Positions 1 through 64,000 of a stretch of DNA of 64,000 bases are shown in pieces. Source of the DNA: Caldifarciminota bacterium (GTDB taxonomy: Bacteria; Hydrothermota; Hydrothermia; LBFQ01; DSFT01); assembly GCA_025060695.1 (NCBI GenBank), contig JANXBH010000006.1, forward strand, positions 21,437 through 85,436, in the 5' to 3' direction. Both the position numbers and the translations under genes were made by a program. The notes under the pieces were generated by a model. That model was not told where the DNA came from, searched no databases, and saw only the letters and a program-made list of their open reading frames with translations. The stretch's first letter is position 1; each line of letters starts with the position of its first letter.

Positions 1-153
1 AACACTTGAACTAAAGAGGGTATCAGTTATTTTACCTGAAGTCAAGATTTGCTTTTGAACATATTGTCCTAATTCAAATTCGTAGTTATTATCTTTAGTT
101 TTACAAGCAAAAAATAAAGTAGAAGTAAGAATTAAGAAAATGTATCTTCTCAT
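1..153 (-). CDS. lipoprotein, N-terminal part (runs off left edge)
   Basis: Only the first 51 residues are inside the window. The start reads MRRYIFLILTSTLFFAC, a short lipoprotein signal with the lipobox ending at Cys17, followed by a charged stretch (KTKDNN). The protein is therefore probably anchored to a membrane by lipid. The start is fixed by a perfect Shine-Dalgarno, AAAGGAGGT, seven bases upstream, and that site overlaps the stop codon of the FadL-type gene just upstream. The pair looks like one transcript with translation re-initiating on the SD. Function cannot be told from this fragment. Confidence 0.85.
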   Translation of the reverse strand, partial: MRRYIFLILTSTLFFACKTKDNNYEFELGQYVQKQILTSGKITDTLFSSSV

Positions 154-159
154 AGTTCA

Positions 160-168
160 ACCTCCTTT
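160..168 (-). promoter_or_regulatory. strong Shine-Dalgarno of the edge lipoprotein
   Basis: On the minus strand this reads AAAGGAGGT and overlaps the TAA stop of the upstream FadL-type gene. Such strong sites are rare in this window, where most first genes lack an SD altogether. Confidence 0.8.
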
Positions 169-1552
169 AAAACCTGTAGTTTATACCAAAGCCAACTGCA
201 AACAATGAAAACTTATATTCACCCGGCAAATTATGGGATTTAAATGGATTATAATTTCCAGCAGGTATTTCTTTTTTAGGCAATATGAAATACTCTAAGT
301 TTACATCATAGGAAAAGTTATTGTATTGTCTACTAAATCCAGAAGTAAGCTGAATTTTATTTCCTGGGTCAGGAATAAGTGGGGTAAATGTAGAGTCGGG
401 AATTGGACTTTGGTCAAATGCAACACCAAACCTCATAAGTAAGTTTTGTCTTAATAAATATTCTAAACCTATACCAAATTTAAATGTGCTTTTCCAAGCT
501 TGAGTAAACTCTTCTTTTGATGGTAAGAATTTTCCGAGTATAGGATCACCTGTCTGATTTGCACTATCAATTTCAAGCTCAATTACATCAAAACTACTCC
601 AATTTTGATATTGAATAAAGCTGGAAATAGTTAGTCTTTCTATAACCTTATAACCTAATCCAAAGTCCAAAATCAATGGTAATTTAAATATCGCGCTACC
701 ATTAGCTTTTGAAGTAGATATGCCTCCAAGAAAGATTGGATTATTTGTTGCTTGATAATAATAATCACTCTTTGGCAAATATGCACTGGCTTCTATATTT
801 CCTTTCAAATTAGGATTTGAATTATATCTAATTGCTAAACCTGTAAGTATTTTACCTATTTCATACTTTATTCCAAGATTAGCAACAAATCCAAAACCAC
901 TACCATTTAATTTCACATCAATTGGTATTAGAGAATATGGATAACCCAAATCAGGAATGTTATCCCTATTAGCATCTAACATTGCAAAATTAACTCTTCT
1001 TAGTAATATAGAAGTTCTTGAAAAACCTAAAGATGCTCCAACAGAAAATTTATTAAATTTTCTTGAATAACCAAAAACTACATTTAATACCTCTACTGAA
1101 CTTTCATGATCTATTTCAGGAAAATTATCTTTTCCATCATCTCTATAACCTAATGGAAGTGAATATAAATCCCATTTTGCTCCAAGTCCGAATGGCACAT
1201 ATACGCCAAAAGCCAATATATTTTCCCTATATGGTAGAACAATACCAAAAGAAGGTATTATAAAACCTTGTTGAGAATTTATAGGATAATTCTTAAGAGA
1301 ATATGGTCCATCCATACCTACTATACCTGTTTTTGTTGTAGCTTCTCCAAGTGTCCCTACATAAATTCCATGTATACCAAATTGTTTCTTAGCGTCTGAA
1401 AGACCCGCGGGATTCCAATAAACAGCTGTCCAGTCGTTTACCAGTGCAACATATGAACCAGCCATACCCAGACCCTTTGAACCAACACCTGAAAGTGCAA
1501 AACCTCCAGCAAAAGATATAGTTGGAAGCATTATTAGAAGAATTTTTTTCAT
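167..1552 (-). CDS. outer membrane transport protein, OMPP1/FadL/TodX family
   Basis: A 461-residue beta-barrel protein that, by family, lets hydrophobic molecules such as long-chain fatty acids cross the outer membrane. Residues 1-15 are a short signal peptide ending SFA. The mature N-terminus GGFALSGVGSKGLGMAG and the VYWNPAGLS motif (about 44-52) are hallmarks of the family. Alternating hydrophobic strands fill the rest, and the protein ends in Phe (GINYRF), as expected for barrel insertion. It is first in a minus-strand unit with the downstream lipoprotein. ATG lies four bases after a CTTTAAACTTTT element. The substrate is not predictable from sequence. Confidence 0.9.
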   Translation of the reverse strand: MKKILLIMLPTISFAGGFALSGVGSKGLGMAGSYVALVNDWTAVYWNPAGLSDAKKQFGIHGIYVGTLGEATTKTGIVGMDGPYSLKNYPINSQQGFIIPSFGIVLPYRENILAFGVYVPFGLGAKWDLYSLPLGYRDDGKDNFPEIDHESSVEVLNVVFGYSRKFNKFSVGASLGFSRTSILLRRVNFAMLDANRDNIPDLGYPYSLIPIDVKLNGSGFGFVANLGIKYEIGKILTGLAIRYNSNPNLKGNIEASAYLPKSDYYYQATNNPIFLGGISTSKANGSAIFKLPLILDFGLGYKVIERLTISSFIQYQNWSSFDVIELEIDSANQTGDPILGKFLPSKEEFTQAWKSTFKFGIGLEYLLRQNLLMRFGVAFDQSPIPDSTFTPLIPDPGNKIQLTSGFSRQYNNFSYDVNLEYFILPKKEIPAGNYNPFKSHNLPGEYKFSLFAVGFGINYRF

Positions 1553-1556
1553 AATG

Positions 1557-1568
1557 AAAAGTTTAAAG
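1557..1568 (-). promoter_or_regulatory. leaderless-type promoter element of the FadL-type gene
   Basis: Minus strand CTTTAAACTTTT, four bases before the ATG. It is a variant of the window-wide CTTTAAAATTT element and is back-to-back with the SCO gene element. Confidence 0.6.
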
Positions 1569-1572
1569 CTGA

Positions 1573-1583
1573 CTTTAAAATTT
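1573..1583 (+). promoter_or_regulatory. leaderless-type promoter element of the SCO gene
   Basis: CTTTAAAATTT ending eight bases before the ATG at 1592. There is no SD and no recognisable -35 box. Confidence 0.65.
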
Positions 1584-1591
1584 TTTAATAT

Positions 1592-2374
1592 ATGTTCTTA
1601 ACTTTTGTATTGAACTTTCCGAGTAATATTAAGCCCGTTGAAATAGAGAATGTAGAACTTATTCCAAAGATAGGAAACAAAATTGAAGATATATATTTTT
1701 ACGACCAAACTGGGAAAAGATTTAGTTTTTCAGAGCTTACAAAAGATAGTATACCTATATTGTTAATACCAGTATACTATACATGTGAAGTTGTTTGTAA
1801 TAATACACTACTTTATACAATTGAGCAGCTTAAAAAGCTAAATGATTTAAAGATAGGAAAAGACTATAAACTAATAGCATTTTCTTTTGATTACAATAAT
1901 ACCATCTTAGATGCAACGAATAAATTTAAATACTGCAAAGTTATAGGAGGAAATGATGAAAATTGCAAGTTCTTAGTTTCAGATAGTTTGAATGTAGAAA
2001 AACTCTTAAGCGGTATAGGTTTTAAACTAAAAAGGTTAAAAAATGGTGAGATAGTTCATCCCGTAAGTATTATTGTTTTAACACCAAGTGGTAAAATTAG
2101 TAGATATTTATTAGGATTAAGTTTTTTAGGCAAAGATATTAGACTTGCAATATGGGAAGCACAATTAGAAAAGATTGAAAGCATTACGGATATAGGTAAA
2201 TCTGCAATCTTGTTCTGTTTTCATTATGATCCAAAGGGTGGAAAATATGCATTCAATTTTGCAAAAATTGCAGGTATTATTGGCATTTTAACGCTCGCAT
2301 CTATATTCGCTTATATATTTTTAACCCCTACAAAAAAAGAAAAAATACAAGCTATAAACAAGGAAGAACACTAA
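1592..2374 (+). CDS. SCO1/SenC/PrrC-type copper chaperone, C-terminally membrane anchored
   Basis: Thioredoxin-fold protein of the SCO family, which delivers copper or handles thiols for cytochrome oxidase assembly. The metal ligands are visible: Cys65 and Cys69 in CEVVC and a conserved His156 in GEIVHPVS. A hydrophobic segment at about 224-245 anchors the C-terminus, an arrangement found in some bacterial SCO proteins. The N-terminus is only MFLTFVLNF before a polar region, so the export signal is very short. An in-frame stop two codons upstream excludes a longer form. No oxidase genes are in the window. It is a single-gene transcript. Confidence 0.85.
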   Translation: MFLTFVLNFPSNIKPVEIENVELIPKIGNKIEDIYFYDQTGKRFSFSELTKDSIPILLIPVYYTCEVVCNNTLLYTIEQLKKLNDLKIGKDYKLIAFSFDYNNTILDATNKFKYCKVIGGNDENCKFLVSDSLNVEKLLSGIGFKLKRLKNGEIVHPVSIIVLTPSGKISRYLLGLSFLGKDIRLAIWEAQLEKIESITDIGKSAILFCFHYDPKGGKYAFNFAKIAGIIGILTLASIFAYIFLTPTKKEKIQAINKEEH

Positions 2375-2426
2375 AGGAAAGTCTAATTTCAGTATACACA
2401 TTAAGGACTTGCGTGGAAATTATGAT

Positions 2427-2458
2427 AATGATACATCAATTTTCTTGGTGATATCATT
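2427..2458 (+). terminator. possible terminator hairpin after the SCO gene
   Basis: AATGATA (2427-2433) pairs with TATCATT (2452-2458). A further TCA/TGA pairing lies inside and a T-run follows. The stem is AT-rich and weak, so this is tentative. Confidence 0.3.
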
Positions 2459-2521
2459 TTTCACAAGAAATTAACAATGCACACAGATATGGAAAATTAC
2501 TAATATTTAACCTAATGTTAA

Positions 2522-2698
2522 ATTCTAAGAACCACACAAAAAGATAGTAAAATACTTTCTTCATTATTTGATTTAGGTAGTAAATTTGGTCTTGTAAATT
2601 CGGATTCTTCGGTTGGACCTAAACATTTAAAACATTAAAGATTTCCTGAGGAAATAGATATAGAGTAGACCTTAATAAGGAACTTTTATGGAAAAATT
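2522..2698 (+). pseudogene. decayed coding remnant of unknown family
   Basis: The 323-base gap between the SCO gene and pyk is the longest in the left part of the window. One plus-strand frame gives 38 coherent codons (including QKDSKILSSLFDLGSKFG and VNSDSSVGPKHLKH), then TAA. It continues as RFPEEIDIE, TAG, TLIRNFYGKI. The mixed-composition peptide with two in-frame stops resembles a dying gene more than random AT-rich spacer. I do not recognise the family; a transposase or small accessory gene is possible. A near-perfect palindrome (TTTCC-TGA-GGAAA) lies at about 2641-2655. Confidence 0.35.
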
Positions 2699-4113
2699 TA
2701 GTGAATATCAGTTAAGTGTATTAAATTAGTATTACCGAGGACTTTTAGAGGAAGACCTGCAATTATAACAACTTTTGATGGTTCCTTTACTATTTTTAAT
2801 TCCTTTAACTTTAATCTTGATAAGCTTACCATTTCTTCAAATGTCCCTGCCATTTCAGAAACTATTGGTATAACATTCCAACTTAATACCAATTGATTTG
2901 CTACAAACTCGTTAGGCGTAATAGCAACTACAGGAACTATTGGTCTAAATTTTGCGACTCTTCTTGCAGTATCACCTGAAAATGTAAAAGCTATAATAGC
3001 TTTAGCATTTGCAAGCTTAGATAGCTCATACGCAGCAAATGCAACTGCATCGTTTATATCAATGTTAGCTTGCTGTGATAATCTAAATGGTGGTTTTGTG
3101 TAGTCCATAGAGTTTTCTACTTTCTTAATAATTCTATCCATAAGGGATACTGTCTCTACTGGATATTTTCCAATTGCAGTCTCGCCAGATAACATCAATG
3201 CATCAGAACCATCCAACACTGCATTTGCAACGTCCGTCACTTCAGCTCTTGTAGGATTAGGATTATTAATCATAGATTCTAACATCTGCGTAGCAGTAAT
3301 TACTGGCTTTCCTCTTTGTATACAGATTTTTATGAACCTCTTTTGAATTATTGGTAATTCTTCTATAGGAAATTCAATACCTAAATCTCCCCTTGCTATC
3401 ATTATACCATCAGCAACATTTACTATTTCCTCAATTCTTAGAACAGCAGAAGGTTTTTCTATTTTTGCTATAATCTTTGATAAGGAACCAAATCTCCTTA
3501 AGTAGTACCTTACAAGTTCTATATCAGACGGTCTTTGAACAAATGAAACTGCAATAAAATCAAAACCAAACTCAAGACCTTTCTTAATATCTTCTAAGTC
3601 CTTTTCTGTCAACGCAGAAACATCTATTTCCTTAAATGGAAGATTTATTCCCTTATTGGAAGATATCTCTCCACCTTTTATAACTCTTGTAATAAGCTCA
3701 TTATCTCTTACCTCTTCAACCCTCAAGATTATATTACCCTCTGAAAGAAGTATGATATCATTTTTATACACGTAATTTATAATCTCTTTGAAATTAACCG
3801 AAACTATTTCTTCATTTCCTTCAACTTCTTCTGTAGTTAAAATAAATCTTTGATTATCTTTTAAAATTACTTTGCCATTCTTCAATTTACCTATTCTAAT
3901 TTTTGGTCCTGCCAAATCTTGCAAGAAAGCAATTCTGATTCCAAGCTTTTTTGAGATATCCCTCACCATTCTTGCATTTTGAATATGCTCTTCAGGTATT
4001 CCATGACTGAAATTAAATCTAAATATGTTTACTCCAGATTTTATCAGACTTTCAACGACTTCTTCATTTTTACAGGATGGTCCAAATGTAGCTATAATTT
4101 TCGTCTTTCTCAA
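2698..4113 (-). CDS. pyk: pyruvate kinase
   Basis: Catalyses phosphoenolpyruvate plus ADP to pyruvate plus ATP, the last step of glycolysis, in the cytoplasm. The 471 residues match the family. Visible signatures are FNFSHG (about 33-38), DLAGPKIRIG (66-75), MIARGDLGIE (238-247, Mg and substrate binding) and TATQMLESM (273-281). A complete C-terminal domain follows. The start codon is TTG, giving MRKTKIIATFGPS, and it sits six bases after a CTTTAAAATTT element. It is a single-gene unit, divergent from the heptosyltransferase gene. Confidence 0.97.
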   Translation of the reverse strand: MRKTKIIATFGPSCKNEEVVESLIKSGVNIFRFNFSHGIPEEHIQNARMVRDISKKLGIRIAFLQDLAGPKIRIGKLKNGKVILKDNQRFILTTEEVEGNEEIVSVNFKEIINYVYKNDIILLSEGNIILRVEEVRDNELITRVIKGGEISSNKGINLPFKEIDVSALTEKDLEDIKKGLEFGFDFIAVSFVQRPSDIELVRYYLRRFGSLSKIIAKIEKPSAVLRIEEIVNVADGIMIARGDLGIEFPIEELPIIQKRFIKICIQRGKPVITATQMLESMINNPNPTRAEVTDVANAVLDGSDALMLSGETAIGKYPVETVSLMDRIIKKVENSMDYTKPPFRLSQQANIDINDAVAFAAYELSKLANAKAIIAFTFSGDTARRVAKFRPIVPVVAITPNEFVANQLVLSWNVIPIVSEMAGTFEEMVSLSRLKLKELKIVKEPSKVVIIAGLPLKVLGNTNLIHLTDIH

Positions 4114-4119
4114 TCTATA

Positions 4120-4130
4120 AAATTTTAAAG
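4120..4130 (-). promoter_or_regulatory. leaderless-type promoter element of pyk
   Basis: Minus strand CTTTAAAATTT, six bases before a TTG start. No SD is present. Confidence 0.65.
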
Positions 4131-4150
4131 TTAAGGAAAATATGTGGTTT

Positions 4151-4163
4151 TGCTATAAAATTT
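4151..4163 (+). promoter_or_regulatory. extended -10-like element of the heptosyltransferase gene
   Basis: TGCTATAAAATTT, i.e. a TATAAAATTT box preceded by TG at the extended -10 position. It ends six bases before a TTG start at 4170. Confidence 0.65.
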
Positions 4164-4169
4164 CTGAGT

Positions 4170-5159
4170 TTGAAAATATTAATTAGATTCCCAAATTGGT
4201 TAGGAGATATTATTATGTCAAAGGGTTTTTTTGATAAACTAAGAAAAATATTCAAAGGTGCAAAATTATATTCTATTGTAAAGGAAGAAATTTCAGAAGT
4301 ACTAATGCTTTTTGACAATTTTGAAAGAATATACAAATTTTCCAAAGTTAAGTATAACTCAGCGATTGGTATTTATGAATTTTCTAAGCTTATTAAAGAT
4401 AACTACGATTTGTTTTTTAGTTTGCCCGATTCATTTTCAAGTGCTTTATTAGGTTTTTTTTCAGGAGCAAGAGAAAGAATAGGATATAGCGGTCAACTTA
4501 GGGATTTTTTGCTTACAAGAGTTTATAAAAAACCAAAGAATTTACATAGAGTTGAAGAATATTGCTTCTTGTTAAAGGATTTTGATAGTGAGGTATTAAG
4601 TAATATAAAGGTAAATTTGGATATTGAGCCAAGTAGGGAATTATTGAATATAAATGCAAGATATAAAATAGCAGTAAATATAAACTCAGAGGCACAAAGC
4701 AGAAGAATGTCTATTTCAAAATGGGCAAGGATTATTGAAAGAATTTTAAAAGAAACTGATAGTTATATTATATTAACAGGTTCAAAGAAGGACATAAATA
4801 GAGTAAATTGGCTTATAGAAACTTTAGAAGACAATAAAAGAATTTTAAATTTTACAGGAAAAACCAACTTAATAACTTTATCTTCTATAATAAAGTCTTG
4901 TAATTTAATGTTATCAGCTGACTCCGGTCCAGCACACCTTGCAAATGCCTTAGGGATAAAGACTGTTGTGTTATTTGGTGCTGGAGATGAAAGAAATACC
5001 GCTCCATACAATAAGGAAATTTTAAGAATAGTAAGAATAAATTTAGATTGCTCTCCTTGCTTGAAAAATACCTGTAAATACAAAGTTCCTATATGTCTTG
5101 AAAATATTGAGGAAGAAACTATAGTAAATGCTGTTTTTAAATTTTTAGAAAAGGACTAA
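4170..5159 (+). CDS. glycosyltransferase family 9 (ADP-heptose:LPS heptosyltransferase-like)
   Basis: Member of the WaaC/WaaF group that adds heptose to the inner core of lipopolysaccharide at the cytoplasmic face of the inner membrane. Signs are the N-terminal FPNWLGDIIMSKGFF (residues 7-21, the usual heptosyltransferase start) and the donor-binding DSGPAHLANALG (251-262) with VVLFG after it. The 329-residue length fits. A Cys-rich tail (about 291-308, four Cys) is typical of the family. The start is TTG. The gene stands alone, without other LPS genes nearby, so which heptose it adds is open. Confidence 0.85.
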   Translation: MKILIRFPNWLGDIIMSKGFFDKLRKIFKGAKLYSIVKEEISEVLMLFDNFERIYKFSKVKYNSAIGIYEFSKLIKDNYDLFFSLPDSFSSALLGFFSGARERIGYSGQLRDFLLTRVYKKPKNLHRVEEYCFLLKDFDSEVLSNIKVNLDIEPSRELLNINARYKIAVNINSEAQSRRMSISKWARIIERILKETDSYIILTGSKKDINRVNWLIETLEDNKRILNFTGKTNLITLSSIIKSCNLMLSADSGPAHLANALGIKTVVLFGAGDERNTAPYNKEILRIVRINLDCSPCLKNTCKYKVPICLENIEEETIVNAVFKFLEKD

Positions 5160-6608
5160 TTATTGTCCTTGACCTAAACTATATACCCTTTTATCTCCTA
5201 TGTAATATAAATTTTCTATCTTTATCCAATTTAAACCCTTTGCTTCTATTCTTTCTAAAAGTTCTCTAATGTCCTTATGAGTAATACTACTATCAGATTC
5301 AAATCTACAACGCCAGTGGTCAGTTAATAAAGTCTCAGTAATTTCACTTGGATATACCTTCTGTCCCCTATTAGTTATCATAATAAGTTTTAGTTTTTCT
5401 GTTTGTACTTCTTCTAAAAGCTTTCCAATTTCATGAGGTTTTAATCTTCTTTCATCTAAGAAGACATCAACTCCTCTAAGTGTAAGTATAGCATCCCTTA
5501 CATTCCTTGTTTCTTTTATTTTTATCTTAATTAGTGGGTATTTTGCAGGTTTTAAGACTTTCGGTTCTTCCCCAATTCTTTCAACTATTGCACTTGCAAA
5601 TTCTTTAGTCCCAACTTGCTTATAGTCAGTTATTCCATTTTCCTTTAGAACTCTTGCTATATCGTAAGTGACTATCTTGTCTTCTAATGTTTTTAACCAA
5701 GCATTTTCTATTTTCTGGGCAATATCTCCTTGACCAATATGCACAAGCATCATAACTGCTGCATTCAATAGTCCTGAAGGATTTGCCATATTTAAGCCTG
5801 CATACTTTGGAGCTGAACCATGTATGGCTTCAAACATTGCATATTCATCACCAATATTTGCGCTTCCTGCAAGACCTATTGAACCCGCTATTTCAGCTAC
5901 AACATCCGAAGCAATGTCACCATAAAGATTAGGTAAAACTACTACTTCAAAAATCTCTGGACTATTTGCAAGTTTTGCCATACCTATGTCTATTATCCAA
6001 TGGTCCTTTTGAATATCTGGATATTCCTGACCTATTTCTTCAAATATTTTATGAAATAAGCCATCAGTGATTTTTAGAATATTATCTTTTGTCATACAAG
6101 TTACTTTAGTTCTTCCTGTTGCTCTTGCATATTCAAATGCAAATCTAATAATCTTTTCAGTGCCGGGAATCGAAATTAACTTAAGTGCCATAGTCATTTC
6201 AGAAGTTTGTTGATATTCAATAGAACCGTACAAGTCTTCTTCGTTTTCTCTTACTATTACTAAGTTCATATTTGGACTTCTACAAGGGATAATTGGGTGA
6301 TAACTTCTAACAGGTCTTAAATTAGCATATAGTCCAAGAGTTTTTCTAATTGTTACATTTATACTTTTATATCCACCTCCCTGTGGAGTAGTAATAGGGG
6401 CTTTTAGTAATATTTTGTTTTTCTTTATAGTTTCCCAAGCAGTATCGGGTATTCCACTTGTATTACCACTTAAATAAACTTTCTCTCCAACCTCAATTTC
6501 ATCTATTTCAACTCTTGCACCCGCTGAAAAGAGCACATTTAAGACCGCATCCATTATCTCAGGTCCTATTCCATCTCCTCTTGCAACTGTTATTCTTGCT
6601 TTTTCCAT
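5160..6608 (-). CDS. icd: isocitrate dehydrogenase, Thermus-type with C-terminal extension
   Basis: Oxidatively decarboxylates isocitrate to 2-oxoglutarate, probably with NADP. Residues 1 to about 340 form the isocitrate/isopropylmalate dehydrogenase fold: ARGDGIGPEIM (9-19), a catalytic stretch around VIVRENEEDLYGS, NLYGDIASD and the cofactor segment AIHGSAPKYAG. About 140 further residues follow, as in the long IDH of Thermus, whose tail forms a separate domain. It is a single-gene unit, divergent from the TPM-domain gene, with ATG seven bases after a TATAAAATTT box. Confidence 0.92.
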   Translation of the reverse strand: MEKARITVARGDGIGPEIMDAVLNVLFSAGARVEIDEIEVGEKVYLSGNTSGIPDTAWETIKKNKILLKAPITTPQGGGYKSINVTIRKTLGLYANLRPVRSYHPIIPCRSPNMNLVIVRENEEDLYGSIEYQQTSEMTMALKLISIPGTEKIIRFAFEYARATGRTKVTCMTKDNILKITDGLFHKIFEEIGQEYPDIQKDHWIIDIGMAKLANSPEIFEVVVLPNLYGDIASDVVAEIAGSIGLAGSANIGDEYAMFEAIHGSAPKYAGLNMANPSGLLNAAVMMLVHIGQGDIAQKIENAWLKTLEDKIVTYDIARVLKENGITDYKQVGTKEFASAIVERIGEEPKVLKPAKYPLIKIKIKETRNVRDAILTLRGVDVFLDERRLKPHEIGKLLEEVQTEKLKLIMITNRGQKVYPSEITETLLTDHWRCRFESDSSITHKDIRELLERIEAKGLNWIKIENLYYIGDKRVYSLGQGQ

Positions 6609-6615
6609 AATTTCG

Positions 6616-6627
6616 AAATTTTATAGC
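6616..6627 (-). promoter_or_regulatory. leaderless-type promoter element of icd
   Basis: Minus strand GCTATAAAATTT, seven bases before ATG. It faces away from the TPM gene element, which begins at the same point. Confidence 0.65.
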
Positions 6628-6637
6628 CTTAAAATTT
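6627..6637 (+). promoter_or_regulatory. leaderless-type promoter element of the TPM-domain gene
   Basis: CCTTAAAATTT, six bases before a GTG start at 6644. The whole divergent spacer is 35 bases. Confidence 0.65.
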
Positions 6638-6643
6638 TTTAAA

Positions 6644-7417
6644 GTGTTATTATATTTTATTATTTCCCAAGCTTTTCCAAAGCCAATAGGATTTGTTAAT
6701 GATTATGCAAATATTTTAAATGAGAATCAGAAAAGCGAACTAGAAAATCAATTAGTTAAATTAGAGAAAAATACAACTATAGAATTAGCTGTTGCTATTT
6801 TTGATTCAATTGGATATCCTATTGAGGAGTATGCCAATTTATTATTCGAAAAATGGGGAATAGGTAAGAAAGAAAAAGATAATGGAATTTTGATTGTTTT
6901 ATCTATAAAAGAAAAATCAGTTAGAATTGAAGTGGGTTATGGTCTTGAAGAAATTATAACTGATGGAATAGCGGGTGAGATTATTAGAAAATCAATGATT
7001 CCGTATTTTAAAGAAGGTAATTTTTACTTGGGTTTAAAAAGTGGAATAGAAGAAATAAGCAAAAAAGTTCAGAGTAATGGTATTGAAAGTGCTAATAAAG
7101 AAGAAAAACCAATAAATATCTTCTATGGGTTAATAATTATGTTCTTCGTTTCTATGTTTCTTGGATATATAGGAATAATTTTGGCTATATTTTTTTTCAT
7201 TGCTTTTTTACTATCCAAGTCCTTACATATATTGTTGCTCTCTTTAGGTTCTTTTATCGGGGCTATATTTGGTATTATATTTTTTAAAAATACTTTAGTA
7301 TTAGGTCGAGTAAGAAGTAGTAGATATTCTTTTGGAGGTGGATTTGGTAGTTCTGGTGGTTTTGGTGGATTTGGAGGTGGTTTATCAGGCGGAGGAGGAG
7401 CAACTGGAAAATGGTAA
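6644..7417 (+). CDS. TPM-domain (YgcG-type) membrane protein with glycine-rich tail
   Basis: A 257-residue protein of the TPM/YgcG family, which has been linked to photosystem II repair in plants and is poorly defined in bacteria. The GTG start gives MLLYFIISQA, a ten-residue hydrophobic leader, followed by the TPM domain (about 14-150: FVNDYANILNENQKSELE, WGIGKKEKDNGILIVLS, VEVGYGLEEIITDGIAGEII). Two or three membrane helices follow (about 160-218), then a Gly/Ser-rich end (SFGGGFGSSGGFGGFGGG). This order is standard for the family. A single-gene unit, directly upstream of the isomerase gene, which has its own promoter element. Confidence 0.88.
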   Translation: MLLYFIISQAFPKPIGFVNDYANILNENQKSELENQLVKLEKNTTIELAVAIFDSIGYPIEEYANLLFEKWGIGKKEKDNGILIVLSIKEKSVRIEVGYGLEEIITDGIAGEIIRKSMIPYFKEGNFYLGLKSGIEEISKKVQSNGIESANKEEKPINIFYGLIIMFFVSMFLGYIGIILAIFFFIAFLLSKSLHILLLSLGSFIGAIFGIIFFKNTLVLGRVRSSRYSFGGGFGSSGGFGGFGGGLSGGGGATGKW

Positions 7418-7425
7418 TTATAGGA

Positions 7426-7436
7426 CCTTAAAATTT
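7426..7436 (+). promoter_or_regulatory. leaderless-type promoter element of the SIS isomerase gene
   Basis: CCTTAAAATTT, seven bases before ATG at 7444 and just after the TPM gene stop. Confidence 0.65.
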
Positions 7437-7443
7437 TTAAACT

Positions 7444-8418
7444 ATGATTGAAATTATTAGAAGTATTCCAAAACAATTAAAGGAATCTTTTGAATTTCCC
7501 ACTTATAAAGTAGAGGGTCATATTAAAAAAATAGGAATATGTGGTATGGGAGGTTCGGGTATAGTAGGTGATATAGTAAAAGGTTTAATAGGAGATAAAA
7601 TAATAATTGAAGTAGTAAAGGACTATCATATTCCATCATACTTAGATGCTAACAGTTTGGTATTTATTATAAGCTATTCTGGAAACACTGAAGAAACTAT
7701 TAGTGCATTCGAAAGTGCTTTTAAAAATGGATGTAGGATTATAATAATTACAAGTGGTGGAAAGTTAAAAGAAATTGCAGAAAAATATGAAATACCGTTA
7801 ATTCTAATTCCAAAGGGTTATCCACCAAGAGGAGCCATTGGATATATGTTAGGTAGTGTTCTACTAAATCTTGAGAAAAATGGAATAGTTCAAATTTCAA
7901 GAGAACTAAAGGAGAGTATTGAGTTTCTGGATAAACTAACTAAAGAATTTGAAAGTCATTCATCTATTGCTTTTGAAATTGCAAGCAAATTATATCTAAG
8001 ACTTCCAATAATATATTCAACTAAAAGGACATATCACATTGCATATAGATGGCAAACTCAAATAAACGAAAATGCGAAAAGTTTTTGTCATATAAATGTT
8101 TTACCTGAAATGAACCACAATGAAATAAATGGAATAAAAAATCCACAATCAATTATCTCAAGAAGTTGGCTTATATTTATATACGATGAAAGCGATGATG
8201 AAAGAATAAAAAGAAGAATAGAAATTACATCAGAAATATTAAAAGATAGTGTAATGGGTGTAAGTACGATTAAAGGAAAAGGTGAAACTTACTTACATAA
8301 AATGCTATATTTAATCATTTTGGGTGATTATGTTAGCTATTTTTTAGCAAGAATGTATAATGAAGACCCGTATTCAATACCAAGAATTGAAGAATTAAAG
8401 ACAAGAATGAAATTTTAG
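7444..8418 (+). CDS. bifunctional phosphoglucose/phosphomannose isomerase (SIS domain)
   Basis: A 324-residue enzyme that by family interconverts glucose-6-phosphate or mannose-6-phosphate with fructose-6-phosphate. The SIS phosphosugar fold shows in ICGMGGSGIVGDIV (about 32-45) and the phosphate loop IISYSGNTEETI (75-86). The C-terminal half carries INENAKSFCHINVLPEMNHNE, typical of the bifunctional PGI/PMI family found in archaea and some thermophilic bacteria. No other phosphoglucose isomerase is in the window, so this may be the glycolytic enzyme. Single-gene unit with its own element. Confidence 0.88.
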   Translation: MIEIIRSIPKQLKESFEFPTYKVEGHIKKIGICGMGGSGIVGDIVKGLIGDKIIIEVVKDYHIPSYLDANSLVFIISYSGNTEETISAFESAFKNGCRIIIITSGGKLKEIAEKYEIPLILIPKGYPPRGAIGYMLGSVLLNLEKNGIVQISRELKESIEFLDKLTKEFESHSSIAFEIASKLYLRLPIIYSTKRTYHIAYRWQTQINENAKSFCHINVLPEMNHNEINGIKNPQSIISRSWLIFIYDESDDERIKRRIEITSEILKDSVMGVSTIKGKGETYLHKMLYLIILGDYVSYFLARMYNEDPYSIPRIEELKTRMKF

Positions 8419-8421
8419 ATA

Positions 8422-8432
8422 CTTTAAAATTT
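8422..8432 (+). promoter_or_regulatory. leaderless-type promoter element of nuoD
   Basis: CTTTAAAATTT, five bases before ATG at 8438, starting three bases after the isomerase stop. Confidence 0.65.
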
Positions 8433-8437
8433 TCCAA

Positions 8438-9631
8438 ATGGAAGTTATTACAAAAGATGAAAATTATGTAGAACTTAATGTAGGACCACAACACCCTGCA
8501 ACACACGGTGTTTTAAGAGTAGTATTAACACTTGACGGAGAAAAAATTGTAAAAGCTAAGTGTAAAATAGGTTATTTACATAGAGGAACTGAAAAACTTG
8601 GTGAGGAAAAGAATTACTATCAAATGCTTATATATACCGACAGGTTAGATTACCTTGCACCACTTTCAAATAATTTTGCATACGTTAGAGCAGTAGAAAA
8701 ACTTTTAGGTATAGAAAATAAGATACCAAAAAGGGCAGAATATTTAAGGGTAATACTTGCAGAACTCTCAAGAATAGCAAGTCATATAGTAGGTATTGGA
8801 ACACATGTAATGGATATTGGAGCATGGACATTTTTCCTACATGCATTTAGGGAAAGAGAAAAGATATATGATTTATTAGAGGAAATATCAGGGCAAAGGA
8901 TGAATAATACATTCTTTAGATTTGGAGGGGTTGCAGCGGATTGTCCTGATGGTTGGCTTGATAAGGTATATAAGTGGGCGGATGAATTTGAAAAAAAAGT
9001 CTGGTCAGAGCTAATGGATTTAGTAGCGGAAAACCCAATATTTAAGGAGAGAACTATAGGAATTGGAATAATACCAAAAGAATTAGCAATAAACTTATCA
9101 CTTACAGGACCATTACTTAGAGCAAGTGGTATAAAAAAAGACTTAAGAAAAGACAGTCCGTATTCAGTATATAGTGAGTTTAATTTTGAAGTCCCCATTG
9201 GTAAAAATGGAGATACTTATGACAGATTTTTGGTAAGAATGGAGGAAATGCGTCAAAGTGCAAGAATAATAAAACAAGCTATTGAAAGAATACCTGATGG
9301 GGATGTTTTGATAGATGATTATAAAATAGTTCCACCACCAAAGAAAATAGTATACTCTCAAATTGAGTATCTAATTCATCATTTCAAAATTATGAGCGAA
9401 GGATTTTTAGTTCCGGAAGGTGAAGCTTATGCAAGTGTTGAAGGACCAAAGGGAGAAATAGGATTTTATATAGTATCAGATGGTTCATCTAAACCATATA
9501 GATTTAGAATAAGACCACCAAGTTTTATAAATTTACAAGCATTAGAAGAAATAGCACCTGGTCATTTAATAGCAGACTTTATAGCACTAATTGGGACAAT
9601 AGATATAGTCTTAGGAGAAGTTGATAGATAA
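8438..9631 (+). CDS. nuoD: NADH-quinone oxidoreductase subunit D (Nqo4)
   Basis: The 49-kDa-type subunit of respiratory complex I, which helps form the quinone-binding pocket in the peripheral arm. It has LNVGPQHPATHGVLRVV near the N-terminus, GYLHRGTEKL, LAELSRIASHIVGIG, and the C-terminal segment EGPKGEIGFYIVSDG with PSFINLQAL. At 397 residues it is full length. No other complex I subunit lies within the window, so the gene is split from the usual nuo operon or the operon is scattered. It is followed by, and overlaps, the CCA-type nucleotidyltransferase gene. Confidence 0.96.
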   Translation: MEVITKDENYVELNVGPQHPATHGVLRVVLTLDGEKIVKAKCKIGYLHRGTEKLGEEKNYYQMLIYTDRLDYLAPLSNNFAYVRAVEKLLGIENKIPKRAEYLRVILAELSRIASHIVGIGTHVMDIGAWTFFLHAFREREKIYDLLEEISGQRMNNTFFRFGGVAADCPDGWLDKVYKWADEFEKKVWSELMDLVAENPIFKERTIGIGIIPKELAINLSLTGPLLRASGIKKDLRKDSPYSVYSEFNFEVPIGKNGDTYDRFLVRMEEMRQSARIIKQAIERIPDGDVLIDDYKIVPPPKKIVYSQIEYLIHHFKIMSEGFLVPEGEAYASVEGPKGEIGFYIVSDGSSKPYRFRIRPPSFINLQALEEIAPGHLIADFIALIGTIDIVLGEVDR

Positions 9632-10484
9632 CTTAGAACTATATATAGTTGGAGGATACGTAAGGGACAAACTACTTGGCATTGAAAGTAATGATATAGA
9701 CATAGTTTTAGTTCCAAAAAGTAATGTAAATTTAGAGTTTGAAAAAGCAATAAATTATTTTCTAAAGCAAGGATATGAACTAATATTTAAATCTCTGTTC
9801 TTTACTGCAAAGTTTAGAAAGGATAATTTAATATTGGACTTAACTGTAGCAAGAAAAGAAAATTATGAATACAATGGGGCTTTACCTAAGGTAGAAATAA
9901 CAGGTTCTTTATATGAAGATTTAAAAAGAAGAGACTTTACTATAAATGCAATTGCAATGGACTTTAAAGGAAATATTATAGATATATTCAACGGAATAGA
10001 ACATTTAAGAAAAAGGATTCTTATTCCTATAAATTCTTTTCTTGATGATCCTACAAGGATTTTCAGAGCCATTAAATATGCAAAAAAATATAATTTAACT
10101 TATACAAGAAAGCTTATAAATCAGATAAGCAGAGCAAGAAGACATTTAAAAAATGTATCTTTCTCAAGGAAAAGAAAAGAACTTGGACTGATATCTATTG
10201 AAAAAGATAGAGTTTATATGTGGATGGACATTTTAAAGTTTAGAATATTTCCGAACTTATCCTTTAAAAATATAGTTTTTGAAATTGATAAAATTATCCC
10301 ATATACGGAAGGAAGCTGGGTATTGTTTTATATAGCTTTTTTAGATTATGCCATTTCTTTAGCACATATTACAAAATTAGAAAGAGAAATAATTGAAACA
10401 TTTAGAACAAAAAGAGTTTTAAATAAAAAGAATGAAACTTATGAAACTGCTAAGTATATACTAAAACTAAGGGGTCTTTTATGA
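9621..10484 (+). CDS. tRNA nucleotidyltransferase / poly(A) polymerase family (class II)
   Basis: Head domain of the CCA-adding or A-adding enzymes that mature tRNA 3' ends. Evidence is LYIVGGYVRDKLLG (7-20), the metal-binding DIDIV (25-29), LDLTVAR and RRDFTINAIAMD (about 97-108), then the RIFRAIKYAKKY helix. At 287 residues it is short: the C-terminal body is reduced, as in enzymes that add only part of CCA. It overlaps nuoD by 11 bases. The start may be TTG at 9621 or ATA at 9624; the SD (AGGAG, 9613-9617) is three bases from TTG but six from ATA. Confidence 0.85.
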   Translation: MIDNLELYIVGGYVRDKLLGIESNDIDIVLVPKSNVNLEFEKAINYFLKQGYELIFKSLFFTAKFRKDNLILDLTVARKENYEYNGALPKVEITGSLYEDLKRRDFTINAIAMDFKGNIIDIFNGIEHLRKRILIPINSFLDDPTRIFRAIKYAKKYNLTYTRKLINQISRARRHLKNVSFSRKRKELGLISIEKDRVYMWMDILKFRIFPNLSFKNIVFEIDKIIPYTEGSWVLFYIAFLDYAISLAHITKLEREIIETFRTKRVLNKKNETYETAKYILKLRGLL

Positions 10485-11247
10485 TTTCTAATTTTTCTAA
10501 GATAGATACCTCAGGAGAAGTTCTATATATCTTGGTAAATTTTCTTTTTAAAATGATAATTCTTAAGGTATCTTTTTCAGAAATATAGAATAAACCATCA
10601 AGCTTCTTCAGAAGCCTGCTTAAAAAATCTAAGTTTACTCTTCCTTCTATTTCTGGCTCTTTGTAAATTGGAAGTTTTAAAATATCGTATTCTTCCTCAT
10701 TAACTGAAAGTCTATAAAAAATTATATCCTGATTTGAATAGAAGTCTTTTAGAAAATTACCTAAATTATTTACAAAACCTTCCACTAAATTATTATTCAG
10801 AAACAAAAAACCTATATCCTTCATATAGTATAGATTTTTACCCTTATTTATTTTTTTCATATTTTCTAAATTCTCTTGAAATACGTCAATTTCATTAGAG
10901 AAGTATAAAAGTAATTTTATGAATTCTCTTTGAAATTCTTTCAATATATCTACCTTTTGTTCAATTTTACTTAAAATAGATATAATAGGCTTTGGATCAA
11001 TATATTCCCCCTTCTTTTTTCTATCCTCATCCTTCAAAGGTCTTTCTATAATTTTTCCTTTTTTCCACTTCATTAGTCTTTCCAATTCACTCTTACCACT
11101 TCCATAAAGACCCTCAATATATAGTATATTACCATCTTCAACTGCACATTTTATTGAAGTCCCATCAGGTCCAATAAATATAAAAACTTGATTTTTCTTA
11201 TTCTTTAACGCTTTTGCAAGTTCCACAATAAGGAGTCTTTCTTCCAT
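10450..11247 (-). CDS. DUF4388-like protein of unknown function
   Basis: A 265-residue cytoplasmic protein without signal or membrane segment. The first 75 residues read like a DUF4388 (PATAN-type) domain: a basic helical start, GTSIKCAVEDGNILYIEG, then ELERLMKWKKGKIIERPL. DUF4388 proteins are often tied to two-component or gliding-motility regulation, but this is only a fold-level match by eye. The middle is helical and Lys-rich. The gene starts inside the end of comEC (43-base overlap) and is the last of a dnaE-comEC-this gene unit. It converges with the CCA-type gene, overlapping its end by 35 bases. Confidence 0.6.
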   Translation of the reverse strand: MEERLLIVELAKALKNKKNQVFIFIGPDGTSIKCAVEDGNILYIEGLYGSGKSELERLMKWKKGKIIERPLKDEDRKKKGEYIDPKPIISILSKIEQKVDILKEFQREFIKLLLYFSNEIDVFQENLENMKKINKGKNLYYMKDIGFLFLNNNLVEGFVNNLGNFLKDFYSNQDIIFYRLSVNEEEYDILKLPIYKEPEIEGRVNLDFLSRLLKKLDGLFYISEKDTLRIIILKRKFTKIYRTSPEVSILEKLEIIKDPLVLVYT

Positions 11248-12431
11248 AGACTAATTAAAAGAAAGACTAAAACAAGATACAAAAAAACTCCGAAAGTATT
11301 TAATTTAAATTTTAAAGCAGGAAGATTAAATTTCTCCAAAAGTACTACAGAATGTATAAAGACCAAATTTAATAAATGTAAGCTCATCCAAAGTTGCTCT
11401 ATAAATGGGAAAATAATGCAAAAGACAACATTAACCAAAAGCAAAGTTGAAATTGGTATAGTTATAATATTTCCAAAAAAATATAAGATTGGTGCCTTTG
11501 AAAAATGATATAATAATATAGGTATCGTAAAAATTTGAGCTGAAATAGAACCTTTTATGATATTTAAAATGTAATTATTGTCATATTTAAATGGACTATA
11601 AATAAGTCCTAAAACCGCAAGATAAGAAAGCTGAAAACCAACATCGTATATTTCTACAGGATTTATAAGTAAGTTAATAAGAAGTGCAAAACCAAATACA
11701 TTGAGCATGTTAACTTTTCTTTCAAATAAGTATGCAATTGAAAATATTAATGCAAACAGAAATGCTCTAAAGCAAGATGGTATGAAATCTAACATAGCGG
11801 TATACAAAAATACAATTATGGAACTTATAATAAAATTGAGCTTTTTGGGAATATAGAATATAGACAAAATGAAGGAAATAACAAGGAAAATTAGACTTAT
11901 GTGAAGACCAGAAATTGCTAATATGTGGAACATACCAGTTTCAATAAATGCATTCTTTATTTCATATGGAATAAATTCTCTATTATTCAATATAAAGGCA
12001 CTAATAATAGCATAGTCTTTAAAGCTAAATGTTTTATCTCTTAGTAAATTATCAAAAAATTCATACACAGGATTTTCATTTTTTAACTTTTCAAAGTCAA
12101 GCACTATAAAACTATCTTTCCTGATATATCCTGATACTACATAGTCAGCTGGATATAAATTTGATTTATATATACCCGAGCCTTCTATTGGTAATATACC
12201 CTTTGATGGAACATTTACCTCAATACGAATAGGGTAATCAGGCTTTACATTTGGATATTTATAAATCTCCATTCTTAAGGAACCGAGAAACATGAATGGA
12301 ATATATATAAGTGGTTTAAAAAATTTGAGAAAGATTAGGGATATTGCTAAAAATATAAATGTTAGTTTTAAAGGTAAAAAAAGACCAATTGCAAAACTAA
12401 TGGATATGAAAAAAATATGATATAAATACAT
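11205..12431 (-). CDS. comEC: ComEC/Rec2-type DNA uptake channel, without the metallo-beta-lactamase domain
   Basis: A 408-residue polytopic membrane protein. The core competence signature is MFHILAISGLHISLIF (about 167-182), followed by SCFRAFLFALIFSIAYLF and a series of hydrophobic helices, as in the channel that moves one DNA strand across the inner membrane. The usual C-terminal nuclease-like metallo-beta-lactamase domain is absent, as in many short ComEC forms. Its ATG directly follows the dnaE stop codon (TAAATG), so it is translated from the dnaE transcript. Coupling with a replicative polymerase gene is unusual but may be chance. Confidence 0.85.
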   Translation of the reverse strand: MYLYHIFFISISFAIGLFLPLKLTFIFLAISLIFLKFFKPLIYIPFMFLGSLRMEIYKYPNVKPDYPIRIEVNVPSKGILPIEGSGIYKSNLYPADYVVSGYIRKDSFIVLDFEKLKNENPVYEFFDNLLRDKTFSFKDYAIISAFILNNREFIPYEIKNAFIETGMFHILAISGLHISLIFLVISFILSIFYIPKKLNFIISSIIVFLYTAMLDFIPSCFRAFLFALIFSIAYLFERKVNMLNVFGFALLINLLINPVEIYDVGFQLSYLAVLGLIYSPFKYDNNYILNIIKGSISAQIFTIPILLYHFSKAPILYFFGNIITIPISTLLLVNVVFCIIFPFIEQLWMSLHLLNLVFIHSVVLLEKFNLPALKFKLNTFGVFLYLVLVFLLISLWKKDSLLWNLQKR

Positions 12432-15400
12432 TTACTCAAGAGCGTATTCAAAATATTGCTCTATTTCTTCCAGTGTTTTTATATTTAATCTATATCTTTC
12501 TGAGACATAAGTCTCAGACTTACCATTTTCATTTATTTCTATAAAAATTTCAAGACCATTCCCTGAACTATGAATTTTTATAAAATTTATAAAATCATCC
12601 AACCTATCAAAATTTTCTAAGTTTATTTTAAAGATAATTCTCTTCGCTATATTTTCCAAATTTAAAGGTTCTATACTTTCAAGTATAACAACAGGTACTT
12701 CATCTTCTTTATCTTCTAATTCTGCAACTATTTTATAAGCAAAATAATCACCCTCAATTATTTGCTTATATTTAGTGTATTTTTCAGGAGGAACAATAAT
12801 GCTAATTGCATCTGTAAGGTCCTCAACTGTCAAAATAGCATAAGTTTCCTTTTTTGAGTTCTTCTTTATTTGAACTAAAACTTTTGCTACGAACATTGTC
12901 ATTTTATCTTTATTTCTATTTAAGTCTTCAATCTTAGTTATATTTCTATGTCTTTCTATAAAATTGCAAAATGGTGATAGTGGATGTTTAGTTATATATG
13001 TTCCTAAGGTTTCAACTTCATATTTTAAATATTCAACTTCTTTTTTACTATTTTCTACTGCCTTAGCAAACAAACCACCATTTTTATTATCACCATTTAT
13101 TCCACATAATTCTGCTTCCCTTGATTTTATTATACTATCACAAGCACCTGATTTAATCAAGGCTTCTAATACTTTTCTATTTATTTCTTTTACCCTTGTT
13201 TTTATATCCCTAATACTTTTAAATGGACCCCTTGCTTCTCTTTCCTTTATTATATCTTCAATAGTATTTATGCCAATACCCCTTATTCCACCAAGTCCAT
13301 ATCTTATTGTGTTTTCATCTTCAATCTTAAACTCATAATCACTTTTGTTTATATCAGGGGGAAGGATTTTTATATTAAATTTCTTAGCTTCACTTATAAT
13401 TGAAGGTGCTTTTTTATAAAATTGTTGTCCTTTCAACATTTCAAGTGATAATATTGCAGTATAAAACTCTGATGTGTAATTTGCTTTTAAATATGCAGTT
13501 TGATAAGTCAAAAGGGCATATCCAGCTGAGTGAGATTTATTAAATGAATATTCTGCAAATTTTTCTATTGTTTCCCACAGTTTAATAATTTTGTTTTTGT
13601 CTTTTCCTCTTGACACCGCTCCATTTATAAATTTCTCCTTCATCATATCCATTAATTCCTTCTTCTTTTTTCCTATTGCTTTTCTTAAAATATCGGCCTC
13701 ACCAAGTGTAAAACCTGCAAGTCTATTTGCTATTTGCATTACTTGTTCCTGATAAACTATTATTCCATATGTTTCACTTAGGATATCCTTAAGTTCTTCA
13801 AAGTCATATTCAATATTATTCCCTTTGGATTTCCTTTCAATATATTCCTTTGCCCAAGCTATTGCACCTGGACGATATAGTGCAATTAAAGCTATTAAGT
13901 CTTCAAATCTATCTGGTTTCATTTTCATTACAAGTTCTTTCATGCCTTTTGAAGCTTCTAATTGGAATATGCCTATTAGATATCCTTTCCATAGCATTTC
14001 ATAGGTTTTTCTATCATCAAGCGGTATTTTATTTATATCAAAATCAGGATTTTTTCTTTTTCTTATTAGTTCTATAGTTTTTTCAATAATACTTAAAACT
14101 GTTACTCCAAGAAGGTCTATTTTTAAAATACCTAATTTTTCTAATACATCTTTATCAAACTGCGTAGTTATTACTTTCTCTTTTTTTACTGAAGATTCTG
14201 AAAGAGCTAATGGAACATGTTCAGTAATATCACCATCAGTTATAGCAAGACCTGCCGCATGGACTGATGTAGTTCTTGGCTTCTTTGTAATTTTCTCTGC
14301 ATAGTAGAATATTTCTTCTAATTTTTTGTCATTTTGTAATGCTTGTTTTACTTCTGGTATTTGTTTTATCTCTTCAAAACTTGTTATATTTTGTGGTATG
14401 TATTTCGTAAGTTCATTTATTTTAGTGTAAGAATAATCGTATATCCTTGCAACATCCTTTATTGCTGCCTTTGGTCCAAGTGTATTAAATGTAATGATTT
14501 GGGCACATGAATTTGAACCATAACTTTTTATTATATAATCTATTAGCTTGTCTCTCTTAATGTCCGCAAAATCTAAGTCTATATCAGGAGGAGATACCCT
14601 TTCAGGATTTAAAAATCTTTCAAATAGTAGATTGTATTTAATTGGGTCAATCTGAGTAATATCCAAAGCATAAAGCACTAAGCTCCCTGCCGCACTTCCT
14701 CTTCCCGGTCCAACAGGTATATTTTCACTCCTTGCATAATGCACTATGTCATATACTATTAAAAAGTATCCTTCAAATCCAAGCTTTTTTATAACTTCTA
14801 ATTCCATCTCAAGTCTTTGTTTGTATTTATCATCAACCTTACCTAATTTTTTTTCTAAGCCTTCGTAGGCAAGTTCTTGTAAATTCAAGTTTTTATTGAC
14901 TTTTGGCAGTTTTAAATTATTGGGGTCTAGTTTTATGCTATAATTGCACTTTTCTGAAATCTCTAAAGTATTTAATAATGCTTTTTCATATCCTTTAAAT
15001 AGCTCATACATTTCTTCAGGTCTTTTTAGGTATATTTCGTTAGTTTCTATTTTAAATCTTTTTGGGTCGCTTAGTTTTGATTTTGTATGTATTGCAAGTA
15101 ATATCTCTTGAATTTTACTATCTTCTTTTTTAATATAGTGAACATCATTTGTTGCTACTACTTTTATTTCATATTTCTTTGCAAGCTCAAGAAGCTCCTT
15201 ATTTACTTGTATATTCTCTTTAATACCGACATCTTGAAGTTCTAAGTAAAAATCATCTTTAAACACATCACGAAACCATTCAACAGCTTTTCTTGCTGAA
15301 TCATAATCATTTTTTAATATGTATTGCGGAATTTCTCCCTTTAAACACCCTGAAAGCACTATTATACCATCTGAATATTTTTCCAATAAGTTCTTATCTA

Positions 15401-15761
15401 TTCTTGGCTTTGAATAAAAACCTTCTAAATATGAAATTGTTGAGAGTTTGTATAAATTTTTTAATCCTTGGTCATTTTTTGCAATTAGTGTAATATGATA
15501 GTATGAACTTTTACTATCGGGTTTTTTATCTATTGGAACAGGAGAAACATAAGCTTCCATACCAAGTATAGGTTTTATTCCAACTTCTAATGCTTTTTCA
15601 TAAAAGTCTATAATACCAAAGAGATTTCCATGATCAGTCAAAGCAATAGCACTCATACCATATTCCTTGCATGTAGTTACTAAATCCTTAATACTTGCAA
15701 CACCATCCAATAAGCTATATTCACTATGAACATGTAAATGAACGAAGTCAAACTTTGACAT
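12432..15761 (-). CDS. dnaE: DNA polymerase III alpha subunit
   Basis: The replicative polymerase, 1109 residues, full length for DnaE1. It opens with the PHP domain (HLHVHSEYSLLDG, 8-20; TDHGNL, 42-47). The catalytic palm holds GPGRGSAAGS (351-360) and PDIDLDFAD (392-400, Asp393 and Asp395), with a third acidic site in LKIDLLG near residue 548. The finger and helix-hairpin regions (YAYLTYQTAYLKANY-like, GIRGIGINTIEDI) and a C-terminal OB-fold region follow. PHP metal ligands look mostly kept, so proofreading by PHP is possible. First gene of the unit with comEC; ATG is four bases after TTTAAAATTT. Confidence 0.97.
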   Translation of the reverse strand: MSKFDFVHLHVHSEYSLLDGVASIKDLVTTCKEYGMSAIALTDHGNLFGIIDFYEKALEVGIKPILGMEAYVSPVPIDKKPDSKSSYYHITLIAKNDQGLKNLYKLSTISYLEGFYSKPRIDKNLLEKYSDGIIVLSGCLKGEIPQYILKNDYDSARKAVEWFRDVFKDDFYLELQDVGIKENIQVNKELLELAKKYEIKVVATNDVHYIKKEDSKIQEILLAIHTKSKLSDPKRFKIETNEIYLKRPEEMYELFKGYEKALLNTLEISEKCNYSIKLDPNNLKLPKVNKNLNLQELAYEGLEKKLGKVDDKYKQRLEMELEVIKKLGFEGYFLIVYDIVHYARSENIPVGPGRGSAAGSLVLYALDITQIDPIKYNLLFERFLNPERVSPPDIDLDFADIKRDKLIDYIIKSYGSNSCAQIITFNTLGPKAAIKDVARIYDYSYTKINELTKYIPQNITSFEEIKQIPEVKQALQNDKKLEEIFYYAEKITKKPRTTSVHAAGLAITDGDITEHVPLALSESSVKKEKVITTQFDKDVLEKLGILKIDLLGVTVLSIIEKTIELIRKRKNPDFDINKIPLDDRKTYEMLWKGYLIGIFQLEASKGMKELVMKMKPDRFEDLIALIALYRPGAIAWAKEYIERKSKGNNIEYDFEELKDILSETYGIIVYQEQVMQIANRLAGFTLGEADILRKAIGKKKKELMDMMKEKFINGAVSRGKDKNKIIKLWETIEKFAEYSFNKSHSAGYALLTYQTAYLKANYTSEFYTAILSLEMLKGQQFYKKAPSIISEAKKFNIKILPPDINKSDYEFKIEDENTIRYGLGGIRGIGINTIEDIIKEREARGPFKSIRDIKTRVKEINRKVLEALIKSGACDSIIKSREAELCGINGDNKNGGLFAKAVENSKKEVEYLKYEVETLGTYITKHPLSPFCNFIERHRNITKIEDLNRNKDKMTMFVAKVLVQIKKNSKKETYAILTVEDLTDAISIIVPPEKYTKYKQIIEGDYFAYKIVAELEDKEDEVPVVILESIEPLNLENIAKRIIFKINLENFDRLDDFINFIKIHSSGNGLEIFIEINENGKSETYVSERYRLNIKTLEEIEQYFEYALE

Positions 15762-15765
15762 GGAT

Positions 15766-15775
15766 AAATTTTAAA
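15766..15775 (-). promoter_or_regulatory. leaderless-type promoter element of dnaE
   Basis: Minus strand TTTAAAATTT, four bases before ATG. No SD is visible. Confidence 0.65.
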
Positions 15776-15832
15776 TTTATACAATTAAGCAAGTTAAAAT
15801 TATAAAATTAAGTGTCAATCGTCCTATAAAGC

Positions 15833-17938
15833 TTACATTAAGTCATATGGATCAACAACAATCTTTAAGCTTCGCACATCTTTTATTTTCTCTAATTCTT
15901 GCTTTATTTGTTTATAATTTTTTGCTCTTAGAATTACCCTCCATCTATAATAGTTTCTTCTCTTTTCAATAGGTGCGCGTGCAGGACCTAAAATCTCTAC
16001 ATTATTATTATCTATTCTTTTTACAACTTCCTCTATTTTTTTTCTTGCAATATTTTCCTTCTTTGAAGTTGCTTCAACAAGAGCCATTTTATAAAATGGA
16101 GGGTATTTTTGATTTTTTCTATTTTCTAGTTCGTACTTTAAAAAACCTTCATAATCTATGTTTTTAACAAATTCAAAAATTTTATTTTCAGGGTCATAAG
16201 TTTGAATATAAACTATTCCTCCTTTTCTTATTCTACCTATAAATTGTATAAGCAATTGAGAATTTCTTTCATAATTTCTAAAATCGGGGATTAGTAAACC
16301 TATATCTGAATTAGGAATTATAGAAAGCTTAACATCTTTTAAATCAAAACCCTTTGAAATTACTTGAGTTCCAATTATTATTTTACTTCCATTTGAGTGT
16401 ATTTTCTTTATGATTTCATCAAGTTGTTTTCTATTTCTTATGGTATCCCTATCTAATCTAATTATTTCGCAATCCTTAAATATTCCATTTAAGCTCTCTT
16501 CTATTCTTTGAACTCCAAAACCCATACTCTTGATGTTATGCGAACCACAATTTTTGCAGTAATTAGGAATGCGCTGTCTCTTACCGCAAATATGACACTC
16601 CATATATCCTTCGTAAGATTTATGTAAAACAAGGTTTACTGAACAAGAGGAACAAGTATAGATATAGCCGCAATCTTTGCACATAAGAATGGGAGAATAC
16701 CCTCTCCTATTTAAAAATATCATAACACTTCTTCCACTTTCCAATTCTTTTCTTATATCAGGTAGTTGTTTTATAGAAATAAGAATATCACTACTTTCCT
16801 TTCTCAAGTCCACAACTTCTACCTTGGGAAACTCGTAGTTCTTTACTCTTTTAGTAAGTCTCAAAAGATGGTATTTTTTTCTTATAACATTGTAATAGCT
16901 TTCAATAGAAGGTGTTGCAGAAGATAAGACTACTGTTGCATTGTAGTATTTTGATATAACAACTGCAACGTCTCTTGCATTATAAAATGGCTTTTTATTT
17001 TCCTCCTTATATGCTCCATCGTGCTCCTCATCCACAAGTATCAAACCCAGATTATCCACAGGTAAAAATAGTGCCGACCTTGAACCTACTATAATCTTTT
17101 TCTTTCCACTTTTTACCTCACTCCAAAGATATGTTCTATGAGAAGGGGAAAGTGAACTATGATATATTGCAACTAAGTCTTTATATCTTTCATAGAAAAT
17201 TCTTGCCAATACTGGGGATAATGATATTTCTGGGACAAGAACTATTATGCCTTTTCCTTTTCTTAAGAACTTTTCAGCAAGCCATATAAATAAACTTGTT
17301 TTTCCACTACCTGTTGGACCAAAGAGTAAATATACTTTACCTTCTTCAATTATATTTAGAATTTCCTCTTGTTCTTTATTTGGTTTTGATGGAAGTTGTA
17401 CATCATATGAAAGAACTATTAAATCTTCTACTTGTTTTGATTGAATTTTTCTTATTTTTGAAACTTTTTTTACTATCCCTTTTTGAATAAGAGATTCAAT
17501 TACTTCAATTTCAGATGACTTAAACCTACTTAGTCTTACATAGTTTTTATCTTTGAGTAAGTTAATCATAGCTTCCTCTTCTTTGGATAAACTTGTGGTA
17601 TATGCAAGATATTTTCTTTTCAGGAGTTTTACATATTGTCTCTCAAATGAATAACTGTTCGGTGGGAAAAATAACCTTAATGCATGATAAAGACTACATA
17701 CATAGTAATTACTTATCCACTTTGCAATTTCTATTGATTTTTCACTAATTGAATAATTTTCTAAGCTTATAATTTCTTGCAGGTTTTCCTCTTCCGCTTC
17801 ATAGTTTTCAATAACGACCCCCCTCGCTAATTTATTTCTAACTCTTATATTTACCAAGTCTCCAATTTTAGCATTTATAGTATTTTTATAAGATAATAAT
17901 GCGTCTATTCCGAATACACAAATTTTTGAGATTAACAT
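15833..17938 (-). CDS. priA: primosomal replication restart helicase
   Basis: PriA reloads the replisome at stalled forks. The 701 residues hold an N-terminal fork-binding region, Walker A GPTGSGKTSLF (about 208-218), the DEEH box in LILVDEEHDGAY and the VLSSATPSIESYY motif. A zinc-binding insert has eight cysteines (CKDCGYIYTCSSC, CHICGKRQRIPNYCKNCG). The helicase C-domain carries GTQVISKGFDLKDV and QFIGRIRKGG. A single-gene unit, divergent from lepB, with ATG four bases after CCTTAAAATTT. Confidence 0.96.
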   Translation of the reverse strand: MLISKICVFGIDALLSYKNTINAKIGDLVNIRVRNKLARGVVIENYEAEEENLQEIISLENYSISEKSIEIAKWISNYYVCSLYHALRLFFPPNSYSFERQYVKLLKRKYLAYTTSLSKEEEAMINLLKDKNYVRLSRFKSSEIEVIESLIQKGIVKKVSKIRKIQSKQVEDLIVLSYDVQLPSKPNKEQEEILNIIEEGKVYLLFGPTGSGKTSLFIWLAEKFLRKGKGIIVLVPEISLSPVLARIFYERYKDLVAIYHSSLSPSHRTYLWSEVKSGKKKIIVGSRSALFLPVDNLGLILVDEEHDGAYKEENKKPFYNARDVAVVISKYYNATVVLSSATPSIESYYNVIRKKYHLLRLTKRVKNYEFPKVEVVDLRKESSDILISIKQLPDIRKELESGRSVMIFLNRRGYSPILMCKDCGYIYTCSSCSVNLVLHKSYEGYMECHICGKRQRIPNYCKNCGSHNIKSMGFGVQRIEESLNGIFKDCEIIRLDRDTIRNRKQLDEIIKKIHSNGSKIIIGTQVISKGFDLKDVKLSIIPNSDIGLLIPDFRNYERNSQLLIQFIGRIRKGGIVYIQTYDPENKIFEFVKNIDYEGFLKYELENRKNQKYPPFYKMALVEATSKKENIARKKIEEVVKRIDNNNVEILGPARAPIEKRRNYYRWRVILRAKNYKQIKQELEKIKDVRSLKIVVDPYDLM

Positions 17939-17942
17939 GAAA

Positions 17943-17953
17943 AAATTTTAAGG
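17943..17953 (-). promoter_or_regulatory. leaderless-type promoter element of priA
   Basis: Minus strand CCTTAAAATTT, four bases before ATG and only five bases from the oppositely oriented lepB element. Confidence 0.65.
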
Positions 17954-17958
17954 TGTTG

Positions 17959-17969
17959 CTTTAAAATTT
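17959..17969 (+). promoter_or_regulatory. leaderless-type promoter element of lepB
   Basis: CTTTAAAATTT, five bases before a CTG codon at 17975 in the lepB frame. The first ordinary start codon is 65 bases further on. Confidence 0.6.
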
Positions 17970-17974
17970 TCTTA

Positions 17975-18649
17975 CTGAAAAAGAAAAAAACATTAAGAGA
18001 GCACCTTGAAGGATGGATATGGACTATAGTAATTGTGCTACTACTAAGAGAATCGGTAATACAGGCATATTTAATACCTTCAAGCTCAATGGAAGATACT
18101 CTACTTGCAGGTGATTTTGTATTAGCTACTAAGTTTGATTTCGGTCTTAGAGTACCATTTACAGATATAAAAATGTTCTCAGGCAAATTACCAAAAAGAG
18201 GTGATATTGTAATATTTTCCTATCCATTAGAAAAAAATAAAGATTTCGTTAAAAGAGTTATAGGTCTTCCAGGGGATACTATCGAAATAAGAAACAAGGT
18301 CTTATACGTTAATCATAAAAAGTTAGTTGAAACATACGCAACATATAAAGATACACATACTTATCCTTCGCTAGATTTAAGTAGTGAAGATTTTATGAAA
18401 CTTTGGCTTGAAGGGAAATTCTCTAATGGACAAAGGTTCGTAAGAGATAATTTTGGACCTATCGTTGTCCCAGATGGAAAGGTATTTGTCTTAGGAGATA
18501 ATAGGGATTATTCCTTTGATTCAAGATTTTGGGGACCATTGGACATTAGATATCTAAAAGGAAAACCAAGGATAATATATTTTTCTTGGGGGAATGGAAT
18601 TAGGTTAGAAAGGTTGTTTAAAATTATAGTAGGTTATAATGGATATTAG
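17975..18649 (+). CDS. lepB: signal peptidase I, probable CTG start
   Basis: Membrane-bound serine-lysine protease that removes Sec signal peptides. It has the catalytic Ser in YLIPSSSMEDTLLAGD, the catalytic Lys in FVKRVIGLPGDTIEI and the box VFVLGDNRDYSFDSRFWGPL. The first canonical start in frame is GTG 18035, but that would cut the membrane anchor in half. Reading from CTG 17975 gives MKKKKTLREHLEGW, then a helix (IWTIVIVLLL), the normal N-terminus. CTG also sits at the usual distance from the promoter element. Length is then 224 residues. First gene of a unit with two small downstream genes. Confidence 0.9.
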   Translation: MKKKKTLREHLEGWIWTIVIVLLLRESVIQAYLIPSSSMEDTLLAGDFVLATKFDFGLRVPFTDIKMFSGKLPKRGDIVIFSYPLEKNKDFVKRVIGLPGDTIEIRNKVLYVNHKKLVETYATYKDTHTYPSLDLSSEDFMKLWLEGKFSNGQRFVRDNFGPIVVPDGKVFVLGDNRDYSFDSRFWGPLDIRYLKGKPRIIYFSWGNGIRLERLFKIIVGYNGY

Positions 18650-18833
18650 GAAAATTTTGGATAAAGCACAAAAGGATTTTTATTTGAATTTAAAAAGGAG
18701 AAAAATTTCAAAGCTTTATCAAAAAATCGGAGAATATGTATATGAGATATATAAGTCAGGTGAAATTATTGAAGATGAAAAGCTATTGAAACTTTTAAAG
18801 GAAATAGACGAAATTTATAAAGATGAAAATTAG
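18639..18833 (+). CDS. small coiled-coil protein, unknown function
   Basis: A 64-residue, highly charged helical protein (Lys and Glu rich) with no signal or membrane segment. The pattern KLYQKIGEYVYEIYKSGEI followed by an acidic helix resembles the coiled coil in many small bacterial proteins, but I cannot assign a family. It overlaps the end of lepB by 11 bases, and the next gene overlaps its end by 11, so it is very likely translated from the lepB transcript. Confidence 0.7.
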   Translation: MDIRKILDKAQKDFYLNLKRRKISKLYQKIGEYVYEIYKSGEIIEDEKLLKLLKEIDEIYKDEN

Positions 18834-19284
18834 ATTTTTAGTTTTAAGTATTCTTCTCGGATGTGCTTTTTTTCAGGAGAGATTGAATGTAAAGAATTTA
18901 AAGTTTTCATATAGAGATGCAACTATTGAAGCATTGACCATGGATAGATTAAATTTTATTGTAAATCTTGAAGCTTATAATCCAAATGATATAGATGCGG
19001 TAATAGATAAACTTGACTATACTGTATATTTTGAAGACATTAAGGCAATAAGTGGTTATACAAATCAGACATATGAAGTAAAGGCAAAAGGCAGAAGAAT
19101 AATTAGTGTTTCAGGAAGTATTTTATTTTCGGACCTACCTGATTTGTTTAAAGCAATTAGAGCTTCCTACGGAAAAAGTAGAGTTAAAATAACTGCGGAA
19201 CTAAGACCTGAAGTAAAAACTATCATTGGAAAGTTTAGATACAAAGTCAAAATAGAGGAGTACATTCCACTAAACTGGAGATAG
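18823..19284 (+). CDS. LEA14/WHy-type lipoprotein
   Basis: A 153-residue secreted lipoprotein: MKIRFLVLSILLGC, with the lipobox Cys at 14. The mature part matches the LEA type 2 (LEA14, WHy) fold: a strand-rich domain with the hallmark LEAYNPNDIDAVIDKLDY, where a buried Asn-Pro-Asn stands between two strands, then YTVYFEDI. Bacterial members are thought to act in stress tolerance at the cell surface. Last gene of the lepB unit. It converges with the subtilase gene, 24 bases away. Confidence 0.8.
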   Translation: MKIRFLVLSILLGCAFFQERLNVKNLKFSYRDATIEALTMDRLNFIVNLEAYNPNDIDAVIDKLDYTVYFEDIKAISGYTNQTYEVKAKGRRIISVSGSILFSDLPDLFKAIRASYGKSRVKITAELRPEVKTIIGKFRYKVKIEEYIPLNWR

Positions 19285-19308
19285 TTTATAAGAGCTTTTT
19301 GGAATTTA

Positions 19309-20451
19309 TTAGTAAGTCTGGGCTTTCAGAAGTGCTCTATGAACATTTACAAGACCACAACCTGTTCTTCTGTCAAATCCATTATCATCAACATCCTCAG
19401 CACTATTACATAGAATATTTAGAACTTGTTTAAAATTTAAATCTGATTTAATAGCCAAGATTAAACCTATAACACCTGAAACAAATGGAGTAGCCATAGA
19501 TGTGCCTGTTAGACAGGCATATCCTTTTAATACTTCATTCATACCACAACTATTAGTAGCCTGCAAATTTGAATTTATAGTAGATATTACCCATACGCCG
19601 GGTGCTATAATATCAAGTTTATCTCCCCAAGAACTAAAGTTAGCTTTTTTACCTGTAGTATCCCATGCACCAACCGCAATTACACTATCATAAGCAGCAG
19701 GATAATTTACAAAACCCCCATCATTTCCTGCAGCTGCAACAAGTATTTTACCATATTTTATAGCAGTATCTATAGCTTCCTTAATTACATTTGAACCAAT
19801 AGAACTTCCAAGACTTAGATTTATAACTTTTACATTTGGATTTCTAGAAGCCATAATTATTGCACTTGCAACATTATAGTCTGAACAATTTCCTTCAACA
19901 TTACACGCTCTGTAGGAATATAGCCTAAAATTACCTACACCTGCAATTCCTATAAAATTATTCATAGTTGCACCAATTATACCTGCAACGTGCGTCCCAT
20001 GAATCTCGGAATTAGTACTCTTATCAGGTAATGGATCATCGTCATTGTCCACAAAATCATAACCCTTATTAGACATATCAAATTGTGAAGCTAAATCAGG
20101 ATGTTCATAATCAATACCTTGATCTACTACTGCAATACCAATGCTTAAAGAACCAGTAGTAATATCCCAAGCCTTATCAAGATAAGTAATGTATGCATTC
20201 CACTGATATTTTCTAAATAGCGAATCGTTTGGAATGTAATTAATTCTATAATTTATAGCATTTTGAATATAGAGAATATCTGAAGTTATTTTTGGAGGAT
20301 ATTTAGTTTTTATTACCAAAGCGTTTAAGCCATATACTTGCTTTTTAACTAAATCTTTGTACTTTACTAAAAAGCTTTGCACTGCAGATTCGCTTTTAAA
20401 TCTAATTACATACTCGTTTTCAATTATATGAAAAGTTAAACTTAAAATCAT
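19309..20451 (-). CDS. subtilisin-like serine protease (S8 family)
   Basis: A 380-residue protease with the full triad: Asp110 in VVDQGIDYEHPDL, His151 in HGTHVAG and Ser318 in GTSMATPF. The oxyanion Asn is in AAAGNDGG (about 243). Residues 9-95 look like an inhibitor-type propeptide. The N-terminus is MILSLTFH before a polar segment, so the export signal is either extremely short or lacking. ATG overlaps the TGA of the upstream lipoprotein gene (ATGA), making it the last gene of the lnt unit. No C-terminal sorting domain is visible. Confidence 0.9.
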   Translation of the reverse strand: MILSLTFHIIENEYVIRFKSESAVQSFLVKYKDLVKKQVYGLNALVIKTKYPPKITSDILYIQNAINYRINYIPNDSLFRKYQWNAYITYLDKAWDITTGSLSIGIAVVDQGIDYEHPDLASQFDMSNKGYDFVDNDDDPLPDKSTNSEIHGTHVAGIIGATMNNFIGIAGVGNFRLYSYRACNVEGNCSDYNVASAIIMASRNPNVKVINLSLGSSIGSNVIKEAIDTAIKYGKILVAAAGNDGGFVNYPAAYDSVIAVGAWDTTGKKANFSSWGDKLDIIAPGVWVISTINSNLQATNSCGMNEVLKGYACLTGTSMATPFVSGVIGLILAIKSDLNFKQVLNILCNSAEDVDDNGFDRRTGCGLVNVHRALLKAQTY

Positions 20452-20831
20452 AGTTTCTTTATCCTTATAAAAAACTTTTGCGGATTTTGACCATTTTGTA
20501 TTACAACGTAGTATTCCTTTCTCTGAAAAACTGGGAATTTTACATCAATTTCATTTATATTTTCATAAATTATTAAATAATTTACGCTTTCTCCATTTTG
20601 CCATTTATCGTAGTTTTCTTTATCTACTATGAAAAACTTTATACCGTTTGAACTTGAAGTATAAAATCCCGCATAAATCGTATCGCCTTCATTTAAATAT
20701 CCTTTTATATAAAAATATCCATTTGAAAGAAGTGTCTTTATTCCAAAAAACTTATCAAATTCTTGAGAAGGCTCTTCTATTTTTTGACAACTAACTATTA
20801 GAAAAATTAAAATTTTAATAAGCGCCCTCAT
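20448..20831 (-). CDS. small lipoprotein, unknown function
   Basis: A 127-residue protein with a short lipoprotein signal, MRALIKILIFLIVSC (Cys15), and a strand-rich mature domain of about 110 residues ending IRIKKL. No family was recognised; the layout suggests a single beta-sandwich. It overlaps the end of the sugar transferase gene by 17 bases, and the subtilase gene starts on its stop codon. A role together with the protease, for example as a partner or substrate, is only a guess from this position. Confidence 0.75.
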   Translation of the reverse strand: MRALIKILIFLIVSCQKIEEPSQEFDKFFGIKTLLSNGYFYIKGYLNEGDTIYAGFYTSSSNGIKFFIVDKENYDKWQNGESVNYLIIYENINEIDVKFPVFQRKEYYVVIQNGQNPQKFFIRIKKL

Positions 20832-22176
20832 TTTTCAAGACTACTCCTATTGTTTTCAATATTATTACTATATCAAGCCACAAAGACCAATTTACTACAT
20901 ATATTGTATCAAGCTTTACTCTATCTTCGTAAGTTGTATTACTTCTACCACTTACCTGCCAAAGACCTGTTATACCCGGTTTAACAGCAAGGTAGAATTT
21001 TTTATAATCACCATAATATTTTTCAAGTTCCTCTTTTACTACTGGTCTTGGACCCACAACTGATAAATCACCTTTTAAAACATTTAAAAATTGCGGAAGT
21101 TCGTCCAACGAGAATTTTCTTAAAAACTTACCAATAGGTGTAATTCTTGGGTCATTTTTCAACTTATAGTTCTTTTCCCACTCTTCTCTTAATGCACTAT
21201 TTTGTTCTAATAGTTTCCTAAGAATTTCATCTGCATTTTTATACATAGTTCTAAACTTATATATTTCAATAACTTCTCCATTTTTACCAATCCTTTTGTG
21301 TTTATAAAAAACTGGACCTCTTGAAGTTAATTTTACAAGCATAGCTATTATCAGATACAAAGGACTAAGTAAAACGATAACCAATAGTGAAAAAATAATA
21401 TCGAACATTCTTTTGATTATTAGATTTATTTGAGAGTCAAACTTTGTAGATGTTTCAAAAATTGGCAGATTCTGACTTATAGAAAAATGCAAAATTTGAT
21501 TTGTAAAAGAGAGACCTGAAATATCTGGGACATAGAAAACTTTTTTAAATTTCAAGCATAAACTTGAAATATCATGATAAAACTCATTTAAAAATGGTAT
21601 CCTTGGAATTACTACATTAGATACTTCATCCTTATATTTATCAACCTCAAATAGTTTTATTATTCCAACTGGTTCGTATGCTAAATACCACTCAGATTTA
21701 AAGAAATTATAGATTTTATCACTTTCTGGACCTTCTATTACTAAAATTTTTTCCTTTAAATACCCATTTAAAATCTTCTTAGTAATAAGCCTAAAAATAG
21801 GAACTATGAAAATGGAAAAGAAAATAGAAAGACCAAGAAACAGTCTAGAGAAATCGGGTTTTGCTTTAGTCATAGCATATACACTAAAAATCAATATAAA
21901 TGCATAAAATAGACTTTCAATTATTTCCTTGCTTTCCTCATAAAATAATCTTCTTTGGGTGTATAGTCTTTTCAGAAAGAATATGGTTATAACAAAAAAT
22001 ATTATTATTAACATCTCTCTTAATCTTATTTCAAACTCACTTATACTTATACCAAACTTTAAGAGAAAGGCAATAGAAATAGCAAGAACTATGGCAAGAA
22101 TATCGGAAATCAGCATAGATATGATGTATCTAATAGAAACAGGAGAGAATTTCTTTGAAGATTTTATTTCTACCAT
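20815..22176 (-). CDS. polyprenyl glycosylphosphotransferase (initiating sugar transferase)
   Basis: A 453-residue membrane enzyme that starts polysaccharide assembly by moving a sugar phosphate onto undecaprenyl phosphate. It has four to five N-terminal membrane helices, a soluble middle region and another helix (FDIIFSLLVIVLLSPLYLII). The C-terminal bacterial sugar transferase domain follows: FYKHKRIGKNGEVIEIYKFR, LRKFSLDELPQFLNVLKG, VGPRPVVKEE, KPGITGLWQVSGRS. No other exopolysaccharide genes are nearby, so its product is unclear. It overlaps the lnt stop (TAATG) and is translated from that transcript. Confidence 0.93.
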   Translation of the reverse strand: MVEIKSSKKFSPVSIRYIISMLISDILAIVLAISIAFLLKFGISISEFEIRLREMLIIIFFVITIFFLKRLYTQRRLFYEESKEIIESLFYAFILIFSVYAMTKAKPDFSRLFLGLSIFFSIFIVPIFRLITKKILNGYLKEKILVIEGPESDKIYNFFKSEWYLAYEPVGIIKLFEVDKYKDEVSNVVIPRIPFLNEFYHDISSLCLKFKKVFYVPDISGLSFTNQILHFSISQNLPIFETSTKFDSQINLIIKRMFDIIFSLLVIVLLSPLYLIIAMLVKLTSRGPVFYKHKRIGKNGEVIEIYKFRTMYKNADEILRKLLEQNSALREEWEKNYKLKNDPRITPIGKFLRKFSLDELPQFLNVLKGDLSVVGPRPVVKEELEKYYGDYKKFYLAVKPGITGLWQVSGRSNTTYEDRVKLDTIYVVNWSLWLDIVIILKTIGVVLKNEGAY

Positions 22177-23636
22177 TAACTTTTACGACTACTAACTTTG
22201 AAAATTTTAAAGTGTAAAATCAGAAAAAATATTATAAGTAATAAAATCCAGCTCTCACCGATATAGGTATATATCGTTCTATAGTTGTTTAGTGGGACCT
22301 CCCATATAAAATAACCTAACTCAAAAAGTGGTATTTCCTTTAATGCTTTTCCTTTATCATCTACTACAGCTGAAATTCCTGTTTTCGCACTTCTTATAAT
22401 ATATTTTCCCGTTTCAATTGCTCTAAGTTTTGAAAATAGATAGTGTTCTCTCGGACCTGTTGAAGGACCGAACCATCCATCATTTGTAATGATAAACAAT
22501 ACTTGTGCTCCGTTATTAACTAAACTCTTAGAGATATGAGGAAATATACTCTCATAGCATATCATAATCCCTATTTTATATCCTTTAAAGTCTATAACAT
22601 AAAATCCCTCTCCCTTTTTATAGCTTCCTTGACCTAGGTCCAAATTCCTAATAAAATCTGGTAAAAATTCATAAAAAGGCAGATTTTCTCCAAATGGCAC
22701 TATATGAACTTTATCGTAGTAATCAATAACCTTTCCAGTTGTATCAATTAATAGTGCTGTATTATAGTAGTTTCCATTTTCCTCCCTCGCATTTCCCATG
22801 AGTATTGGTCTTTTTGTAGACCTTAGTATATTCATTACAAGTTCATAATTCCAATAGTTTTGAGGATATATACCGGGTATTGCAGACTCTGAAAGAACAA
22901 GTAAATCATAGTCCTTGTTTCTTATAGAATCAATTAAAATGGAAAAGTTCTTTCTTGTCTCCCTCCATTCATCAGGGTCATATTCGTATCTTGGAAGAAC
23001 ATTTGGTTGAATAACCGCAATTTTCAAAGTCTTACTACTATCAATTTTATAATTTTGCCAGAATATACCAAAGACAATTACAAGTATGATAATTATGGAA
23101 TACGGAGTTAATTTTGTTTTTCCTTGCAATGATAAAAAAAGAGCATAGTTAAAAGTAATAAGTATAAACGATATAAAGTGAGGACCAAAAATTGAGCTAA
23201 TTTGCGCAAAAGTTAAAAAACCAAGAGAAGTATAATAGTAATTTGCCCAAGGTAATGCCAAATCAAATAACCAATATGAAATTATCCATTCGTATATAGT
23301 AAATGAAAGCCCAAAGACTATCGGATGTTTTGAATTTCTAAACAGTAAAAACCAAACAGAAAATAAAACTGTTCTTAACGCAATCATAAAGCTAACACCA
23401 ATTATTAGGAGAATTCCTAAGTGCTTTCCTACTTCAAGGTTATATAGCCAATTTAAATGGATATAGAAAAATGGAAGTGCGTATAAAAAAGAAATAAAAA
23501 AAGCTTTTTTATTTTCTAAGTTTTTTGTAATTACTAAAAGTGGGACAAGAGCAAAGAGACTAAATGGAAATAAGTAAAATGGATATTGTGTAAATATTAA
23601 GGAAATTACTCCAAAGAAAAACAAAGATAATTTCAG
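22176..23636 (-). CDS. lnt: apolipoprotein N-acyltransferase, probable CTG start
   Basis: Adds the third acyl chain to lipoproteins at the periplasmic face of the inner membrane. Several N-terminal helices precede the nitrilase-like domain, with catalytic Glu in LSESAIPG, Lys in YDKVHIVPFGENLP and Cys in GIMICYESIFP, followed by ITNDGWFGPS and RAIETGKYIIRSA. The first canonical start is TTG at 23624. However, the promoter element lies 17 bases from it and only five from a CTG at 23636 in the same frame (MKLSLFFFG). I take CTG as the likelier start, giving 486 residues. First gene of a four-gene unit. Confidence 0.92.
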   Translation of the reverse strand: MKLSLFFFGVISLIFTQYPFYLFPFSLFALVPLLVITKNLENKKAFFISFLYALPFFYIHLNWLYNLEVGKHLGILLIIGVSFMIALRTVLFSVWFLLFRNSKHPIVFGLSFTIYEWIISYWLFDLALPWANYYYTSLGFLTFAQISSIFGPHFISFILITFNYALFLSLQGKTKLTPYSIIIILVIVFGIFWQNYKIDSSKTLKIAVIQPNVLPRYEYDPDEWRETRKNFSILIDSIRNKDYDLLVLSESAIPGIYPQNYWNYELVMNILRSTKRPILMGNAREENGNYYNTALLIDTTGKVIDYYDKVHIVPFGENLPFYEFLPDFIRNLDLGQGSYKKGEGFYVIDFKGYKIGIMICYESIFPHISKSLVNNGAQVLFIITNDGWFGPSTGPREHYLFSKLRAIETGKYIIRSAKTGISAVVDDKGKALKEIPLFELGYFIWEVPLNNYRTIYTYIGESWILLLIIFFLILHFKIFKVSSRKS

Positions 23637-23641
23637 AAGTA

Positions 23642-23652
23642 AAATTTTAAGG
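23642..23652 (-). promoter_or_regulatory. leaderless-type promoter element of lnt
   Basis: Minus strand CCTTAAAATTT, overlapping the stop codon region of the upstream Fe-S oxidoreductase gene and five bases before CTG. Confidence 0.6.
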
Positions 23653-25626
23653 TAATAAGTTTTCTTCTACTAAAACTGCTATATCTTTTACATGGACATT
23701 TTCATTTTTTCTATTTACCCCATCTGAGATCATAATATTACAGAACGGACAGGAGATTGCAATAGTATTTGGATTTTTAGATAAAAGCTCTTCTGTTCTT
23801 TCTATATTTATTTTCTTCCCAAATTTCTCTTCCATCCACATTCTTCCACCACCAGCACCACAGCAAAGTGTATTCAATTTACTCCTTTCTACTTCTAATA
23901 AATTTCCTATTGCATCTAACACTTCTCTTGGTTTTTGATATATACCATTGTGCCTAGAAAGATAGCAAGGATCATGATATACAATTTTTTCAATAGACTT
24001 CTTTACTTTTATTCTACCATCCCTTATTAAGCTGAAGATAACTTCACTATGATGATAAATGTTTAGTTCTATGCCAAAGAAACTATATTCATTTTTAAAC
24101 GTGTTGTAGCAATGCGGGCAAATAGTTATTATATTTTTTATGTTATACTTTTTAAATGTATTTACATTTTCAAATGCTAATGTTTGAAATATTAGTTCAT
24201 TTCCTGTTCTTCTTGCACTATCACCTGTGCACCTTTCTTCATCACCTAAAACTGCAAATCTAATTCCTGCTCTACTTAGTATACTAACTAATGATTTTAT
24301 AGTTTTTTGACTTTTACTATCGTATACACCAGCACACCCCATCCATAGTAAGTAATCAAAACTATAGTCTTTATTCTCTTTTAATATTACTAAATTTAGC
24401 TCTTTTGCAAATTTCAATCTTTCATTTTTAGGAGCGTTCCATGGATTAAATTGATTTTCCATTCCTCTATAACTACTATTTAATTCAGATGGATAAATAC
24501 TTTCATCAACTAATGCCCTTCTATAATTTATAATTAAGTCTAATTGATTTATGCCAACGGGACAGGCATGTACGCATGCCCCACACGTTGTACAAGACCA
24601 AAGTGCATCCTCATTTACAACTACTCCAAGAATTCTATTTTCTCTATTTTCTAAATATTCATATGCGTGCTCCTTTGTATCAAGAACAATTTTCTTTGGG
24701 TCTAATGGCTTTTGTGTAATATATGCAGGACATACACTTGAACACCTTCCACAAATTGTACAAGCATCCACCATTAGTAGTTTATTCCAAGGCAAATCCG
24801 TAATGTATTTATAACCTGTCTTAATTTCTTCTTCACTAAAGTTTTCTTTATTCATAATCTCTATTAAATTTACACTACTATCATGCTTTCCTGTTGGTCT
24901 TTCTTTGTAAAATATAAGATTTAAAGCAGAGGTAAATATGTGAGAAAGTTTAGAATATGGAATATATGCAATAAATAGCATTGTTGTCCAAGCATGAGTA
25001 TTCCATAGAATTCTATGCCAAAATGAAATACTCTCTTTATCTAAGTAAAAAATGTAAGATAGTAGATATCCAAAGAATGAAAATTTTTCATAGTCAGGTC
25101 TGCCGAAATATGAAATTCTTAAAGCTTCTATTAAAAAACCTTGAATTGCTAAAAGAAGTAGTAAAAACAAAATTACTTTATCTTCAAGTATATTTCTTAG
25201 ATAAATAGGAAGAAAAAATACTCTTTTTAAAATTGCAATAGCTATACCAAGAATTAACATAACTCCTGCAAGGTCTGAAATAAACGATAAAAATAAATAA
25301 AAATTTCCATAGATGAACTTTATACCAAAGTCCATTTGAATTGCAACTAATGTAGTAGTGATAGTTAAAATTATCATTGACCAAAATATAGGAACATGCG
25401 AAAATAGTCCAAACGGTCTATCTATAACCTTTCTTTGAAAAATAGCATTTACTAAATAAGAAATAGAATTTACTTTTAGTTTTAGCTTCTTTCCCAAGGA
25501 CCACATCTTAAAATGTCTATAAAAACCATATAGAAAAAAGAATAATGAAATTAGAAATAAGGCATACATAATAAAAAAGTCTACTTTTCCTACATTCCAA
25601 CCTAAAGGTCTTGCAATTTCTTCCAT
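23647..25626 (-). CDS. NarI/HdrD-like Fe-S oxidoreductase (membrane domain plus CCG domains)
   Basis: A 659-residue redox protein. The first about 240 residues hold five or more membrane helices of the nitrate-reductase-gamma type. Two 4Fe-4S motifs follow (CTICGRCSSVCP and CTTCGACVHACP), then two CCG domains as in HdrB/HdrD and GlpC (ICPHCYNTF, YHDPCYLSRHN, TLCCGAGGGRMW). Such fusions are thought to pass electrons between the quinone pool and cytoplasmic carriers. The start is ATG 25626 (MEEIARPLGW), five bases after ATTAAAATTT, rather than an in-frame TTG seven codons earlier. Single-gene unit. Confidence 0.88.
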   Translation of the reverse strand: MEEIARPLGWNVGKVDFFIMYALFLISLFFFLYGFYRHFKMWSLGKKLKLKVNSISYLVNAIFQRKVIDRPFGLFSHVPIFWSMIILTITTTLVAIQMDFGIKFIYGNFYLFLSFISDLAGVMLILGIAIAILKRVFFLPIYLRNILEDKVILFLLLLLAIQGFLIEALRISYFGRPDYEKFSFFGYLLSYIFYLDKESISFWHRILWNTHAWTTMLFIAYIPYSKLSHIFTSALNLIFYKERPTGKHDSSVNLIEIMNKENFSEEEIKTGYKYITDLPWNKLLMVDACTICGRCSSVCPAYITQKPLDPKKIVLDTKEHAYEYLENRENRILGVVVNEDALWSCTTCGACVHACPVGINQLDLIINYRRALVDESIYPSELNSSYRGMENQFNPWNAPKNERLKFAKELNLVILKENKDYSFDYLLWMGCAGVYDSKSQKTIKSLVSILSRAGIRFAVLGDEERCTGDSARRTGNELIFQTLAFENVNTFKKYNIKNIITICPHCYNTFKNEYSFFGIELNIYHHSEVIFSLIRDGRIKVKKSIEKIVYHDPCYLSRHNGIYQKPREVLDAIGNLLEVERSKLNTLCCGAGGGRMWMEEKFGKKINIERTEELLSKNPNTIAISCPFCNIMISDGVNRKNENVHVKDIAVLVEENLLP

Positions 25627-25631
25627 AGTAT

Positions 25632-25641
25632 AAATTTTAAT
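25632..25641 (-). promoter_or_regulatory. leaderless-type promoter element of the Fe-S oxidoreductase gene
   Basis: Minus strand ATTAAAATTT, five bases before ATG. It includes the TAA stop of the preceding DUF3108 gene. Confidence 0.6.
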
Positions 25642-26326
25642 GCCCAACCATTTTTACTATATGTCCTATTACACTACCTACTACTAAGTTTAACTTAATC
25701 TTTACTGGTATTTTCTTCGTTGAGGAAATAATAATCTCCCCACCTCTATCACCAAAAACCTCTTTTGCCTTGTTTTCATCCATAGGCAATATAGGAGAAA
25801 CTACATAACACTCTTCTTTTATATCAAGCCATTCGCATCTTTCTTTTCTCTTTATAAATATTTTAGCATAACCAGAAAAACCATCCATATGATATGGAAC
25901 AAGTATTGTATCTTTTAGATCAATAAATCTCACATAATATATAAGTGCAACAGGGTCAAGTGCATTTTTTGGAATATCAAAAACTTTACTATTTCTCCTT
26001 CCAGCTTTTACTTCATCATATTTTGCATAGTTTTCAAAGTAATCTATTGTAACTTCGTAGTTCCAACCAGGTTCTATTTGCCTTTTGTAAAATCTAACTG
26101 TTCTAAAGTTTTGCGTATCAACCCAAGAGATAAAGTCTTCGTATAAATTTATACCAAGTGCTCCACCTTTTGCAAAAAGCCTTAATTTATAACAAGGAAT
26201 ATTTCTAATAACTTCAACTCCCTCAACTTTTAAATACATACTTCCAACATTTACAAAACTATACTTTGCCCTATAATCTATCCTTTCGCCAACATTCAAT
26301 GTAAAACTAATTAGCAAATTTATCAT
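25637..26326 (-). CDS. DUF3108-type exported protein
   Basis: A 229-residue strand-rich protein resembling DUF3108 (LolA/LppX-like beta fold, probably periplasmic): LNVGERIDYRAKYSFVNVGSM near the start, SWVDTQNFRTVRFYKRQ and VKIKLNLVVGSVIGHIVKM at the end. The leader is only MINLLISFTLN. It starts 20 bases inside the end of thiL. The AGAGG site is two bases from ATG and five from the following ATA codon, so either could be used. Last gene of the CoA-binding-tldE-thiL unit. Confidence 0.75.
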   Translation of the reverse strand: MINLLISFTLNVGERIDYRAKYSFVNVGSMYLKVEGVEVIRNIPCYKLRLFAKGGALGINLYEDFISWVDTQNFRTVRFYKRQIEPGWNYEVTIDYFENYAKYDEVKAGRRNSKVFDIPKNALDPVALIYYVRFIDLKDTILVPYHMDGFSGYAKIFIKRKERCEWLDIKEECYVVSPILPMDENKAKEVFGDRGGEIIISSTKKIPVKIKLNLVVGSVIGHIVKMVGH

Positions 26327-27278
26327 ATCCTCTTTTTGAAATGTCTATCTTTAAGTCTCCATCAATAATGTAAGAACCCGGCTTATCTTCAATTACCTCT
26401 CCTATTATAGTTATAGGCAATTTCAATTTTTCAATTTTTCCTACTTCTTCTTTTGGAATTGACAAAAGTAATTCATACTCTTCACCACTTTCAACAGCTA
26501 TAAACCATTCCTTGATGTCCAACTTTTTTGCTAAATATTTTACTGAATCTCTAATTGGAAGCTTGTTTGCATATACAACTATTTGAACTTCGCTTAATTT
26601 AGCCATTCTATAGCTGTCTATACCAAGACCATCTGATATATCTATCATTGCATTTACATGGATATTACTTAGAATTTTATTTAACTCTTCATATCTAAGA
26701 TTTGGTTTTGCGAACTTTTCCCTCATATCGTTTATCCACCACTTCACACCACTAATAAGTTTTCTTTCGTACGCTATAAGATAACCCCTCGGTCTTCCCA
26801 AATCACCTGTAATAGCAATGATATCTCCAGGCTTACTATTACTTCTTAGTATTTGCATATCTTTCTTAACTTCTCCAATTGCAGTTATATGTAATTCTAA
26901 TCTATCGTATTTTTCTACATTACCACCTAAAATGGAAACACAATATTTATCCACAACATCAAAGATACCCTTATATATTTCATCAACTCTATTTATTGAC
27001 TTTTGATTTATATTTAGACTAATTAGAACACCTATAGGTATACCTCCCATCGCAAGTATATCACTAATTGAGGCACTAACAGCTTTATACCCTATTTCAT
27101 AAAAAGATAACATATCGTATCTAAAGTGTATATTTTCTATAAATGCATCTACACTGATAACAAGGTTTTTATTTACCATTTGTGAAATAATAGCACAATC
27201 ATCATTAGGTCCCAAAACCACTCTTGGATTTGGTTTATAGTATTTAAATAAATTATTTAAAAAATCGTCCTCTCTCAT
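26307..27278 (-). CDS. thiL: thiamine-monophosphate kinase
   Basis: Phosphorylates thiamine monophosphate to the active diphosphate, using ATP. The AIR synthase-like fold is shown by GPNDDCAII (23-31), LVISVDAFIENIHFR, VSASISDILAMGGIPIGVL, ITGDLGRPRG and NAMIDISDGLGIDSYRM, then VESGEEYELLLSI. At 323 residues it is full length. No other thiamine genes are in the window. Co-transcribed with tldE upstream and the DUF3108 gene downstream. Confidence 0.94.
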   Translation of the reverse strand: MREDDFLNNLFKYYKPNPRVVLGPNDDCAIISQMVNKNLVISVDAFIENIHFRYDMLSFYEIGYKAVSASISDILAMGGIPIGVLISLNINQKSINRVDEIYKGIFDVVDKYCVSILGGNVEKYDRLELHITAIGEVKKDMQILRSNSKPGDIIAITGDLGRPRGYLIAYERKLISGVKWWINDMREKFAKPNLRYEELNKILSNIHVNAMIDISDGLGIDSYRMAKLSEVQIVVYANKLPIRDSVKYLAKKLDIKEWFIAVESGEEYELLLSIPKEEVGKIEKLKLPITIIGEVIEDKPGSYIIDGDLKIDISKRGYDKFAN

Positions 27279-27281
27279 AAC

Positions 27282-28607
27282 CTAAAATTCTGTTTTGCTA
27301 ATAAAATAGAAGTTAGGAATTTTTATATCTGGTAATATCATACCTTTTGGGAAAAATTCATAAAAATTAGAATTTACAATAAGTTTTTCATCAGATGATA
27401 GTTCTACTTCACTATTTAGTGCATCAATAAAACTTTGATTGAATCTCATATTCCTCAATCCTGACTTTAGTTTTCCATCTTCTATTAAAAATAGTCCATC
27501 TCTAGTCATACCCGTTATAGTTAAACTTGTTGGCTCAACTAAATTTACATACCATATCCTATTTACTAATACTCCTCTTTCTGTATCTTCTATAATTTTC
27601 TTCAAGGGCTTATTTCCCCCTTTTAAGTGTAAATGGCTAAATATTGCAAAATCTGAAGAAAATGAAAATGCACAAGCGGTATTTTCCAAATTCAAAAGTT
27701 TTGCATATTTATTATTCAATGCTACATTTTTTAGAATTCCATTTTCAATTACTGGAATATTGGCTTTTATATTACCTTCAAGATCAAAACCTATAGGAAG
27801 CAAGCCTTTATTTAAAGGTTCATCGTATAAATTAAATCTTTCAGAAAATATCCTTTTTCCTATTTTCCCACTAAAAGGACTAAGACCTTCGTAATAATTT
27901 ATACCAGATAGTGCATAATAATTTATAATTTCTAATATATCTGAAAATGCTAAACTTGTAAGTATTACATCATATTTTCCCGGTTCAATTTCTGATATAT
28001 TTTCACTTAATTTTAATTTCTCTAAGCAGTCTTTTGCTATACTCTCGTAGTTTTCTAAAATGTCTGAAAATTTATAACTACTATATTGAGACCAAGCACT
28101 CGTCTTGTTCATATAGTTTATAGTTAAATTATTTATAGAAACTTTATTGTATGCACTAAATCCATCTGAACTGAAAAGAAGAATATGTTGAAAACCCGTA
28201 TATAAATTACCGAAAGACCTATAATCTTTCCCAATGTAAATAATGTCCTTAATAATTTTCGAGGTTGTATCTGAAACTATTTCATACTCATCATAAGCAT
28301 ATTCATAATCTGCTATTTGCTTTTTAGTCATGGGAAGAATATAATTACTTTCCTTTAATGATTTCTTTGCAGTTTTTATTAAATAGGATAGATGTTCCTT
28401 ATCTCTCGAGTTTGTCCAAAATACACTAAATTTGTTGTCATATCTTAACCTAACACCAATTAGATAGGTTTTCTCTAAGGTTGACTGGTGAATGAAGGAA
28501 TTGGCATATCTTCTGAACAAGTAATGATTATAGAAAATTACAATATCAACTGATGTATCACTGAGTTTTAAAATATCTTCCGCTATGTTTATTAGTTCAT
28601 TCTCCAT
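27282..28607 (-). CDS. TldD/PmbA family protein, TldE-like
   Basis: A 441-residue member of the TldD/PmbA protease family. The C-terminal region SLTITGMTRDGLFLIEDGKL and NMRFNQSFIDAL is diagnostic. I see no HExxxH-type zinc motif, which matches the TldE/PmbA partner rather than the metal-binding TldD. In other bacteria TldD and TldE form a pair that trims peptides; here no tldD is adjacent. It overlaps the upstream 109-residue gene by 11 bases and precedes thiL by three. Confidence 0.85.
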   Translation of the reverse strand: MENELINIAEDILKLSDTSVDIVIFYNHYLFRRYANSFIHQSTLEKTYLIGVRLRYDNKFSVFWTNSRDKEHLSYLIKTAKKSLKESNYILPMTKKQIADYEYAYDEYEIVSDTTSKIIKDIIYIGKDYRSFGNLYTGFQHILLFSSDGFSAYNKVSINNLTINYMNKTSAWSQYSSYKFSDILENYESIAKDCLEKLKLSENISEIEPGKYDVILTSLAFSDILEIINYYALSGINYYEGLSPFSGKIGKRIFSERFNLYDEPLNKGLLPIGFDLEGNIKANIPVIENGILKNVALNNKYAKLLNLENTACAFSFSSDFAIFSHLHLKGGNKPLKKIIEDTERGVLVNRIWYVNLVEPTSLTITGMTRDGLFLIEDGKLKSGLRNMRFNQSFIDALNSEVELSSDEKLIVNSNFYEFFPKGMILPDIKIPNFYFISKTEF

Positions 28608-28926
28608 ACTTTCTTTTAGATTTTAGGTTTTCAACAAGTTGCATGAGAACCTCACTTGGTTCATCGTCTTTATTATATTTTATCCGTAGCGCATCTAAAA
28701 GTTCTTTTTCTATCTTTTCATTTCCTTTAATATAAAACTCATATACTTCAATAAATAACTTTTGAAGTATTCTTGAAGTTCTTACATTATCCTTGTCATT
28801 GAAAACCATTTCAGCAACTTTCTCGTCAATATTTCTTAGTTTATCCTGAAAGTATTTCTTTAAAAAGTTCCTAAAAGACTTTCTTTCCCTTGGGGCATGT
28901 GCTCCAACAAATATATTTTTTCTCAT
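28597..28926 (-). CDS. conserved-looking small protein, unknown function
   Basis: A 109-residue soluble, charged, mostly helical protein (MRKNIFVGAHAPRERKS at the start; acidic helical C-terminus). No family was recognised. It is translationally coupled on both sides: its ATG overlaps the TGA of the CoA-binding gene (ATGA), and it overlaps tldE by 11 bases. The tight coupling argues for a real gene. Confidence 0.7.
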   Translation of the reverse strand: MRKNIFVGAHAPRERKSFRNFLKKYFQDKLRNIDEKVAEMVFNDKDNVRTSRILQKLFIEVYEFYIKGNEKIEKELLDALRIKYNKDDEPSEVLMQLVENLKSKRKYGE

Positions 28927-29351
28927 AATTCTCCTCTACTTTTGAAATAGCTATGAATCTTGTATATACATGTATCCATTACGACATCTATTCCATTATC
29001 AGATAAAATCTTCGCTGCATCTTCGTTTACTATACCTTCTTGAAGCCACACGAGCTTTGGTTTATGTTTCATATTTAGTATTTCCCTTGCATGCTCTAAA
29101 ATATATTCTGACCTTCTAAATATATTAACTATATCTACTTCTTCCTCTATTTCATCTACTTTCTTATACACCTTCCTACCAAGCCAAACTTCAAGCTTAG
29201 GATTTATTGGAATAACCTCGTATCCATTGGATAAAAGATATCTTGGAATTTTTCCTGCAGGTTCATTGAGACTATCCTTTATACCAATTACAGCTATTTT
29301 TTTTGCATTTTTCAAATAGGAAAGAAGTTTCTCCTTATTCTCTAATATCAT
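28923..29351 (-). CDS. CoA-binding domain protein (YccU-type)
   Basis: A 142-residue Rossmann-fold protein of the CoA_binding_2 family: IAVIGIKDSLNEPAGKIPRY (18-37), YEVIPINPKLEVWLGRKVYK, VDIVNIFRRSEYI, LVWLQEGIVNEDAAK and VVMDTCIYKIH at the end. The members' cellular role is not settled. First gene of a five-gene unit (this, 109-residue protein, tldE, thiL, DUF3108), with ATG six bases after a CTTTAAACTTTT element. Confidence 0.9.
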   Translation of the reverse strand: MILENKEKLLSYLKNAKKIAVIGIKDSLNEPAGKIPRYLLSNGYEVIPINPKLEVWLGRKVYKKVDEIEEEVDIVNIFRRSEYILEHAREILNMKHKPKLVWLQEGIVNEDAAKILSDNGIDVVMDTCIYKIHSYFKSRGEL

Positions 29352-29357
29352 AGTTAT

Positions 29358-29369
29358 AAAAGTTTAAAG
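29358..29369 (-). promoter_or_regulatory. leaderless-type promoter element of the CoA-binding gene
   Basis: Minus strand CTTTAAACTTTT, the same variant as at the FadL-type gene, six bases before ATG and overlapping the merR stop. Confidence 0.6.
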
Positions 29370-29615
29370 GTTTGTATCCTTAATTATGTCTAATATTTCC
29401 TTTAATTGTTTTTTAATACTCTTTGATAAATTTAGATTTTGTTTTTCTCTACTTTCTAATAGTTTCATAATTTTCCTTATAGTGTTATAAGTATAAAATC
29501 TTCTATTTCCATATTTTCTATCTGGCTTTATTAAACCTCTTTTTTCCCAATATCTTATTGTCTCAACTGCAACTCCCGTAATTTTTGAAACTTCACTAAT
29601 TTTATAGTATTTCAT
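29364..29615 (-). CDS. MerR-family regulator, minimal
   Basis: An 83-residue protein that is almost only the winged-helix DNA-binding head of MerR: YYKISEVSKITGVAVETIRYW (3-23), EKRGLIKPDRKYGNRRFY, then a short basic helix. It lacks an effector domain, so it may respond to dimerisation or a partner. Its ATG overlaps the TGA of the flavin reductase gene (ATGA), which suggests it is made together with that enzyme and perhaps regulates it or its own unit. Confidence 0.88.
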   Translation of the reverse strand: MKYYKISEVSKITGVAVETIRYWEKRGLIKPDRKYGNRRFYTYNTIRKIMKLLESREKQNLNLSKSIKKQLKEILDIIKDTNL

Positions 29616-30091
29616 AATAACTTCCTATAACTTCTATTGTAGTAAACTATAGGTTTCTTTTCATTTAGAATCTCTACATTAACCACCTTGCCAAAAAATA
29701 TCACATGATCACCCATAGAAAGATGTTTATAGTAAATGCACTCAATATAACCGATACAATCTTCTATATATGGTATTTTTAAAAACTTACTAATTGGATA
29801 TTCTCTTGAAAATCTTTCTTCTTGGGAAATATTCCTATTTGAGAAAAAATTAGATATGTCTTCCTGTTCTTCGTTCAGTAAGCTAACTGTCCAACCTATG
29901 GATTTTTTGAATACATTTAAACTTTCAGATAATTTATCTATAGATATTAAGGTAATTATAGGTTTAATTGAAATACTTTCAAATGAACTAATGGTTAGTC
30001 CTGCGAATTCATTGTCTATACTTTTTGCGATAGATATAAATACAGACTGTGGTACACTCCTCATAAAGAGTTTAAATTTTTCTTTTAACAA
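29612..30091 (-). CDS. flavin reductase-like FMN-binding protein
   Basis: A 159-residue split-barrel flavoprotein of the flavin reductase group: VPQSVFISIAKSIDNEFAGL, TISSFESISIKPIITLISI (flavin site), CIGYIECIYYKHLSMGDHVI and FFGKVVNVEIL. The electron acceptor is unknown. It begins with TTG, five bases after CCTTAAAATTT; a nearby ATG is out of frame. First gene of a two-gene unit with the small MerR protein. Confidence 0.87.
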   Translation of the reverse strand: MLKEKFKLFMRSVPQSVFISIAKSIDNEFAGLTISSFESISIKPIITLISIDKLSESLNVFKKSIGWTVSLLNEEQEDISNFFSNRNISQEERFSREYPISKFLKIPYIEDCIGYIECIYYKHLSMGDHVIFFGKVVNVEILNEKKPIVYYNRSYRKLL

Positions 30092-30096
30092 GCATT

Positions 30097-30107
30097 AAAT
30101 TTTAAGG
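30097..30107 (-). promoter_or_regulatory. leaderless-type promoter element of the flavin reductase gene
   Basis: Minus strand CCTTAAAATTT, overlapping the stop of the rRNA methylase gene and five bases before TTG. Confidence 0.65.
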
Positions 30108-30815
30108 TTTAGTATTAATTACATATAAAGCAATACCTACAGCAATAGATACATTATAGGAATTTATTGTAGTTTCGTTTTGTCTTAAAGAAACTATTTT
30201 ATCAGACATTTCTATAAATTTTCTTCTTACTCCATAGTGTTCCGAACCAACTACTAAAGCTAACTTTCCTAAAATTTCAACATCTTCAATAAAGCTACCC
30301 CCCCTTTCTAATACAAATATCTTAATATTATTTTCTTTTAAGACTTTAAATACCATATTTAAATTATCGTAATAAGAAAACTTTACATAAAAAATAGCTC
30401 CTGTTGAAGACTTAATCACACTTGGTGTAATTTTACAAGACTTATTATATGTTGAGACAATATTTTTAACACCAAGAATCTGTGAAGTCCTTATAATTGA
30501 ACCAAGATTTCTAGGATCTTGAATCCTATCTAAAATTAAAATCATTCTTCTATCACTTTCTATAAAATCTCTTAAGTTTTCAAAAACATCTACAACAAGT
30601 TCTTCTTCTAAATAAGCAATTGTACCTTGATGCTCATCTGTATTTACTATCTGTTCAATTTTATGCTTATTGACAAGTTCATAGTTTATATTCTTAGCAC
30701 TGCATAGTTCTATAAATCTTTTCTTTTCTTTTAAATTCTCGTATATTAAGACTTTTTTAATTCTTGAGTTTGAAACTATAGCATGAAAAACAGCATTTTT
30801 ACCATATATTAGCAT
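30102..30815 (-). CDS. TrmH/SpoU-family RNA 2'-O-ribose methyltransferase (RlmB-like)
   Basis: A 237-residue SPOUT methylase. The N-terminal substrate-binding part begins MLIYGKNAVFHAI, as in RlmB. The knot follows with LILDRIQDPRNLGSIIRTSQ, KSSTGAIFYVKF, LVVGSEHYGVR and INSYNVSIAVGIAL, the AdoMet-binding loops. The likely target is a ribose in 23S rRNA. An upstream in-frame start would add 42 residues of low-complexity sequence, but ATG 30815 fits the family start and lies six bases after a CTTTAAACTT element. Confidence 0.9.
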   Translation of the reverse strand: MLIYGKNAVFHAIVSNSRIKKVLIYENLKEKKRFIELCSAKNINYELVNKHKIEQIVNTDEHQGTIAYLEEELVVDVFENLRDFIESDRRMILILDRIQDPRNLGSIIRTSQILGVKNIVSTYNKSCKITPSVIKSSTGAIFYVKFSYYDNLNMVFKVLKENNIKIFVLERGGSFIEDVEILGKLALVVGSEHYGVRRKFIEMSDKIVSLRQNETTINSYNVSIAVGIALYVINTKP

Positions 30816-31214
30816 ATGTGTAAGTTTAAAGTTTAGTTTTGAACAATTTAAGTATTTTATAATCAAGCTCTTAAATAACTTTTCCACATATAAATTTAAA
30901 AAAATGTGAAAATGTTTACAACTAAAAAGATTTCTCAACAATTTAAGTTATTGACTATAAAAAAATTAAAAACTATCTCAACATATTTCCATAGTTTAAA
31001 ATAGTCCTTTTACACATATCAAAACAATTGAAAATCAAAATCTTAAATAACTTTTACACATAATTTTAAAAGAAAATTGTTGACAATTTAAAATTAAAAA
31101 GATTTCAACAGAGATTTAAACAAACATTTCCACAAAATGACTATTGATTATGAATAGTTTAAAATACTTTTACACATATAATAAATAACTACAACTACAT
31201 GATTTACGGTTAAA
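30816..31214. repeat. AT-rich gap with repeated DnaA-box-like 9-mers; candidate replication origin or operator array
   Basis: No gene lies in this 400-base spacer, the largest in the intact part of the window. It holds five same-strand copies of TTTT(C/A)CACA or a close form: 30880-30888 (TTTTCCACA), 31008-31016, 31052-31060, 31126-31134 (ATTTCCACA) and 31168-31176. These resemble the DnaA box TTATCCACA with one or two changes. Longer stretches repeat at a 172-base distance: TCTTAAATAACTTTT at 30869 and 31041, AAAAAGATTTC at 30924 and 31096. Genes point away from the gap on both sides for 8-11 kb. Origin function is an inference. Confidence 0.5.
30822..30831 (-). promoter_or_regulatory. leaderless-type promoter element of the TrmH-family gene
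   Basis: Minus strand CTTTAAACTT, six bases before ATG 30815. Confidence 0.5.
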
Positions 31215-31225
31215 CTTTAAAATTT
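31215..31225 (+). promoter_or_regulatory. leaderless-type promoter element of the cell-division unit
   Basis: CTTTAAAATTT, six bases before ATG 31232, at the right edge of the repeat-bearing gap. Confidence 0.65.
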
Positions 31226-31231
31226 CAAGAA

Positions 31232-31984
31232 ATGAAAGAATTTAGGATAGTATTTTTTATTTTAACAGTATCTTGTTCGGATGCTGGACTTCCGGGAAGT
31301 CCAAAAGTTTCAAGACTTGAGGCAGTTTCACATGGAGATAGCTTAAAGATTTATTGGAACTCTATAGAAGGTGCTGATCAATATAGAGTTTATGTGAATA
31401 ATAGTATTGTATATGAAGGAAAAGATACGAACATAACATTGTTCTATGTTGATAGTCTTAAAATTGAAGCAATTGGTCTTAACGATAAGGTAAATTCTCA
31501 ATTTTATATAAATAACAAGTTTTATGAAGATTCAATTTTAGTTATTCCTCAAATAGAAGCCTTAGGATTTATTTTTCCAAAATTCTATATCTATTCAATA
31601 AAAGATAGCTCAAAATTTCAGCAATTTACGATATTCTTTTCTCAAGATTCTTCAAAAATAGGAAAGGAAGAATTTAACAAAGATTCATTAAGAATTTTTT
31701 CTTCAAGCTTGTATTTTAACAAAGCTACAAGGCATAAAGTAGATATTTACAATAATTCAAAGGTGTTTCCATTTCCAAGCAAGGATAGTGTTAAGTTGGA
31801 TTTTAAGAAACCATATGTATTATGGTATAGCCCAGATAGTATGGGATGGAACAATGTTAATAACTATTTTATAAAGTTCATTGCAGATAGTTTAATTTAC
31901 GAAGTTGATAGCTTAAATGATACTACCTATAGGATAAAGGTTAAATATAAAGTTAGAACTATTCCTGGTCTTAGATGGTTTTAA
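31232..31984 (+). CDS. lipoprotein with a possible fibronectin III-like domain
   Basis: A 250-residue lipoprotein: MKEFRIVFFILTVSC, lipobox Cys at 15, then a Gly/Pro linker. Residues about 30-95 look like a fibronectin type III fold (DSLKIYWNSIEGADQYRVYV, a typical strand B-C pattern). The rest is strand-rich and unassigned. It is the first gene of the ftsL-like/ftsI unit, and the next gene overlaps its stop codon, so an envelope or division-linked role is plausible but unproven. Confidence 0.75.
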   Translation: MKEFRIVFFILTVSCSDAGLPGSPKVSRLEAVSHGDSLKIYWNSIEGADQYRVYVNNSIVYEGKDTNITLFYVDSLKIEAIGLNDKVNSQFYINNKFYEDSILVIPQIEALGFIFPKFYIYSIKDSSKFQQFTIFFSQDSSKIGKEEFNKDSLRIFSSSLYFNKATRHKVDIYNNSKVFPFPSKDSVKLDFKKPYVLWYSPDSMGWNNVNNYFIKFIADSLIYEVDSLNDTTYRIKVKYKVRTIPGLRWF

Positions 31985-32256
31985 ATCGCTTAAAAACTAT
32001 AATCTTAATTACTCTATTAGGTATTCTTGGTATTTTAAATGTCTGGATAAATAACTTGGTATATTCAAAAGGTAGAAAAATAGACGAACTGAAGGATGAG
32101 AGGGATATATGGTATGTAAAATACATGCAGTCAATTAGTGAATACTATAGGAGGGATTGGTTCTATGAAAATAAGGATTACCCTAATAATTCTAATTTTA
32201 ATAGTATGGTTGGTGATAGTAATAATAAAGCTATTTCACATCCAAATTTTAGATAG
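31975..32256 (+). CDS. FtsL-like small division protein
   Basis: A 93-residue bitopic membrane protein: short basic cytoplasmic end (MVLNRLK), one membrane helix (TIILITLLGILGILNVWI), then a short charged helical region (KGRKIDELKDERDIWYVKY). This topology and its position directly before the division transpeptidase gene match FtsL, a partner of FtsB and FtsI whose sequence is hardly conserved. It overlaps the lipoprotein stop by 10 bases and its end overlaps ftsI by 92 bases, an unusually long overlap; the last 30 residues may be a by-product of that. Confidence 0.6.
   Translation: MVLNRLKTIILITLLGILGILNVWINNLVYSKGRKIDELKDERDIWYVKYMQSISEYYRRDWFYENKDYPNNSNFNSMVGDSNNKAISHPNFR
32149..32154 (+). 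promoter_or_regulatory. Shine-Dalgarno deciding the ftsI start
   Basis: AGGAGG lying inside the ftsL-like gene, ten bases before ATG 32165. It supports that ATG over the GTG at 32138. Confidence 0.55.
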
Positions 32257-33733
32257 CAAATATAAAAATTTGGCAAAAAATCAATTTAAACTAAAGATTA
32301 CAAGGTTTCCACAAAGAGGGACTATTTACGATAGAAACCTTAGACCTATAGCGTACAGTATTCCAAGACTTATGGTTTATCAATATTTAGATTCAGTAGT
32401 TGATTACTATGGAATTTTAAAATATTTGAAAATTAAGGATAACACTAATTCAAAACTGCCAAAGTTATTATCAGACGATGTCCCTATAGAATACAGGAAG
32501 TTTATAATTTCTCCAAAGGAAAGAGGATTATTTGCTATTAAATATTATAAAAGGTTATATCCATTTTTTGAAATTTCTCAGAATTTAGTAGGTTTTGTTA
32601 GTGATATGGATGGTATGGAAGGATTAGAAAGGTCATTGGATATGTATTTAAAGGGTAGTGTTGGATATGAGGAGGTTTTTCAAAGTGCTGATGGAAAGAG
32701 ATTTTATATTCCTTATAGTAATAAAAATGAACCTAAAAGAGGTCTTGATGTAATTACAACCATAGATATGAAAATTCAAAATATTGCTTATAATCATTTA
32801 AAAAATGCTGTTATAAGTGAAGGAGCAAATTGGGGATTTGTAATAGTAGCTGATCCTCAAAGTGGTGAAATTTTAGCAATGGCGAACTATCCAAATAGCT
32901 ATAAAAACTATTCAATTCAATATATGTACGAACCGGGTTCAACATTTAAAATATTTACTTTTGCTAAAGCCTTAGAATTGAACCTGATAAGCGATAGTGA
33001 TAGTGTGTTTGTAAATAGAGATGGTATATTAGTTGATGGATATAGAATTAAAAATGTTGAAAAAACATCAGGATATATAACTTATGGTGAGGCTTTGAGT
33101 TATTCTATAAATTCAGCTTTTGCTAAGCTTGGTATAACGATGGGAGGGAATGAATTATATGAAATTGCAAGAAGAGTTGGCTTTGGTATAAGAACGGATG
33201 TTCTCTTGAATGGTGAAACAAATGGTATATTGAAAAGAAGATATAAAAATATAGATATTGCGAATTTTGCGATTGGACAGGGATTTTCTATAAATGGTCT
33301 TCAAATGGTAATGGCATATAGTTGCATAGCAAATGGAGGCTACCTTGTTGTTCCAAGAATTATATTAAAAATTGGGGATACTTTGTATAGTAATAGGATA
33401 GTTGTAAGAAAGTGTTTTTCTTCTGATATATCAAATAAGCTAAAGTTAATTCTTTTAGATGTAGTAGAAAGGGGTTCAGGAAAACTTGCAAAAATGGATA
33501 ATATAAAAGTAGCAGGAAAGACAGGAACTTCTCAAAAGTTCTTAGATGGAAGTTATAGTGATGATAAAGTTATAACTTCGTTTATTGGTTTTTTCCCTGT
33601 TGAATATCCAAAATATTTAATTTATGTAGTATTAGATGAACCAAAATTTAATAAATTTGGTGGAACATCAGCTGCCCCTGTTTTTAAAAGAATTGCGAGG
33701 GATATTCTAAAATATCAGACTTTAAAATTTTGA
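32165..33733 (+). CDS. ftsI: division-type peptidoglycan transpeptidase (penicillin-binding protein)
   Basis: A class B PBP that crosslinks septal peptidoglycan. It starts with a membrane anchor (MKIRITLIILILIVWLVIVI), the RGTIYDRN box of the pedestal domain, then the transpeptidase domain with SxxK (EPGSTFKIF), SxN (SINSAF) and KTG (GKTGTSQK). Length is 522 residues. Its place after an ftsL-like gene and before the mrdA-rodA set suggests FtsI rather than PBP2. The hpf promoter element lies in its last codons. Confidence 0.9.
   Translation: MKIRITLIILILIVWLVIVIIKLFHIQILDSKYKNLAKNQFKLKITRFPQRGTIYDRNLRPIAYSIPRLMVYQYLDSVVDYYGILKYLKIKDNTNSKLPKLLSDDVPIEYRKFIISPKERGLFAIKYYKRLYPFFEISQNLVGFVSDMDGMEGLERSLDMYLKGSVGYEEVFQSADGKRFYIPYSNKNEPKRGLDVITTIDMKIQNIAYNHLKNAVISEGANWGFVIVADPQSGEILAMANYPNSYKNYSIQYMYEPGSTFKIFTFAKALELNLISDSDSVFVNRDGILVDGYRIKNVEKTSGYITYGEALSYSINSAFAKLGITMGGNELYEIARRVGFGIRTDVLLNGETNGILKRRYKNIDIANFAIGQGFSINGLQMVMAYSCIANGGYLVVPRIILKIGDTLYSNRIVVRKCFSSDISNKLKLILLDVVERGSGKLAKMDNIKVAGKTGTSQKFLDGSYSDDKVITSFIGFFPVEYPKYLIYVVLDEPKFNKFGGTSAAPVFKRIARDILKYQTLKF
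33720..33730 (+). promoter_or_regulatory. leaderless-type promoter element of hpf, inside the ftsI end
   Basis: CTTTAAAATTT, four bases before ATG 33735. It also encodes the last residues of ftsI, so the transcript start is nested in the upstream gene. Confidence 0.6.
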
Positions 33734-33734
33734 T

Positions 33735-34022
33735 ATGAAAATAACTGCAAGAAACTTTGAAATTACTGAAACTCTAAGAGAATATATATCAAAAAGACTA
33801 GGTCATCTTGATAGATACTCTGAGCACATTATAAATAGTGAAATTATATTCCAAGAGGAAAGAGGTCAATATCTCGGTGAAATGATTGTGAAGGTAAAAG
33901 GAAGGACCATAAAGGCAGAAACAAGAAGCAATGATATATTAAAATTGGTAGATGAGCTAAAGGATATTGTAATAAGAGAATTGAAGAAATATGAGGAAAA
34001 GCTTAAAGACCATAGAAGATAG
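33735..34022 (+). CDS. hpf: ribosome hibernation promoting factor / RaiA family
   Basis: A 95-residue short-form HPF: MKITARNFEITETLREYISKR at the start, LGHLDRYSEHIINSEIIFQEE, then a basic C-terminal helix. These proteins bind the 30S decoding region and stop translation in starved cells. It lies between the ftsI and mrdA genes, not near rpoN or secA as is common. It is separated from mrdA by only three bases, so the elongation PBP and RodA genes may be read from the hpf promoter. Confidence 0.92.
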   Translation: MKITARNFEITETLREYISKRLGHLDRYSEHIINSEIIFQEERGQYLGEMIVKVKGRTIKAETRSNDILKLVDELKDIVIRELKKYEEKLKDHRR

Positions 34023-34025
34023 TAC

Positions 34026-35636
34026 TTGAAAAATTTTTTTATTTTGTTTATACCATCTATATTTTATGTAATATTTGTATTTAAGCTATTTGAATTTCAA
34101 ATTTTAAAAGGTAATGAATACAGAAACAAGTCGCTTAGCAATCATTTTTATAGAATATCTATAAAGCCAGCAAGAGGTAATATATATGACAGGAATGGAA
34201 AAATCTTAGCAGGAAATACCACTAATACTAAAATTTTTATCCTTAGTAAAAACCAAGACATTTTAAGAGAGTACGTTAGTTATATTTCATCTTTAAATGG
34301 ATATTATTCTGAATTAGTTGACTATAAGAGTTTCTCTACGCTTGTTTCAAGGAAGGACATACTTGAGAATATTGTATTTATACCATTTGCGGAAAGGGTA
34401 TATCCATATGGTGAATTAACTCCCCATATTGTAGGTTACGTAAATATGGAAGGTAATGGAGTTTCTGGATTTGAAAGGGTATTTAATGATAGTTTAATAG
34501 GAACTAAGGGTGATGTAATTATTCCTATTGATGCAAAACTAAATATTACTGATAGAAGTAAAATAGTTTACAATTTTCCTACTAAAGGTAAGGATTATAT
34601 ACTAACTATTGATATTGATTTGCACAAGTTTATTGATAGTATTTTGTTAAACTATGAAAAAGCGGTGGTAGTAGTAATGAAAGCGAATGGTGAAGTGTTA
34701 GCAATGTATTCAAAGCCCAAATTTAATCCTGAGATGTTTCAAAGGGGTTTAACTACTGCTGAGTGGAATTATGTCAATGATAAGGATTTAGCACCGTTAG
34801 TAAATAGAGCAATATCTGGTCTTTATCCACCGGGTTCAGTCGGAAAGCTACTGACAACTTTAATAGCTCTTGAAAGTGGATGGAATTGGAAGACGTCCAT
34901 GCCTTGTCAAGGAGCCGTGGCTTATGGTAATCATATTTTTAACGATTGGTCTGTTCACTACTATATTTCTGATATTAAAGAAGCTCTTGAAGTTTCCTGC
35001 AATGTATATTACTATAGACTTGGAAGGTTTTTAGGTTTGGTAAGATTTACTAGTTTTTTAAAGAAAATTGATATTTTTAATAAAAAGCTAACATTTTTCC
35101 CAGATGAAAACATATCATTTATTCCCGATAGTGCTTGGTATATGAAAAACTATAGATTTATTCCTGGAGGTGCAGTATTAAATCTTGCAATAGGACAAGG
35201 AGAGCTTTTACTAACACCTCTTGCTATAGCCATGCTTACAGGTGCTATTGCAAATAGCGGTAAGATGCCTTATCCTAAATTTTATTTTGGTCAAGAAATT
35301 AAAGATACACTCAAATTACCTTTCTCTGACTCCACTCTTAATATTACTAAGATGGCTATGCTCCAAGTAGTAAAAGGTCCAAGGGCAACTGCAGGTTATA
35401 TAAATTGGAAACTATATATAGATGGATTTAGCATAAATGTAGCAGGAAAAACTGGTTCATCTGAAAATCCACATAACAAAAAAACTCATTCTCTATTTAC
35501 TGCTTTTGCTCCATATGAAAAGCCCGAGTTTATTATAACTGCAGTAGTTGAAACCGCTGGTCATGGAAGTGCTGTTGCAGTTCCAGTAGTATACGAAATT
35601 TTAAAATGGTTGTTATTGCACTATTACTATCAATAG
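34026..35636 (+). CDS. mrdA: elongation-type peptidoglycan transpeptidase PBP2
   Basis: A 536-residue class B PBP with an N-terminal anchor (FFILFIPSIFYVIFVF), the pedestal box ARGNIYDRNGKILAGN and the transpeptidase motifs SxxK (PPGSVGKLL), SCN (LEVSCNVYYYRLG) and KTG (AGKTGSSENP). The SCN form and the direct link to rodA (31-base overlap) mark it as the rod-complex PBP2. It starts with TTG and lacks a good SD; translation probably follows from hpf three bases upstream. Confidence 0.92.
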   Translation: MKNFFILFIPSIFYVIFVFKLFEFQILKGNEYRNKSLSNHFYRISIKPARGNIYDRNGKILAGNTTNTKIFILSKNQDILREYVSYISSLNGYYSELVDYKSFSTLVSRKDILENIVFIPFAERVYPYGELTPHIVGYVNMEGNGVSGFERVFNDSLIGTKGDVIIPIDAKLNITDRSKIVYNFPTKGKDYILTIDIDLHKFIDSILLNYEKAVVVVMKANGEVLAMYSKPKFNPEMFQRGLTTAEWNYVNDKDLAPLVNRAISGLYPPGSVGKLLTTLIALESGWNWKTSMPCQGAVAYGNHIFNDWSVHYYISDIKEALEVSCNVYYYRLGRFLGLVRFTSFLKKIDIFNKKLTFFPDENISFIPDSAWYMKNYRFIPGGAVLNLAIGQGELLLTPLAIAMLTGAIANSGKMPYPKFYFGQEIKDTLKLPFSDSTLNITKMAMLQVVKGPRATAGYINWKLYIDGFSINVAGKTGSSENPHNKKTHSLFTAFAPYEKPEFIITAVVETAGHGSAVAVPVVYEILKWLLLHYYYQ

Positions 35637-36742
35637 TTGGAATACTTGAAATATGGACAATTAATAAAGAGCTTGCATATAAGCAGTTTATCTTTTTATT
35701 ATTTTCTTTATTGTTTGGATACTTGGTTTATAGATTTTTTAAATTAGCATACATAAGAACACTAATCTTTCCATTTTTTATTTCTCTTATTTTTTTACTT
35801 ATTCTAACTCATATTACAGGTGAAGGAGTTAATAGATGGATAAATTTGAAGTTCTTTAATTTACAACCTTCTGAGCTTATTAGAGTTTTCTTGCCTTTTT
35901 TATTTTTTTACTATGAACCTTCTGAAAATTTCTATAAAGTATCTTCTATCATTTTAATTCTTTTAGTTTTAGTGTTATTTCAACCTGATTTGGGTTTTGC
36001 TATTGCTATAGCCTTTGTCTCATATATAGTTTATTTTTATTCAAATGTGAATAGAAACTTTCTGATCTTTATTGCATTTTCAATAATAGCCATATTTTCA
36101 TCCTTCAATATTTTAAGTTTTATTCTAAGTCTATTTATTTTAATCACGATACTTTATTACATGAAATCAAGATGGTATTGGACATTAATAACTATGCTTA
36201 CCTTCTTAACAATTGGTATTATTACTCCAGTAATTTGGTATAATGTATTAAAGCCATATCAAAGAGTTAGAATTATTGCATTTTTAAATCCAGAAATATA
36301 TAGGCAATCTGAAGCATATCAGGTTTATCAGTCTCAAATAGCAATTGGTAGTGGTAAATTTTTTGGTAATGGTTATGGGGAAGGTATACAAAAAAAGTAC
36401 GGATTTTTGCCAGAAGCGCATACTGACTTTATATTTGCTTCAATTTGTGAGGACTTTGGCTTTATAGGTGGTTTTAGTGTAATTACTCTTGTATTTATTC
36501 TAATTTTATGGTGTTTATCTATGCTATATAGAATAGAAGATTTGGCTCTTAAAAGATTTGTTTTAAGTATTACTTTGTTTTTTGTCTATTCATTTATAGT
36601 AAATATTTCTGTGAATTTTGGACTTATGCCTACGAAAGGTTATCCTCTTTTATTTATAAGCTATGGTGGTAGTCATCTTATTGTTGATTATATTTCTTTA
36701 TTTTTACTAATTTGGGTAAAAAATAAGTATTTGAAAACTTAG
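35606..36742 (+). CDS. rodA: rod-complex peptidoglycan glycosyltransferase (SEDS family)
   Basis: A 378-residue polytopic membrane protein that polymerises glycan strands with PBP2. SEDS signatures are GEGVNRWINLKFFNLQPSEL, the long extracellular loop ending SGKFFGNGYGEGIQKKYGF with LPEAHTDFIFASICEDFGF, and the end MPTKGYPLLFISYGGS. It overlaps mrdA by 31 bases. Together with mrdA this indicates a cell that elongates as a rod or at least keeps the rod system; no mreBCD is in the window. Confidence 0.93.
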   Translation: MVVIALLLSIVGILEIWTINKELAYKQFIFLLFSLLFGYLVYRFFKLAYIRTLIFPFFISLIFLLILTHITGEGVNRWINLKFFNLQPSELIRVFLPFLFFYYEPSENFYKVSSIILILLVLVLFQPDLGFAIAIAFVSYIVYFYSNVNRNFLIFIAFSIIAIFSSFNILSFILSLFILITILYYMKSRWYWTLITMLTFLTIGIITPVIWYNVLKPYQRVRIIAFLNPEIYRQSEAYQVYQSQIAIGSGKFFGNGYGEGIQKKYGFLPEAHTDFIFASICEDFGFIGGFSVITLVFILILWCLSMLYRIEDLALKRFVLSITLFFVYSFIVNISVNFGLMPTKGYPLLFISYGGSHLIVDYISLFLLIWVKNKYLKT

Positions 36743-36743
36743 A

Positions 36744-36754
36744 CCTTAAAATTT
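36744..36754 (+). promoter_or_regulatory. leaderless-type promoter element of the sortilin-like gene
   Basis: CCTTAAAATTT, four bases before ATG 36759. It selects this ATG over the in-frame TTG at 36753, which lies inside the element. Confidence 0.65.
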
Positions 36755-36758
36755 GCAT

Positions 36759-39086
36759 ATGTTAATCTTTATTAATGTATTTATTCCTTGGGAATTTAGA
36801 GAATTTGAAGAAATAGAAAAGCCTGTAGAATTCTTTCCTCCTGAAAGTCTTGAAAGAAGAGCCATATTAAAAGGTGAGTGGTCTAATGTTGGAGATGTAT
36901 TCTATTCAAATTCAACAAGTTCCTATAGCTGGCAGTTTTTAGGACCTTCGCACATAGAAGATGGTTCTTGGTCAGATGGTATTGCGAATTCTGGAAGAAT
37001 GAGTTTTATCCTACCACATCCGACAAATCCAAATATAATATACGTTGCTACCGCGGGTGGTGGTGTATGGAAGACAACTGACCAAGGAAATACTTGGATA
37101 CCCTTAACTGATAATTTGCCTGTTCTAACTTCGGGTGCGTTAGCATTTGATCCTACTAATCCAGATATTATTTACTATGGTACTGGGGAATTGCACTATT
37201 GCGGGGTATGTTTTCCTGGAGATGGATTATTTAGATCAAATGATGGAGGCAACACTTGGACTAAAATAGCTACAACTGCTCAAGTAGGTTCGTATATTTC
37301 AGAAATTGTAATACATCCTAATACTGGTAGGATAATTGTTGCAAGTGATTTAGGTATTTCGTATTCTGATAATAACGGGAATACCTGGGTTCCTTCGTTT
37401 ACGTTGGATGATGTAAATGATATTGATTATAGAAGTGATAACCCAAATACTATATTTATAGCTACTTTATCAAAGGGTGTTTTCAAGTCTATTGACGGTG
37501 GAAATACTTGGAATTCGGTTTCAGGACTACCCAATTCTGGCTATTTTAGAGCTCATCTTGCAATTTCAAAAAGTAATCCTAATATTATTTATGTTGCGTT
37601 TGGTTCAACAAATTACAATCTTCATTCATTTTGGAAATCAACGGATGGTGGAAATACGTGGACACAGATGTCCTCTGTTCCAAACTACCTTTGTGGTCAA
37701 GGTTTTTATAATCATAGCATAATAGTACATCCTACTAATCCGAATATAGTATTGGCAGGTGGTGTTCATAATTATGGTTCAGGTTGTAATTATGGTATTA
37801 TTAGGACTACGAATGGTGGTAATTCTTGGTCTGAGGTTGCAGGGAATGTAGTTCATCCCGATATTCATCACTTCGCATATGGTCCCGATGGAACACTTTA
37901 TGTTGCTTGTGATGGTGGTATATGGAAAAGCACAAATAATGGAACTAGTTGGATAAATATAAACAAGGGTTTAGGTACATTGCAGTTTTATACAGTTGGA
38001 GTAAAGTTCAATGATGAATGGGTTATTGTAGGTGGAACTCAAGATAATGGAACTCCAATTTTATATAATCTTCCTGTTTGGAGAGAAGTTAGTGGAGGTG
38101 ATGGAGGACCTACTGTTTTTGAATTGCAAAATCCTAATTACTTTTGGACTACATATATTCGCATGTGGTATTTAACTAAGTACCAACTTACAAGTTCTTA
38201 TCCTAATCCATCTTGGAACTATTTATTTTATACTCATCCATGGTATAACTCAGGAGATAGAGCTGACTGGGCAAATGGACCTATTGATGTTCATCAAAAT
38301 GGAACTATAATAGTAGGTACATATAGAATTTGGCGCTCAACTAACGGTGGTAGTAGTTGGACTGCAATAAGTGGTAGTCTTGCAGGAAATAATGGAGTAT
38401 TACTATCTGCAGTGTTTTCAAGAACTAATTCAGATACTATATATACAGGTTCAAGTCAGGGGCACTTCTATATGACACATAATGGTGGCAATACTTGGAA
38501 TAACTTGACTAATAACTTATCTGCAGGAGGACCAATAAGAGATATAGTAATAAACCCAAACGATAGTAGAAAGTTGTATATATGCATAGGAAATACAAGT
38601 GGTAAGAAAGTTGTCTATAGTGCAAATGCAGGACAATCATTTACTGATATTACTGGCAACTTACCTAATGGTAGAAGTTGTAGGGCACTTGCTGTGGATT
38701 TTCAAAGGAATTTAGTTTTTGTAGGTATGGAAGATGGAGTTTACTACTCTAATAATAATGGGCTTAGTTATCAAAAGCTGATAGGACTTCCTAATGTTTA
38801 CGTTTTTGAAATGAAAATGGTAAGCGGAAAACTAATAGTTGCAACTCATGGCAGAAGCATGTGGAAGTTAGATATTGCAACAGATATTAAAGCTGATATG
38901 CCTAATCAAAAATTTGACTATAGAATAAAGGGAAATATTTTGGAATTTTCTGAAGAGTTATATTATAAGATTTATAATGTGGATGGGAGATTGTATAAGT
39001 TTGGTAAGAGCAAAAAGGTGTTTTTAGATAAAGGTATGTATATATTAAGAGTGGGTGATAAAAATTATAAAATAGTAATGCATTAG
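36759..39086 (+). CDS. secreted sortilin/BNR-repeat protein with type IX secretion-like C-terminal domain
   Basis: A 775-residue protein with a very short leader (MLIFINVFI), then about 15 beta-propeller blades with the repeated GGNTW box (for example DQGNTW, DGGNTW, NGGNSW, NGGSSW), the pattern of VPS10/sortilin and BNR repeats. The last about 70 residues (YYKIYNVDGRLYKFGKS, then KGMYILRVGDKNYKIVMH) match the type IX secretion sorting domain of Bacteroidetes and relatives. It is therefore probably exported to the cell surface; ligand or enzyme activity is unknown. Its stop overlaps the convergent HhH-barrel gene. Confidence 0.87.
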   Translation: MLIFINVFIPWEFREFEEIEKPVEFFPPESLERRAILKGEWSNVGDVFYSNSTSSYSWQFLGPSHIEDGSWSDGIANSGRMSFILPHPTNPNIIYVATAGGGVWKTTDQGNTWIPLTDNLPVLTSGALAFDPTNPDIIYYGTGELHYCGVCFPGDGLFRSNDGGNTWTKIATTAQVGSYISEIVIHPNTGRIIVASDLGISYSDNNGNTWVPSFTLDDVNDIDYRSDNPNTIFIATLSKGVFKSIDGGNTWNSVSGLPNSGYFRAHLAISKSNPNIIYVAFGSTNYNLHSFWKSTDGGNTWTQMSSVPNYLCGQGFYNHSIIVHPTNPNIVLAGGVHNYGSGCNYGIIRTTNGGNSWSEVAGNVVHPDIHHFAYGPDGTLYVACDGGIWKSTNNGTSWININKGLGTLQFYTVGVKFNDEWVIVGGTQDNGTPILYNLPVWREVSGGDGGPTVFELQNPNYFWTTYIRMWYLTKYQLTSSYPNPSWNYLFYTHPWYNSGDRADWANGPIDVHQNGTIIVGTYRIWRSTNGGSSWTAISGSLAGNNGVLLSAVFSRTNSDTIYTGSSQGHFYMTHNGGNTWNNLTNNLSAGGPIRDIVINPNDSRKLYICIGNTSGKKVVYSANAGQSFTDITGNLPNGRSCRALAVDFQRNLVFVGMEDGVYYSNNNGLSYQKLIGLPNVYVFEMKMVSGKLIVATHGRSMWKLDIATDIKADMPNQKFDYRIKGNILEFSEELYYKIYNVDGRLYKFGKSKKVFLDKGMYILRVGDKNYKIVMH

Positions 39087-40558
39087 AAAAATAAACTCCT
39101 TTCAATACCAAAATCGTATCTTCCAGCATCTATAAATCTAAAGTAAAATCTTTTGTATCTAACTGATAAAGAAAATTTTGTCCCAGTTCCATAAAGCTGA
39201 ATTCTTGAATCTATACTTGGGAAAAAGCCTTCATATGCACTCCAGTAGAATACGTTTAAATAACTCTCAGGGTCAAAAGGCTGGTAATAAAGATTGCTAT
39301 CATTTAAGAAGCAGTTTTTATCTACCATGCAAGTATTATAGTAGTAAATTCTAAGTTTAATATACGGGTCTTCATATTTTCTTCCAAGTTGTAAGTTATA
39401 TCCAACAGTTAATATACCTCCATTTTTAATTTTCTCAGCTGATAGGAAAATGCCTCTTGTTTGGCTAAAGCTTAATTGATAGCTATTGAAAAATGGATGG
39501 CGATAATGTCTTAATATAGCGTATGAAGAAGTTGAAATTTCATAATTTATAGTAATACTTCCTCTATCTCCTCTCATATTCATTCTTAAATCCACAGGGA
39601 AAAATGACATGTATACGTATAGAAATGAACTATCTGACCAGTAGTTATATTTCCACAATCTCTCGCCTTTGAATATATTTTGATTAAAGAACACAAACAA
39701 ACCCCTATCTCTATAACTAAGCGAGTAGCCATAGCTATATCCATTTTGACCATATGAACCTTCTAACGTTAAGTAGAACTTTCCAATAGGATTTATTTCA
39801 AGAAATGACCAAATACTAATGTAGTTTGCTCTAATAAGACCCATATAAAGATTTCTATAGTTTCCATAGAGAAAAGCATTTTCAGTAGTATCTAAAAATA
39901 GTCCAACATTTTTATATCTAAATTCCGCTGAAAGATTAGATACAGGGAAATTAAATGAAGGATAAAATAAAAAATAATATCGTGGTCTATAGCTAATTGA
40001 GCCATATCCAATCCTTGGACCAAAATTACCAATTCTAAAGGCAAAGTTATTTGAAAATACATTGAAAATAAATCTAAAGCGGTTATAATAGTTTAAAATA
40101 GTATCGCTTCCAATAATAGTAGTATCCGTAAAATTGTAGTCCTTTATTCTAAATGCATATCCCCTATAATAAGCCTGAATGTCAAATTCATAGTCGTTTA
40201 CTTTGTTTAAAATTGTATCAAATACAGAATTATTATTTAAATTTCTGTTTGTAGTGGAAAGGAACTGAAGACCGCCATAAATGCTAACATAACCTTCGTA
40301 TGTTTTTGTAGGAATTATAATATATGGTCTAATAAGGAGAAACTCCCTATAGCTCATATTTAAAACTCTTCTAAATTCACCATATCCCCTAAATGGTCTA
40401 TACTTTACAATTTTTTCTATATCTTCCGTGCTTAGAAATGGAATTTGCTTTAATTCTTCTATTGAAGCGGTATTTACATTTATGGGGTGGGACACGTATT
40501 GTTGAATGAAAAACTGAGGTAAATCTTCACTTTGAGATATTACAAGTAATAATAGCAT
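39083..40558 (-). CDS. helix-hairpin-helix domain fused to an outer-membrane-like beta-barrel
   Basis: A 491-residue exported protein. Leader MLLLLVISQS is ten residues. Residues about 26-90 form a ComEA-type helix-hairpin-helix region (INVNTASIEELKQIPFLS, then a second copy YGEFRRVLNMSYREFLLI). From about 105 on, aromatic-rich alternating strands run to a terminal Phe (SLFF), as in an outer-membrane barrel. HhH normally binds DNA, so a role in DNA uptake or a scaffold use is possible. Single-gene unit with its own element. Confidence 0.75.
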   Translation of the reverse strand: MLLLLVISQSEDLPQFFIQQYVSHPINVNTASIEELKQIPFLSTEDIEKIVKYRPFRGYGEFRRVLNMSYREFLLIRPYIIIPTKTYEGYVSIYGGLQFLSTTNRNLNNNSVFDTILNKVNDYEFDIQAYYRGYAFRIKDYNFTDTTIIGSDTILNYYNRFRFIFNVFSNNFAFRIGNFGPRIGYGSISYRPRYYFLFYPSFNFPVSNLSAEFRYKNVGLFLDTTENAFLYGNYRNLYMGLIRANYISIWSFLEINPIGKFYLTLEGSYGQNGYSYGYSLSYRDRGLFVFFNQNIFKGERLWKYNYWSDSSFLYVYMSFFPVDLRMNMRGDRGSITINYEISTSSYAILRHYRHPFFNSYQLSFSQTRGIFLSAEKIKNGGILTVGYNLQLGRKYEDPYIKLRIYYYNTCMVDKNCFLNDSNLYYQPFDPESYLNVFYWSAYEGFFPSIDSRIQLYGTGTKFSLSVRYKRFYFRFIDAGRYDFGIERSLFF

Positions 40559-40564
40559 AGAGAT

Positions 40565-40575
40565 AAATTTTAAGG
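40565..40575 (-). promoter_or_regulatory. leaderless-type promoter element of the HhH-barrel gene
   Basis: Minus strand CCTTAAAATTT, six bases before ATG 40558. Confidence 0.65.
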
Positions 40576-40586
40576 TTCAAAAGCTT

Positions 40587-41006
40587 TTATTTTACTATTC
40601 TCTTTGACCTTGGTATTTGATTTTTTAATTTTTCTCCATCATATATTGCAACTCCAAGGATATCTTTATTGCATTTTACTATAACTTGACCTTTTTCTAA
40701 ATTTTCGTCCATATAATTTATATCACTTCCACTAATAAATTGCATAGCTAAATTTTCATCTTTTAAATTTACTACATTTTTCTTTGCTAAATGTCCTATA
40801 ATTTGAGCACCAGCTGTAGTAAGCTTATATCCATTTTTAAATACCCTAATTAACCTAATTCCAACTCTATTAAATTTTATATTTTCCCTTATTTTCAAAG
40901 CTTGCTTACTTGAAATCCAGATATCACCTCTATCAATTAAAACATGCTCACTTGGCAAATTTCCTATACCAAATCTCTCTAATAAAAAATTAAAAAACTC
41001 TTTCAT
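40587..41006 (-). CDS. PUA-like RNA-binding protein
   Basis: A 139-residue protein. The last 80 residues read as a PUA-type RNA-binding fold, like the tail of NOL1/NOP2/RsmF rRNA methyltransferases: GYKLTTAGAQIIGHL, then LEKGQVIVKCNKDILGVAIYD and IPRSKRIVK. The methyltransferase domain itself is missing, so this is a stand-alone module. It starts on the stop codon of the inositol-phosphatase gene (ATGA) and forms a two-gene unit with it. Exact target unknown. Confidence 0.72.
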   Translation of the reverse strand: MKEFFNFLLERFGIGNLPSEHVLIDRGDIWISSKQALKIRENIKFNRVGIRLIRVFKNGYKLTTAGAQIIGHLAKKNVVNLKDENLAMQFISGSDINYMDENLEKGQVIVKCNKDILGVAIYDGEKLKNQIPRSKRIVK

Positions 41007-41773
41007 TTCTTAATTAGTTCTAACATTTCTCTATGAAACTCTTCATTGCATCCACAAAGCAAATTTCCAGTCTCTAAATAATTATCCTTTCCATCAAAGT
41101 CGGTTATTATTCCACCTGCTTCTTTTAATATAATTATACCAGCATAAATATCCCACTTATTTAGTTTATACTCCCAAAATCCATCAAATATGCCTTCTGC
41201 AGTCATACACAGGTCCAGTGCTGCAGAGCCTAGTCTTCTAATAGCACTTGAATACTTACTAAAAATCCTAAATGTTCTAATATATTCTTCTAAAATATCA
41301 AGCTCGGTATGTGGAAATCCCGTTGCAAGAAAAGAGCCTTTTACTGTTGTTTTTTTTGAAGTAAAGATTTTGGAATTATTCTTATATGCACCATTACCCT
41401 TTGTAGCATAATATAAATTGTCTTTCATTGGTTCATATACTACTCCCAATACTATCTCGTTTCTATAAGACAAAGCAATAGATACACAAAATACATCCAA
41501 ACCTCTTAGGAAATTTTTTGTTCCATCAAGTGGGTCGATAAACCAGACATAATCACTATCTCCTAAGGTGCCACTTTCTTCTGCCAATATTTTGTGGTCC
41601 TTGAAATGTCTTAAAATGTATTCTTTTATGACATTTTCACTTTCAATATCTGCCCTACTAACATAATCATTTCTATTCTTTTCAGAAAACTCTATGTTTT
41701 TTCTAAAGTAATATTTTAGTATATTTCCTCCTATGTATGACGCTTGTATGGCAACTTTTAAGAATTTATTTAT
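41003..41773 (-). CDS. inositol-1-monophosphatase family phosphatase, ATA start
   Basis: A 256-residue sugar-phosphate phosphatase of the IMPase/SuhB family. Metal-site motifs are AEESGT (about 63-68, catalytic Glu), WFIDPLDGTKNF (about 76-87) and KLNKWDIYAGIIILKEAGG. The helix FLKVAIQASYIGGNILKYYF and NDYVSRADIESE at the N-terminus are family-typical but lie before any ATG, GTG or TTG. Between an in-frame stop at 41786-41788 and this conserved part the only near-cognate codon is ATA at 41773. It lies six bases after CTTTAAAATTT and gives MNKFLKVA. Confidence 0.9.
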   Translation of the reverse strand: MNKFLKVAIQASYIGGNILKYYFRKNIEFSEKNRNDYVSRADIESENVIKEYILRHFKDHKILAEESGTLGDSDYVWFIDPLDGTKNFLRGLDVFCVSIALSYRNEIVLGVVYEPMKDNLYYATKGNGAYKNNSKIFTSKKTTVKGSFLATGFPHTELDILEEYIRTFRIFSKYSSAIRRLGSAALDLCMTAEGIFDGFWEYKLNKWDIYAGIIILKEAGGIITDFDGKDNYLETGNLLCGCNEEFHREMLELIKK

Positions 41774-41779
41774 AGTGCA

Positions 41780-41790
41780 AAATTTTAAAG
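41780..41790 (-). promoter_or_regulatory. leaderless-type promoter element of the IMPase gene (ATA start)
   Basis: Minus strand CTTTAAAATTT, six bases before ATA 41773. It shares a 42-base spacer with the E1beta element. Confidence 0.6.
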
Positions 41791-41800
41791 TTATTCTTAG

Positions 41801-41811
41801 CCTTAAAATTT
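41801..41811 (+). promoter_or_regulatory. leaderless-type promoter element of the E1beta gene
   Basis: CCTTAAAATTT, four bases before ATG 41816. Confidence 0.65.
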
Positions 41812-41815
41812 CTAC

Positions 41816-42835
41816 ATGGTTTTTAAATTAGAAGAAGGGGAAAAAGCAAAAAGTGCAAAGGCAATAACTATAGTTAAAGCTATTAGGGAAGCACTTGCTG
41901 AAGAAATGAGAAGAGATAGTAGAGTTGTAATTCTTGGAGAGGACGTAGGAAAGAGAGGAGGGGTATTTTTAGCAACAGAGGGACTTATAGATGAATTTGG
42001 TGAGGAAAGGGTAATAGATACACCATTAACTGAACTTGGAATAATTGGTGTTGCTGTGGGTATGGCTCTATATGGTCTTAGACCTGTTGCAGAAATTCAG
42101 TTTATAGACTTTGTATATCCGGGTTTTGATCAAATCGTAAATGAAGCGGCAAAATTTAGATATAGAAGTGGTGGACAATATTCAGTTCCGTTAGTAATTA
42201 GATCTCCATATGGTGGAGGAATTGGTGGAGGTTTATATCATTCTCAAAGTCCTGAAAGTTATTTTACTCATACACCAGGTTTAAAAGTAATAATTCCATC
42301 AACACCTACAGATGCGAAAGGTCTTTTAAAGTCAGCAATTAGAGACGAGGACCCAGTAATCTTCTTAGAACCTAAAAAAATATACATGTCAATAAAAGAA
42401 GAAGTTCCTGATGACATAGATTTTACTATTGAAATTGGAAAGGCAAAAAAAATAAAGGAAGGAAAGGACGTTACACTAATTAGCTATGGATATATGGTCC
42501 ATGTATGTATGAAAGCGGTTGAAATAGCTCAAAAAGAAGGTATTTCAGTTGAACTTATAGATTTAAGAACATTATTACCATTTGATAAGGACGCCATATT
42601 AGAGAGTGTTGCTAAAACGGGAAGATTAGTAATTGTAAATGAAGCACCGAAGATTGGCTCATTTGCATCTGAAATAAGTGCATTTGTATCAGAAAGAGCT
42701 ATTGAATATCTATTAGCACCAATTAAAAGAATAACAGGTTTTGATACTCCATTTCCTTATGCCCAGCAAAAATACTATATGCCAAATGAGTATAGAATTT
42801 ATAAAGCAATAAAAGAAGTAATGGAATGGAATTAA
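41816..42835 (+). CDS. 2-oxoacid dehydrogenase E1 component, beta subunit
   Basis: A 339-residue subunit of the thiamine-diphosphate dehydrogenase that decarboxylates pyruvate or a branched-chain 2-oxoacid. It has VVILGEDVGKRGGVF, DTPLTELGIIGVAVGMAL, EIQFIDFVYPGFDQIVNEAAK and the C-terminal SLISYGYMVHVC/IDLRTLLPFD pattern. No E1 alpha gene is present here; the E2 gene lies at 47641, separated by six genes. Co-transcribed with mtaB, which overlaps its end by ten bases. Confidence 0.94.
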   Translation: MVFKLEEGEKAKSAKAITIVKAIREALAEEMRRDSRVVILGEDVGKRGGVFLATEGLIDEFGEERVIDTPLTELGIIGVAVGMALYGLRPVAEIQFIDFVYPGFDQIVNEAAKFRYRSGGQYSVPLVIRSPYGGGIGGGLYHSQSPESYFTHTPGLKVIIPSTPTDAKGLLKSAIRDEDPVIFLEPKKIYMSIKEEVPDDIDFTIEIGKAKKIKEGKDVTLISYGYMVHVCMKAVEIAQKEGISVELIDLRTLLPFDKDAILESVAKTGRLVIVNEAPKIGSFASEISAFVSERAIEYLLAPIKRITGFDTPFPYAQQKYYMPNEYRIYKAIKEVMEWN

Positions 42836-44055
42836 AAAAAGCATTCTATATTACTTTTGGCTGTAGAACTAACTTTTATGATACTGAGCTAATTAAATCA
42901 AATTTGGAAAAAGTAAATGTAGTAGAAACTCAAAATATTAAAGATGCGGACTATATTATAATAAATTCCTGTGCTGTTACTCAAAAGGCGGAAAGAGATG
43001 CAAGACATGCAATTAACAAAGTACTAAGAGAGAAAAAAGAAAATACAAAGGTTATACTAACTGGCTGTATTCCAAAAATTAAAAAACTTAACTTAGCCGA
43101 CTTTGAAGCTTCAGTAGATGAGGTTTTAAAACTATTTAATATAGAAAACCCAGAAAACTCTATTATATACGACTATAAGTCTAGAACTAGAGCAACTGTT
43201 AAGGTTCAAGAAGGTTGTGATTTTGTTTGTTCCTATTGTGCAATTAGAATTGCAAGGGGAAAAAGCAGAAGTAAAAATATTGATTTAATTATGAAAGAAA
43301 TGGATATTTTAAAAAATAGGGGCTTTAAAGAAGTAATGATTACAGGTATACAAGTTGGAGATTGGGGTAAGGAGTGGAAATTAAGTTTATACTATTTACT
43401 AAGAAAACTTGTAGAAAACTACAATGATATGAGATTTAGACTATCTTCAATATTACCACTACATGTTAGTGATGAATTAATAGATTTATATTTAGCATTT
43501 CCAAAAAACTTGATGCCACACTTTCACATTTCATTACAAAGTGCATCAAATAAAGTTTTAAAAGATATGAGAAGACCGTATACAATTGAGATTTATAAAA
43601 GAATTATAGAAAAAGTTCTAAAAATAGAAAATGTAAATATTGGAACTGATATAATAGTAGGATTTCCTACGGAAACAGATAAGGACTTTTTAGAAACATA
43701 TAAATTTTGCGAGGATGTACCGTTTGGATACTTACATGTATTTGAATACTCACCCAGAGAAGGAACACCTGCTTATGATTTAAAATCAGTAGTACCTAAT
43801 AGAGTTGTAAAAGAAAGGGTAAGAGCACTTGTAGAACTTTCAAAAAGAAAGAAAGCTGAATATATGAGAAAATTTCTAAATAAAAAATTAAGTGTGCTAT
43901 TTGAAGAATATAAAAATGGCTATTGGATAGGGACAAGTGATAATTATTTAAAAGTAAAAACAAACCATAATCTAAGTTTGAAAAATGAAATATTTGATGT
44001 TAAAATAGTAAAAACTGAAGAAAATGAACTTGTTGGAAGTATTGATAAAAACTAA
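42826..44055 (+). CDS. mtaB: MiaB-like radical SAM tRNA methylthiotransferase (MtaB type)
   Basis: A 409-residue enzyme that adds a methylthio group to a modified adenosine in tRNA. The N-terminal cluster Cys are in FGCRTNFYD, NSCAVTQKAE and LTGCIPK. The radical SAM CxxxCxxC is in CDFVCSYCAIRIARG (about 127-141). HISLQSASNKVLKDMRRPY and NIGTDIIVGFPTET are typical. A C-terminal TRAM-like stretch follows. The single Cys order (GCRTN) fits MtaB, which makes ms2t6A, better than MiaB. It overlaps the E1beta gene. Confidence 0.9.
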   Translation: MELKKAFYITFGCRTNFYDTELIKSNLEKVNVVETQNIKDADYIIINSCAVTQKAERDARHAINKVLREKKENTKVILTGCIPKIKKLNLADFEASVDEVLKLFNIENPENSIIYDYKSRTRATVKVQEGCDFVCSYCAIRIARGKSRSKNIDLIMKEMDILKNRGFKEVMITGIQVGDWGKEWKLSLYYLLRKLVENYNDMRFRLSSILPLHVSDELIDLYLAFPKNLMPHFHISLQSASNKVLKDMRRPYTIEIYKRIIEKVLKIENVNIGTDIIVGFPTETDKDFLETYKFCEDVPFGYLHVFEYSPREGTPAYDLKSVVPNRVVKERVRALVELSKRKKAEYMRKFLNKKLSVLFEEYKNGYWIGTSDNYLKVKTNHNLSLKNEIFDVKIVKTEENELVGSIDKN

Positions 44056-44060
44056 TTCAA

Positions 44061-44071
44061 CTTTATAATTT
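44061..44071 (+). promoter_or_regulatory. promoter-like -10 element of the dcd-recA unit
   Basis: CTTTATAATTT with a perfect TATAAT. Unlike the others it lies 11 bases before the ATG, so a leader of a few bases is expected. Confidence 0.5.
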
Positions 44072-44082
44072 TCATTCTTTTT

Positions 44083-44649
44083 ATGGCTTTAAAATCCAAT
44101 AAGTGGATTGAGTTTATGTGTAAAGAGTATAATATGATTGAGCCATTTGAAAAGGAGCTAATTAGAAAAGGTGTAATCTCCTATGGACTTTCCTCATATG
44201 GATATGATATTAGGGTTTCCAACGAATATTTAATTTTTACAAACGTATACTCTACAATAGTTGACCCAAAAAACTTTGACAATAAGTCGTTTATATACCA
44301 CAAGGGTGATTATTGCGTAATACCACCGAATTCTTTTGCATTAGCAAAGAGTGTTGAGTATTTTAGAATACCGAGGAAAGTTTTAGGTATATGTATTGGA
44401 AAGAGCACTTATGCAAGGTGTGGTATAATAGTAAATGTAACACCATTGGAGCCTGAGTGGGAAGGTTATTTAACTATTGAAATATCAAATACTACACCAT
44501 TACCTGCAAAAATTTACTCTAATGAAGGAATTGCACAAATTATTTTTATAGAAGCGGATGAAGAAACAACTATGTCATATGCGGACAGAGGAGGTAAATA
44601 TCAATTTCAAAAAGTTATTACACCACCAATGGTGGAGGGGGTAGAGTAG
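44083..44649 (+). CDS. dcd: dCTP deaminase
   Basis: A 188-residue trimeric enzyme that turns dCTP into dUTP on the way to dTTP. It has [14 protein letters not shown] (32-45), [23 protein letters not shown] with the catalytic Glu, and [12 protein letters not shown], then the C-terminal RGGKYQFQ lid. A bifunctional form that also cleaves dUTP cannot be excluded. It is the first gene of a unit with recA, whose ATG lies one base after its stop. Confidence 0.95.
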
Positions 44650-44650
44650 T

Positions 44651-45706
44651 ATGGAAAAGGAGAAGGATAAAGAAAAAATTCTTGAGGCTACAATAAAACA
44701 ACTTGAAAAGAATTATGGTAAGGGTATAGTAATGCGTCTTGTTGATAGGGCAAAGGTGCAAGTTCCAACAGTTTCATCTGGTTCAATAAGTTTAGATTAT
44801 GCATTAGGTATAGGTGGATATCCAAAAGGTAGAATAATAGAAATATATGGTCAAGAAGCATCTGGTAAAACAACCTTAGCACTTATGGCTATAGCTGAAG
44901 TTCAAAAGCTTGGAGGTAGTGTCTTATTTATAGATGCTGAACACGCGTTTGAACCAAAATATGCAAAAACTATTGGTGTGGATACTGAAGACAAGAAATT
45001 CCTAATTTCTCAACCTGAATACGGAGAACAGGCACTTAGTATATTAGAGGATGCTATTAGGGGGGGTGCAATTGACCTTGTAGTTGTAGACTCAGTTGCA
45101 GCTCTTGTTACGAAAGCTGAGCTTGAAGGTGAAATGGAAGAACAAGGTATTGGGGGTCAAGCAAGATTAATGAGTAAGGCACTAAGGAAATTAACAGGAT
45201 TGATAGCTAAAACTGGAACAATAGCTATATTCATAAATCAAGTAAGGGAAAAAATTAGTCAAAATCCATATGGAGGACCGCCTGAAACAACACCAGGAGG
45301 AAGAGCATTAAAGTTCTATTCCTCAATAAGACTGGAGGTAAAAAAGGGAGAAAGTATAAAAGGACCTAATAATGAAATAATTGGACATTACATAAAAGTT
45401 AAAGTCGTAAAGAATAAATTAGCACCACCATATAAGACAGCCGAGTTTGAACTAATATATGGAAAAGGTATAAATAAAATCGGAGAAATATTTGATTTGG
45501 CTGTAAATATGGGAATCATCAAGAGGTCAGGCTCTTGGTATTCTTTTAATAGTGAGCAGTTAGGTCAAGGTAAAGAAAAGGCATTAGAATATATTCAGGA
45601 AAACGAAGAGATTCTAAGAAAAATAGAAACTGAGGTAAGGGAAAAGTTAAAAGAATATAAACCACAAGGGGGAGAATATGGAACAACATCTGAACAGACA
45701 GAATAA
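44651..45706 (+). CDS. recA: recombinase A
   Basis: The strand-exchange ATPase of homologous recombination and SOS control. The 351 residues are full length: LEKNYGKGIVMRL, Walker A GQEASGKTTLAL (about 66-77), LFIDAEHAFEP, VVVDSVAALVTKAELEGE (Walker B), and loops MSKALRKLTG and FINQVREKI with the GGRALKFYSS region. C-terminal acidic tail present. Second in the dcd unit; the PUR-domain gene starts inside its end (29-base overlap). No LexA-type operator was identified. Confidence 0.98.
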   Translation: MEKEKDKEKILEATIKQLEKNYGKGIVMRLVDRAKVQVPTVSSGSISLDYALGIGGYPKGRIIEIYGQEASGKTTLALMAIAEVQKLGGSVLFIDAEHAFEPKYAKTIGVDTEDKKFLISQPEYGEQALSILEDAIRGGAIDLVVVDSVAALVTKAELEGEMEEQGIGGQARLMSKALRKLTGLIAKTGTIAIFINQVREKISQNPYGGPPETTPGGRALKFYSSIRLEVKKGESIKGPNNEIIGHYIKVKVVKNKLAPPYKTAEFELIYGKGINKIGEIFDLAVNMGIIKRSGSWYSFNSEQLGQGKEKALEYIQENEEILRKIETEVREKLKEYKPQGGEYGTTSEQTE

Positions 45707-45911
45707 CATAGTTTATACTAAGAAAATAAAGGCAGGTAGAAGAACTTATTTCTTTGATATAAAAGTAGACGGTAAAGGTCAAAACTATATTTCTATATCT
45801 GAATCAAGAAAGACTGAAAATGGATTTAAAAAGCAGATGATAGTAATATATCCTGAAGATATTGAAAAATTCTTCTTAACATTTAAGGAGGTAAAAGATA
45901 GCCTCAAGTAA
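45678..45911 (+). CDS. PUR-domain nucleic-acid-binding protein (DUF3276)
   Basis: A 77-residue protein of the bacterial PUR-alpha-like group: YTKKIKAGRRTYFFDIKVDG, NYISISESRKTENGFKKQM, IYPEDIEKFFLTF. Relatives in Borrelia and Bacteroidetes bind single-stranded DNA and RNA. It overlaps recA by 29 bases, with a GGGGGAG site before its ATG. Its last codons contain the AAGGAGGT Shine-Dalgarno and the ATA start of the glycosyltransferase gene. Confidence 0.88.
   Translation: MEQHLNRQNNIVYTKKIKAGRRTYFFDIKVDGKGQNYISISESRKTENGFKKQMIVIYPEDIEKFFLTFKEVKDSLK
45885..45892 (+). promoter_or_regulatory. perfect Shine-Dalgarno for an ATA start
   Basis: AAGGAGGT within the end of the PUR gene. Six bases separate its GGAGG core from the ATA at 45898. 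Confidence 0.8.
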
Positions 45912-46635
45912 GCTAAAATTATCTATAGTTATTCCTGTTTATAACGAAAAAGACTATATTGAAAAAGTTATAAGAATGGTGAAAGATGTAAATCTTGGTT
46001 ATGATTTGGATAGAGAAATAATAGTAGTAGATGATGGAAGTAATGATGGGACAAGAGAAATATTAAAGCAATTAGAAAATAATGATGAATTTAAAAATGT
46101 TTTAAAAGTTATATATCATGAAAAGAATCAAGGAAAAGGTGGAGCATTGAATACAGGATTTAACTATGTTAGTGGAGATATAGTAGTAATTCAAGATGCA
46201 GACTTGGAGTATGACCCGAACGACTGGAGGGAAATGTTAAGACTTATAATTGAAAAAAATGCAGATGTAGTATATGGTTCAAGATTTTACGGTGCAAGCC
46301 ATAGGGTTCTATACTTTTATCACTTCATGGGAAATAAAGTAATTACTTACTTAATAAATTTACTTTTCAACATGACATTTTCTGACATTGAAGTATGCTA
46401 TAAGATGCTTAAAAAAGAAATTCTTGATGAAATTAGACCATTTAAAAGCAAAGACTTTGGTTTTGAAGTGGAAATTACTGCGAAGATTTCAAAATTGTCA
46501 AGCAAAAAGGGTATTAGAGTGTATGAAACTCAAATAAATTATTACGGAAGGACATATAATGAGGGGAAAAAAATTACTTGGAAAGATGGTATAAAAGCTC
46601 TTTGGTATATTATTAAGTTTAGATTTTCAAATTAA
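45898..46635 (+). CDS. family 2 glycosyltransferase, ATA start
   Basis: A 245-residue GT-A enzyme of the dolichol-phosphate-mannose-synthase-like group, which moves a sugar from a nucleotide donor to a lipid carrier. LSIVIPVYNEKDYIEKVI (about 8-25) is the start of the nucleotide-binding fold, followed by EIIVVDDGSNDGTREIL, NQGKGGALNTGF, VVIQDADLEYDP (DxD) and FGFEVEITAK. No ATG, GTG or TTG precedes the conserved start; an in-frame TAA lies at 45892-45894. ATA 45898, six bases after AAGGAGGT, is the only sensible start (MASSKLKLS). It overlaps the PUR gene by 14 bases. Confidence 0.92.
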   Translation: MASSKLKLSIVIPVYNEKDYIEKVIRMVKDVNLGYDLDREIIVVDDGSNDGTREILKQLENNDEFKNVLKVIYHEKNQGKGGALNTGFNYVSGDIVVIQDADLEYDPNDWREMLRLIIEKNADVVYGSRFYGASHRVLYFYHFMGNKVITYLINLLFNMTFSDIEVCYKMLKKEILDEIRPFKSKDFGFEVEITAKISKLSSKKGIRVYETQINYYGRTYNEGKKITWKDGIKALWYIIKFRFSN

Positions 46636-46636
46636 C

Positions 46637-47593
46637 ATGAAAAAATTAGTTTTTGAACTTATAAAAATTGCAATTAGTATATTTTTAATTTATATGATTT
46701 TCAAAAACATGAACATCAACGCCTTTTTATACCACTTGAAGTCTTTAAATATTGTTTATTACTTATTTGCAATTGTTCTGGGATTTATTGGCTATTCACT
46801 TTCTGCACTTAGATGGTTTATATATACAAGGGCGTATAAGTTGAACATAAATTTAATTCAAGCAAATAAATACGTATTCGCAAGTTTATTTTTAGGACTT
46901 GTTTTGCCTTCAGGTGCAGGTGTTGACTTAGTAAGATTTTTCTATGCTCAGAGGGACAATATGCAAAAACGTGCTGAGGTACTATCTTCTATATTTGTAG
47001 ATAGGTTAATTGGTGTTATTGCACTTATATTTTTAGCATTACTTGGTATCTATTTCGGTATTGAAAGAATAAGAGAGATATCAGATAAGCTAATTTGGAT
47101 AATGCTATTTCTTATCGGATTTTTCATATTTATGTTAACCCCAATGTTTGAAAGAATTATTATTTTGATATTTGGTAAAATAGAAAAATTTAGAATAGGT
47201 GAAAGGATGCAAAAGCTTATAAACTCATTTTCACTATATAAGGAAAATAAGATGATAGTAGTTTCTACGTTCTTTATTTCAATACTTATGCAATTTTTTT
47301 TCGGTCTTTCCGCATTTGTCATTTCAAAAGCTTTGGGTTTTGATTTGAGTCCAATTGAGGTAGTTCTTATAACTTCCGCAATTAACTTTATTACAATGCT
47401 ACCTTTGAGTTTTAGTGGTATAGGTATTAGAGAAGGGGGGTTTATATTTTTTCTTTCAGATAAAATTGGTATGGAAGGTGCGGTAGCTTTGTCTTTGCTA
47501 TATTACGCTAGTGGTATACTTTCATTTGGTCCTGTTGGTATATTAGTTTTTGTTTCAGAACCTGTAAGATTTTCATTAAAAAAAGAGGTTTAG
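46637..47593 (+). CDS. lysylphosphatidylglycerol synthase-like membrane protein (UPF0104)
   Basis: A 318-residue polytopic protein with seven or eight helices, of the flippase-like family related to the membrane part of MprF/AglD. It has SALRWFIYTRAYKL, the conserved LFLGLVLPSGAGVDLVRFFY, SIFVDRLIGVIALI, and LPLSFSGIGIREGGFIFFLS near the end. Members often sit next to GT2 genes and are thought to move lipid-linked sugars across the membrane. Here it follows the GT2 gene after one base, supporting a shared lipid-sugar pathway. Confidence 0.85.
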   Translation: MKKLVFELIKIAISIFLIYMIFKNMNINAFLYHLKSLNIVYYLFAIVLGFIGYSLSALRWFIYTRAYKLNINLIQANKYVFASLFLGLVLPSGAGVDLVRFFYAQRDNMQKRAEVLSSIFVDRLIGVIALIFLALLGIYFGIERIREISDKLIWIMLFLIGFFIFMLTPMFERIIILIFGKIEKFRIGERMQKLINSFSLYKENKMIVVSTFFISILMQFFFGLSAFVISKALGFDLSPIEVVLITSAINFITMLPLSFSGIGIREGGFIFFLSDKIGMEGAVALSLLYYASGILSFGPVGILVFVSEPVRFSLKKEV

Positions 47594-47623
47594 TTTTTTA
47601 TAATTATTTACTATAGAAATTAG

Positions 47624-47634
47624 CTTTAAAATTT
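47624..47634 (+). promoter_or_regulatory. leaderless-type promoter element of the E2 gene
   Basis: CTTTAAAATTT, six bases before ATG 47641. Confidence 0.65.
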
Positions 47635-47640
47635 AAAAAT

Positions 47641-48834
47641 ATGGCAATAAAAGAATTTAAGATGCCTGAAATTGCGGAAAGTGTCCATGAAGGAGAAATA
47701 GGAAAAATCTTAGTAAAAGAAGGGGACTATGTAAAAAGGGAACAACCACTACTTGAAGTTTTAACCGATAAGGTAAATACTGAGCTTCCATCACCTTATG
47801 AAGGATATGTTATTAAAATCTTAGTTAAAGAAGGAGATATAGTAACAGTTGGGACACCTCTTTTAATTGTAGGTGATAGTATTAATGAGACTGTAGAGAA
47901 AAAGGAGATTGCACTAAACGACAGTGAAAAATTAGAAGTAAAAAGACCATTGGCAGCACCAGCAGTAAGGAAACTTGCAAGAGAACTTGGTATAGATTTA
48001 AACTTAGTAAGGGGAACTGGTCCTAGTGGAAGGATTACAAGAAGTGATGTATTGAACTATGTAAGTAAGAAAGAGGAGATTGTTGAAAAAGTAGAAGTGA
48101 AGGAAGTAAGAGAAATTAGAAAAGAGGAACTTGAAGAAGTAATTCCGATTAGAGGTATAAGAAGAAAAATAGCAGAGCACTTAAGACTTTCAAAAGATAG
48201 AGCGGTTCATACTCTTCATGTAGATGAAATTGATATGACTGAAGTTGTAAAATTGAGAGAAAAACTTAAAAGAATAACAGAAAAGCAAAATATAAAACTT
48301 ACATATTTACCATTTATAATTAAAGCAGTTGCTACTACACTAAAAAAACATCCATATTTTAATGCAATAGTAGATGATGAAAAGAATGAAATAGTTTTAA
48401 AGAAATATTATAATATCGGAGTTGCAGTAGACACTCCTGATGGCTTGATAGTTCCTGTAGTAAAGAATGTGGATAAAAAGAGTATTATTGAAATTGCAAG
48501 AGAAATTCAAGAGCTTTCTGAGAAAGCAAGGGAAGGAAAACTAACGTTAGAAGACTTACAAGATGGTACATTTTCTATAACAAATGTAGGCTCAATAGGT
48601 GGTTTATTTGCATTTCCTGTAATAGACTATCCAAGAGTAGCAATACTTGGCACTCATAAAATTAGAAAAGTTCCTATTGTAAATGAAAAGGACGAAATAG
48701 TTATAAGAGACATTATGTACGTTTCACTGTCTTTTGACCATAGAGTAGTAGATGGTGCTGAAGCTGCAAGGTTTACAAGAACACTCTCTACGATTTTGGA
48801 AAATCCTGATATTTTTATATTAGAGGCTATATGA
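47641..48834 (+). CDS. 2-oxoacid dehydrogenase E2 component (dihydrolipoamide acyltransferase)
   Basis: A 397-residue three-domain enzyme. The lipoyl domain (1-78) holds the lipoyl Lys in EVLTDKVNTELPSP. The E3/E1-binding domain is APAVRKLARELGIDLNLVRGT (about 104-124). The catalytic domain carries NVGSIGGLFAFPVI and the active-site SLSFDHRVVDGAEAARF. It builds the core of a pyruvate or branched-chain 2-oxoacid complex, presumably with the E1beta encoded at 41816. Followed by tdh with an ATGA overlap. Confidence 0.95.
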   Translation: MAIKEFKMPEIAESVHEGEIGKILVKEGDYVKREQPLLEVLTDKVNTELPSPYEGYVIKILVKEGDIVTVGTPLLIVGDSINETVEKKEIALNDSEKLEVKRPLAAPAVRKLARELGIDLNLVRGTGPSGRITRSDVLNYVSKKEEIVEKVEVKEVREIRKEELEEVIPIRGIRRKIAEHLRLSKDRAVHTLHVDEIDMTEVVKLREKLKRITEKQNIKLTYLPFIIKAVATTLKKHPYFNAIVDDEKNEIVLKKYYNIGVAVDTPDGLIVPVVKNVDKKSIIEIAREIQELSEKAREGKLTLEDLQDGTFSITNVGSIGGLFAFPVIDYPRVAILGTHKIRKVPIVNEKDEIVIRDIMYVSLSFDHRVVDGAEAARFTRTLSTILENPDIFILEAI

Positions 48835-49859
48835 TAGCTATTGCAAAGACTAAACCTTCGTATGGTTTTGACATTATTAAAGCGGAAATACCTAAAATAA
48901 ATGAATACGAAGTTCTTATTGAAGTAAAATATGCTTCTATTTGTGGTAGCGACGTTCATGCATATGTATGGGACGATTGGGCAAAAGAAACAATAACTGA
49001 ATTTCCAAGAGTATTAGGTCATGAAATAGCAGGAGTAATTGTAGAAAAGGGAAAGCATGTAAATTCTTTAAATATTGGGGACTTCGTTGCAATTGAAAGT
49101 CATTTTTGGTGTAATGTATGCTATAATTGTAAAAATGGTGATTTTCATGTATGTAAAAATACAAAGATACTTGGTTTTGGTGTAGATGGAGGATTTGCAA
49201 ATTATCTAAAAATACCGTATACAAATGCAATAAAAGTCCCGGATAATATTCCAAGGCATTGGATATCATTAATGGAACCTATGGGAAATGCGGTTGATAC
49301 GGTATTAAGTGATGAAATAGCGGGTAAGAATGTTTTAATTGTTGGATGTGGACCTATTGGTCTTATGGCGGTAGGTATTTCAAAAATATGTGGTGCTGAT
49401 AAGGTCATAGCTATGGATATAAATGAGCACAGATTGAAAATTTCAAAAGAGATGGGTGCGGATTATATAATAAATCCAAAGACTGAGAACGTATATGAGA
49501 AAGTTATGGAAATTACTGATAATGTTGGGGTAGATGTTGTTTTAGAATTTTCAGGTAGTGAAGTTGGTTTTAAGGAAGCAATGAAAACCATAAAGGAAGC
49601 GGGAAGGTTATCACTACTTGGTCTATATTCAAAGCCATTCGAATTTGATTTTAATAAATATTTTATAATGAAAGGTTTAAAAATTTATGGTATAATTGGA
49701 AGGAAAATATATTCAACTTGGTATAAAACCATTAGTTTAATACAGAAGATGAATTTGGACCCAATAATTAGTCATGTGTTAAAACTTGAGGAGTTTGAGA
49801 AAGGTTTTGAAGATATATTAAATGGAAGAGCAATTAAAGTGGTTTTTAAAGTCAGTTAA
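48831..49859 (+). CDS. tdh: L-threonine 3-dehydrogenase-like zinc alcohol dehydrogenase
   Basis: A 342-residue medium-chain dehydrogenase. Catalytic zinc ligands are in ASICGSDVHAYVWDDW and LGHEIAGVIVEKG. The structural zinc Cys are in WCNVCYNCKNGDFHVC. The NAD site is VLIVGCGPIGLMAVGISK and the tail GLKIYGIIGRKIYSTWYK with FEKGFEDILNGRAIKVVF parallels E. coli Tdh closely. It would oxidise threonine to 2-amino-3-ketobutyrate; a related polyol substrate is possible. It shares a transcript with the E2 gene, perhaps feeding amino-acid carbon to acetyl-CoA. Confidence 0.9.
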   Translation: MIAIAKTKPSYGFDIIKAEIPKINEYEVLIEVKYASICGSDVHAYVWDDWAKETITEFPRVLGHEIAGVIVEKGKHVNSLNIGDFVAIESHFWCNVCYNCKNGDFHVCKNTKILGFGVDGGFANYLKIPYTNAIKVPDNIPRHWISLMEPMGNAVDTVLSDEIAGKNVLIVGCGPIGLMAVGISKICGADKVIAMDINEHRLKISKEMGADYIINPKTENVYEKVMEITDNVGVDVVLEFSGSEVGFKEAMKTIKEAGRLSLLGLYSKPFEFDFNKYFIMKGLKIYGIIGRKIYSTWYKTISLIQKMNLDPIISHVLKLEEFEKGFEDILNGRAIKVVFKVS

Positions 49860-50610
49860 GACATATAACAATCTAATAGAAGGGGAATTATTAGAGATTT
49901 CAAAGGGTTTTTGGTTTTCTCATACTCACTTCATTGACAAATATTTGAAGGATTTTCATGATATAATAGTTTATAAGGGTTTTTGGAGTGGGTATGAACT
50001 TTACAAAAAACCATATTACAGGTTTATTACTGACGTGGACTTTTTGGTAAATGAAATTAGATATATTGAACTAAAGAAACTCTTCTTAGATTTGGGCTTT
50101 AAATATTATTTTCAAGTAAGGGAGAACTCCCCAGCGTTTGTAAAAAGGTTTGAATACGTAATGAATTTTTATAAGAATATCCTTCACTTTGAAATACATA
50201 AAAGCATTTTCCCACCTTACTACTTAGATATAAGTAATAAGAAAATCTTTAAACGAGCTATTCCTTGGAAGTTCAACTTACTAACTTTGCCCATAGAAGA
50301 CCAGTTTATATTTTCAGTTTTACACTTTCACAAAAGCTCCCAAAAAGTCCTTTATTGGCTATGGGATATTTCTATTCTTTACTCAAAAGTAGATTTAAAA
50401 AAGGTTAAAGAAGTATGCGACTACTATTCTATTGACTATGAAAGATTTTCTAAAATTCTTGAAAATATCAAACTTGGGAATATTTTTGAAAGTAAGTTTT
50501 TTAAGAAAAGTATTAAAAGTTATGTTTTTTACTTTCTTGTAAAAATTTTACATTACCTTTATAGAGACTATGATTCCATCTCCAATTGGGACAAGAGAGC
50601 TAATGAATGA
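49822..50610 (+). CDS. nucleotidyltransferase-fold protein (NTP_transf_5-like)
   Basis: A 262-residue protein resembling the uncharacterised nucleotidyltransferase family NTP_transf_5. The key segment is YYRFITDVDFLVNE (an R-x-x-x-D-x-D pattern) followed by FLDLGFKYYF; FEIHKSIFP and IEDQFIFSVLHFHKSS fit the later family blocks. Some members sit in polysaccharide or peptide-modification clusters, but the function is not known. It begins 38 bases inside the tdh end and runs 63 bases into the convergent methyltransferase gene. Confidence 0.7.
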   Translation: MEEQLKWFLKSVKTYNNLIEGELLEISKGFWFSHTHFIDKYLKDFHDIIVYKGFWSGYELYKKPYYRFITDVDFLVNEIRYIELKKLFLDLGFKYYFQVRENSPAFVKRFEYVMNFYKNILHFEIHKSIFPPYYLDISNKKIFKRAIPWKFNLLTLPIEDQFIFSVLHFHKSSQKVLYWLWDISILYSKVDLKKVKEVCDYYSIDYERFSKILENIKLGNIFESKFFKKSIKSYVFYFLVKILHYLYRDYDSISNWDKRANE

Positions 50611-51171
50611 CTTGTCTGAAAATATTTTTCTATTGAACTCCCTTATAGTAAGTGTTTCTTTATCATTTTCGTCTTCTTTTAATACTTTTTGGTGCCATAG
50701 AGCATTATCAGATATAAATATTCCCCCAACTTTTAGTTTTTTCTTTACTACTTCAAGAACTCTTAAATATTGCGTCTTTTCAGCGTCATTTAGTATTAGG
50801 TCAAATTCCATATTCATGCTTTCCAATATGCTTATTCCATCACCAAGATGAGTTCTAAGCTTATTTTCAAGACCAGCTATTCTAAAAAATTCCGTAGCCA
50901 TTTCTAAGTTTTGGAACATATAATCAGTTAAGTGTATTTCCTTCAGGTAGTCGTTATATATACTTATCCACATTGCGGAATACCCAAAACCTGAACCTAT
51001 CTCAAAAACATATTCTGCTTTATTCATAAGTGATATTATTGAGACTAACCTTGCAGAAAGCCTATTTAAAATGGGAAAATTTAAACTTTTGCCATATCTT
51101 TCCATTTCTATAAGAACTGGATGGACATTCTGTAAATTTTCTAATTGGTTAAGATAATCGTTTAATTGCAT
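50548..51171 (-). CDS. SAM-dependent O-methyltransferase-like protein
   Basis: A 207-residue class I methyltransferase close to the caffeoyl-CoA/TrmR (YrrM) group. The AdoMet site is YVFEIGSGFGYSAMWIS, with LTDYMFQNLEMATEF next, FDLILNDAEKTQYLRVLEV replacing the usual D-A-D-K box, and GGIFISDNALW. TrmR members methylate tRNA; others act on catechols, so the substrate is open. The start is ATG 51171, five bases after ACTTAAAATTT, not the TTG ten codons upstream. Confidence 0.85.
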   Translation of the reverse strand: MQLNDYLNQLENLQNVHPVLIEMERYGKSLNFPILNRLSARLVSIISLMNKAEYVFEIGSGFGYSAMWISIYNDYLKEIHLTDYMFQNLEMATEFFRIAGLENKLRTHLGDGISILESMNMEFDLILNDAEKTQYLRVLEVVKKKLKVGGIFISDNALWHQKVLKEDENDKETLTIREFNRKIFSDKSFISSLVPIGDGIIVSIKVM

Positions 51172-51176
51172 TTTGA

Positions 51177-51187
51177 AAATTTTAAGT
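51177..51187 (-). promoter_or_regulatory. leaderless-type promoter element of the methyltransferase gene
   Basis: Minus strand ACTTAAAATTT, inside the end of the upstream ABC gene, five bases before ATG. Confidence 0.6.
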
Positions 51188-51829
51188 CCCAAAAATTTCA
51201 AGACTTAAATTAAAAACCTGTTTGAAGTTTTCTTCATTTAAAGTCCTTGCATATATCTTTCCGTCTTTCATAAGTATAAAATTACTAAAAAACTTAGTTG
51301 CCAAAAAGATATCGTGAATAGTTAATATAAATGTTTTTTCACTATTTTTAATGTATTGTAATAGCCTTATCTGAAAATAAGGATCTAAGTGAGAAAGAGG
51401 TTCATCTAAAATAGATATTTTTTGAGTTGAATTTATAACCCTACTAAGTCTTACTCTTTGGAATTCTCCTGCGGATAGTTCGTTCATCTTTCTATTTAAA
51501 AGTTCCTTAATTTCCATTAAGTCAATTTCTAATTTCACTCCAGAAAGTTTTAAATAAGTTTTTACAGTAATGTCAGGTTGATATTCAACTTGTAATAAGA
51601 AAGAGCAATATTTTATTAGTTCTTCTTGACTAATATTTTTTAGCTCTTTTGAGTAAATCTTAACTGAGCCCTCATAGTCTATTTGCTTAAGCAAAGTTCT
51701 TATAAGTGTAGTTTTTCCACTTCCATTTGGACCAAGTATTACAATTTTTTGATTTTCAAAAACTTCTAACTTATCTATGAATATTCTAAAATTTTTATAA
51801 CCTGCAGAAAGTTTTAGAATCTCTAAAAT
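51182..51829 (-). CDS. ABC transporter ATP-binding protein, possible ATT start
   Basis: A 215-residue ABC ATPase: Walker A ILGPNGSGKTTLI, a signature loop NELSAGEFQRVRLSR, Walker B KISILDEPLSHLDP and the switch His in LTIHDIFLAT. No permease is adjacent, so its substrate and partner are unknown; the form is that of metal or cobalamin importers. An ATG at 51904 in frame would start inside the divergent OsmC gene and before the promoter element. ATT 51829, three bases after CTTTAAAATTT, gives MLEILKLSAGYKNF, which matches the usual ABC beginning. Confidence 0.85.
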   Translation of the reverse strand: MLEILKLSAGYKNFRIFIDKLEVFENQKIVILGPNGSGKTTLIRTLLKQIDYEGSVKIYSKELKNISQEELIKYCSFLLQVEYQPDITVKTYLKLSGVKLEIDLMEIKELLNRKMNELSAGEFQRVRLSRVINSTQKISILDEPLSHLDPYFQIRLLQYIKNSEKTFILTIHDIFLATKFFSNFILMKDGKIYARTLNEENFKQVFNLSLEIFGT

Positions 51830-51832
51830 GCT

Positions 51833-51843
51833 AAATTTTAAAG
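51833..51843 (-). promoter_or_regulatory. leaderless-type promoter element of the ABC ATPase gene
   Basis: Minus strand CTTTAAAATTT, three bases before the proposed ATT start and six bases from the OsmC element. Confidence 0.55.
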
Positions 51844-51849
51844 AATTAG

Positions 51850-51860
51850 CTTTAAAATTT
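51850..51860 (+). promoter_or_regulatory. leaderless-type promoter element of the OsmC-thrS unit
   Basis: CTTTAAAATTT, seven bases before ATG 51868. Confidence 0.65.
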
Positions 51861-51867
51861 TGAAAAT

Positions 51868-52377
51868 ATGAATAACGTAAATGTAAAGCAGTTGTTTGAA
51901 ACAAGAGAAAAAATTATTAAAAATCAGTTTCCATCAGAGAGAGAATTTATAGTAGAAGGTGAATGGGTTTTTGATAAACATATTCAATTTACTGGAAGGA
52001 TAGAATATACTAATGGGATAGTGGAGCTTTCAACAGATCAGCCTCCACAAAGTGGAGGATATGGAAATGCGCCCAATCCCGTTCAAATTTGTGTTTTCGG
52101 AGTAATTAGTTGCTATTCTACTACGTTTATGACAATAGCCTCTTTAAGAGGAATAGAGATTAAAAAACTTAAAGCGAAAGGCTCTATTCTTTTAGATATG
52201 AGAAGTGTTTTTGAAATAGAAGATTTACCTGTAGTAAAAAAAGTAAGTGTAGAATTAGATATAGAGTCCGATGTGGATAGAAGTGTTTTAGAAGAGATAA
52301 GACTATTAGCAAATAAAAAATGTCCTGCAGCATATGTAATTCAAAATCCTATAGAGCTTGAAACAAAAATAAAATAA
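51868..52377 (+). CDS. OsmC/Ohr-type thiol peroxidase family protein
   Basis: A 169-residue protein of the OsmC superfamily, which removes organic peroxides with a reactive Cys pair. The first Cys is probably in NPVQICVFGVISCYSTTF (a long helix as in the family) and the second in LANKKCPAAYVI. DQPPQSGGYGNAPNP precedes the helix. Its stop overlaps the thrS ATG (TAATG), so peroxide defence and threonyl-tRNA synthetase share one transcript. Confidence 0.88.
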   Translation: MNNVNVKQLFETREKIIKNQFPSEREFIVEGEWVFDKHIQFTGRIEYTNGIVELSTDQPPQSGGYGNAPNPVQICVFGVISCYSTTFMTIASLRGIEIKKLKAKGSILLDMRSVFEIEDLPVVKKVSVELDIESDVDRSVLEEIRLLANKKCPAAYVIQNPIELETKIK

Positions 52378-54290
52378 TGAAATTAGAAATTATTTTTCCG
52401 GACAAAAGCACACAAGTATATGATATATCAGAAAATAAAAGCTTAATTGAAATAGATAGTGCATTAAAAAATTACTTAGTTGCGAAAAAAGATGACTTAC
52501 TATTTGACTTAACAAGACCTATTTTTGAAGTATTAAATGAAGATTGTAAAATAGAAGTTTTGGACTTTAATAGTGAAGAAGGAAAACAAGTTTATTGGCA
52601 TTCTTCTGCTCATATTTTAGCACAAGCTGTGAAAAGACTATTTCCGAATGCAAAGTTAGCAATTGGACCACCAACTGAAAGGGGATTTTTTTACGATATA
52701 GACTTTAACGGAAAAACTTTAACTGAGGAGGATATTAAGAAAATTGAAGAAGAAGCATATAAGATTATTAAAAGTGATTACTATGTAAGAAGGGAAGAAT
52801 GGGATAGTAATTATGCAAAAAATTTTTTTGAGGAAAAAAATGAGACATATAAAGTTATATTAATTGAGGAGTTTAATCAGGAGAAAGTTTCGGTGTATTT
52901 TCAGGGGGAATTTGTAGACTTATGTAGGGGACCTCACATTCCAAGGACAGGTTTAGTAAAGGCGTTTAAAATATTAAGTGTAAGTGGTGCATATTTTAAG
53001 GGAGATGAAAGAAACCCACAATTACAAAGAATATATGCTATTTCCTTTCCAACGGAGCAACAATTAGAAGAGTTTTTACATTTTTTGGAAGAAGCAAAAA
53101 AAAGAGACCACAGAACTATTGCAAGGCAATTAGAACTATTTGAAATTTACGAAGAAGCAGGAAGTGGTTTAGTATTCTTCCATCCAAAAGGTGCAATACT
53201 AAGAAAAATTTTAGAAGACTATTCAAAAGAAAAGCATTTAGAGAGAGGTTATAAACTTGTGTGGACTCCTCATGTTTTAAAAACTGATATTTGGAAAATT
53301 TCTGGACACTTGGACTATTATAGAGAAAATATGTTTATAATGGAAGAAAAAGAAGAACAATTTGGAGTTAAGCCCATGAATTGCCCTGCTCATATTCTTA
53401 TATATAAGTCAAAAAAATATTCATACAGAGACTTACCTCTTAAACTTTTTGAAATTGCTACTGTATATAGATATGAAAGAAGTGGAACACTTCATGGACT
53501 ATTAAGAGTAAGAAATATTACTCAGGATGATAGTCATATATTTTGTGCTCCATATCAAGTGGAGGAAGTTATAGTAGATGTTTTAGATTTGGCAAGGGAA
53601 GTTTTGAATAAATTTGGTTTTCATAAGTTTGAAATTCAACTTTCTGTAAGGGATAAAAGTGATACAAGTAAATATATGGGAAGTTCTGAGGAATGGTATA
53701 TTGCTGAAAAGGCTCTTAAGTTAGCACTTGAAAAATTAAATTTAGAATATAAAGTTCTTGAAGGGGAAGCTGCATTTTATGGACCTAAAATAGATATTCA
53801 TCTATACGATGTATTAGATAGAAAATGGCAATGTTCTACAATACAATTGGATTTTAATTTACCAAGAAGATTTAATTTAACATTCGTAGACAAGGATGGA
53901 AAAGAGAAGACACCAATAATTATACACAGAGCAATATTTGGTTCAATTGAGAGATTTATGGGAATTTTAATAGAAAATTATGCTGGTGAATTTCCATTCT
54001 GGCTATCACCTATTCAAGTCGTCATAGTTCCAGTTTCAGATAAATTCTTAGATTATGCGAACAAAGTTTATAACATTCTAAAACAAAAGGGATTTAGAGT
54101 GGAGTTGGACAGAAGGAAAGAAACAGTTGGATATAAAATAAGAGAGGCGGAAATTCAAAAAATACCCTTTGTGTTCGTAGTCGGTAAAAATGAAGTTGAA
54201 AATGAAGGTGTGTCTATTAGAAAAAGAAAGGTAGGAGATTTAGGATTTAAAAAGATAGATGAAGCAATAAGTATTTTAAATGAACAGTAA
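52377..54290 (+). CDS. thrS: threonyl-tRNA synthetase
   Basis: Charges tRNA-Thr. The 637 residues include the TGS domain (1-60), the editing domain with HSSAHILAQAVKRLFP (about 73-88) and CRGPHIPRTG, and the class II core. The core has the zinc Cys/His in KPMNCPAHIL, motif 2 RYERSGTLHGLLRVR and motif 3 HRAIFGSIERF. The anticodon-binding domain is at the end (VIVPVSDKFLDY). Coupled with the upstream OsmC gene and overlapping ispDF by 11 bases. Confidence 0.97.
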   Translation: MKLEIIFPDKSTQVYDISENKSLIEIDSALKNYLVAKKDDLLFDLTRPIFEVLNEDCKIEVLDFNSEEGKQVYWHSSAHILAQAVKRLFPNAKLAIGPPTERGFFYDIDFNGKTLTEEDIKKIEEEAYKIIKSDYYVRREEWDSNYAKNFFEEKNETYKVILIEEFNQEKVSVYFQGEFVDLCRGPHIPRTGLVKAFKILSVSGAYFKGDERNPQLQRIYAISFPTEQQLEEFLHFLEEAKKRDHRTIARQLELFEIYEEAGSGLVFFHPKGAILRKILEDYSKEKHLERGYKLVWTPHVLKTDIWKISGHLDYYRENMFIMEEKEEQFGVKPMNCPAHILIYKSKKYSYRDLPLKLFEIATVYRYERSGTLHGLLRVRNITQDDSHIFCAPYQVEEVIVDVLDLAREVLNKFGFHKFEIQLSVRDKSDTSKYMGSSEEWYIAEKALKLALEKLNLEYKVLEGEAAFYGPKIDIHLYDVLDRKWQCSTIQLDFNLPRRFNLTFVDKDGKEKTPIIIHRAIFGSIERFMGILIENYAGEFPFWLSPIQVVIVPVSDKFLDYANKVYNILKQKGFRVELDRRKETVGYKIREAEIQKIPFVFVVGKNEVENEGVSIRKRKVGDLGFKKIDEAISILNEQ

Positions 54291-55377
54291 ATTTACTGCT
54301 ATTATCCTTGGGGGAGGGGAAGGTAGGAGATTTGGAGCTTATAAGCAATTTGAGAAAGTTCTAAATATTCCAATTTATGAACTTTCAATAAGAGCATTTT
54401 ATGGATTAGTTGACGAAATTATTTTGGTTATTCCAAAGGGTTTTAATGTAAATATAAGGGATGTAAAGATAGTATATGGCGGAGATAGTAGGGAAAAATC
54501 AAGCTATAATGGAATAATAAATTCATCTTGTGATTATGTCTTAATACATGATGTAGTAAGACCATTGTTAAACAAAGAACTTGTTATGCGTATAAAGGAA
54601 GAATTACTAAATGGAAATGATGCCGTAGTACCATATATCAAATTGAGAGATACTATTAGAGATTTGTATGGAAATGATTTAAATAGAGAGGAACTTATGT
54701 TAATTCAAACACCTCAGGGCTTTAGAAAAGAACTAATAAAGCTTGCATACGAAAAAGCGTTTGAAAAAAACATATTTGGCACTGATGATGCATTTTACTA
54801 TAAACTTTTTGTATCAAGTAATATAAAATACATAGAAGGGGAATTAGAAAATTTCAAGATTACCTATAAATCTGATATTAAAATTTTGGAAAAGCTTTTA
54901 ATGAGTAAGATAAAAGTCGGGATAGGTTATGATATTCATCCAATAGTAGAAGGCAGGAAACTTATAATTGGAGGTGTTGAAATTACTTCAGAATTTGGAG
55001 CACTTGGTCATTCTGACGGAGATGTCCTTATTCATGCACTTATAGATAGTCTTGGAGGGATTTTATTAAATAAAAGCATAGGAGAGCTTTATCCTGAAAT
55101 AGATAAATACAAAGATATTTTAAGCTTAGAGCTACTAAAAGACTTTTCAAAGTATTTAGGTGGTATAAAAATTTTAAATATAGATGCGATAATTGTTCTA
55201 AGTCGTCCAAAATTATTGCCATACATTGATAAAATTAAAGAAAATATTTCAAACATACTAAATATTGATACTTTTGATGTTTCTGTTAAAGCAAAAAGTG
55301 GTAATAGTTTGAAAGATAATTTCGTAGAGTGCTTTTTAACTACAAGTTGTGTTATAATGAATTACCCCAATATTTAA
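54280..55377 (+). CDS. ispDF: IspD-IspF fusion of the MEP isoprenoid pathway
   Basis: A 365-residue bifunctional protein. Residues 1 to about 207 are IspD (CDP-methylerythritol synthesis): ILGGGEGRRFGAYKQFEK, LIHDVVRPLLN, IQTPQGFRKELI and TDDAFYYKL. Residues from about 208 are IspF (cyclodiphosphate synthase): VGIGYDIHPIVEGRKLIIGG (Asp-x-His zinc site), LGHSDGDVLIHALIDSLGG, then VSVKAKSGNSLKD. IspF is diverged in the IGELYPEIDKYKD segment, normally GxHFPDTD, but metal ligands remain. The fusion is known from alpha- and epsilonproteobacteria. Last intact gene before the decaying island. Confidence 0.93.
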   Translation: MNSKFTAIILGGGEGRRFGAYKQFEKVLNIPIYELSIRAFYGLVDEIILVIPKGFNVNIRDVKIVYGGDSREKSSYNGIINSSCDYVLIHDVVRPLLNKELVMRIKEELLNGNDAVVPYIKLRDTIRDLYGNDLNREELMLIQTPQGFRKELIKLAYEKAFEKNIFGTDDAFYYKLFVSSNIKYIEGELENFKITYKSDIKILEKLLMSKIKVGIGYDIHPIVEGRKLIIGGVEITSEFGALGHSDGDVLIHALIDSLGGILLNKSIGELYPEIDKYKDILSLELLKDFSKYLGGIKILNIDAIIVLSRPKLLPYIDKIKENISNILNIDTFDVSVKAKSGNSLKDNFVECFLTTSCVIMNYPNI

Positions 55378-55413
55378 CTTGATTAAGGAATTCGAAAAAA
55401 GAAATGAAAAAAC

Positions 55414-56503
55414 ATGACAGGAGAAAGCTATAGAAAAGAGATAGTTGATTACTTGAGTGAGTTGTATAATAGATATGCCTATGCTTTTAGCCCTGCTAGT
55501 AGAGACCCTGAAGTCAAATATCCCTATGATGATATAATAAGCTACAAATACGGAAACAATTTTGATGAATTCTTAGCAAAAAGAGGTATAACAGATAAGT
55601 ATGAAATTGCTGACTTCATTCTTGCTTTTGAGAGTAATATTGAGAAAAAGAAATATCGTGTAGAGCCTTTACTATCTGCATTTCATCGTGCAATGGGTTA
55701 TTTCATATCAAAAAGCTCAGTATATAAACTAAAGAATAATCCAATAGACATTTTCTATTAAGATACAGACAGTCAGTATTACAATGAGTTTAAGAGATTC
55801 ATACCAATGTTATATTCACTATCACTATTTCCTAATAGAGTTGGAAATGAGGACCGTGTTGCTTGTACTGTAGTCTTTTTTGCAAAGAGAGATAAAAAAG
55901 ACATTAGACACAATAGCTTCATATTTATATGATGCAATAAAGATAGTATACGAAAGATTCAAAAAAGAAAAAAAAGTGGGTTCAATCTTCTCATTGATTA
56001 CTATGATTATATGTTAAACGGTTTAGTTGACGTAATGCATGATATATATCAAAAATACACAGGTATAAAAGACAATTTACCATGTAAATCATGAATATCT
56101 TCCTATAAATGATTATTTCAGAGTATTAAGTGAGCTTAACAATGAAGTTGGTAATAATGAAGTTTATGGAATGATAGCAAGAAGTTTTGTATTATCATTA
56201 TTCTTTATAAGTCCTTTTGTAAAACTTTTAGGTTTTGACCTTATGAATATAATTGACGATGATGAACACTTGAGAAAAGGTATGAAAAACCTAAAGGATA
56301 ATTATGGCATTGAGTTAGGTGAAAGAAGATTTTTAGTTAAAAATCAAAGAATAATTAACGATGTATTAGAGAGTGTTGATATTGACTTCTATGTAGTTGA
56401 GGACCCAGCTGAAATAAACACACTAATGTATAATGGTATGAGTAAGGAAAGATTTGAAAAACTTGCAAAAGTATTCTATGACCTTGAGGATTTAGTATTT
56501 TAG
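55414..56503 (+). pseudogene. broken gene, unknown family, first of the island
   Basis: One ancestral reading of about 360 codons, now broken. The first 115 codons (MTGESYRKEIVDYLSELYNR onward) end in TAA at 55759. The same frame goes on as DTDSQYYNEFKRFIPMLYSLS to a TGA near 55930. A shifted frame reads SYLYDAIKIVYERFKKEKKVG; another shift gives DYYDYMLNGLVDVMHDIYQK; a third gives NHEYLPINDYFRVLSELNNE, continuing into a 110-codon end that stops at 56503. The conserved-looking peptides across the breaks show a recent inactivation by one stop and several indels. The product is not recognised; it is soluble and tyrosine-rich. Confidence 0.75.
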
Positions 56504-56514
56504 AAAGATTTTTA

Positions 56515-58317
56515 ATGCTTTTCTCCAAACTTGAGGAGAGATACATTTTTGGTAATGATGATTTTTATCGTGATATTTTTGAAGATGCTTCCATGAGGAA
56601 AGATTTTATTGACCTTGTAAGACTTTCATATTTTATCTATGATAATGCCTTATTTGTATTTTCAATGTATTATGGACTTAATAAAAATTTAAATGTTAGC
56701 TATTATATTGACCCAATACACATAGCAGTAGTTTCAAGCACTTTTAATATGCCAGCAATTCCATTGCTTTTCTATTCCGCAATTTCTTCAATTGTTACTA
56801 TTAATACGAAGAGAATAAGAGATAGAAAATATAATGATGGTTCTCCAGATTCACCTGTTAATATAGCATACGAAGTAATTGGTGTTTTTGACAGGAATAT
56901 ATCTTATGATATAACAGACCTCTTTACTTCATTCTATTCAACATCAACCGAATGGCAAAGAAAACTATATGTCTATCTCTTTACAGCCTTGTCAGGGGTT
57001 TCAATACAAGGTCTTACAGAAAAAGTAATATTTACAGAGTTTAACAAGTCAGAAAGTAATGGTAAAATAGCAAAAGTTTTTGATAGTATTAAGACTTTGA
57101 AAGATATAGCCAATGATAAAATGGTGCTTGCATTTGCAGGTATGACAGCTAACACTATCACATCTACTGAATATGACCATAAAAAAGCTGATAGAATAAA
57201 AGAAATACCCTATGATGATAAAGAGAAGGTAAAGAAATACTTCAATAAAATGTTATATTTGATGGTAGCAGAGCAGTGGAATGGAAATATAGCAAAAGAT
57301 ACTAATTTATCTGCATATATTGAAGAACTGAAAAATCCAGTTTTCAACTATTTTGGTTTTGTTATTGGTTTAACTCAATTTACTATATGTAATCCATTTT
57401 CTACTCCATTCTTTTCTAATGTTGTAAATTGTAGAAATGGTCTATTTAGTCAATTTTTATTTGAATGGACAATAAGGAAATCAATGGGTAGAGATTATGT
57501 TTTACCAGTAAATGAGACAATAATATTTGGTCCTGTTGCAAACTATGTATATGCAAGATTCTTAGATAGGGAGTTCAATATGAATATAAACTATGATGTA
57601 AAAAAACCATTATTGAATTATATTGAAGCGGTTGAAAGCTTTATTTCAAAAAATATAAAAAATGCCGTTAATGTAGTAGAAATTTTTGAAAAAGAGTTGG
57701 AAGAAAAATATGAAAACTTAATAACAAAACATTTTATCCCTAATTATTTACATTTAGGTAAAAAGAGCCTTCTTTCTGTATATTCCAGAAGAGTGCTTGT
57801 TGATACAAACCAGTCTCCTGACGGTGTCTCTTCTGTAGTGTCAAATCTATATCCTGCTCATCTTTCACTATATACTGCTGGTATTACAGTTGCAAGTTCT
57901 ATGGTATATTCTTCTCTTTCGGAAATGTATATGTTTGATATTACATCAAACAAAGAAACCCATTTAACGTCTAATGCTTATAGAATTGCTGAAGACTATA
58001 TTTATGCTAAGGTATTAATACCTAACTTATTATTCCACTGGATACCTACATCGGTTCTTTATGCTTCAAATACAGATGATAATTATAAAAGATTAGTTTC
58101 TCAAGATAAGGGTTTAGTTGCTTCATTGTTCTCTCCAGGAGTGAAATTTAATTTCTTTAATCCAGATTGGAATTTTGTTGACGATAAACTTAGAGGTTCT
58201 TATCTAATACATCAATTATACATTGATAAAATAGAAGATGCAAATACAAGAAATGTTTATTTAGATATAGAAAATGCAAGAATTAAACTTATTGATGAAA
58301 TTGATAGAATACTATAG
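56515..58317 (+). CDS. large unrecognised protein, intact, island gene 2
   Basis: A 600-residue open frame, intact between broken neighbours. No family, signal peptide or clear membrane span was recognised. It is tyrosine-, phenylalanine- and asparagine-rich with evenly mixed helices and strands. Phrases such as YHIAV-like HIAVVSSTFNMPAIPLLF, DTNQSPDGVSSVVSNLYPAHLS and LIPNLLFHWIPTSVLYAS suggest a structured, possibly multimeric protein. A viral structural or scaffold role is conceivable but unsupported. It ends four bases before a strong SD leading into the AAA+ gene, so the two were made together. Confidence 0.75.
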   Translation: MLFSKLEERYIFGNDDFYRDIFEDASMRKDFIDLVRLSYFIYDNALFVFSMYYGLNKNLNVSYYIDPIHIAVVSSTFNMPAIPLLFYSAISSIVTINTKRIRDRKYNDGSPDSPVNIAYEVIGVFDRNISYDITDLFTSFYSTSTEWQRKLYVYLFTALSGVSIQGLTEKVIFTEFNKSESNGKIAKVFDSIKTLKDIANDKMVLAFAGMTANTITSTEYDHKKADRIKEIPYDDKEKVKKYFNKMLYLMVAEQWNGNIAKDTNLSAYIEELKNPVFNYFGFVIGLTQFTICNPFSTPFFSNVVNCRNGLFSQFLFEWTIRKSMGRDYVLPVNETIIFGPVANYVYARFLDREFNMNINYDVKKPLLNYIEAVESFISKNIKNAVNVVEIFEKELEEKYENLITKHFIPNYLHLGKKSLLSVYSRRVLVDTNQSPDGVSSVVSNLYPAHLSLYTAGITVASSMVYSSLSEMYMFDITSNKETHLTSNAYRIAEDYIYAKVLIPNLLFHWIPTSVLYASNTDDNYKRLVSQDKGLVASLFSPGVKFNFFNPDWNFVDDKLRGSYLIHQLYIDKIEDANTRNVYLDIENARIKLIDEIDRIL

Positions 58318-58325
58318 AAAGGAGG
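58318..58325 (+). promoter_or_regulatory. strong Shine-Dalgarno of the AAA+ gene
   Basis: AAAGGAGG followed by TGAGACT, then ATG 58333. A strong SD of this kind contrasts with the leaderless starts of the host genes. Confidence 0.75.
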
Positions 58326-58332
58326 TGAGACT

Positions 58333-59975
58333 ATGTTATCAAGAATGGTAAGGAGTATATACAACACAATTATATCGGACATAGTGACTAACATAGAAAC
58401 CATAAGTGCTTATTATTGGACATTTTTTGAAGCTGTAAGAGCAGTAGGGAAATTAAAAGAAAACGGAGGAAATGGAGAAGATGCTAAGAAATACATTGAT
58501 AGATTAAAACTAATAGAAAATAAGATGTTAACTGGAGAAGGTGATGTTGAAATATACAAAATTGATAATACAAAGAGTGTTTATGCAAGGGTTTCACAAA
58601 TTAGAAGAAGTCCTATAATTGTAATGGGTCCTCCTGGTGTAGGAAAATCTGAAACAATACAAAACCTTGCAGAGCAGAAAATAGAAGATGAGAATGGAAA
58701 TGTTAAAACTTTTGGTATGAGGTTTAAAGAAGAAGTAAGTAATATTATCTCTTCACATATTATTGGTAAGTTTTACAATGCTTATGAAATTAAGGAAGTT
58801 GGAGACGTAATTGATAGTAGAGTTAGTGAGATAGTTTATGATTTTGTAAAATATATGGAAAACATAGAGTTAAGAGTATTAACTACTACATTATCACAAT
58901 TAAAACAATGGCAAATTGCAGGAATAGTGACAATTAGAGATATAGGTTATGATTTAGAAGAAACGGCAGTTGATATAGGAAAAGGTATAGCATACTCAAT
59001 TACGAAGAATGCAAGAGCTGATGAGATGATTGTTCCGAATTTCTATCCTTCATTCTCTGATGTTCTTGAAAGAAAGCCTATTTATTGGGTTTGGTTCTTA
59101 GACGAGCTTGTTAATACATTTCCTGAAAATATGCCACTAATTAATCAGCTTTTAGTTGAAGGACAAATTTCAAACAATTCATTAGGTCCAAACTTAACTA
59201 TAGTTTCAGCAGGAAATCCATTTTTTGGTTTTAATGGTACTTGACAATGGTCATTTTTGTACTTTAAAGTTTTGGTATGACATATAGACTTGAAAAGAAA
59301 AAGTAAGATGTTCTTTCAGATGTATCATTATACACTGAGGAATTTATTAGTCATTTTAAACATTTTCTCCTTACACTGCCAAATGAAGTTAATCTCGTAA
59401 ATCCTATGTTTAGGCTTAATAAAATTGATATCAATGAAGAAAAAAATTTTAAATTAACGTATGATAAACTTGTAGAGTTAATAGATTTAACACTAAGTAG
59501 AATTGCAAGTAAAAATCAAGACCTCAAAGTAGAATTAAAAAAAACGACGAATGCTGAAAGAACACCCTTCATGTACATGGTAAGTGCATTATCATACAAA
59601 AATATGACAATGTCTGTAAGTAAAGCACCATATAGTAGTAGTGAATCGTGGTTTGCTGCAACGAGAAGAGCAATACCAATAGTAGAACAAATTTATAATA
59701 AACCTGATATTGATTATTACAAAGCGCTCCTAACTAACGTGGTTGAAATTTTAAGTAGTAATATTTCAGAAGCTGATATGGAGGCTTTTTATACAGGAGA
59801 TAAAAAAATAATTTACAATGAGTTTGGCTACAATATAATGGAGCTTGCTGGGACTATTGGAAGTCTTCCTGGGGTTTCTTATGGTTTATATCTTATTGTA
59901 AGAAGTATAGAAAAATCAAGTTCTTCTGATATGGGGGAAGAAAGCATGACAAAAAGACAATGCATGAAGAAATAA
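58333..59975 (+). pseudogene. broken MoxR-like AAA+ ATPase, island gene 3
   Basis: The first 303 codons are intact and hold Walker A MGPPGVGKSETIQNL (about 98-112), a long insert, Walker B IYWVWFLDELVNTFPE and sensor 1 TIVSAGNPFFGFNG, the pattern of MoxR/CbbQ-type ATPases that remodel or activate partner proteins. At the sensor the frame breaks (TGA 59242). A shifted frame continues LDNGHFCTLKFWYDI, then stops, and another reads TEEFISHFKHFLLTLPNEVN into a 189-codon open frame ending at 59975. The gene is thus split by at least two indels plus stops. Full ancestral length was about 540 codons. Confidence 0.8.
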
Positions 59976-60663
59976 TAGAATATAACGAACATTTAAACTT
60001 TTTACAACTTCTTATTCAATCTGTAAATGTCCTTTTACATTTAATTTATACCGAAGCAGTTAGTCAGATATTTACAAAATTGCCTGGGGTTCTTAGAAAA
60101 TCAGTAATAGATAGTTTTTTTATGGAAAAACAAAAAGAAGCCTATAAGTTTATACTATGACAGAAATAGCATATAGACATTCTTGCAAAAAAGAATATTG
60201 TTTTTTCAAATTTCAATAGATGAATACCAAGCAGGTCTTTTATTTAGAATGGCAGATGGTGTTAGAGAATACAATTCTTGTTTAATATCTACATTTATGT
60301 TATTAAATTTCCAGATATAGAAAAAGATAAAGCGGGGGTTTTGTGGGAACTCATTTAAAGTATTTGGTTTTCTTGATTTCAATGAGTGTGATACTTTGAA
60401 CAGGTAAGGTCTATAAAAATCGCATATTTTATTGATGGCGAATGAAGTTAAAATTATTAAAGGATTTCGTTGAGAAAAACAAGGTTAGATTTTCACTTCA
60501 TCTTATAACAGAGAATAAATACAAAGAGCTAATGGATGATTTTAATCAATTTTTAGCTCAAAATTACAAAAAAACAATTTTGAAATTCCAAAAGAATAAG
60601 CTAAACTTTGAACAAAGACGAGAACGATGCAAGAAAGCTTTACGAAAGATACTACAAAGGTGA
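59945..60663 (+). pseudogene. degraded downstream gene of the island, unknown family
   Basis: Fragments in three frames: HEEIIEYNEHLNFLQLLIQ (open 59960-60160), then ISIDEYQAGLLFRMADGVRE (about 60207 on, broken by stops), IEKDKAGVLWELI in another frame, and a 73-codon piece with VRFSLHLITENKYKELMDD and a basic end (60442-60663). MoxR-type ATPases are usually followed by a VWA or metallopeptidase-like partner gene; this fragment is where it would lie, but I see no clear MIDAS motif. No SD or promoter element is present. The remaining 80 bases to the next gene hold nothing recognisable. Confidence 0.55.
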
Positions 60664-60741
60664 TTTTTTAACTAAAACTAATGACATAAACAGCGCACAA
60701 TTCTTTTGAACTAAAAAATGCTGACAATCAAAAAAACATTA

Positions 60742-61029
60742 TTATATACTCTCTCTTCTTTTTTTCAAAAATAGCTTATATAAGTTTTCATCATTTATAG
60801 AAATTATGCCTACTTCACCTCTATCAAAAACTTTTCCCAATTCTTCCTTAGTCATGTCTAATATAATTATCTCTATGTTTAGTCTTTTAGCTAATTTTAT
60901 TATTTTCTGTTTTCCTGCATAATCTTTTGCCAAAATTATAGCCTTTACATTTCTTATTGACTTTATAGTTTGCATCGTCCCAATCTTTAGCTTTCCAGTC
61001 TTTCTGATAAATCTTAATATCTGTTCCAA
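60742..61029 (-). CDS. L7Ae/L30e-family RNA-binding protein
   Basis: A 95-residue protein of the L7Ae/L30e/YlxQ group, which binds kink-turn RNA. RKTGKLKIGTMQTIKSIRNV (9-28) and KAIILAKDYAGKQKIIKLAKR (29-49) are the family blocks, followed by IEIIILDMTKEELGKVFD and GIISINDENLYKLF. Bacterial members are small ribosome- or RNase P-associated proteins. It starts with TTG, eight bases after CCTTAAAATTT; the nearer ATG is out of frame. Single-gene unit, divergent from dapB. Confidence 0.88.
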   Translation of the reverse strand: MEQILRFIRKTGKLKIGTMQTIKSIRNVKAIILAKDYAGKQKIIKLAKRLNIEIIILDMTKEELGKVFDRGEVGIISINDENLYKLFLKKRRESI

Positions 61030-61037
61030 AACTGCAT

Positions 61038-61048
61038 AAATTTTAAGG
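61038..61048 (-). promoter_or_regulatory. leaderless-type promoter element of the L7Ae-like gene
   Basis: Minus strand CCTTAAAATTT, eight bases before the TTG start. Confidence 0.6.
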
Positions 61049-61076
61049 AATAAAAAAGCAATTTTAAGATATTTTG

Positions 61077-61089
61077 TGCTATAAAATTT
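61077..61089 (+). promoter_or_regulatory. extended -10-like element of dapB
   Basis: TGCTATAAAATTT, identical to the heptosyltransferase gene element, four bases before ATG 61094. Confidence 0.65.
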
Positions 61090-61093
61090 TTTT

Positions 61094-61756
61094 ATGAAAA
61101 TTGCTATAATTGGAATAAATGGAAGAATGGGAAAGGAAGTTGCAAATGCTTTAAGGGAAAATAACTATGATTTTTTTGGTATAGACAAAAATGACAATTT
61201 TGAAAACTATAAGCTTGCTGACATTTTAATAGAGTTTACCAATAGAGATGCAAATGTTGAGCATATAAAATATGTTTTGAATGAGCCAAGGAAATATATA
61301 ATAGGAACTACAGGATTTGCTGAAGAGGACATGGAGCTAATTTACAAACTTTCTGAAAAGACCGCAGTTTTTCTTTCTTATAATTTTTCCTATGGATTAA
61401 ATGTTCTTTTAAAATTCTTACCTTTACTTTATCAAAACTTATTAAACTACGATTTAATTTTATACGAGATGCATCATAGACATAAAAAGGACAAACCGAG
61501 TGGGACTGCAAAAATGATACTGGAAAGATTAAAAAAAGTCAATAGTGGTTTAAATTTAGAAATTTTTTCATACAGAATAGGTGGTATTTTTGGTGAACAT
61601 ACACTAATTTTTTCAAATGAGAGTGAGGTTATTGAAATAACTCACAGAGCATTAAGTAGAAGAGTTTTTGCTTTAGGAGTCTTAAAAGCTATAGAGTTTA
61701 TAAAAAACAAGGAAAGAGGATTTTTTAATATGGAAAATTTAGTAGAAGTTCTTTAA
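61094..61756 (+). CDS. dapB: 4-hydroxy-tetrahydrodipicolinate reductase
   Basis: Second committed step of lysine and diaminopimelate synthesis, using NAD(P)H. The nucleotide site is MKIAIIGINGRMGKEVANAL, and the catalytic block is EMHHRHKKDKPSGTAKMIL (about 131-149). FSYNFSYGLNVLLKFLPLLY precedes it. At 220 residues it is a compact form, shorter than the E. coli enzyme, as in several thermophiles. Its last 32 bases overlap the convergent HTH regulator gene. Confidence 0.94.
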   Translation: MKIAIIGINGRMGKEVANALRENNYDFFGIDKNDNFENYKLADILIEFTNRDANVEHIKYVLNEPRKYIIGTTGFAEEDMELIYKLSEKTAVFLSYNFSYGLNVLLKFLPLLYQNLLNYDLILYEMHHRHKKDKPSGTAKMILERLKKVNSGLNLEIFSYRIGGIFGEHTLIFSNESEVIEITHRALSRRVFALGVLKAIEFIKNKERGFFNMENLVEVL

Positions 61757-62021
61757 GATTGTTAATATATTCAAGAAACCTCTTTTTACCCTCCTCAGTA
61801 AGTTTATAGAATGTTTTTGGTCTTTTATTTACAAATGTTTTTCTTGAGATTATAATATTTGCCTGTTCTAAAACCTTTAAATGAGATGCTAAGTTCCCAT
61901 CAGTAAGATTTAACTTTTCTTTCAAATAACTAAAATCTACCTCTTCTTCTAAAAGTAATATAGTTAATATTCCAAGCCTTGTTTTTTCATGAAATAATGG
62001 ATCTAACTTATCAAAATACAT
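61725..62021 (-). CDS. small winged-helix regulator (ArsR/MarR-like)
   Basis: A 98-residue transcription regulator that is mostly one winged helix: LDPLFHEKTRLGILTILLLE, FSYLKEKLNLTDGNLASHLK (recognition helix) and KTFVNKRPKTFYKLTEEGKK (wing). This form is the HTH_27-type regulator that responds in unknown ways. It overlaps the TonB-receptor-like gene by 11 bases and is the last gene of that unit, so it may control receptor expression. It also overlaps dapB on the other strand by 32 bases. Confidence 0.88.
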   Translation of the reverse strand: MYFDKLDPLFHEKTRLGILTILLLEEEVDFSYLKEKLNLTDGNLASHLKVLEQANIIISRKTFVNKRPKTFYKLTEEGKKRFLEYINNLKELLLNFPY

Positions 62022-63696
62022 AAAACAAACCTATGTAAGTTGTTCTTGGGATCAACTTTATTTTTCTGTTGTTTCCAACATCAATTAAATTTTCTCTATT
62101 TGTAATGTTTAGAGTTTCAACGTAAATACCAAATAAATCATTGTTTTTATTAAAACCAACTTTTGATAACCTTAAATCTACTCTAAAATAATTTTCAGTT
62201 GAAAACTTTAATTTTGTTCCTATTTGAAAGTCTCTATAAAAATAGCTATAAGAAAATCCGATGCTATGTTCTATATTATTTTTCTTATATAACGAATAAC
62301 TAAAAAACATAGGTTCACTTTTGTTTTTAATAAGCAATTCAAAACCATGAACTTCATATAAACTGTCTACATATTTTTTATAAAAAATATCGCTTTTTAT
62401 ATCAAAATCCCTAAACTCTACATCATACCCAATGTCAAAATCATAAGCTCTTTCAAATTCATAGTAAATATAGTAATAACCTGATGAAAACCTGAAGTTA
62501 TTATATGATAAATTTAATCTCGGCTGGAAATAAAGATGCTCAGTGATATCAAATCTAAATGATGGATTAGCTTTAATTTTGTAAATTTCGAAATCAAAAA
62601 TCGAATATACTGAACCTATAAGGTTATTTTTACTTTTCCTATATAGTGTATCATATGAGTATGAGAACTTTCTATATGTTCCTTCAATACCGACTGCAAT
62701 TTCATTAAAATAATTAACAAAATTTGTATTTAGAATGCTTTCAAACTTTTGGAATTTCCCAATATTGCTTTTATCATTTGTAATACCAAAGGATAATGAA
62801 GACAAGTTTATTCTCCTTTTTAGCAAAAATCCATATTTATTTGAATTATATCTAAAGTTTTCTTGAGTATAAAATTCATTTACGAAAAATCCAATAAAAT
62901 TGTAAAAATTTGGAGAAAATATTTGAAAATTATGTATACTTGGATAGTCAGAAAACCCTACATCTTTAAAACCATTTAACTTATATAGTAGTATTGGATT
63001 AGAATAATTATATGCAACCGCACTATTAAGAAACTTTAGAGATAAATCTATATGTCCAATGCCTATACCAAAAGAATTGTTCTCTATATTATCTTCTAAT
63101 TCTATATTTATAGCAGATGTCCCACCTCCAAAATTTGAAGGAAGTCCTCCCGGATAAAAATCAACTTTCTTAATGAAATCTGTTCTAATAAATGAAAATA
63201 ATCCTCCTGCTGGTGTTTGTTCAATAAATGGACTAACTATTCTTACATTATTTACTAATATTACATTTTCATAATACTTTCCACCTCTTACTTCAAGAAT
63301 CCCAACATCTTCAATTCCTGAACTTGAAGGTAAGTCTTTTATTACTCGAAAAACATCTGCCGCACTTCCAGGAGTTATATATATATCAAGTTTTTTAATG
63401 ATTGATTGTGGCTTATCTGAAAATTCGTAGGGACTACTAACAACTATTTCATTTAAAATATAGTCCTTATATTCTAAGGCTACATCTATTTCCTTTAATT
63501 CCATTGGAACTTCAATGTATTTTTCATGATAGTTTAGATGAGAAACATATACTATTCTATTTTCCCTATTCAGTAAAATTTTTGCTATACCTAATGAATC
63601 AGTATATGCATAATTTATTGAACTTTTTACGAAAGCATCCTGTATAGGCGTTTGAGTATAAAGGTCTATAACTTTTACTAAGATTGTATCTATCAT
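62011..63696 (-). CDS. TonB-dependent receptor-like outer membrane protein
   Basis: A 561-residue protein with a carboxypeptidase-regulatory-like domain (about 5-75, VKVIDLYTQTPIQDAFVKSS), then a TonB plug (VFRVIKDLPSSSGIEDVGIL, then the segment GGKYYENVILVNNVRIVSP) and a barrel of aromatic-rich strands ending TYIGLFYVF. No signal peptide is visible, and an in-frame TAG two codons upstream prevents a longer N-terminus. ATG overlaps the stop of the upstream membrane protein gene (ATGA). Ligand unknown. The missing export signal is a puzzle. Confidence 0.83.
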   Translation of the reverse strand: MIDTILVKVIDLYTQTPIQDAFVKSSINYAYTDSLGIAKILLNRENRIVYVSHLNYHEKYIEVPMELKEIDVALEYKDYILNEIVVSSPYEFSDKPQSIIKKLDIYITPGSAADVFRVIKDLPSSSGIEDVGILEVRGGKYYENVILVNNVRIVSPFIEQTPAGGLFSFIRTDFIKKVDFYPGGLPSNFGGGTSAINIELEDNIENNSFGIGIGHIDLSLKFLNSAVAYNYSNPILLYKLNGFKDVGFSDYPSIHNFQIFSPNFYNFIGFFVNEFYTQENFRYNSNKYGFLLKRRINLSSLSFGITNDKSNIGKFQKFESILNTNFVNYFNEIAVGIEGTYRKFSYSYDTLYRKSKNNLIGSVYSIFDFEIYKIKANPSFRFDITEHLYFQPRLNLSYNNFRFSSGYYYIYYEFERAYDFDIGYDVEFRDFDIKSDIFYKKYVDSLYEVHGFELLIKNKSEPMFFSYSLYKKNNIEHSIGFSYSYFYRDFQIGTKLKFSTENYFRVDLRLSKVGFNKNNDLFGIYVETLNITNRENLIDVGNNRKIKLIPRTTYIGLFYVF

Positions 63697-64000
63697 TTCC
63701 TATTGAAAATTCCAAATAAAACCATAGAAATACCTATTAAGGCATGTATAATATAGGCTAACTGCTCGTTTAGAACAGTAAGAGGTATTCCGAAGAAGAT
63801 AATGGCTACTGACAAAAGAAGAAATAAATAACTTATAATAGATGAAACAAAAAATAGAATGCTAAGGGTATAGAGATTTAAGATAGTTATATATTCGGCA
63901 ATTTTTGGATAAAATACAATTAAGTAAAATAGTCCAAAATATGCAAATCCCCAAAGTATACCGATTTTTGCTATTAAGTTAGGTTTTGTTTCAAATTTTG
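63693..64000 (-). CDS. polytopic membrane protein, C-terminal part (runs off right edge)
   Basis: The last 102 codons are in the window. They hold three or four hydrophobic helices (IAKIGILWGFAYFGLFYLIV, LNLYTLSILFFVSSIISYLF, then two more) and end GIFNRK. Family not recognised. Its TGA overlaps the ATG of the TonB-receptor-like gene, so the order is membrane protein, receptor, regulator on one transcript. Confidence 0.75.
   Translation of the reverse strand, partial: KFETKPNLIAKIGILWGFAYFGLFYLIVFYPKIAEYITILNLYTLSILFFVSSIISYLFLLLSVAIIFFGIPLTVLNEQLAYIIHALIGISMVLFGIFNRK

Follow-up and report, generated by a model that had tools for sequence, protein, structure and literature searches.

A 12-bp block beside start codons looks like the entire promoter of most first genes in a Caldifarciminota bacterium

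Why do so many genes of this AT-rich genome, on either strand, have nearly the same short block just before their start codon, and what reads it? In the window (the whole stretch of DNA analysed, 64,000 nucleotides), a preliminary description had seen an element (C)YTTAAAATTT before 28 genes on both strands, and our count comes close. Allowing at most one mismatch, CTTTAAAATTT occurs 44 times on the two strands compared with 22.4 ± 4.5 after dinucleotide shuffling (largest shuffled count 34). With starts as placed by the gene caller, 22 of the 61 window genes have the element locked at -17 to -12, and further sites lock to starts that had been mis-set (Table 1), which brings the total to about 26 locked elements.

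Table 1. Elements in the window with the genes behind them; offsets are those of the hexamer from the start codon, and "mis-set" marks genes whose start is revised here.
Position	Strand	Form	Gene	Offset
1558..1568	-	CTTTAAACTTT variant	167-1552 (-), mis-set (caller start 21 nt downstream); back-to-back with 1573..1583 (+)	
1573..1583	+		1592-2374 (+)	-16
4120..4130	-		2698-4113 (-), TTG start	-14
4153..4163	+	CTATAAAATTT	4170-5159 (+), TTG start	
6616..6626	-		isocitrate dehydrogenase gene, 5160-6608 (-)	-15
6627..6637	+		6644-7417 (+); abuts 6616..6626 (-), both inside a 35-nt gap	
7426..7436	+		7444-8418	
8422..8432	+		8438-9631	
15766..15776	-	ATTTAAAATTT	dnaE, 12432-15761 (-)	-12
17943..17953	-		priA, 15833-17938 (-)	-12
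17959..17969	+		signal peptidase I gene, mis-set: predicted CTG start 17975 (+), listed ORF start 18035	-13
23642..23652	-		Lnt-like gene, mis-set: predicted CTG start 23636 (-), listed ORF start 23624	-13
25632..25642	-	CATTAAAATTT	23647-25626 (-)	
29359..29369	-	CTTTAAACTTT	28923-29351 (-)	
30097..30107	-		29612-30091 (-), mis-set, TTG start	-13
31215..31225	+		31232-31984	
33720..33730	+		33735-34022	-12
36744..36754	+		gene with ATG start at 36759	
40565..40575	-		39083-40558 (-)	
41801..41811	+		41816-42835	-12
47624..47634	+		47641-48834	
51833..51843	-		ABC-ATPase-like gene (-); listed start 51904 overlaps divergent gene	
51850..51860	+		51868-52377	-15
61038..61048	-		60742-61029 (-), TTG start	-16
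61079..61089	+	CTATAAAATTT	61094-61756	-12

Throughout the genome (48 contigs, 1.477 Mb, GC 29.3%; 1,394 genes called without knowledge of the motif), positional preference is marked: TAAAAT lies at -13 in 106 cases compared with 12.2 expected from its mean rate over the upstream 60 nt, and in about 60% of divergent first genes the exact hexamer stands directly 5' of the start codon, mostly at -17 to -12 (60.5% at -18 to -6; a window of the same width at -58 to -46 gives 5.5%). The edge is sharp, with 49 divergent heads at -12 and only 4 at -11. The 418 locked genes are distributed over offsets -12 (97), -13 (118), -14 (63), -15 (81), -16 (37) and -17 (22), figures to be read in the knowledge that start codons were fixed by codon statistics, so that individual offsets may be wrong, and that an in-frame TAA inside the motif can favour -12 and -15. 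De novo motif discovery by EM, a check already proposed with the first sighting, returned the position-locked ACTTTAAAATTT from each of four unrelated seeds, in roughly 80% of divergent heads and with 13-14 bits. What did not hold is that the element always ends 3-8 bases before the start: the called start is locked in 67% of divergent heads and a different in-frame start in 9%, whereas the element lies only at a greater distance upstream in 18% and is absent from 6%.

While the core of the proposed consensus is real genome-wide, its 5' end needs revision: the full form is R(-16)C(-15)TTTAAAATTT, the best consensus word RCTTTAAAATTT, and the most informative base is C at -15 (2.1 bits; frequency 0.91) rather than the pyrimidine at -14, which is T or C, only partly C, and almost never G. 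The supposed TG-extended form is therefore no general feature, and T-15 G-14, the signature of extended -10 promoters, is not what we see; the CTTTAAACTT variant (A-8 to C) proved genuine, at 7%. Otherwise the block has the features of a sigma-70-type -10, TANNNT with near-invariant A-11 and T-7 at 6-8 nt from the predicted +1, stable RNA genes included, and like the signals of bacterial TA-led (leaderless) genes it is position-locked, some 10 bp from the start codon on its 5' side.

The element stands 5' of 30 of the 37 tRNA and tmRNA genes, with C-15 in 30/30 and A-11/T-7 in 30/30; the 7 without it include several that come second in a tandem and one inside the rRNA operon. The 16S rRNA and both a cobalamin and a TPP riboswitch begin just 3' of a copy. 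Antisense copies within ORFs are depleted relative to synonymous-codon shuffles (25 versus 59 ± 6 at a score of at least 12 bits, 3 versus 17 ± 4 at 14 bits or more), and the reversed word shows no depletion within ORFs in the same test. Moreover, element and Shine-Dalgarno (SD) site never occur together in 382 divergent heads. It is this placement before stable RNAs and riboswitches, along with antisense counter-selection and SD exclusion, which leads us to class the element as transcriptional, and (A/G)CTTTAAAATTT, common to most first genes and to tRNA, rRNA and riboswitch genes, looks like an entire promoter.

Could the block instead be an AT-rich translation signal, bound by the ribosome or S1 as at the non-SD starts of Bacteroidota and other FCB bacteria? 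AT-rich non-canonical ribosome-binding sites have been reported for that group (StartLink paper, PMC9581028), the element adjoins start codons without an SD site and an S1-like gene is found in the genome; however, the block precedes tRNA, tmRNA, 16S rRNA and riboswitches too, C-15 included, its antisense copies are avoided within ORFs, and overlapping operon genes, which need translation starts just as much, have it in only 5% of cases, so that we regard this option as next to negligible. Hardly better are the prospects of an operator, bound by a globally acting nucleoid protein or regulator, beside a hidden promoter. While length (12 bp), strong conservation and extension to a palindrome would suit an operator, the element is directional, with C-15 and R-16 upstream only and a fixed distance to starts, it contains a canonical -10 with invariant A-11 and T-7, and among the 418 aligned promoters information upstream of -17 stays at or below 0.1 bit with no second conserved block. 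Both were dropped on account of the copies at tRNA, rRNA and riboswitch genes. We are confident, in turn, that RCTTTAAAATTT very probably is the organism's main promoter, used by a sigma factor of the RpoD type with a -35 contributing little or nothing, and that first-gene mRNAs are leaderless or nearly so.

In such a promoter, the -10 hexamer TAAAAT (-12 to -7) would continue 5' into an R-C-T-T extension at -16 to -13 and be followed by T-rich positions -6 to -4, and tRNA, tmRNA, rRNA and riboswitch transcripts would be started by the same element at greater upstream distance. The block's sequence, position, context and conservation and the avoidance of antisense copies are shown here; recognition by RpoD, the exact start nucleotide and leaderless translation are what we infer. 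The earlier impression that a -35 box is missing largely stands: TTGACA at spacers of 15-20 nt and a logo search gave no positional signal in the 418 promoters, nor do these show the sigma-70 arrangement of TTGACA at 17 ± 1 nt. It is not absolute, as TTGACA matches of at least 5/6 are in small excess (24/418 promoters, 5.7%, versus 9-11 in controls, 2.2-2.6%). Together with TTGAAT at an 18-nt spacer in the rRNA promoter, this suggests that some promoters may be helped by -35 contacts, and the RpoD encoded in the genome has a normal region 4.2, which counts against a fully -35-less reading. Every aligned RpoD of the order has H at a position which we take to be Q446 in E. coli numbering, where the rest of the class has Q or N; T440I (numbered likewise) is confined to this genome. 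Since two families (f10 and f4) combine a mild CYT excess with an RpoD that lacks the H, this residue is only a lead as to the cause of C-15.

An element 12-17 nt 5' of the start codon predicts transcription from that codon itself at offsets -12 and -13, and from an A-Y-T initiator 3-5 nt upstream at offsets -15 to -17. Leaders would be 0 or 3-5 nt long, and no more than about 5 bases of mRNA are expected ahead of the start codon. The original suggestion of a -10 hexamer with transcription at the start codon gains support from the lock, the edge at -12 (where it should fall with +1 on the start codon), SD exclusion, stable-RNA promoters, antisense depletion and relatives (see below). If so, ribosomes must initiate on these mRNAs without the usual upstream landing site, and first genes would be translated without SD, which would serve operon-internal genes and a minority of leadered first genes. 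This division of labour, also foreseen at the outset, agrees with the distribution of SD-like words: 5.5% of divergent heads have one, compared with 40% of same-strand genes at 1-15-nt gaps (20% of overlapping genes). It is highly improbable that transcripts are leadered after all, with a true start upstream and the element as a downstream or secondary promoter; the copies farther upstream in 18% of divergent heads may speak for this, yet in 86/191 divergent gene pairs both genes are locked, each to its own promoter, and the mostly small gaps between the two elements leave little room for another.

In 9/191 divergent pairs both genes have one perfect or near-perfect 16-bp palindrome in common, which fills most of an intergenic gap of about 20 bp (18-20 bp in three examples), and both products are apparently leaderless. 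Bidirectional promoters are known in which one near-symmetrical -10 gives divergent transcripts, with start sites 10-23 bp apart in E. coli test cases (PMC12825309). Judged by sequence, the 9 pairs have this symmetric -10 and spacing, but differ in that the palindrome nearly fills the gap and in the apparent lack of leaders.

The analysis supports an element that acts like the -10-only leaderless promoters of Deinococcus and Mycobacterium, but is stronger, CTT-extended, TG-less and -35-less. In Deinococcus-Thermus, TANNNT adjoins ORFs with leaderless mRNA and a bare -10 can work as promoter (PMC12340547; PMC3160421). Shared with that phylum are the hexamer a few bases 5' of the ORF, the usual lack of a -35, SD for other genes and a large share of genes; the Deinococcus motif is a TANNNT of low strength, often in the form TACACT, placed at 6-7 bp, whereas we find a 12-bp, 13-14-bit block with C-15, T-14, T-13 and T-rich -6 to -4 in an AT-rich genome. 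In Mycobacterium tuberculosis, where start sites at most 5 bp from the start codon define leaderless genes, these account for 26% of the genes that have a primary start site (PMC3898074). TANNNT at -10 and no conserved -35 are common to both; SRN/TGN variants precede TANNNT there, the CTT extension here, and while M. tuberculosis has no leaderless ribosomal-protein genes, an S20-like first gene (recognised by eye) is locked here. As in extended -10 (TGn) promoters, such as Lactococcus TA-led genes (PMC3160421), bases 5' of the -10 appear to replace the -35 box, albeit with C-15 and T/C-14 in place of TG. An archaeal TATA/BRE arrangement, with an AT-rich box centred near -26, does not fit a box at -12 to -7 in a genome with RpoD. 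Bacteroidota promoters have TTG at -33 and TAnnTTTG at -7; here we see TAAAATTT, with G absent at -5.

Relatives, the other check proposed early on, retain the element: 77 cases versus 0 in the control within the genus, and 7 and 6 versus 0 in same-family genomes (GC there 51%), with orthologues keeping it while flanks diverged. In a count across the phylum, TANAAT-N7-ATG is commoner forward than reversed in most of the class's genomes, the reversed pattern being a crude control. In the sister family the form is CnnCYTTANAAT, and TANNNT lies at -16 to -11 in 40/58 heads compared with 5/96 control windows. The order would show a -10 promoter shifting from CnnCYTTANAAT to CTTTAAAATTT while the GC content of its genomes spans 28% to 53%, which makes it a test case for co-evolution of sigma specificity and leaderless translation, and leaderless expression as first-gene default would reach a deep uncultured lineage. 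We put forward tentatively, at somewhat less than even chances, a broader picture: a 12-bp single block, recognised by sigma through a modified contact with C-15 in place of TG, as self-sufficient promoter that replaces the -35/-10 pair genome-wide in this bacterial family, a 16-bp palindrome that takes up almost all the space between two divergent leaderless genes, and leaderless translation that tolerates CTG starts.

The signal is clean enough for re-annotating starts from sequence alone, including those missed by gene finders. A few genes (polA, lepB, lptF/G, lnt) appear to have leaderless CTG starts; ATT came up in 8 cases, about background, and is not claimed as a leaderless start. The ABC-ATPase-like gene in the window, named by eye from its Walker A motif, has an in-frame ATT at 51829 (offset -11) as a possible start.

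The source genome (1.50 Mb in 77 contigs, GC 29.3%), whose contig C66 holds the window at 21437-85436, was analysed over 48 contigs or 1.477 Mb, on which 1,394 genes were called with hexamer coding statistics blind to the motif, their start codons being our own uncurated calls from those statistics. Before these starts, three words are locked in position, namely TAAAAT at -13/-12, CTTTAA at -16/-15 and AGGAGG near -12. Exact TAAAAT at -18 to -6 marks 60.5% of the 382 divergently oriented first genes (divergent heads) against 5.5% in the control window. Among same-strand genes it marks 53% where the gap is 16-40 nt, 26% where it is 1-15 nt, and 5% where genes overlap. SD-like words take the opposite course: they precede 5.5% of divergent heads as opposed to 40% of genes behind 1-15-nt gaps and 20% where genes overlap, and none of the 382 heads combines the two. 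EM motif discovery from four different seeds arrived at one common element in about 80% of divergent heads. Our data thus bear out the preliminary description in seeing a position-locked motif before starts and SD sites mainly at internal genes. Where a divergent head has no locked element, the motif usually lies further upstream or is locked to a different in-frame start; only 24 of 382 heads have none at all, which also favours a promoter. The 16S rRNA 3' end reads ...GGATCACCTCCTTT, hence the anti-SD is intact, and an S1-like gene is found in the genome.

Aligned over 418 locked genes, the element reads R-16, C-15 (0.91), T-14 (0.81), T-13 (0.92), T-12, A-11, A-10, A-9, A-8 (C 0.07), T-7, T-6 and T-5, with no position above 0.1 bit upstream of it as far as -57. 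Hexamers start at -12 (97 genes), -13 (118), -14 (63), -15 (81), -16 (37) and -17 (22) and almost never nearer to the start codon, though start calls are possibly biased to -12 and -15, where the TAA of the motif is an in-frame stop. If +1 lies 6-7 nt past T-7, the start codon itself would be +1 for offsets -12/-13. At offsets -15 to -17, A-Y-T(-T) directly precedes the start codon, the same pattern that follows the element in tRNA genes, A(+1)C(+2)T(+3)T(+4). From these offsets and the shared pattern, mRNA leaders are predicted to be 0 or 3-5 nt long.

Several lines of sequence evidence argue for the element being a promoter. It precedes 30 of 37 tRNA/tmRNA genes (of the other seven, several are second in tandems and one lies inside the rRNA operon), the 16S rRNA promoter region contains CTTTAAAATTTT, and cobalamin and TPP riboswitches sit directly behind it. 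Antisense copies within ORFs number 25 at 12 bits or more and 3 at 14 bits or more, against 59 +/- 6 and 17 +/- 4 in synonymous-codon shuffles, by which sense copies and the reversed word within ORFs are not depleted. Stray copies are thus selected against, fitting an element sufficient alone to start transcription. Behind 124 strong intergenic copies (at least 12 bits) no start was called, and these are candidates for small genes, non-coding RNAs or wrongly placed starts.

Both genes are locked in 86 of 191 divergent pairs. In nine of these the C-15 to C-15 gap is -16, that is, a single 16-bp palindrome CTTTAAAATTTTAAAG is shared and fills most of the space between the genes, which measures 18-20 bp in three examples; in the remaining both-locked pairs no gap falls between -15 and -2, most lying at -1 to +14. 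In CAT-CTTTAAAATTTTAAAGCT-ATG, for example, the entire intergenic region is the 18 bp between two start codons. The same palindrome is kept in the orthologue of a same-genus genome, flanked by CAT at the far end. Deinococcus (PMC12340547) and M. tuberculosis (PMC3898074) are established cases of leaderless expression from a -10 element alone, and such expression is predicted for many other bacteria (PMC3160421), in 21.6% of bacterial species by GeneMarkS-2 as cited in PMC9581028. Whereas the motifs there are TANNNT or TGn-TATAAT, the block described here has a C-T-T extension, measures 12 bp with 13-14 bits, and in nine pairs is shared symmetrically by two divergent, predicted-leaderless genes. 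So to our minds, the mode of expression is already known and the C-T-T-extended 12-bp version would be a new variant.

Among relatives, CTTTAAAATTT-N5-ATG outnumbers its reversed-pattern control in the source genome (62 vs 2), the same genus (77 vs 0) and two same-family genomes (7 and 6 vs 0), and is near zero in the remaining phylum sample and in 11 named outgroup genomes. De novo discovery in same-family genomes of 51% GC again yields CCTTTAAAATTT at an unchanged offset, and tRNA genes there also carry the element. G008, from another family of the order (GC 53%), has TANNNT at -16 to -11 in 40 of 58 heads vs 5 of 96 control windows, within a motif of C-18, C-15, Y-14 and T-13. CYTTANAAT-N7-ATG is commoner than its control throughout the order (12 genomes of 12), while some sister families show no more than a weak excess. 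The predicted leaderless layout is, so judged, common to at least the order, CTTTAAAATTT being the family's version. TANAAT 13 nt before ATG exceeds a crude reversed control in most class genomes (20 vs 1 and 85 vs 25 are examples from class and phylum relatives), hinting that the layout predates the order. By DnaE, the closest named relative is the MAG 'JZ-1.bins.166.201901' (69%).

The earlier remark that no -35 box is apparent holds insofar as TTGA has no positional peak, and needs qualifying for a small excess of TTGACA-like words (at least 5/6 matches, spacers 15-20) in 24 of 418 promoters vs 11 (displaced) and 9 (shuffled). Since the rRNA promoter has TTGAAT with an 18-nt spacer and RpoD region 4.2 retains the usual RERVRQIE core, a few promoters may gain strength from -35 contacts. 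The genome has three sigma region-2 genes, among which we infer RpoD (C44:20298-21923, minus strand) to be the natural reader because stable RNAs use the element. Every aligned RpoD of the order has H at what we take to be E. coli position Q446 (elsewhere in the class Q or N), and that of the source genome also has I at the presumed T440; as explanations of C-15 recognition these residues are a lead, not evidence. RpoD of family f1 has an extra one-residue insertion after the region-4.2 helix.

Locked starts are predominantly ATG, also TTG and GTG. Six further sites without any of these place an in-frame CTG at leaderless distance from the motif, with about 0.3-0.4 expected from a background of 0.0025 CTG per codon. 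Five CTG-extended proteins were checked against domain profiles: matches begin at profile position 3 for PolA (5'-3' exonuclease) and LepB (signal peptidase S26), 2 for LptF/LptG and 5 for Lnt (LNT_N), and that of a ZIP-like protein is confined to the C-terminal part. The four complete conserved N-terminal domains gained (LepB, Lnt, PolA, LptF/G) suggest leaderless CTG starts overlooked by gene finders.

Candidate CTG starts and palindrome-sharing gene pairs in the source genome
Feature	Location	Strand	Remark
CTG-start candidate	window 17975	+	signal peptidase I (LepB)
CTG-start candidate	window 23636	-	Lnt-like
CTG-start candidate	C11:58690	+	
CTG-start candidate	C55:93469	+	
CTG-start candidate	C11:101673	+	
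CTG-start candidate	C22:114261	+	
Palindrome-sharing pair	C44 around 30281		
Palindrome-sharing pair	C1 around 25839		
Palindrome-sharing pair	C1 around 37057		adjoins sigma-factor gene

The listed ORF of an ABC-ATPase-like gene (window 51182-51904, minus strand) overlaps its divergent neighbour; because its own promoter element lies at 51843-51833, the true start is probably near 51829, at an in-frame ATT and without a canonical start codon. CRISPR-DR2-type repeats occupy the end of contig C55 (L156:16819-16848) and the start of C10 (L018:1-30), so one array is probably split between the two.

Follow-up and report, generated by a model that had tools for sequence, protein, structure and literature searches.

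A probable leaderless AUA start for an inositol monophosphatase-like gene in a bacterial genus with further apparent near-cognate starts and tRNA-abutting genes

The window, the 64,000-nucleotide stretch of DNA that was analysed, carries on its minus strand a gene that PF00459 and phmmer searches assign to the inositol monophosphatase/SuhB-like family, and whose proposed coding sequence (41003..41773, 256 codons) runs from an ATA codon to the stop codon TGA at 41005-41003. Direct reading of the minus strand reveals that the frame is open from the proposed start (ATA 41773-41771; 41771..41773) to this stop, and that ATG, GTG and TTG are absent from it before TTG 41587 (41585..41587), which lies 62 codons past the ATA and whose use would mean the loss of 62 family codons. 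These codons contain NDYVSRADIESE and encode the family N-terminus, as the initial annotation had described, and they align with the N-termini of solved IMPase/SuhB structures from about residue 1-5. The match to PF00459 (E 3.7e-68) covers profile positions 4-268 of 271, and phmmer placed query residue 2 on residue 5 of 2pcr (E 3.1e-56) and query residue 4 on chain residue 4 of SuhB 2qfl. Around the proposed start the codons read ACT TTA AAA TTT TGC ACT, then ATA 41773, then AAT AAA TTC TTA AAA GTT GCC ATA CAA GCG.

Upstream of the ATA, the -10-like element TTTAAAAT occupies 41789-41782 (41782..41789, minus strand), 8 nt before the start codon, and the six-base distance from CTTTAAAATTT to ATA 41773 given earlier was read as such. 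This is the layout of a leaderless gene, with a -10-like element about 12 bp upstream and no room for a leader; between the element and the family N-terminus the ATA is the sole start-like codon, and no Shine-Dalgarno pairing, whether plain or of the extended type known from S. aureus, was found upstream of ATA 41773. The in-frame stop previously placed at 41786-41788 had to be corrected: the coding strand reads TTA there, with TAA on the other strand only. The true in-frame stop, read directly, is the TAA at 41828-41830 (41828..41830, minus strand), so that two more near-cognates, ATT 41809 and ATA 41794, fall in the open frame, both of them upstream of the -10-like element. On the plus strand, CTTAAAAT (41802..41809) is the -10-like element of a divergent pyruvate dehydrogenase E1-beta-like gene, whose ATG 41816 lies 6 nt behind it. 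The divergent starts ATA 41773 and ATG 41816 are only 42 bp apart, which leaves almost no leader room for either gene.

The phosphatase of the sister genome G001, an independent assembly from the same genus (73% identity), is also without any canonical start. Its 5' region reads TAG, GGG GCG CTT GCC CCT TTA AAA TTT TCT ATA TAC ACT AAA TTC. The TAG stop lies 8-9 codons upstream of the ATA, which is the sole near-cognate from that stop up to the family sequence; compared with the ATA of the window it comes one codon earlier, and it follows the same TTTAAAAT by 5 nt, a distance at the limit of the spacing range. Over codons 2-62, the two genomes differ at codon positions 1/2/3 by 16/8/34, 24 of the codon changes being synonymous and 18 non-synonymous, and the remainder of the gene has a like pattern (16/18/58; 39 synonymous, 32 non-synonymous). 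Because this pattern is that of coding DNA and matches the rest of the gene, it indicates that codons 2-62, upstream of the TTG, are translated and under purifying selection. Moreover, G002 and G003, which belong to the same family and another genus, have an ATG precisely where the window has ATA 41773, and in most class relatives the phosphatase starts within a few codons of this position. An ATG-started orthologue with a different N-terminus, named in the initial annotation as an observation that would speak against the ATA, was not found among these relatives, since the ATG of G002 and G003 sits exactly at the ATA position. The phosphatase is a conserved gene whose N-terminus lies ahead of every ATG, GTG and TTG and whose orthologues start alike. 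A contig scan of other genomes returned distant relatives only, and no relative of this stretch was found among viral contigs.

The spacing between element and start recurs across the genome under study (G000). In a 464 kb sample, comprising the window and 400 kb of other stretches, 419 ORFs were called as genes, 302 of them ATG-first. In 65 of these 302, exact TTTAAAAT precedes the first ATG by 6-10 nt, a geometry that the ATA shares, as had been claimed. With variants of TTTAAAAT included, the spacing is shared by the canonical codons of 121 genes (93 ATG, 23 TTG and 5 GTG). When gene calls were not used, ATG was observed 6-10 nt behind the motif 75 times in G000 and 104 times in G001, against 7.8 expected in each, while the same count in unrelated loci gave none. 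A bulk test in G000 showed no excess of ATA behind TTTAAAAT (12 observed, 23 expected), so the element alone cannot mark ATA starts, which are few and each rest on their own comparison.

Further near-cognate starts, which the initial annotation had proposed to seek genome-wide, were looked for in the 464 kb sample by scanning for coding signal ahead of each first canonical codon, by a motif scan and by comparison with relatives. The window itself holds a second ATA with a different mode of initiation, as had been noted: a GT2 glycosyltransferase gene (45898..46635, plus strand) has an open frame from ATA 45898-45900, its first canonical start lies 27 codons in, and the Shine-Dalgarno sequence AAGGAGGT (45885..45892, plus strand) precedes the ATA. 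The arrangement, AAGGAGGTAAAAG-ATA here and GGAGGTGAAA-ATA at the same codon in G001 (87% identity), is kept codon for codon together with its Shine-Dalgarno sequence, which in the window is of the extended, S. aureus type, and it implies that a 5'-terminal position would not be the sole context for a near-cognate start. Behind TTTAAAAT, polA has CTG at 7 nt, with the G001 start an ATG two codons later, and a coaX-like gene has ATA at 8 nt, with an ATG one codon earlier in G001. A lepB-like signal-peptidase gene (17975..18649, plus strand, in the stretch 17936-18649) has an apparently leaderless CTG 7 nt behind TTTAAAAT at 17960-17967, and in G001 the corresponding codon is TTG, likewise preceded by a TTTAAAAT-like element. 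Directly behind tRNA genes, an rdgB-like gene has CTG after tRNA-Tyr in both G000 and G001, with ATG at that codon in G002 and G003, and a GT2-like gene has ATA after tRNA-Val in both genus members. Candidate CTG starts were also identified after tRNA-Leu, in a HAD-like gene, and after tRNA-His, in a membrane-protein gene, the N-terminal parts of both being unconfirmed in relatives. A probable leaderless CTG start of an Lnt-like membrane protein (22176..23636, minus strand, in the stretch 22176-23666; CTTAAAAT + 7 nt) is a weaker case because a TTG stands 4 codons later as an alternative. Taken together, these genes suggest that at least two near-cognates, ATA and CTG, are in use.

Several other loci were considered in this search. 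A BamA-like gene (G000 C11:38364-40052, minus strand) has a possible CTG start after GGGAG, unconfirmed in relatives. An ATA start of the PDH E1-alpha-like gene (C33:15592) was rejected on account of a G001 stop inside that stretch and overlap by the upstream gene. This gene (G000 C33:15592-16566, L109/L310; L311 in G001) overlaps the end of its upstream neighbour behind AGGAG(A/G), and in both species no ATG, GTG, TTG, CTG, ATA or ATT stands at the beginning of its family N-terminus, the only in-frame codons at Shine-Dalgarno spacing being AAG, TTC and AAT. The apparently missing start of prfB at C77 is accounted for by the usual arrangement of the RF2 frameshift (CTTTGA). At C11:104964, a near-cognate start was set aside in favour of a probable frameshift at a T8 run: this efflux-adaptor-like gene (G000 C11:104964-105779, minus strand, L107) is split at eight T residues with its N-terminal part in another frame, which would reflect either transcriptional slippage or an indel. 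At window position 56069, the candidate was dismissed as decayed reading frames; the surrounding region (55700-56503, plus strand) contains coding-like pieces in different frames, without a start codon, and resembles a decayed gene.

The starts behind tRNA genes belong to a broader pattern, which was quantified by counting ORFs, 50 aa or longer, whose start codon lies no more than about 6 nt from a tRNA 3' end. In G000, 21 of 38 tRNA genes have such a start on the same strand (9 ATG, 8 TTG, 3 CTG and 1 ATA), and no opposite-strand starts were found at tRNA 5' ends. The corresponding counts elsewhere were 10/18 in G001, 4/30 in G002, 12/28 in G005 and 1/36 in the class relative G018, the excess in G005 being modest because its random rate is higher (0.23). 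G018 was taken as the control because a random-position control is inflated by in-frame internal starts, and against it the genus stands out in both members (Fisher 3e-7 for G000, 2e-5 for G001), gene starts at tRNA 3' ends being far commoner there than in this relative. The arrangement is spread over many contigs of G000 and G001 (for example, loci L108, L117, L196 and L302), and several tRNA-gene pairs are kept between the two genomes. Where a gene starts at the tRNA end, neither a Shine-Dalgarno sequence nor a -10 element can fit in between; most simply, tRNA 3' processing would make a near-leaderless mRNA. In nearly all tRNAs, CCA directly after the acceptor stem is not genomically encoded, and the RNase Z model gave a sub-cut-off match only.

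Features of the translation machinery were also inspected. Three tRNAs with a CAU anticodon are present, one of which has the features of an initiator, its first acceptor pair being mismatched and its anticodon stem GGG/CCC. Loss of IF3 as a cause of near-cognate starts was rejected, IF3 being present and full length. The IF3 gene (infC, G000 C55, L071) encodes Asn at a position that we take to be about E. coli Arg147, in place of the Arg of the solved IF3 chains aligned with it; a link to relaxed start-codon choice is possible and is offered as a lead only.

Several alternatives to initiation at ATA 41773 on a leaderless message were weighed. Chance or sequencing error is an unlikely source of the ATA. 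Leaderless ATG genes are common here and the assembly is fragmented (77 contigs), so an ordinary leaderless ATG gene with a misread first codon is conceivable, yet the separately assembled sister genome is also devoid of a canonical start at the phosphatase, and ATA and CTG starts recur with conservation at several genes, which makes this account very unlikely. A longer mRNA might instead be translated from ATT 41809 or ATA 41794, or initiation might fall inside the gene at a near-cognate, for instance the ATA that follows GGAGGA at about codon 13; the frame is open to 41828, and an AGGAGG does precede an in-frame ATA inside the gene. Such a start elsewhere is nonetheless improbable: the upstream codons precede the -10-like element and are without homology, relatives have their ATG at 41773, and the internal GGAGGA codes for a conserved Gly-Gly that G001 replaces by Ala-Gly (GCGGGT).

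That translation begins at TTG 41587, with the upstream codons unused, is the gene caller's first choice and is highly improbable: it would strip the family fold of its N-terminal part and of the ADIE motif, relatives encode the full N-terminus, and the 62 codons carry the substitution pattern of a coding sequence (24 synonymous against 18 non-synonymous changes; 16/8/34). Finally, AUA might have been reassigned to Met in this lineage, making the ATA a plain Met codon, and mitochondria offer a precedent in that AUA-Met, leaderless mRNAs and tRNA punctuation occur together there. Against this, G000 ATA codons aligned to G001 fall on Ile in 72% of cases, Leu in 11%, Val in 9% and Met in 1.8%, the same as ATT, so the code is unchanged, and the third CAU tRNA is present, as expected for tRNA-Ile2; with internal AUA not aligning with Met, reassignment has next to no probability.

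Overall, the most probable explanation (about 0.82, judged from sequence comparison) is that the phosphatase is translated from a leaderless mRNA starting at AUA, a codon that does not ordinarily signal a start, and is one of a small set of near-cognate-start genes in the genus. Transcription would proceed from TTTAAAAT at 41789-41782, with the transcript 5' end at ATA 41773 or no more than about 1-2 nt from it, giving a leaderless message with AUA as its 5'-terminal codon. The initiator fMet-tRNA (anticodon CAU) would be accepted at AUA despite the third-position mismatch, the protein would begin fMet-Asn-Lys-Phe, the normal family N-terminus, and AUA would still be read as Ile inside genes. 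Genes with AUA or CUG starts would make up roughly 2% of the sample genes, most with the start at or near a presumed RNA 5' end made by a leaderless promoter or by tRNA 3' processing and at least one led by a Shine-Dalgarno sequence, and the 5'-terminal position may be what permits AUA and CUG in the former. The initial annotation was partly confirmed and largely holds, and its interpretation, a leaderless ATA start with initiation deduced from the DNA, is supported.

A broader proposition, to which we give even odds, is that this genus has ribosomes that accept AUA, CUG and UUG at 5'-terminal starts and many leaderless messages cut by tRNA processing as in mitochondria, with AUA still Ile in elongation. 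Gene callers usually take ATG, GTG and TTG only, so such genes would be truncated or lost, the phosphatase losing 62 residues. Text searches of an open-access collection of papers returned no bacterial example of a leaderless AUA or CUG start, nor of protein genes punctuated by tRNAs, a coverage that makes this weak evidence of novelty. Leaderless initiation is thought to need a strong start codon, with ATG and GTG only in mycobacteria (PMC4633059); if the lineage uses AUA and CUG on leaderless mRNA, the start-codon requirement of leaderless (70S) initiation becomes testable.

Among known systems, the phosphatase shares with the SuhB/inositol monophosphatase family (PF00459) a full-length match and the motifs ADIE, AEES and IDPLDGT, and is unusual in its start codon only. 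AUA starts are known from S. aureus infC, ccpN and citZ, where Shine-Dalgarno pairing is stressed, and AUU is the natural start of Staphylococcus cvfC1 (PMC13009471). As here, a near-cognate mismatched to CAU is in those cases the natural start of a conserved gene; however, they are leadered, dependent on an (extended) Shine-Dalgarno sequence and often regulatory, whereas the AUA described here belongs to a housekeeping enzyme and stands behind a -10-like element, apparently without a leader. With its Shine-Dalgarno-led ATA, the GT2 gene at 45898 falls among the known cases (PMC13009471). In Actinobacteria and Deinococcus-Thermus, leaderless genes occur widely (PMC3160421), and their layout, in which many genes have a -10-like box some 12 bp ahead of the start codon and no 5' UTR, resembles that seen here (PMC3160421, PMC4633059). 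While mycobacterial leaderless mRNAs are started by ATG and GTG only (PMC4633059), TTG is frequent here and AUA and CUG occur, with ATA in the phosphatase and CTG in polA and lepB.

The tRNA-abutting genes suggest that the tRNA-punctuation layout of mitochondria can arise in a bacterium with an unchanged genetic code. As in animal mitochondria, starts including AUA lie directly behind tRNA 3' ends, where cleavage would leave a leaderless mRNA. In contrast to them, this is a free-standing bacterial genome in which AUA is Ile inside genes, about half rather than all of the sampled tRNA genes are so arranged, and most genes use promoters.
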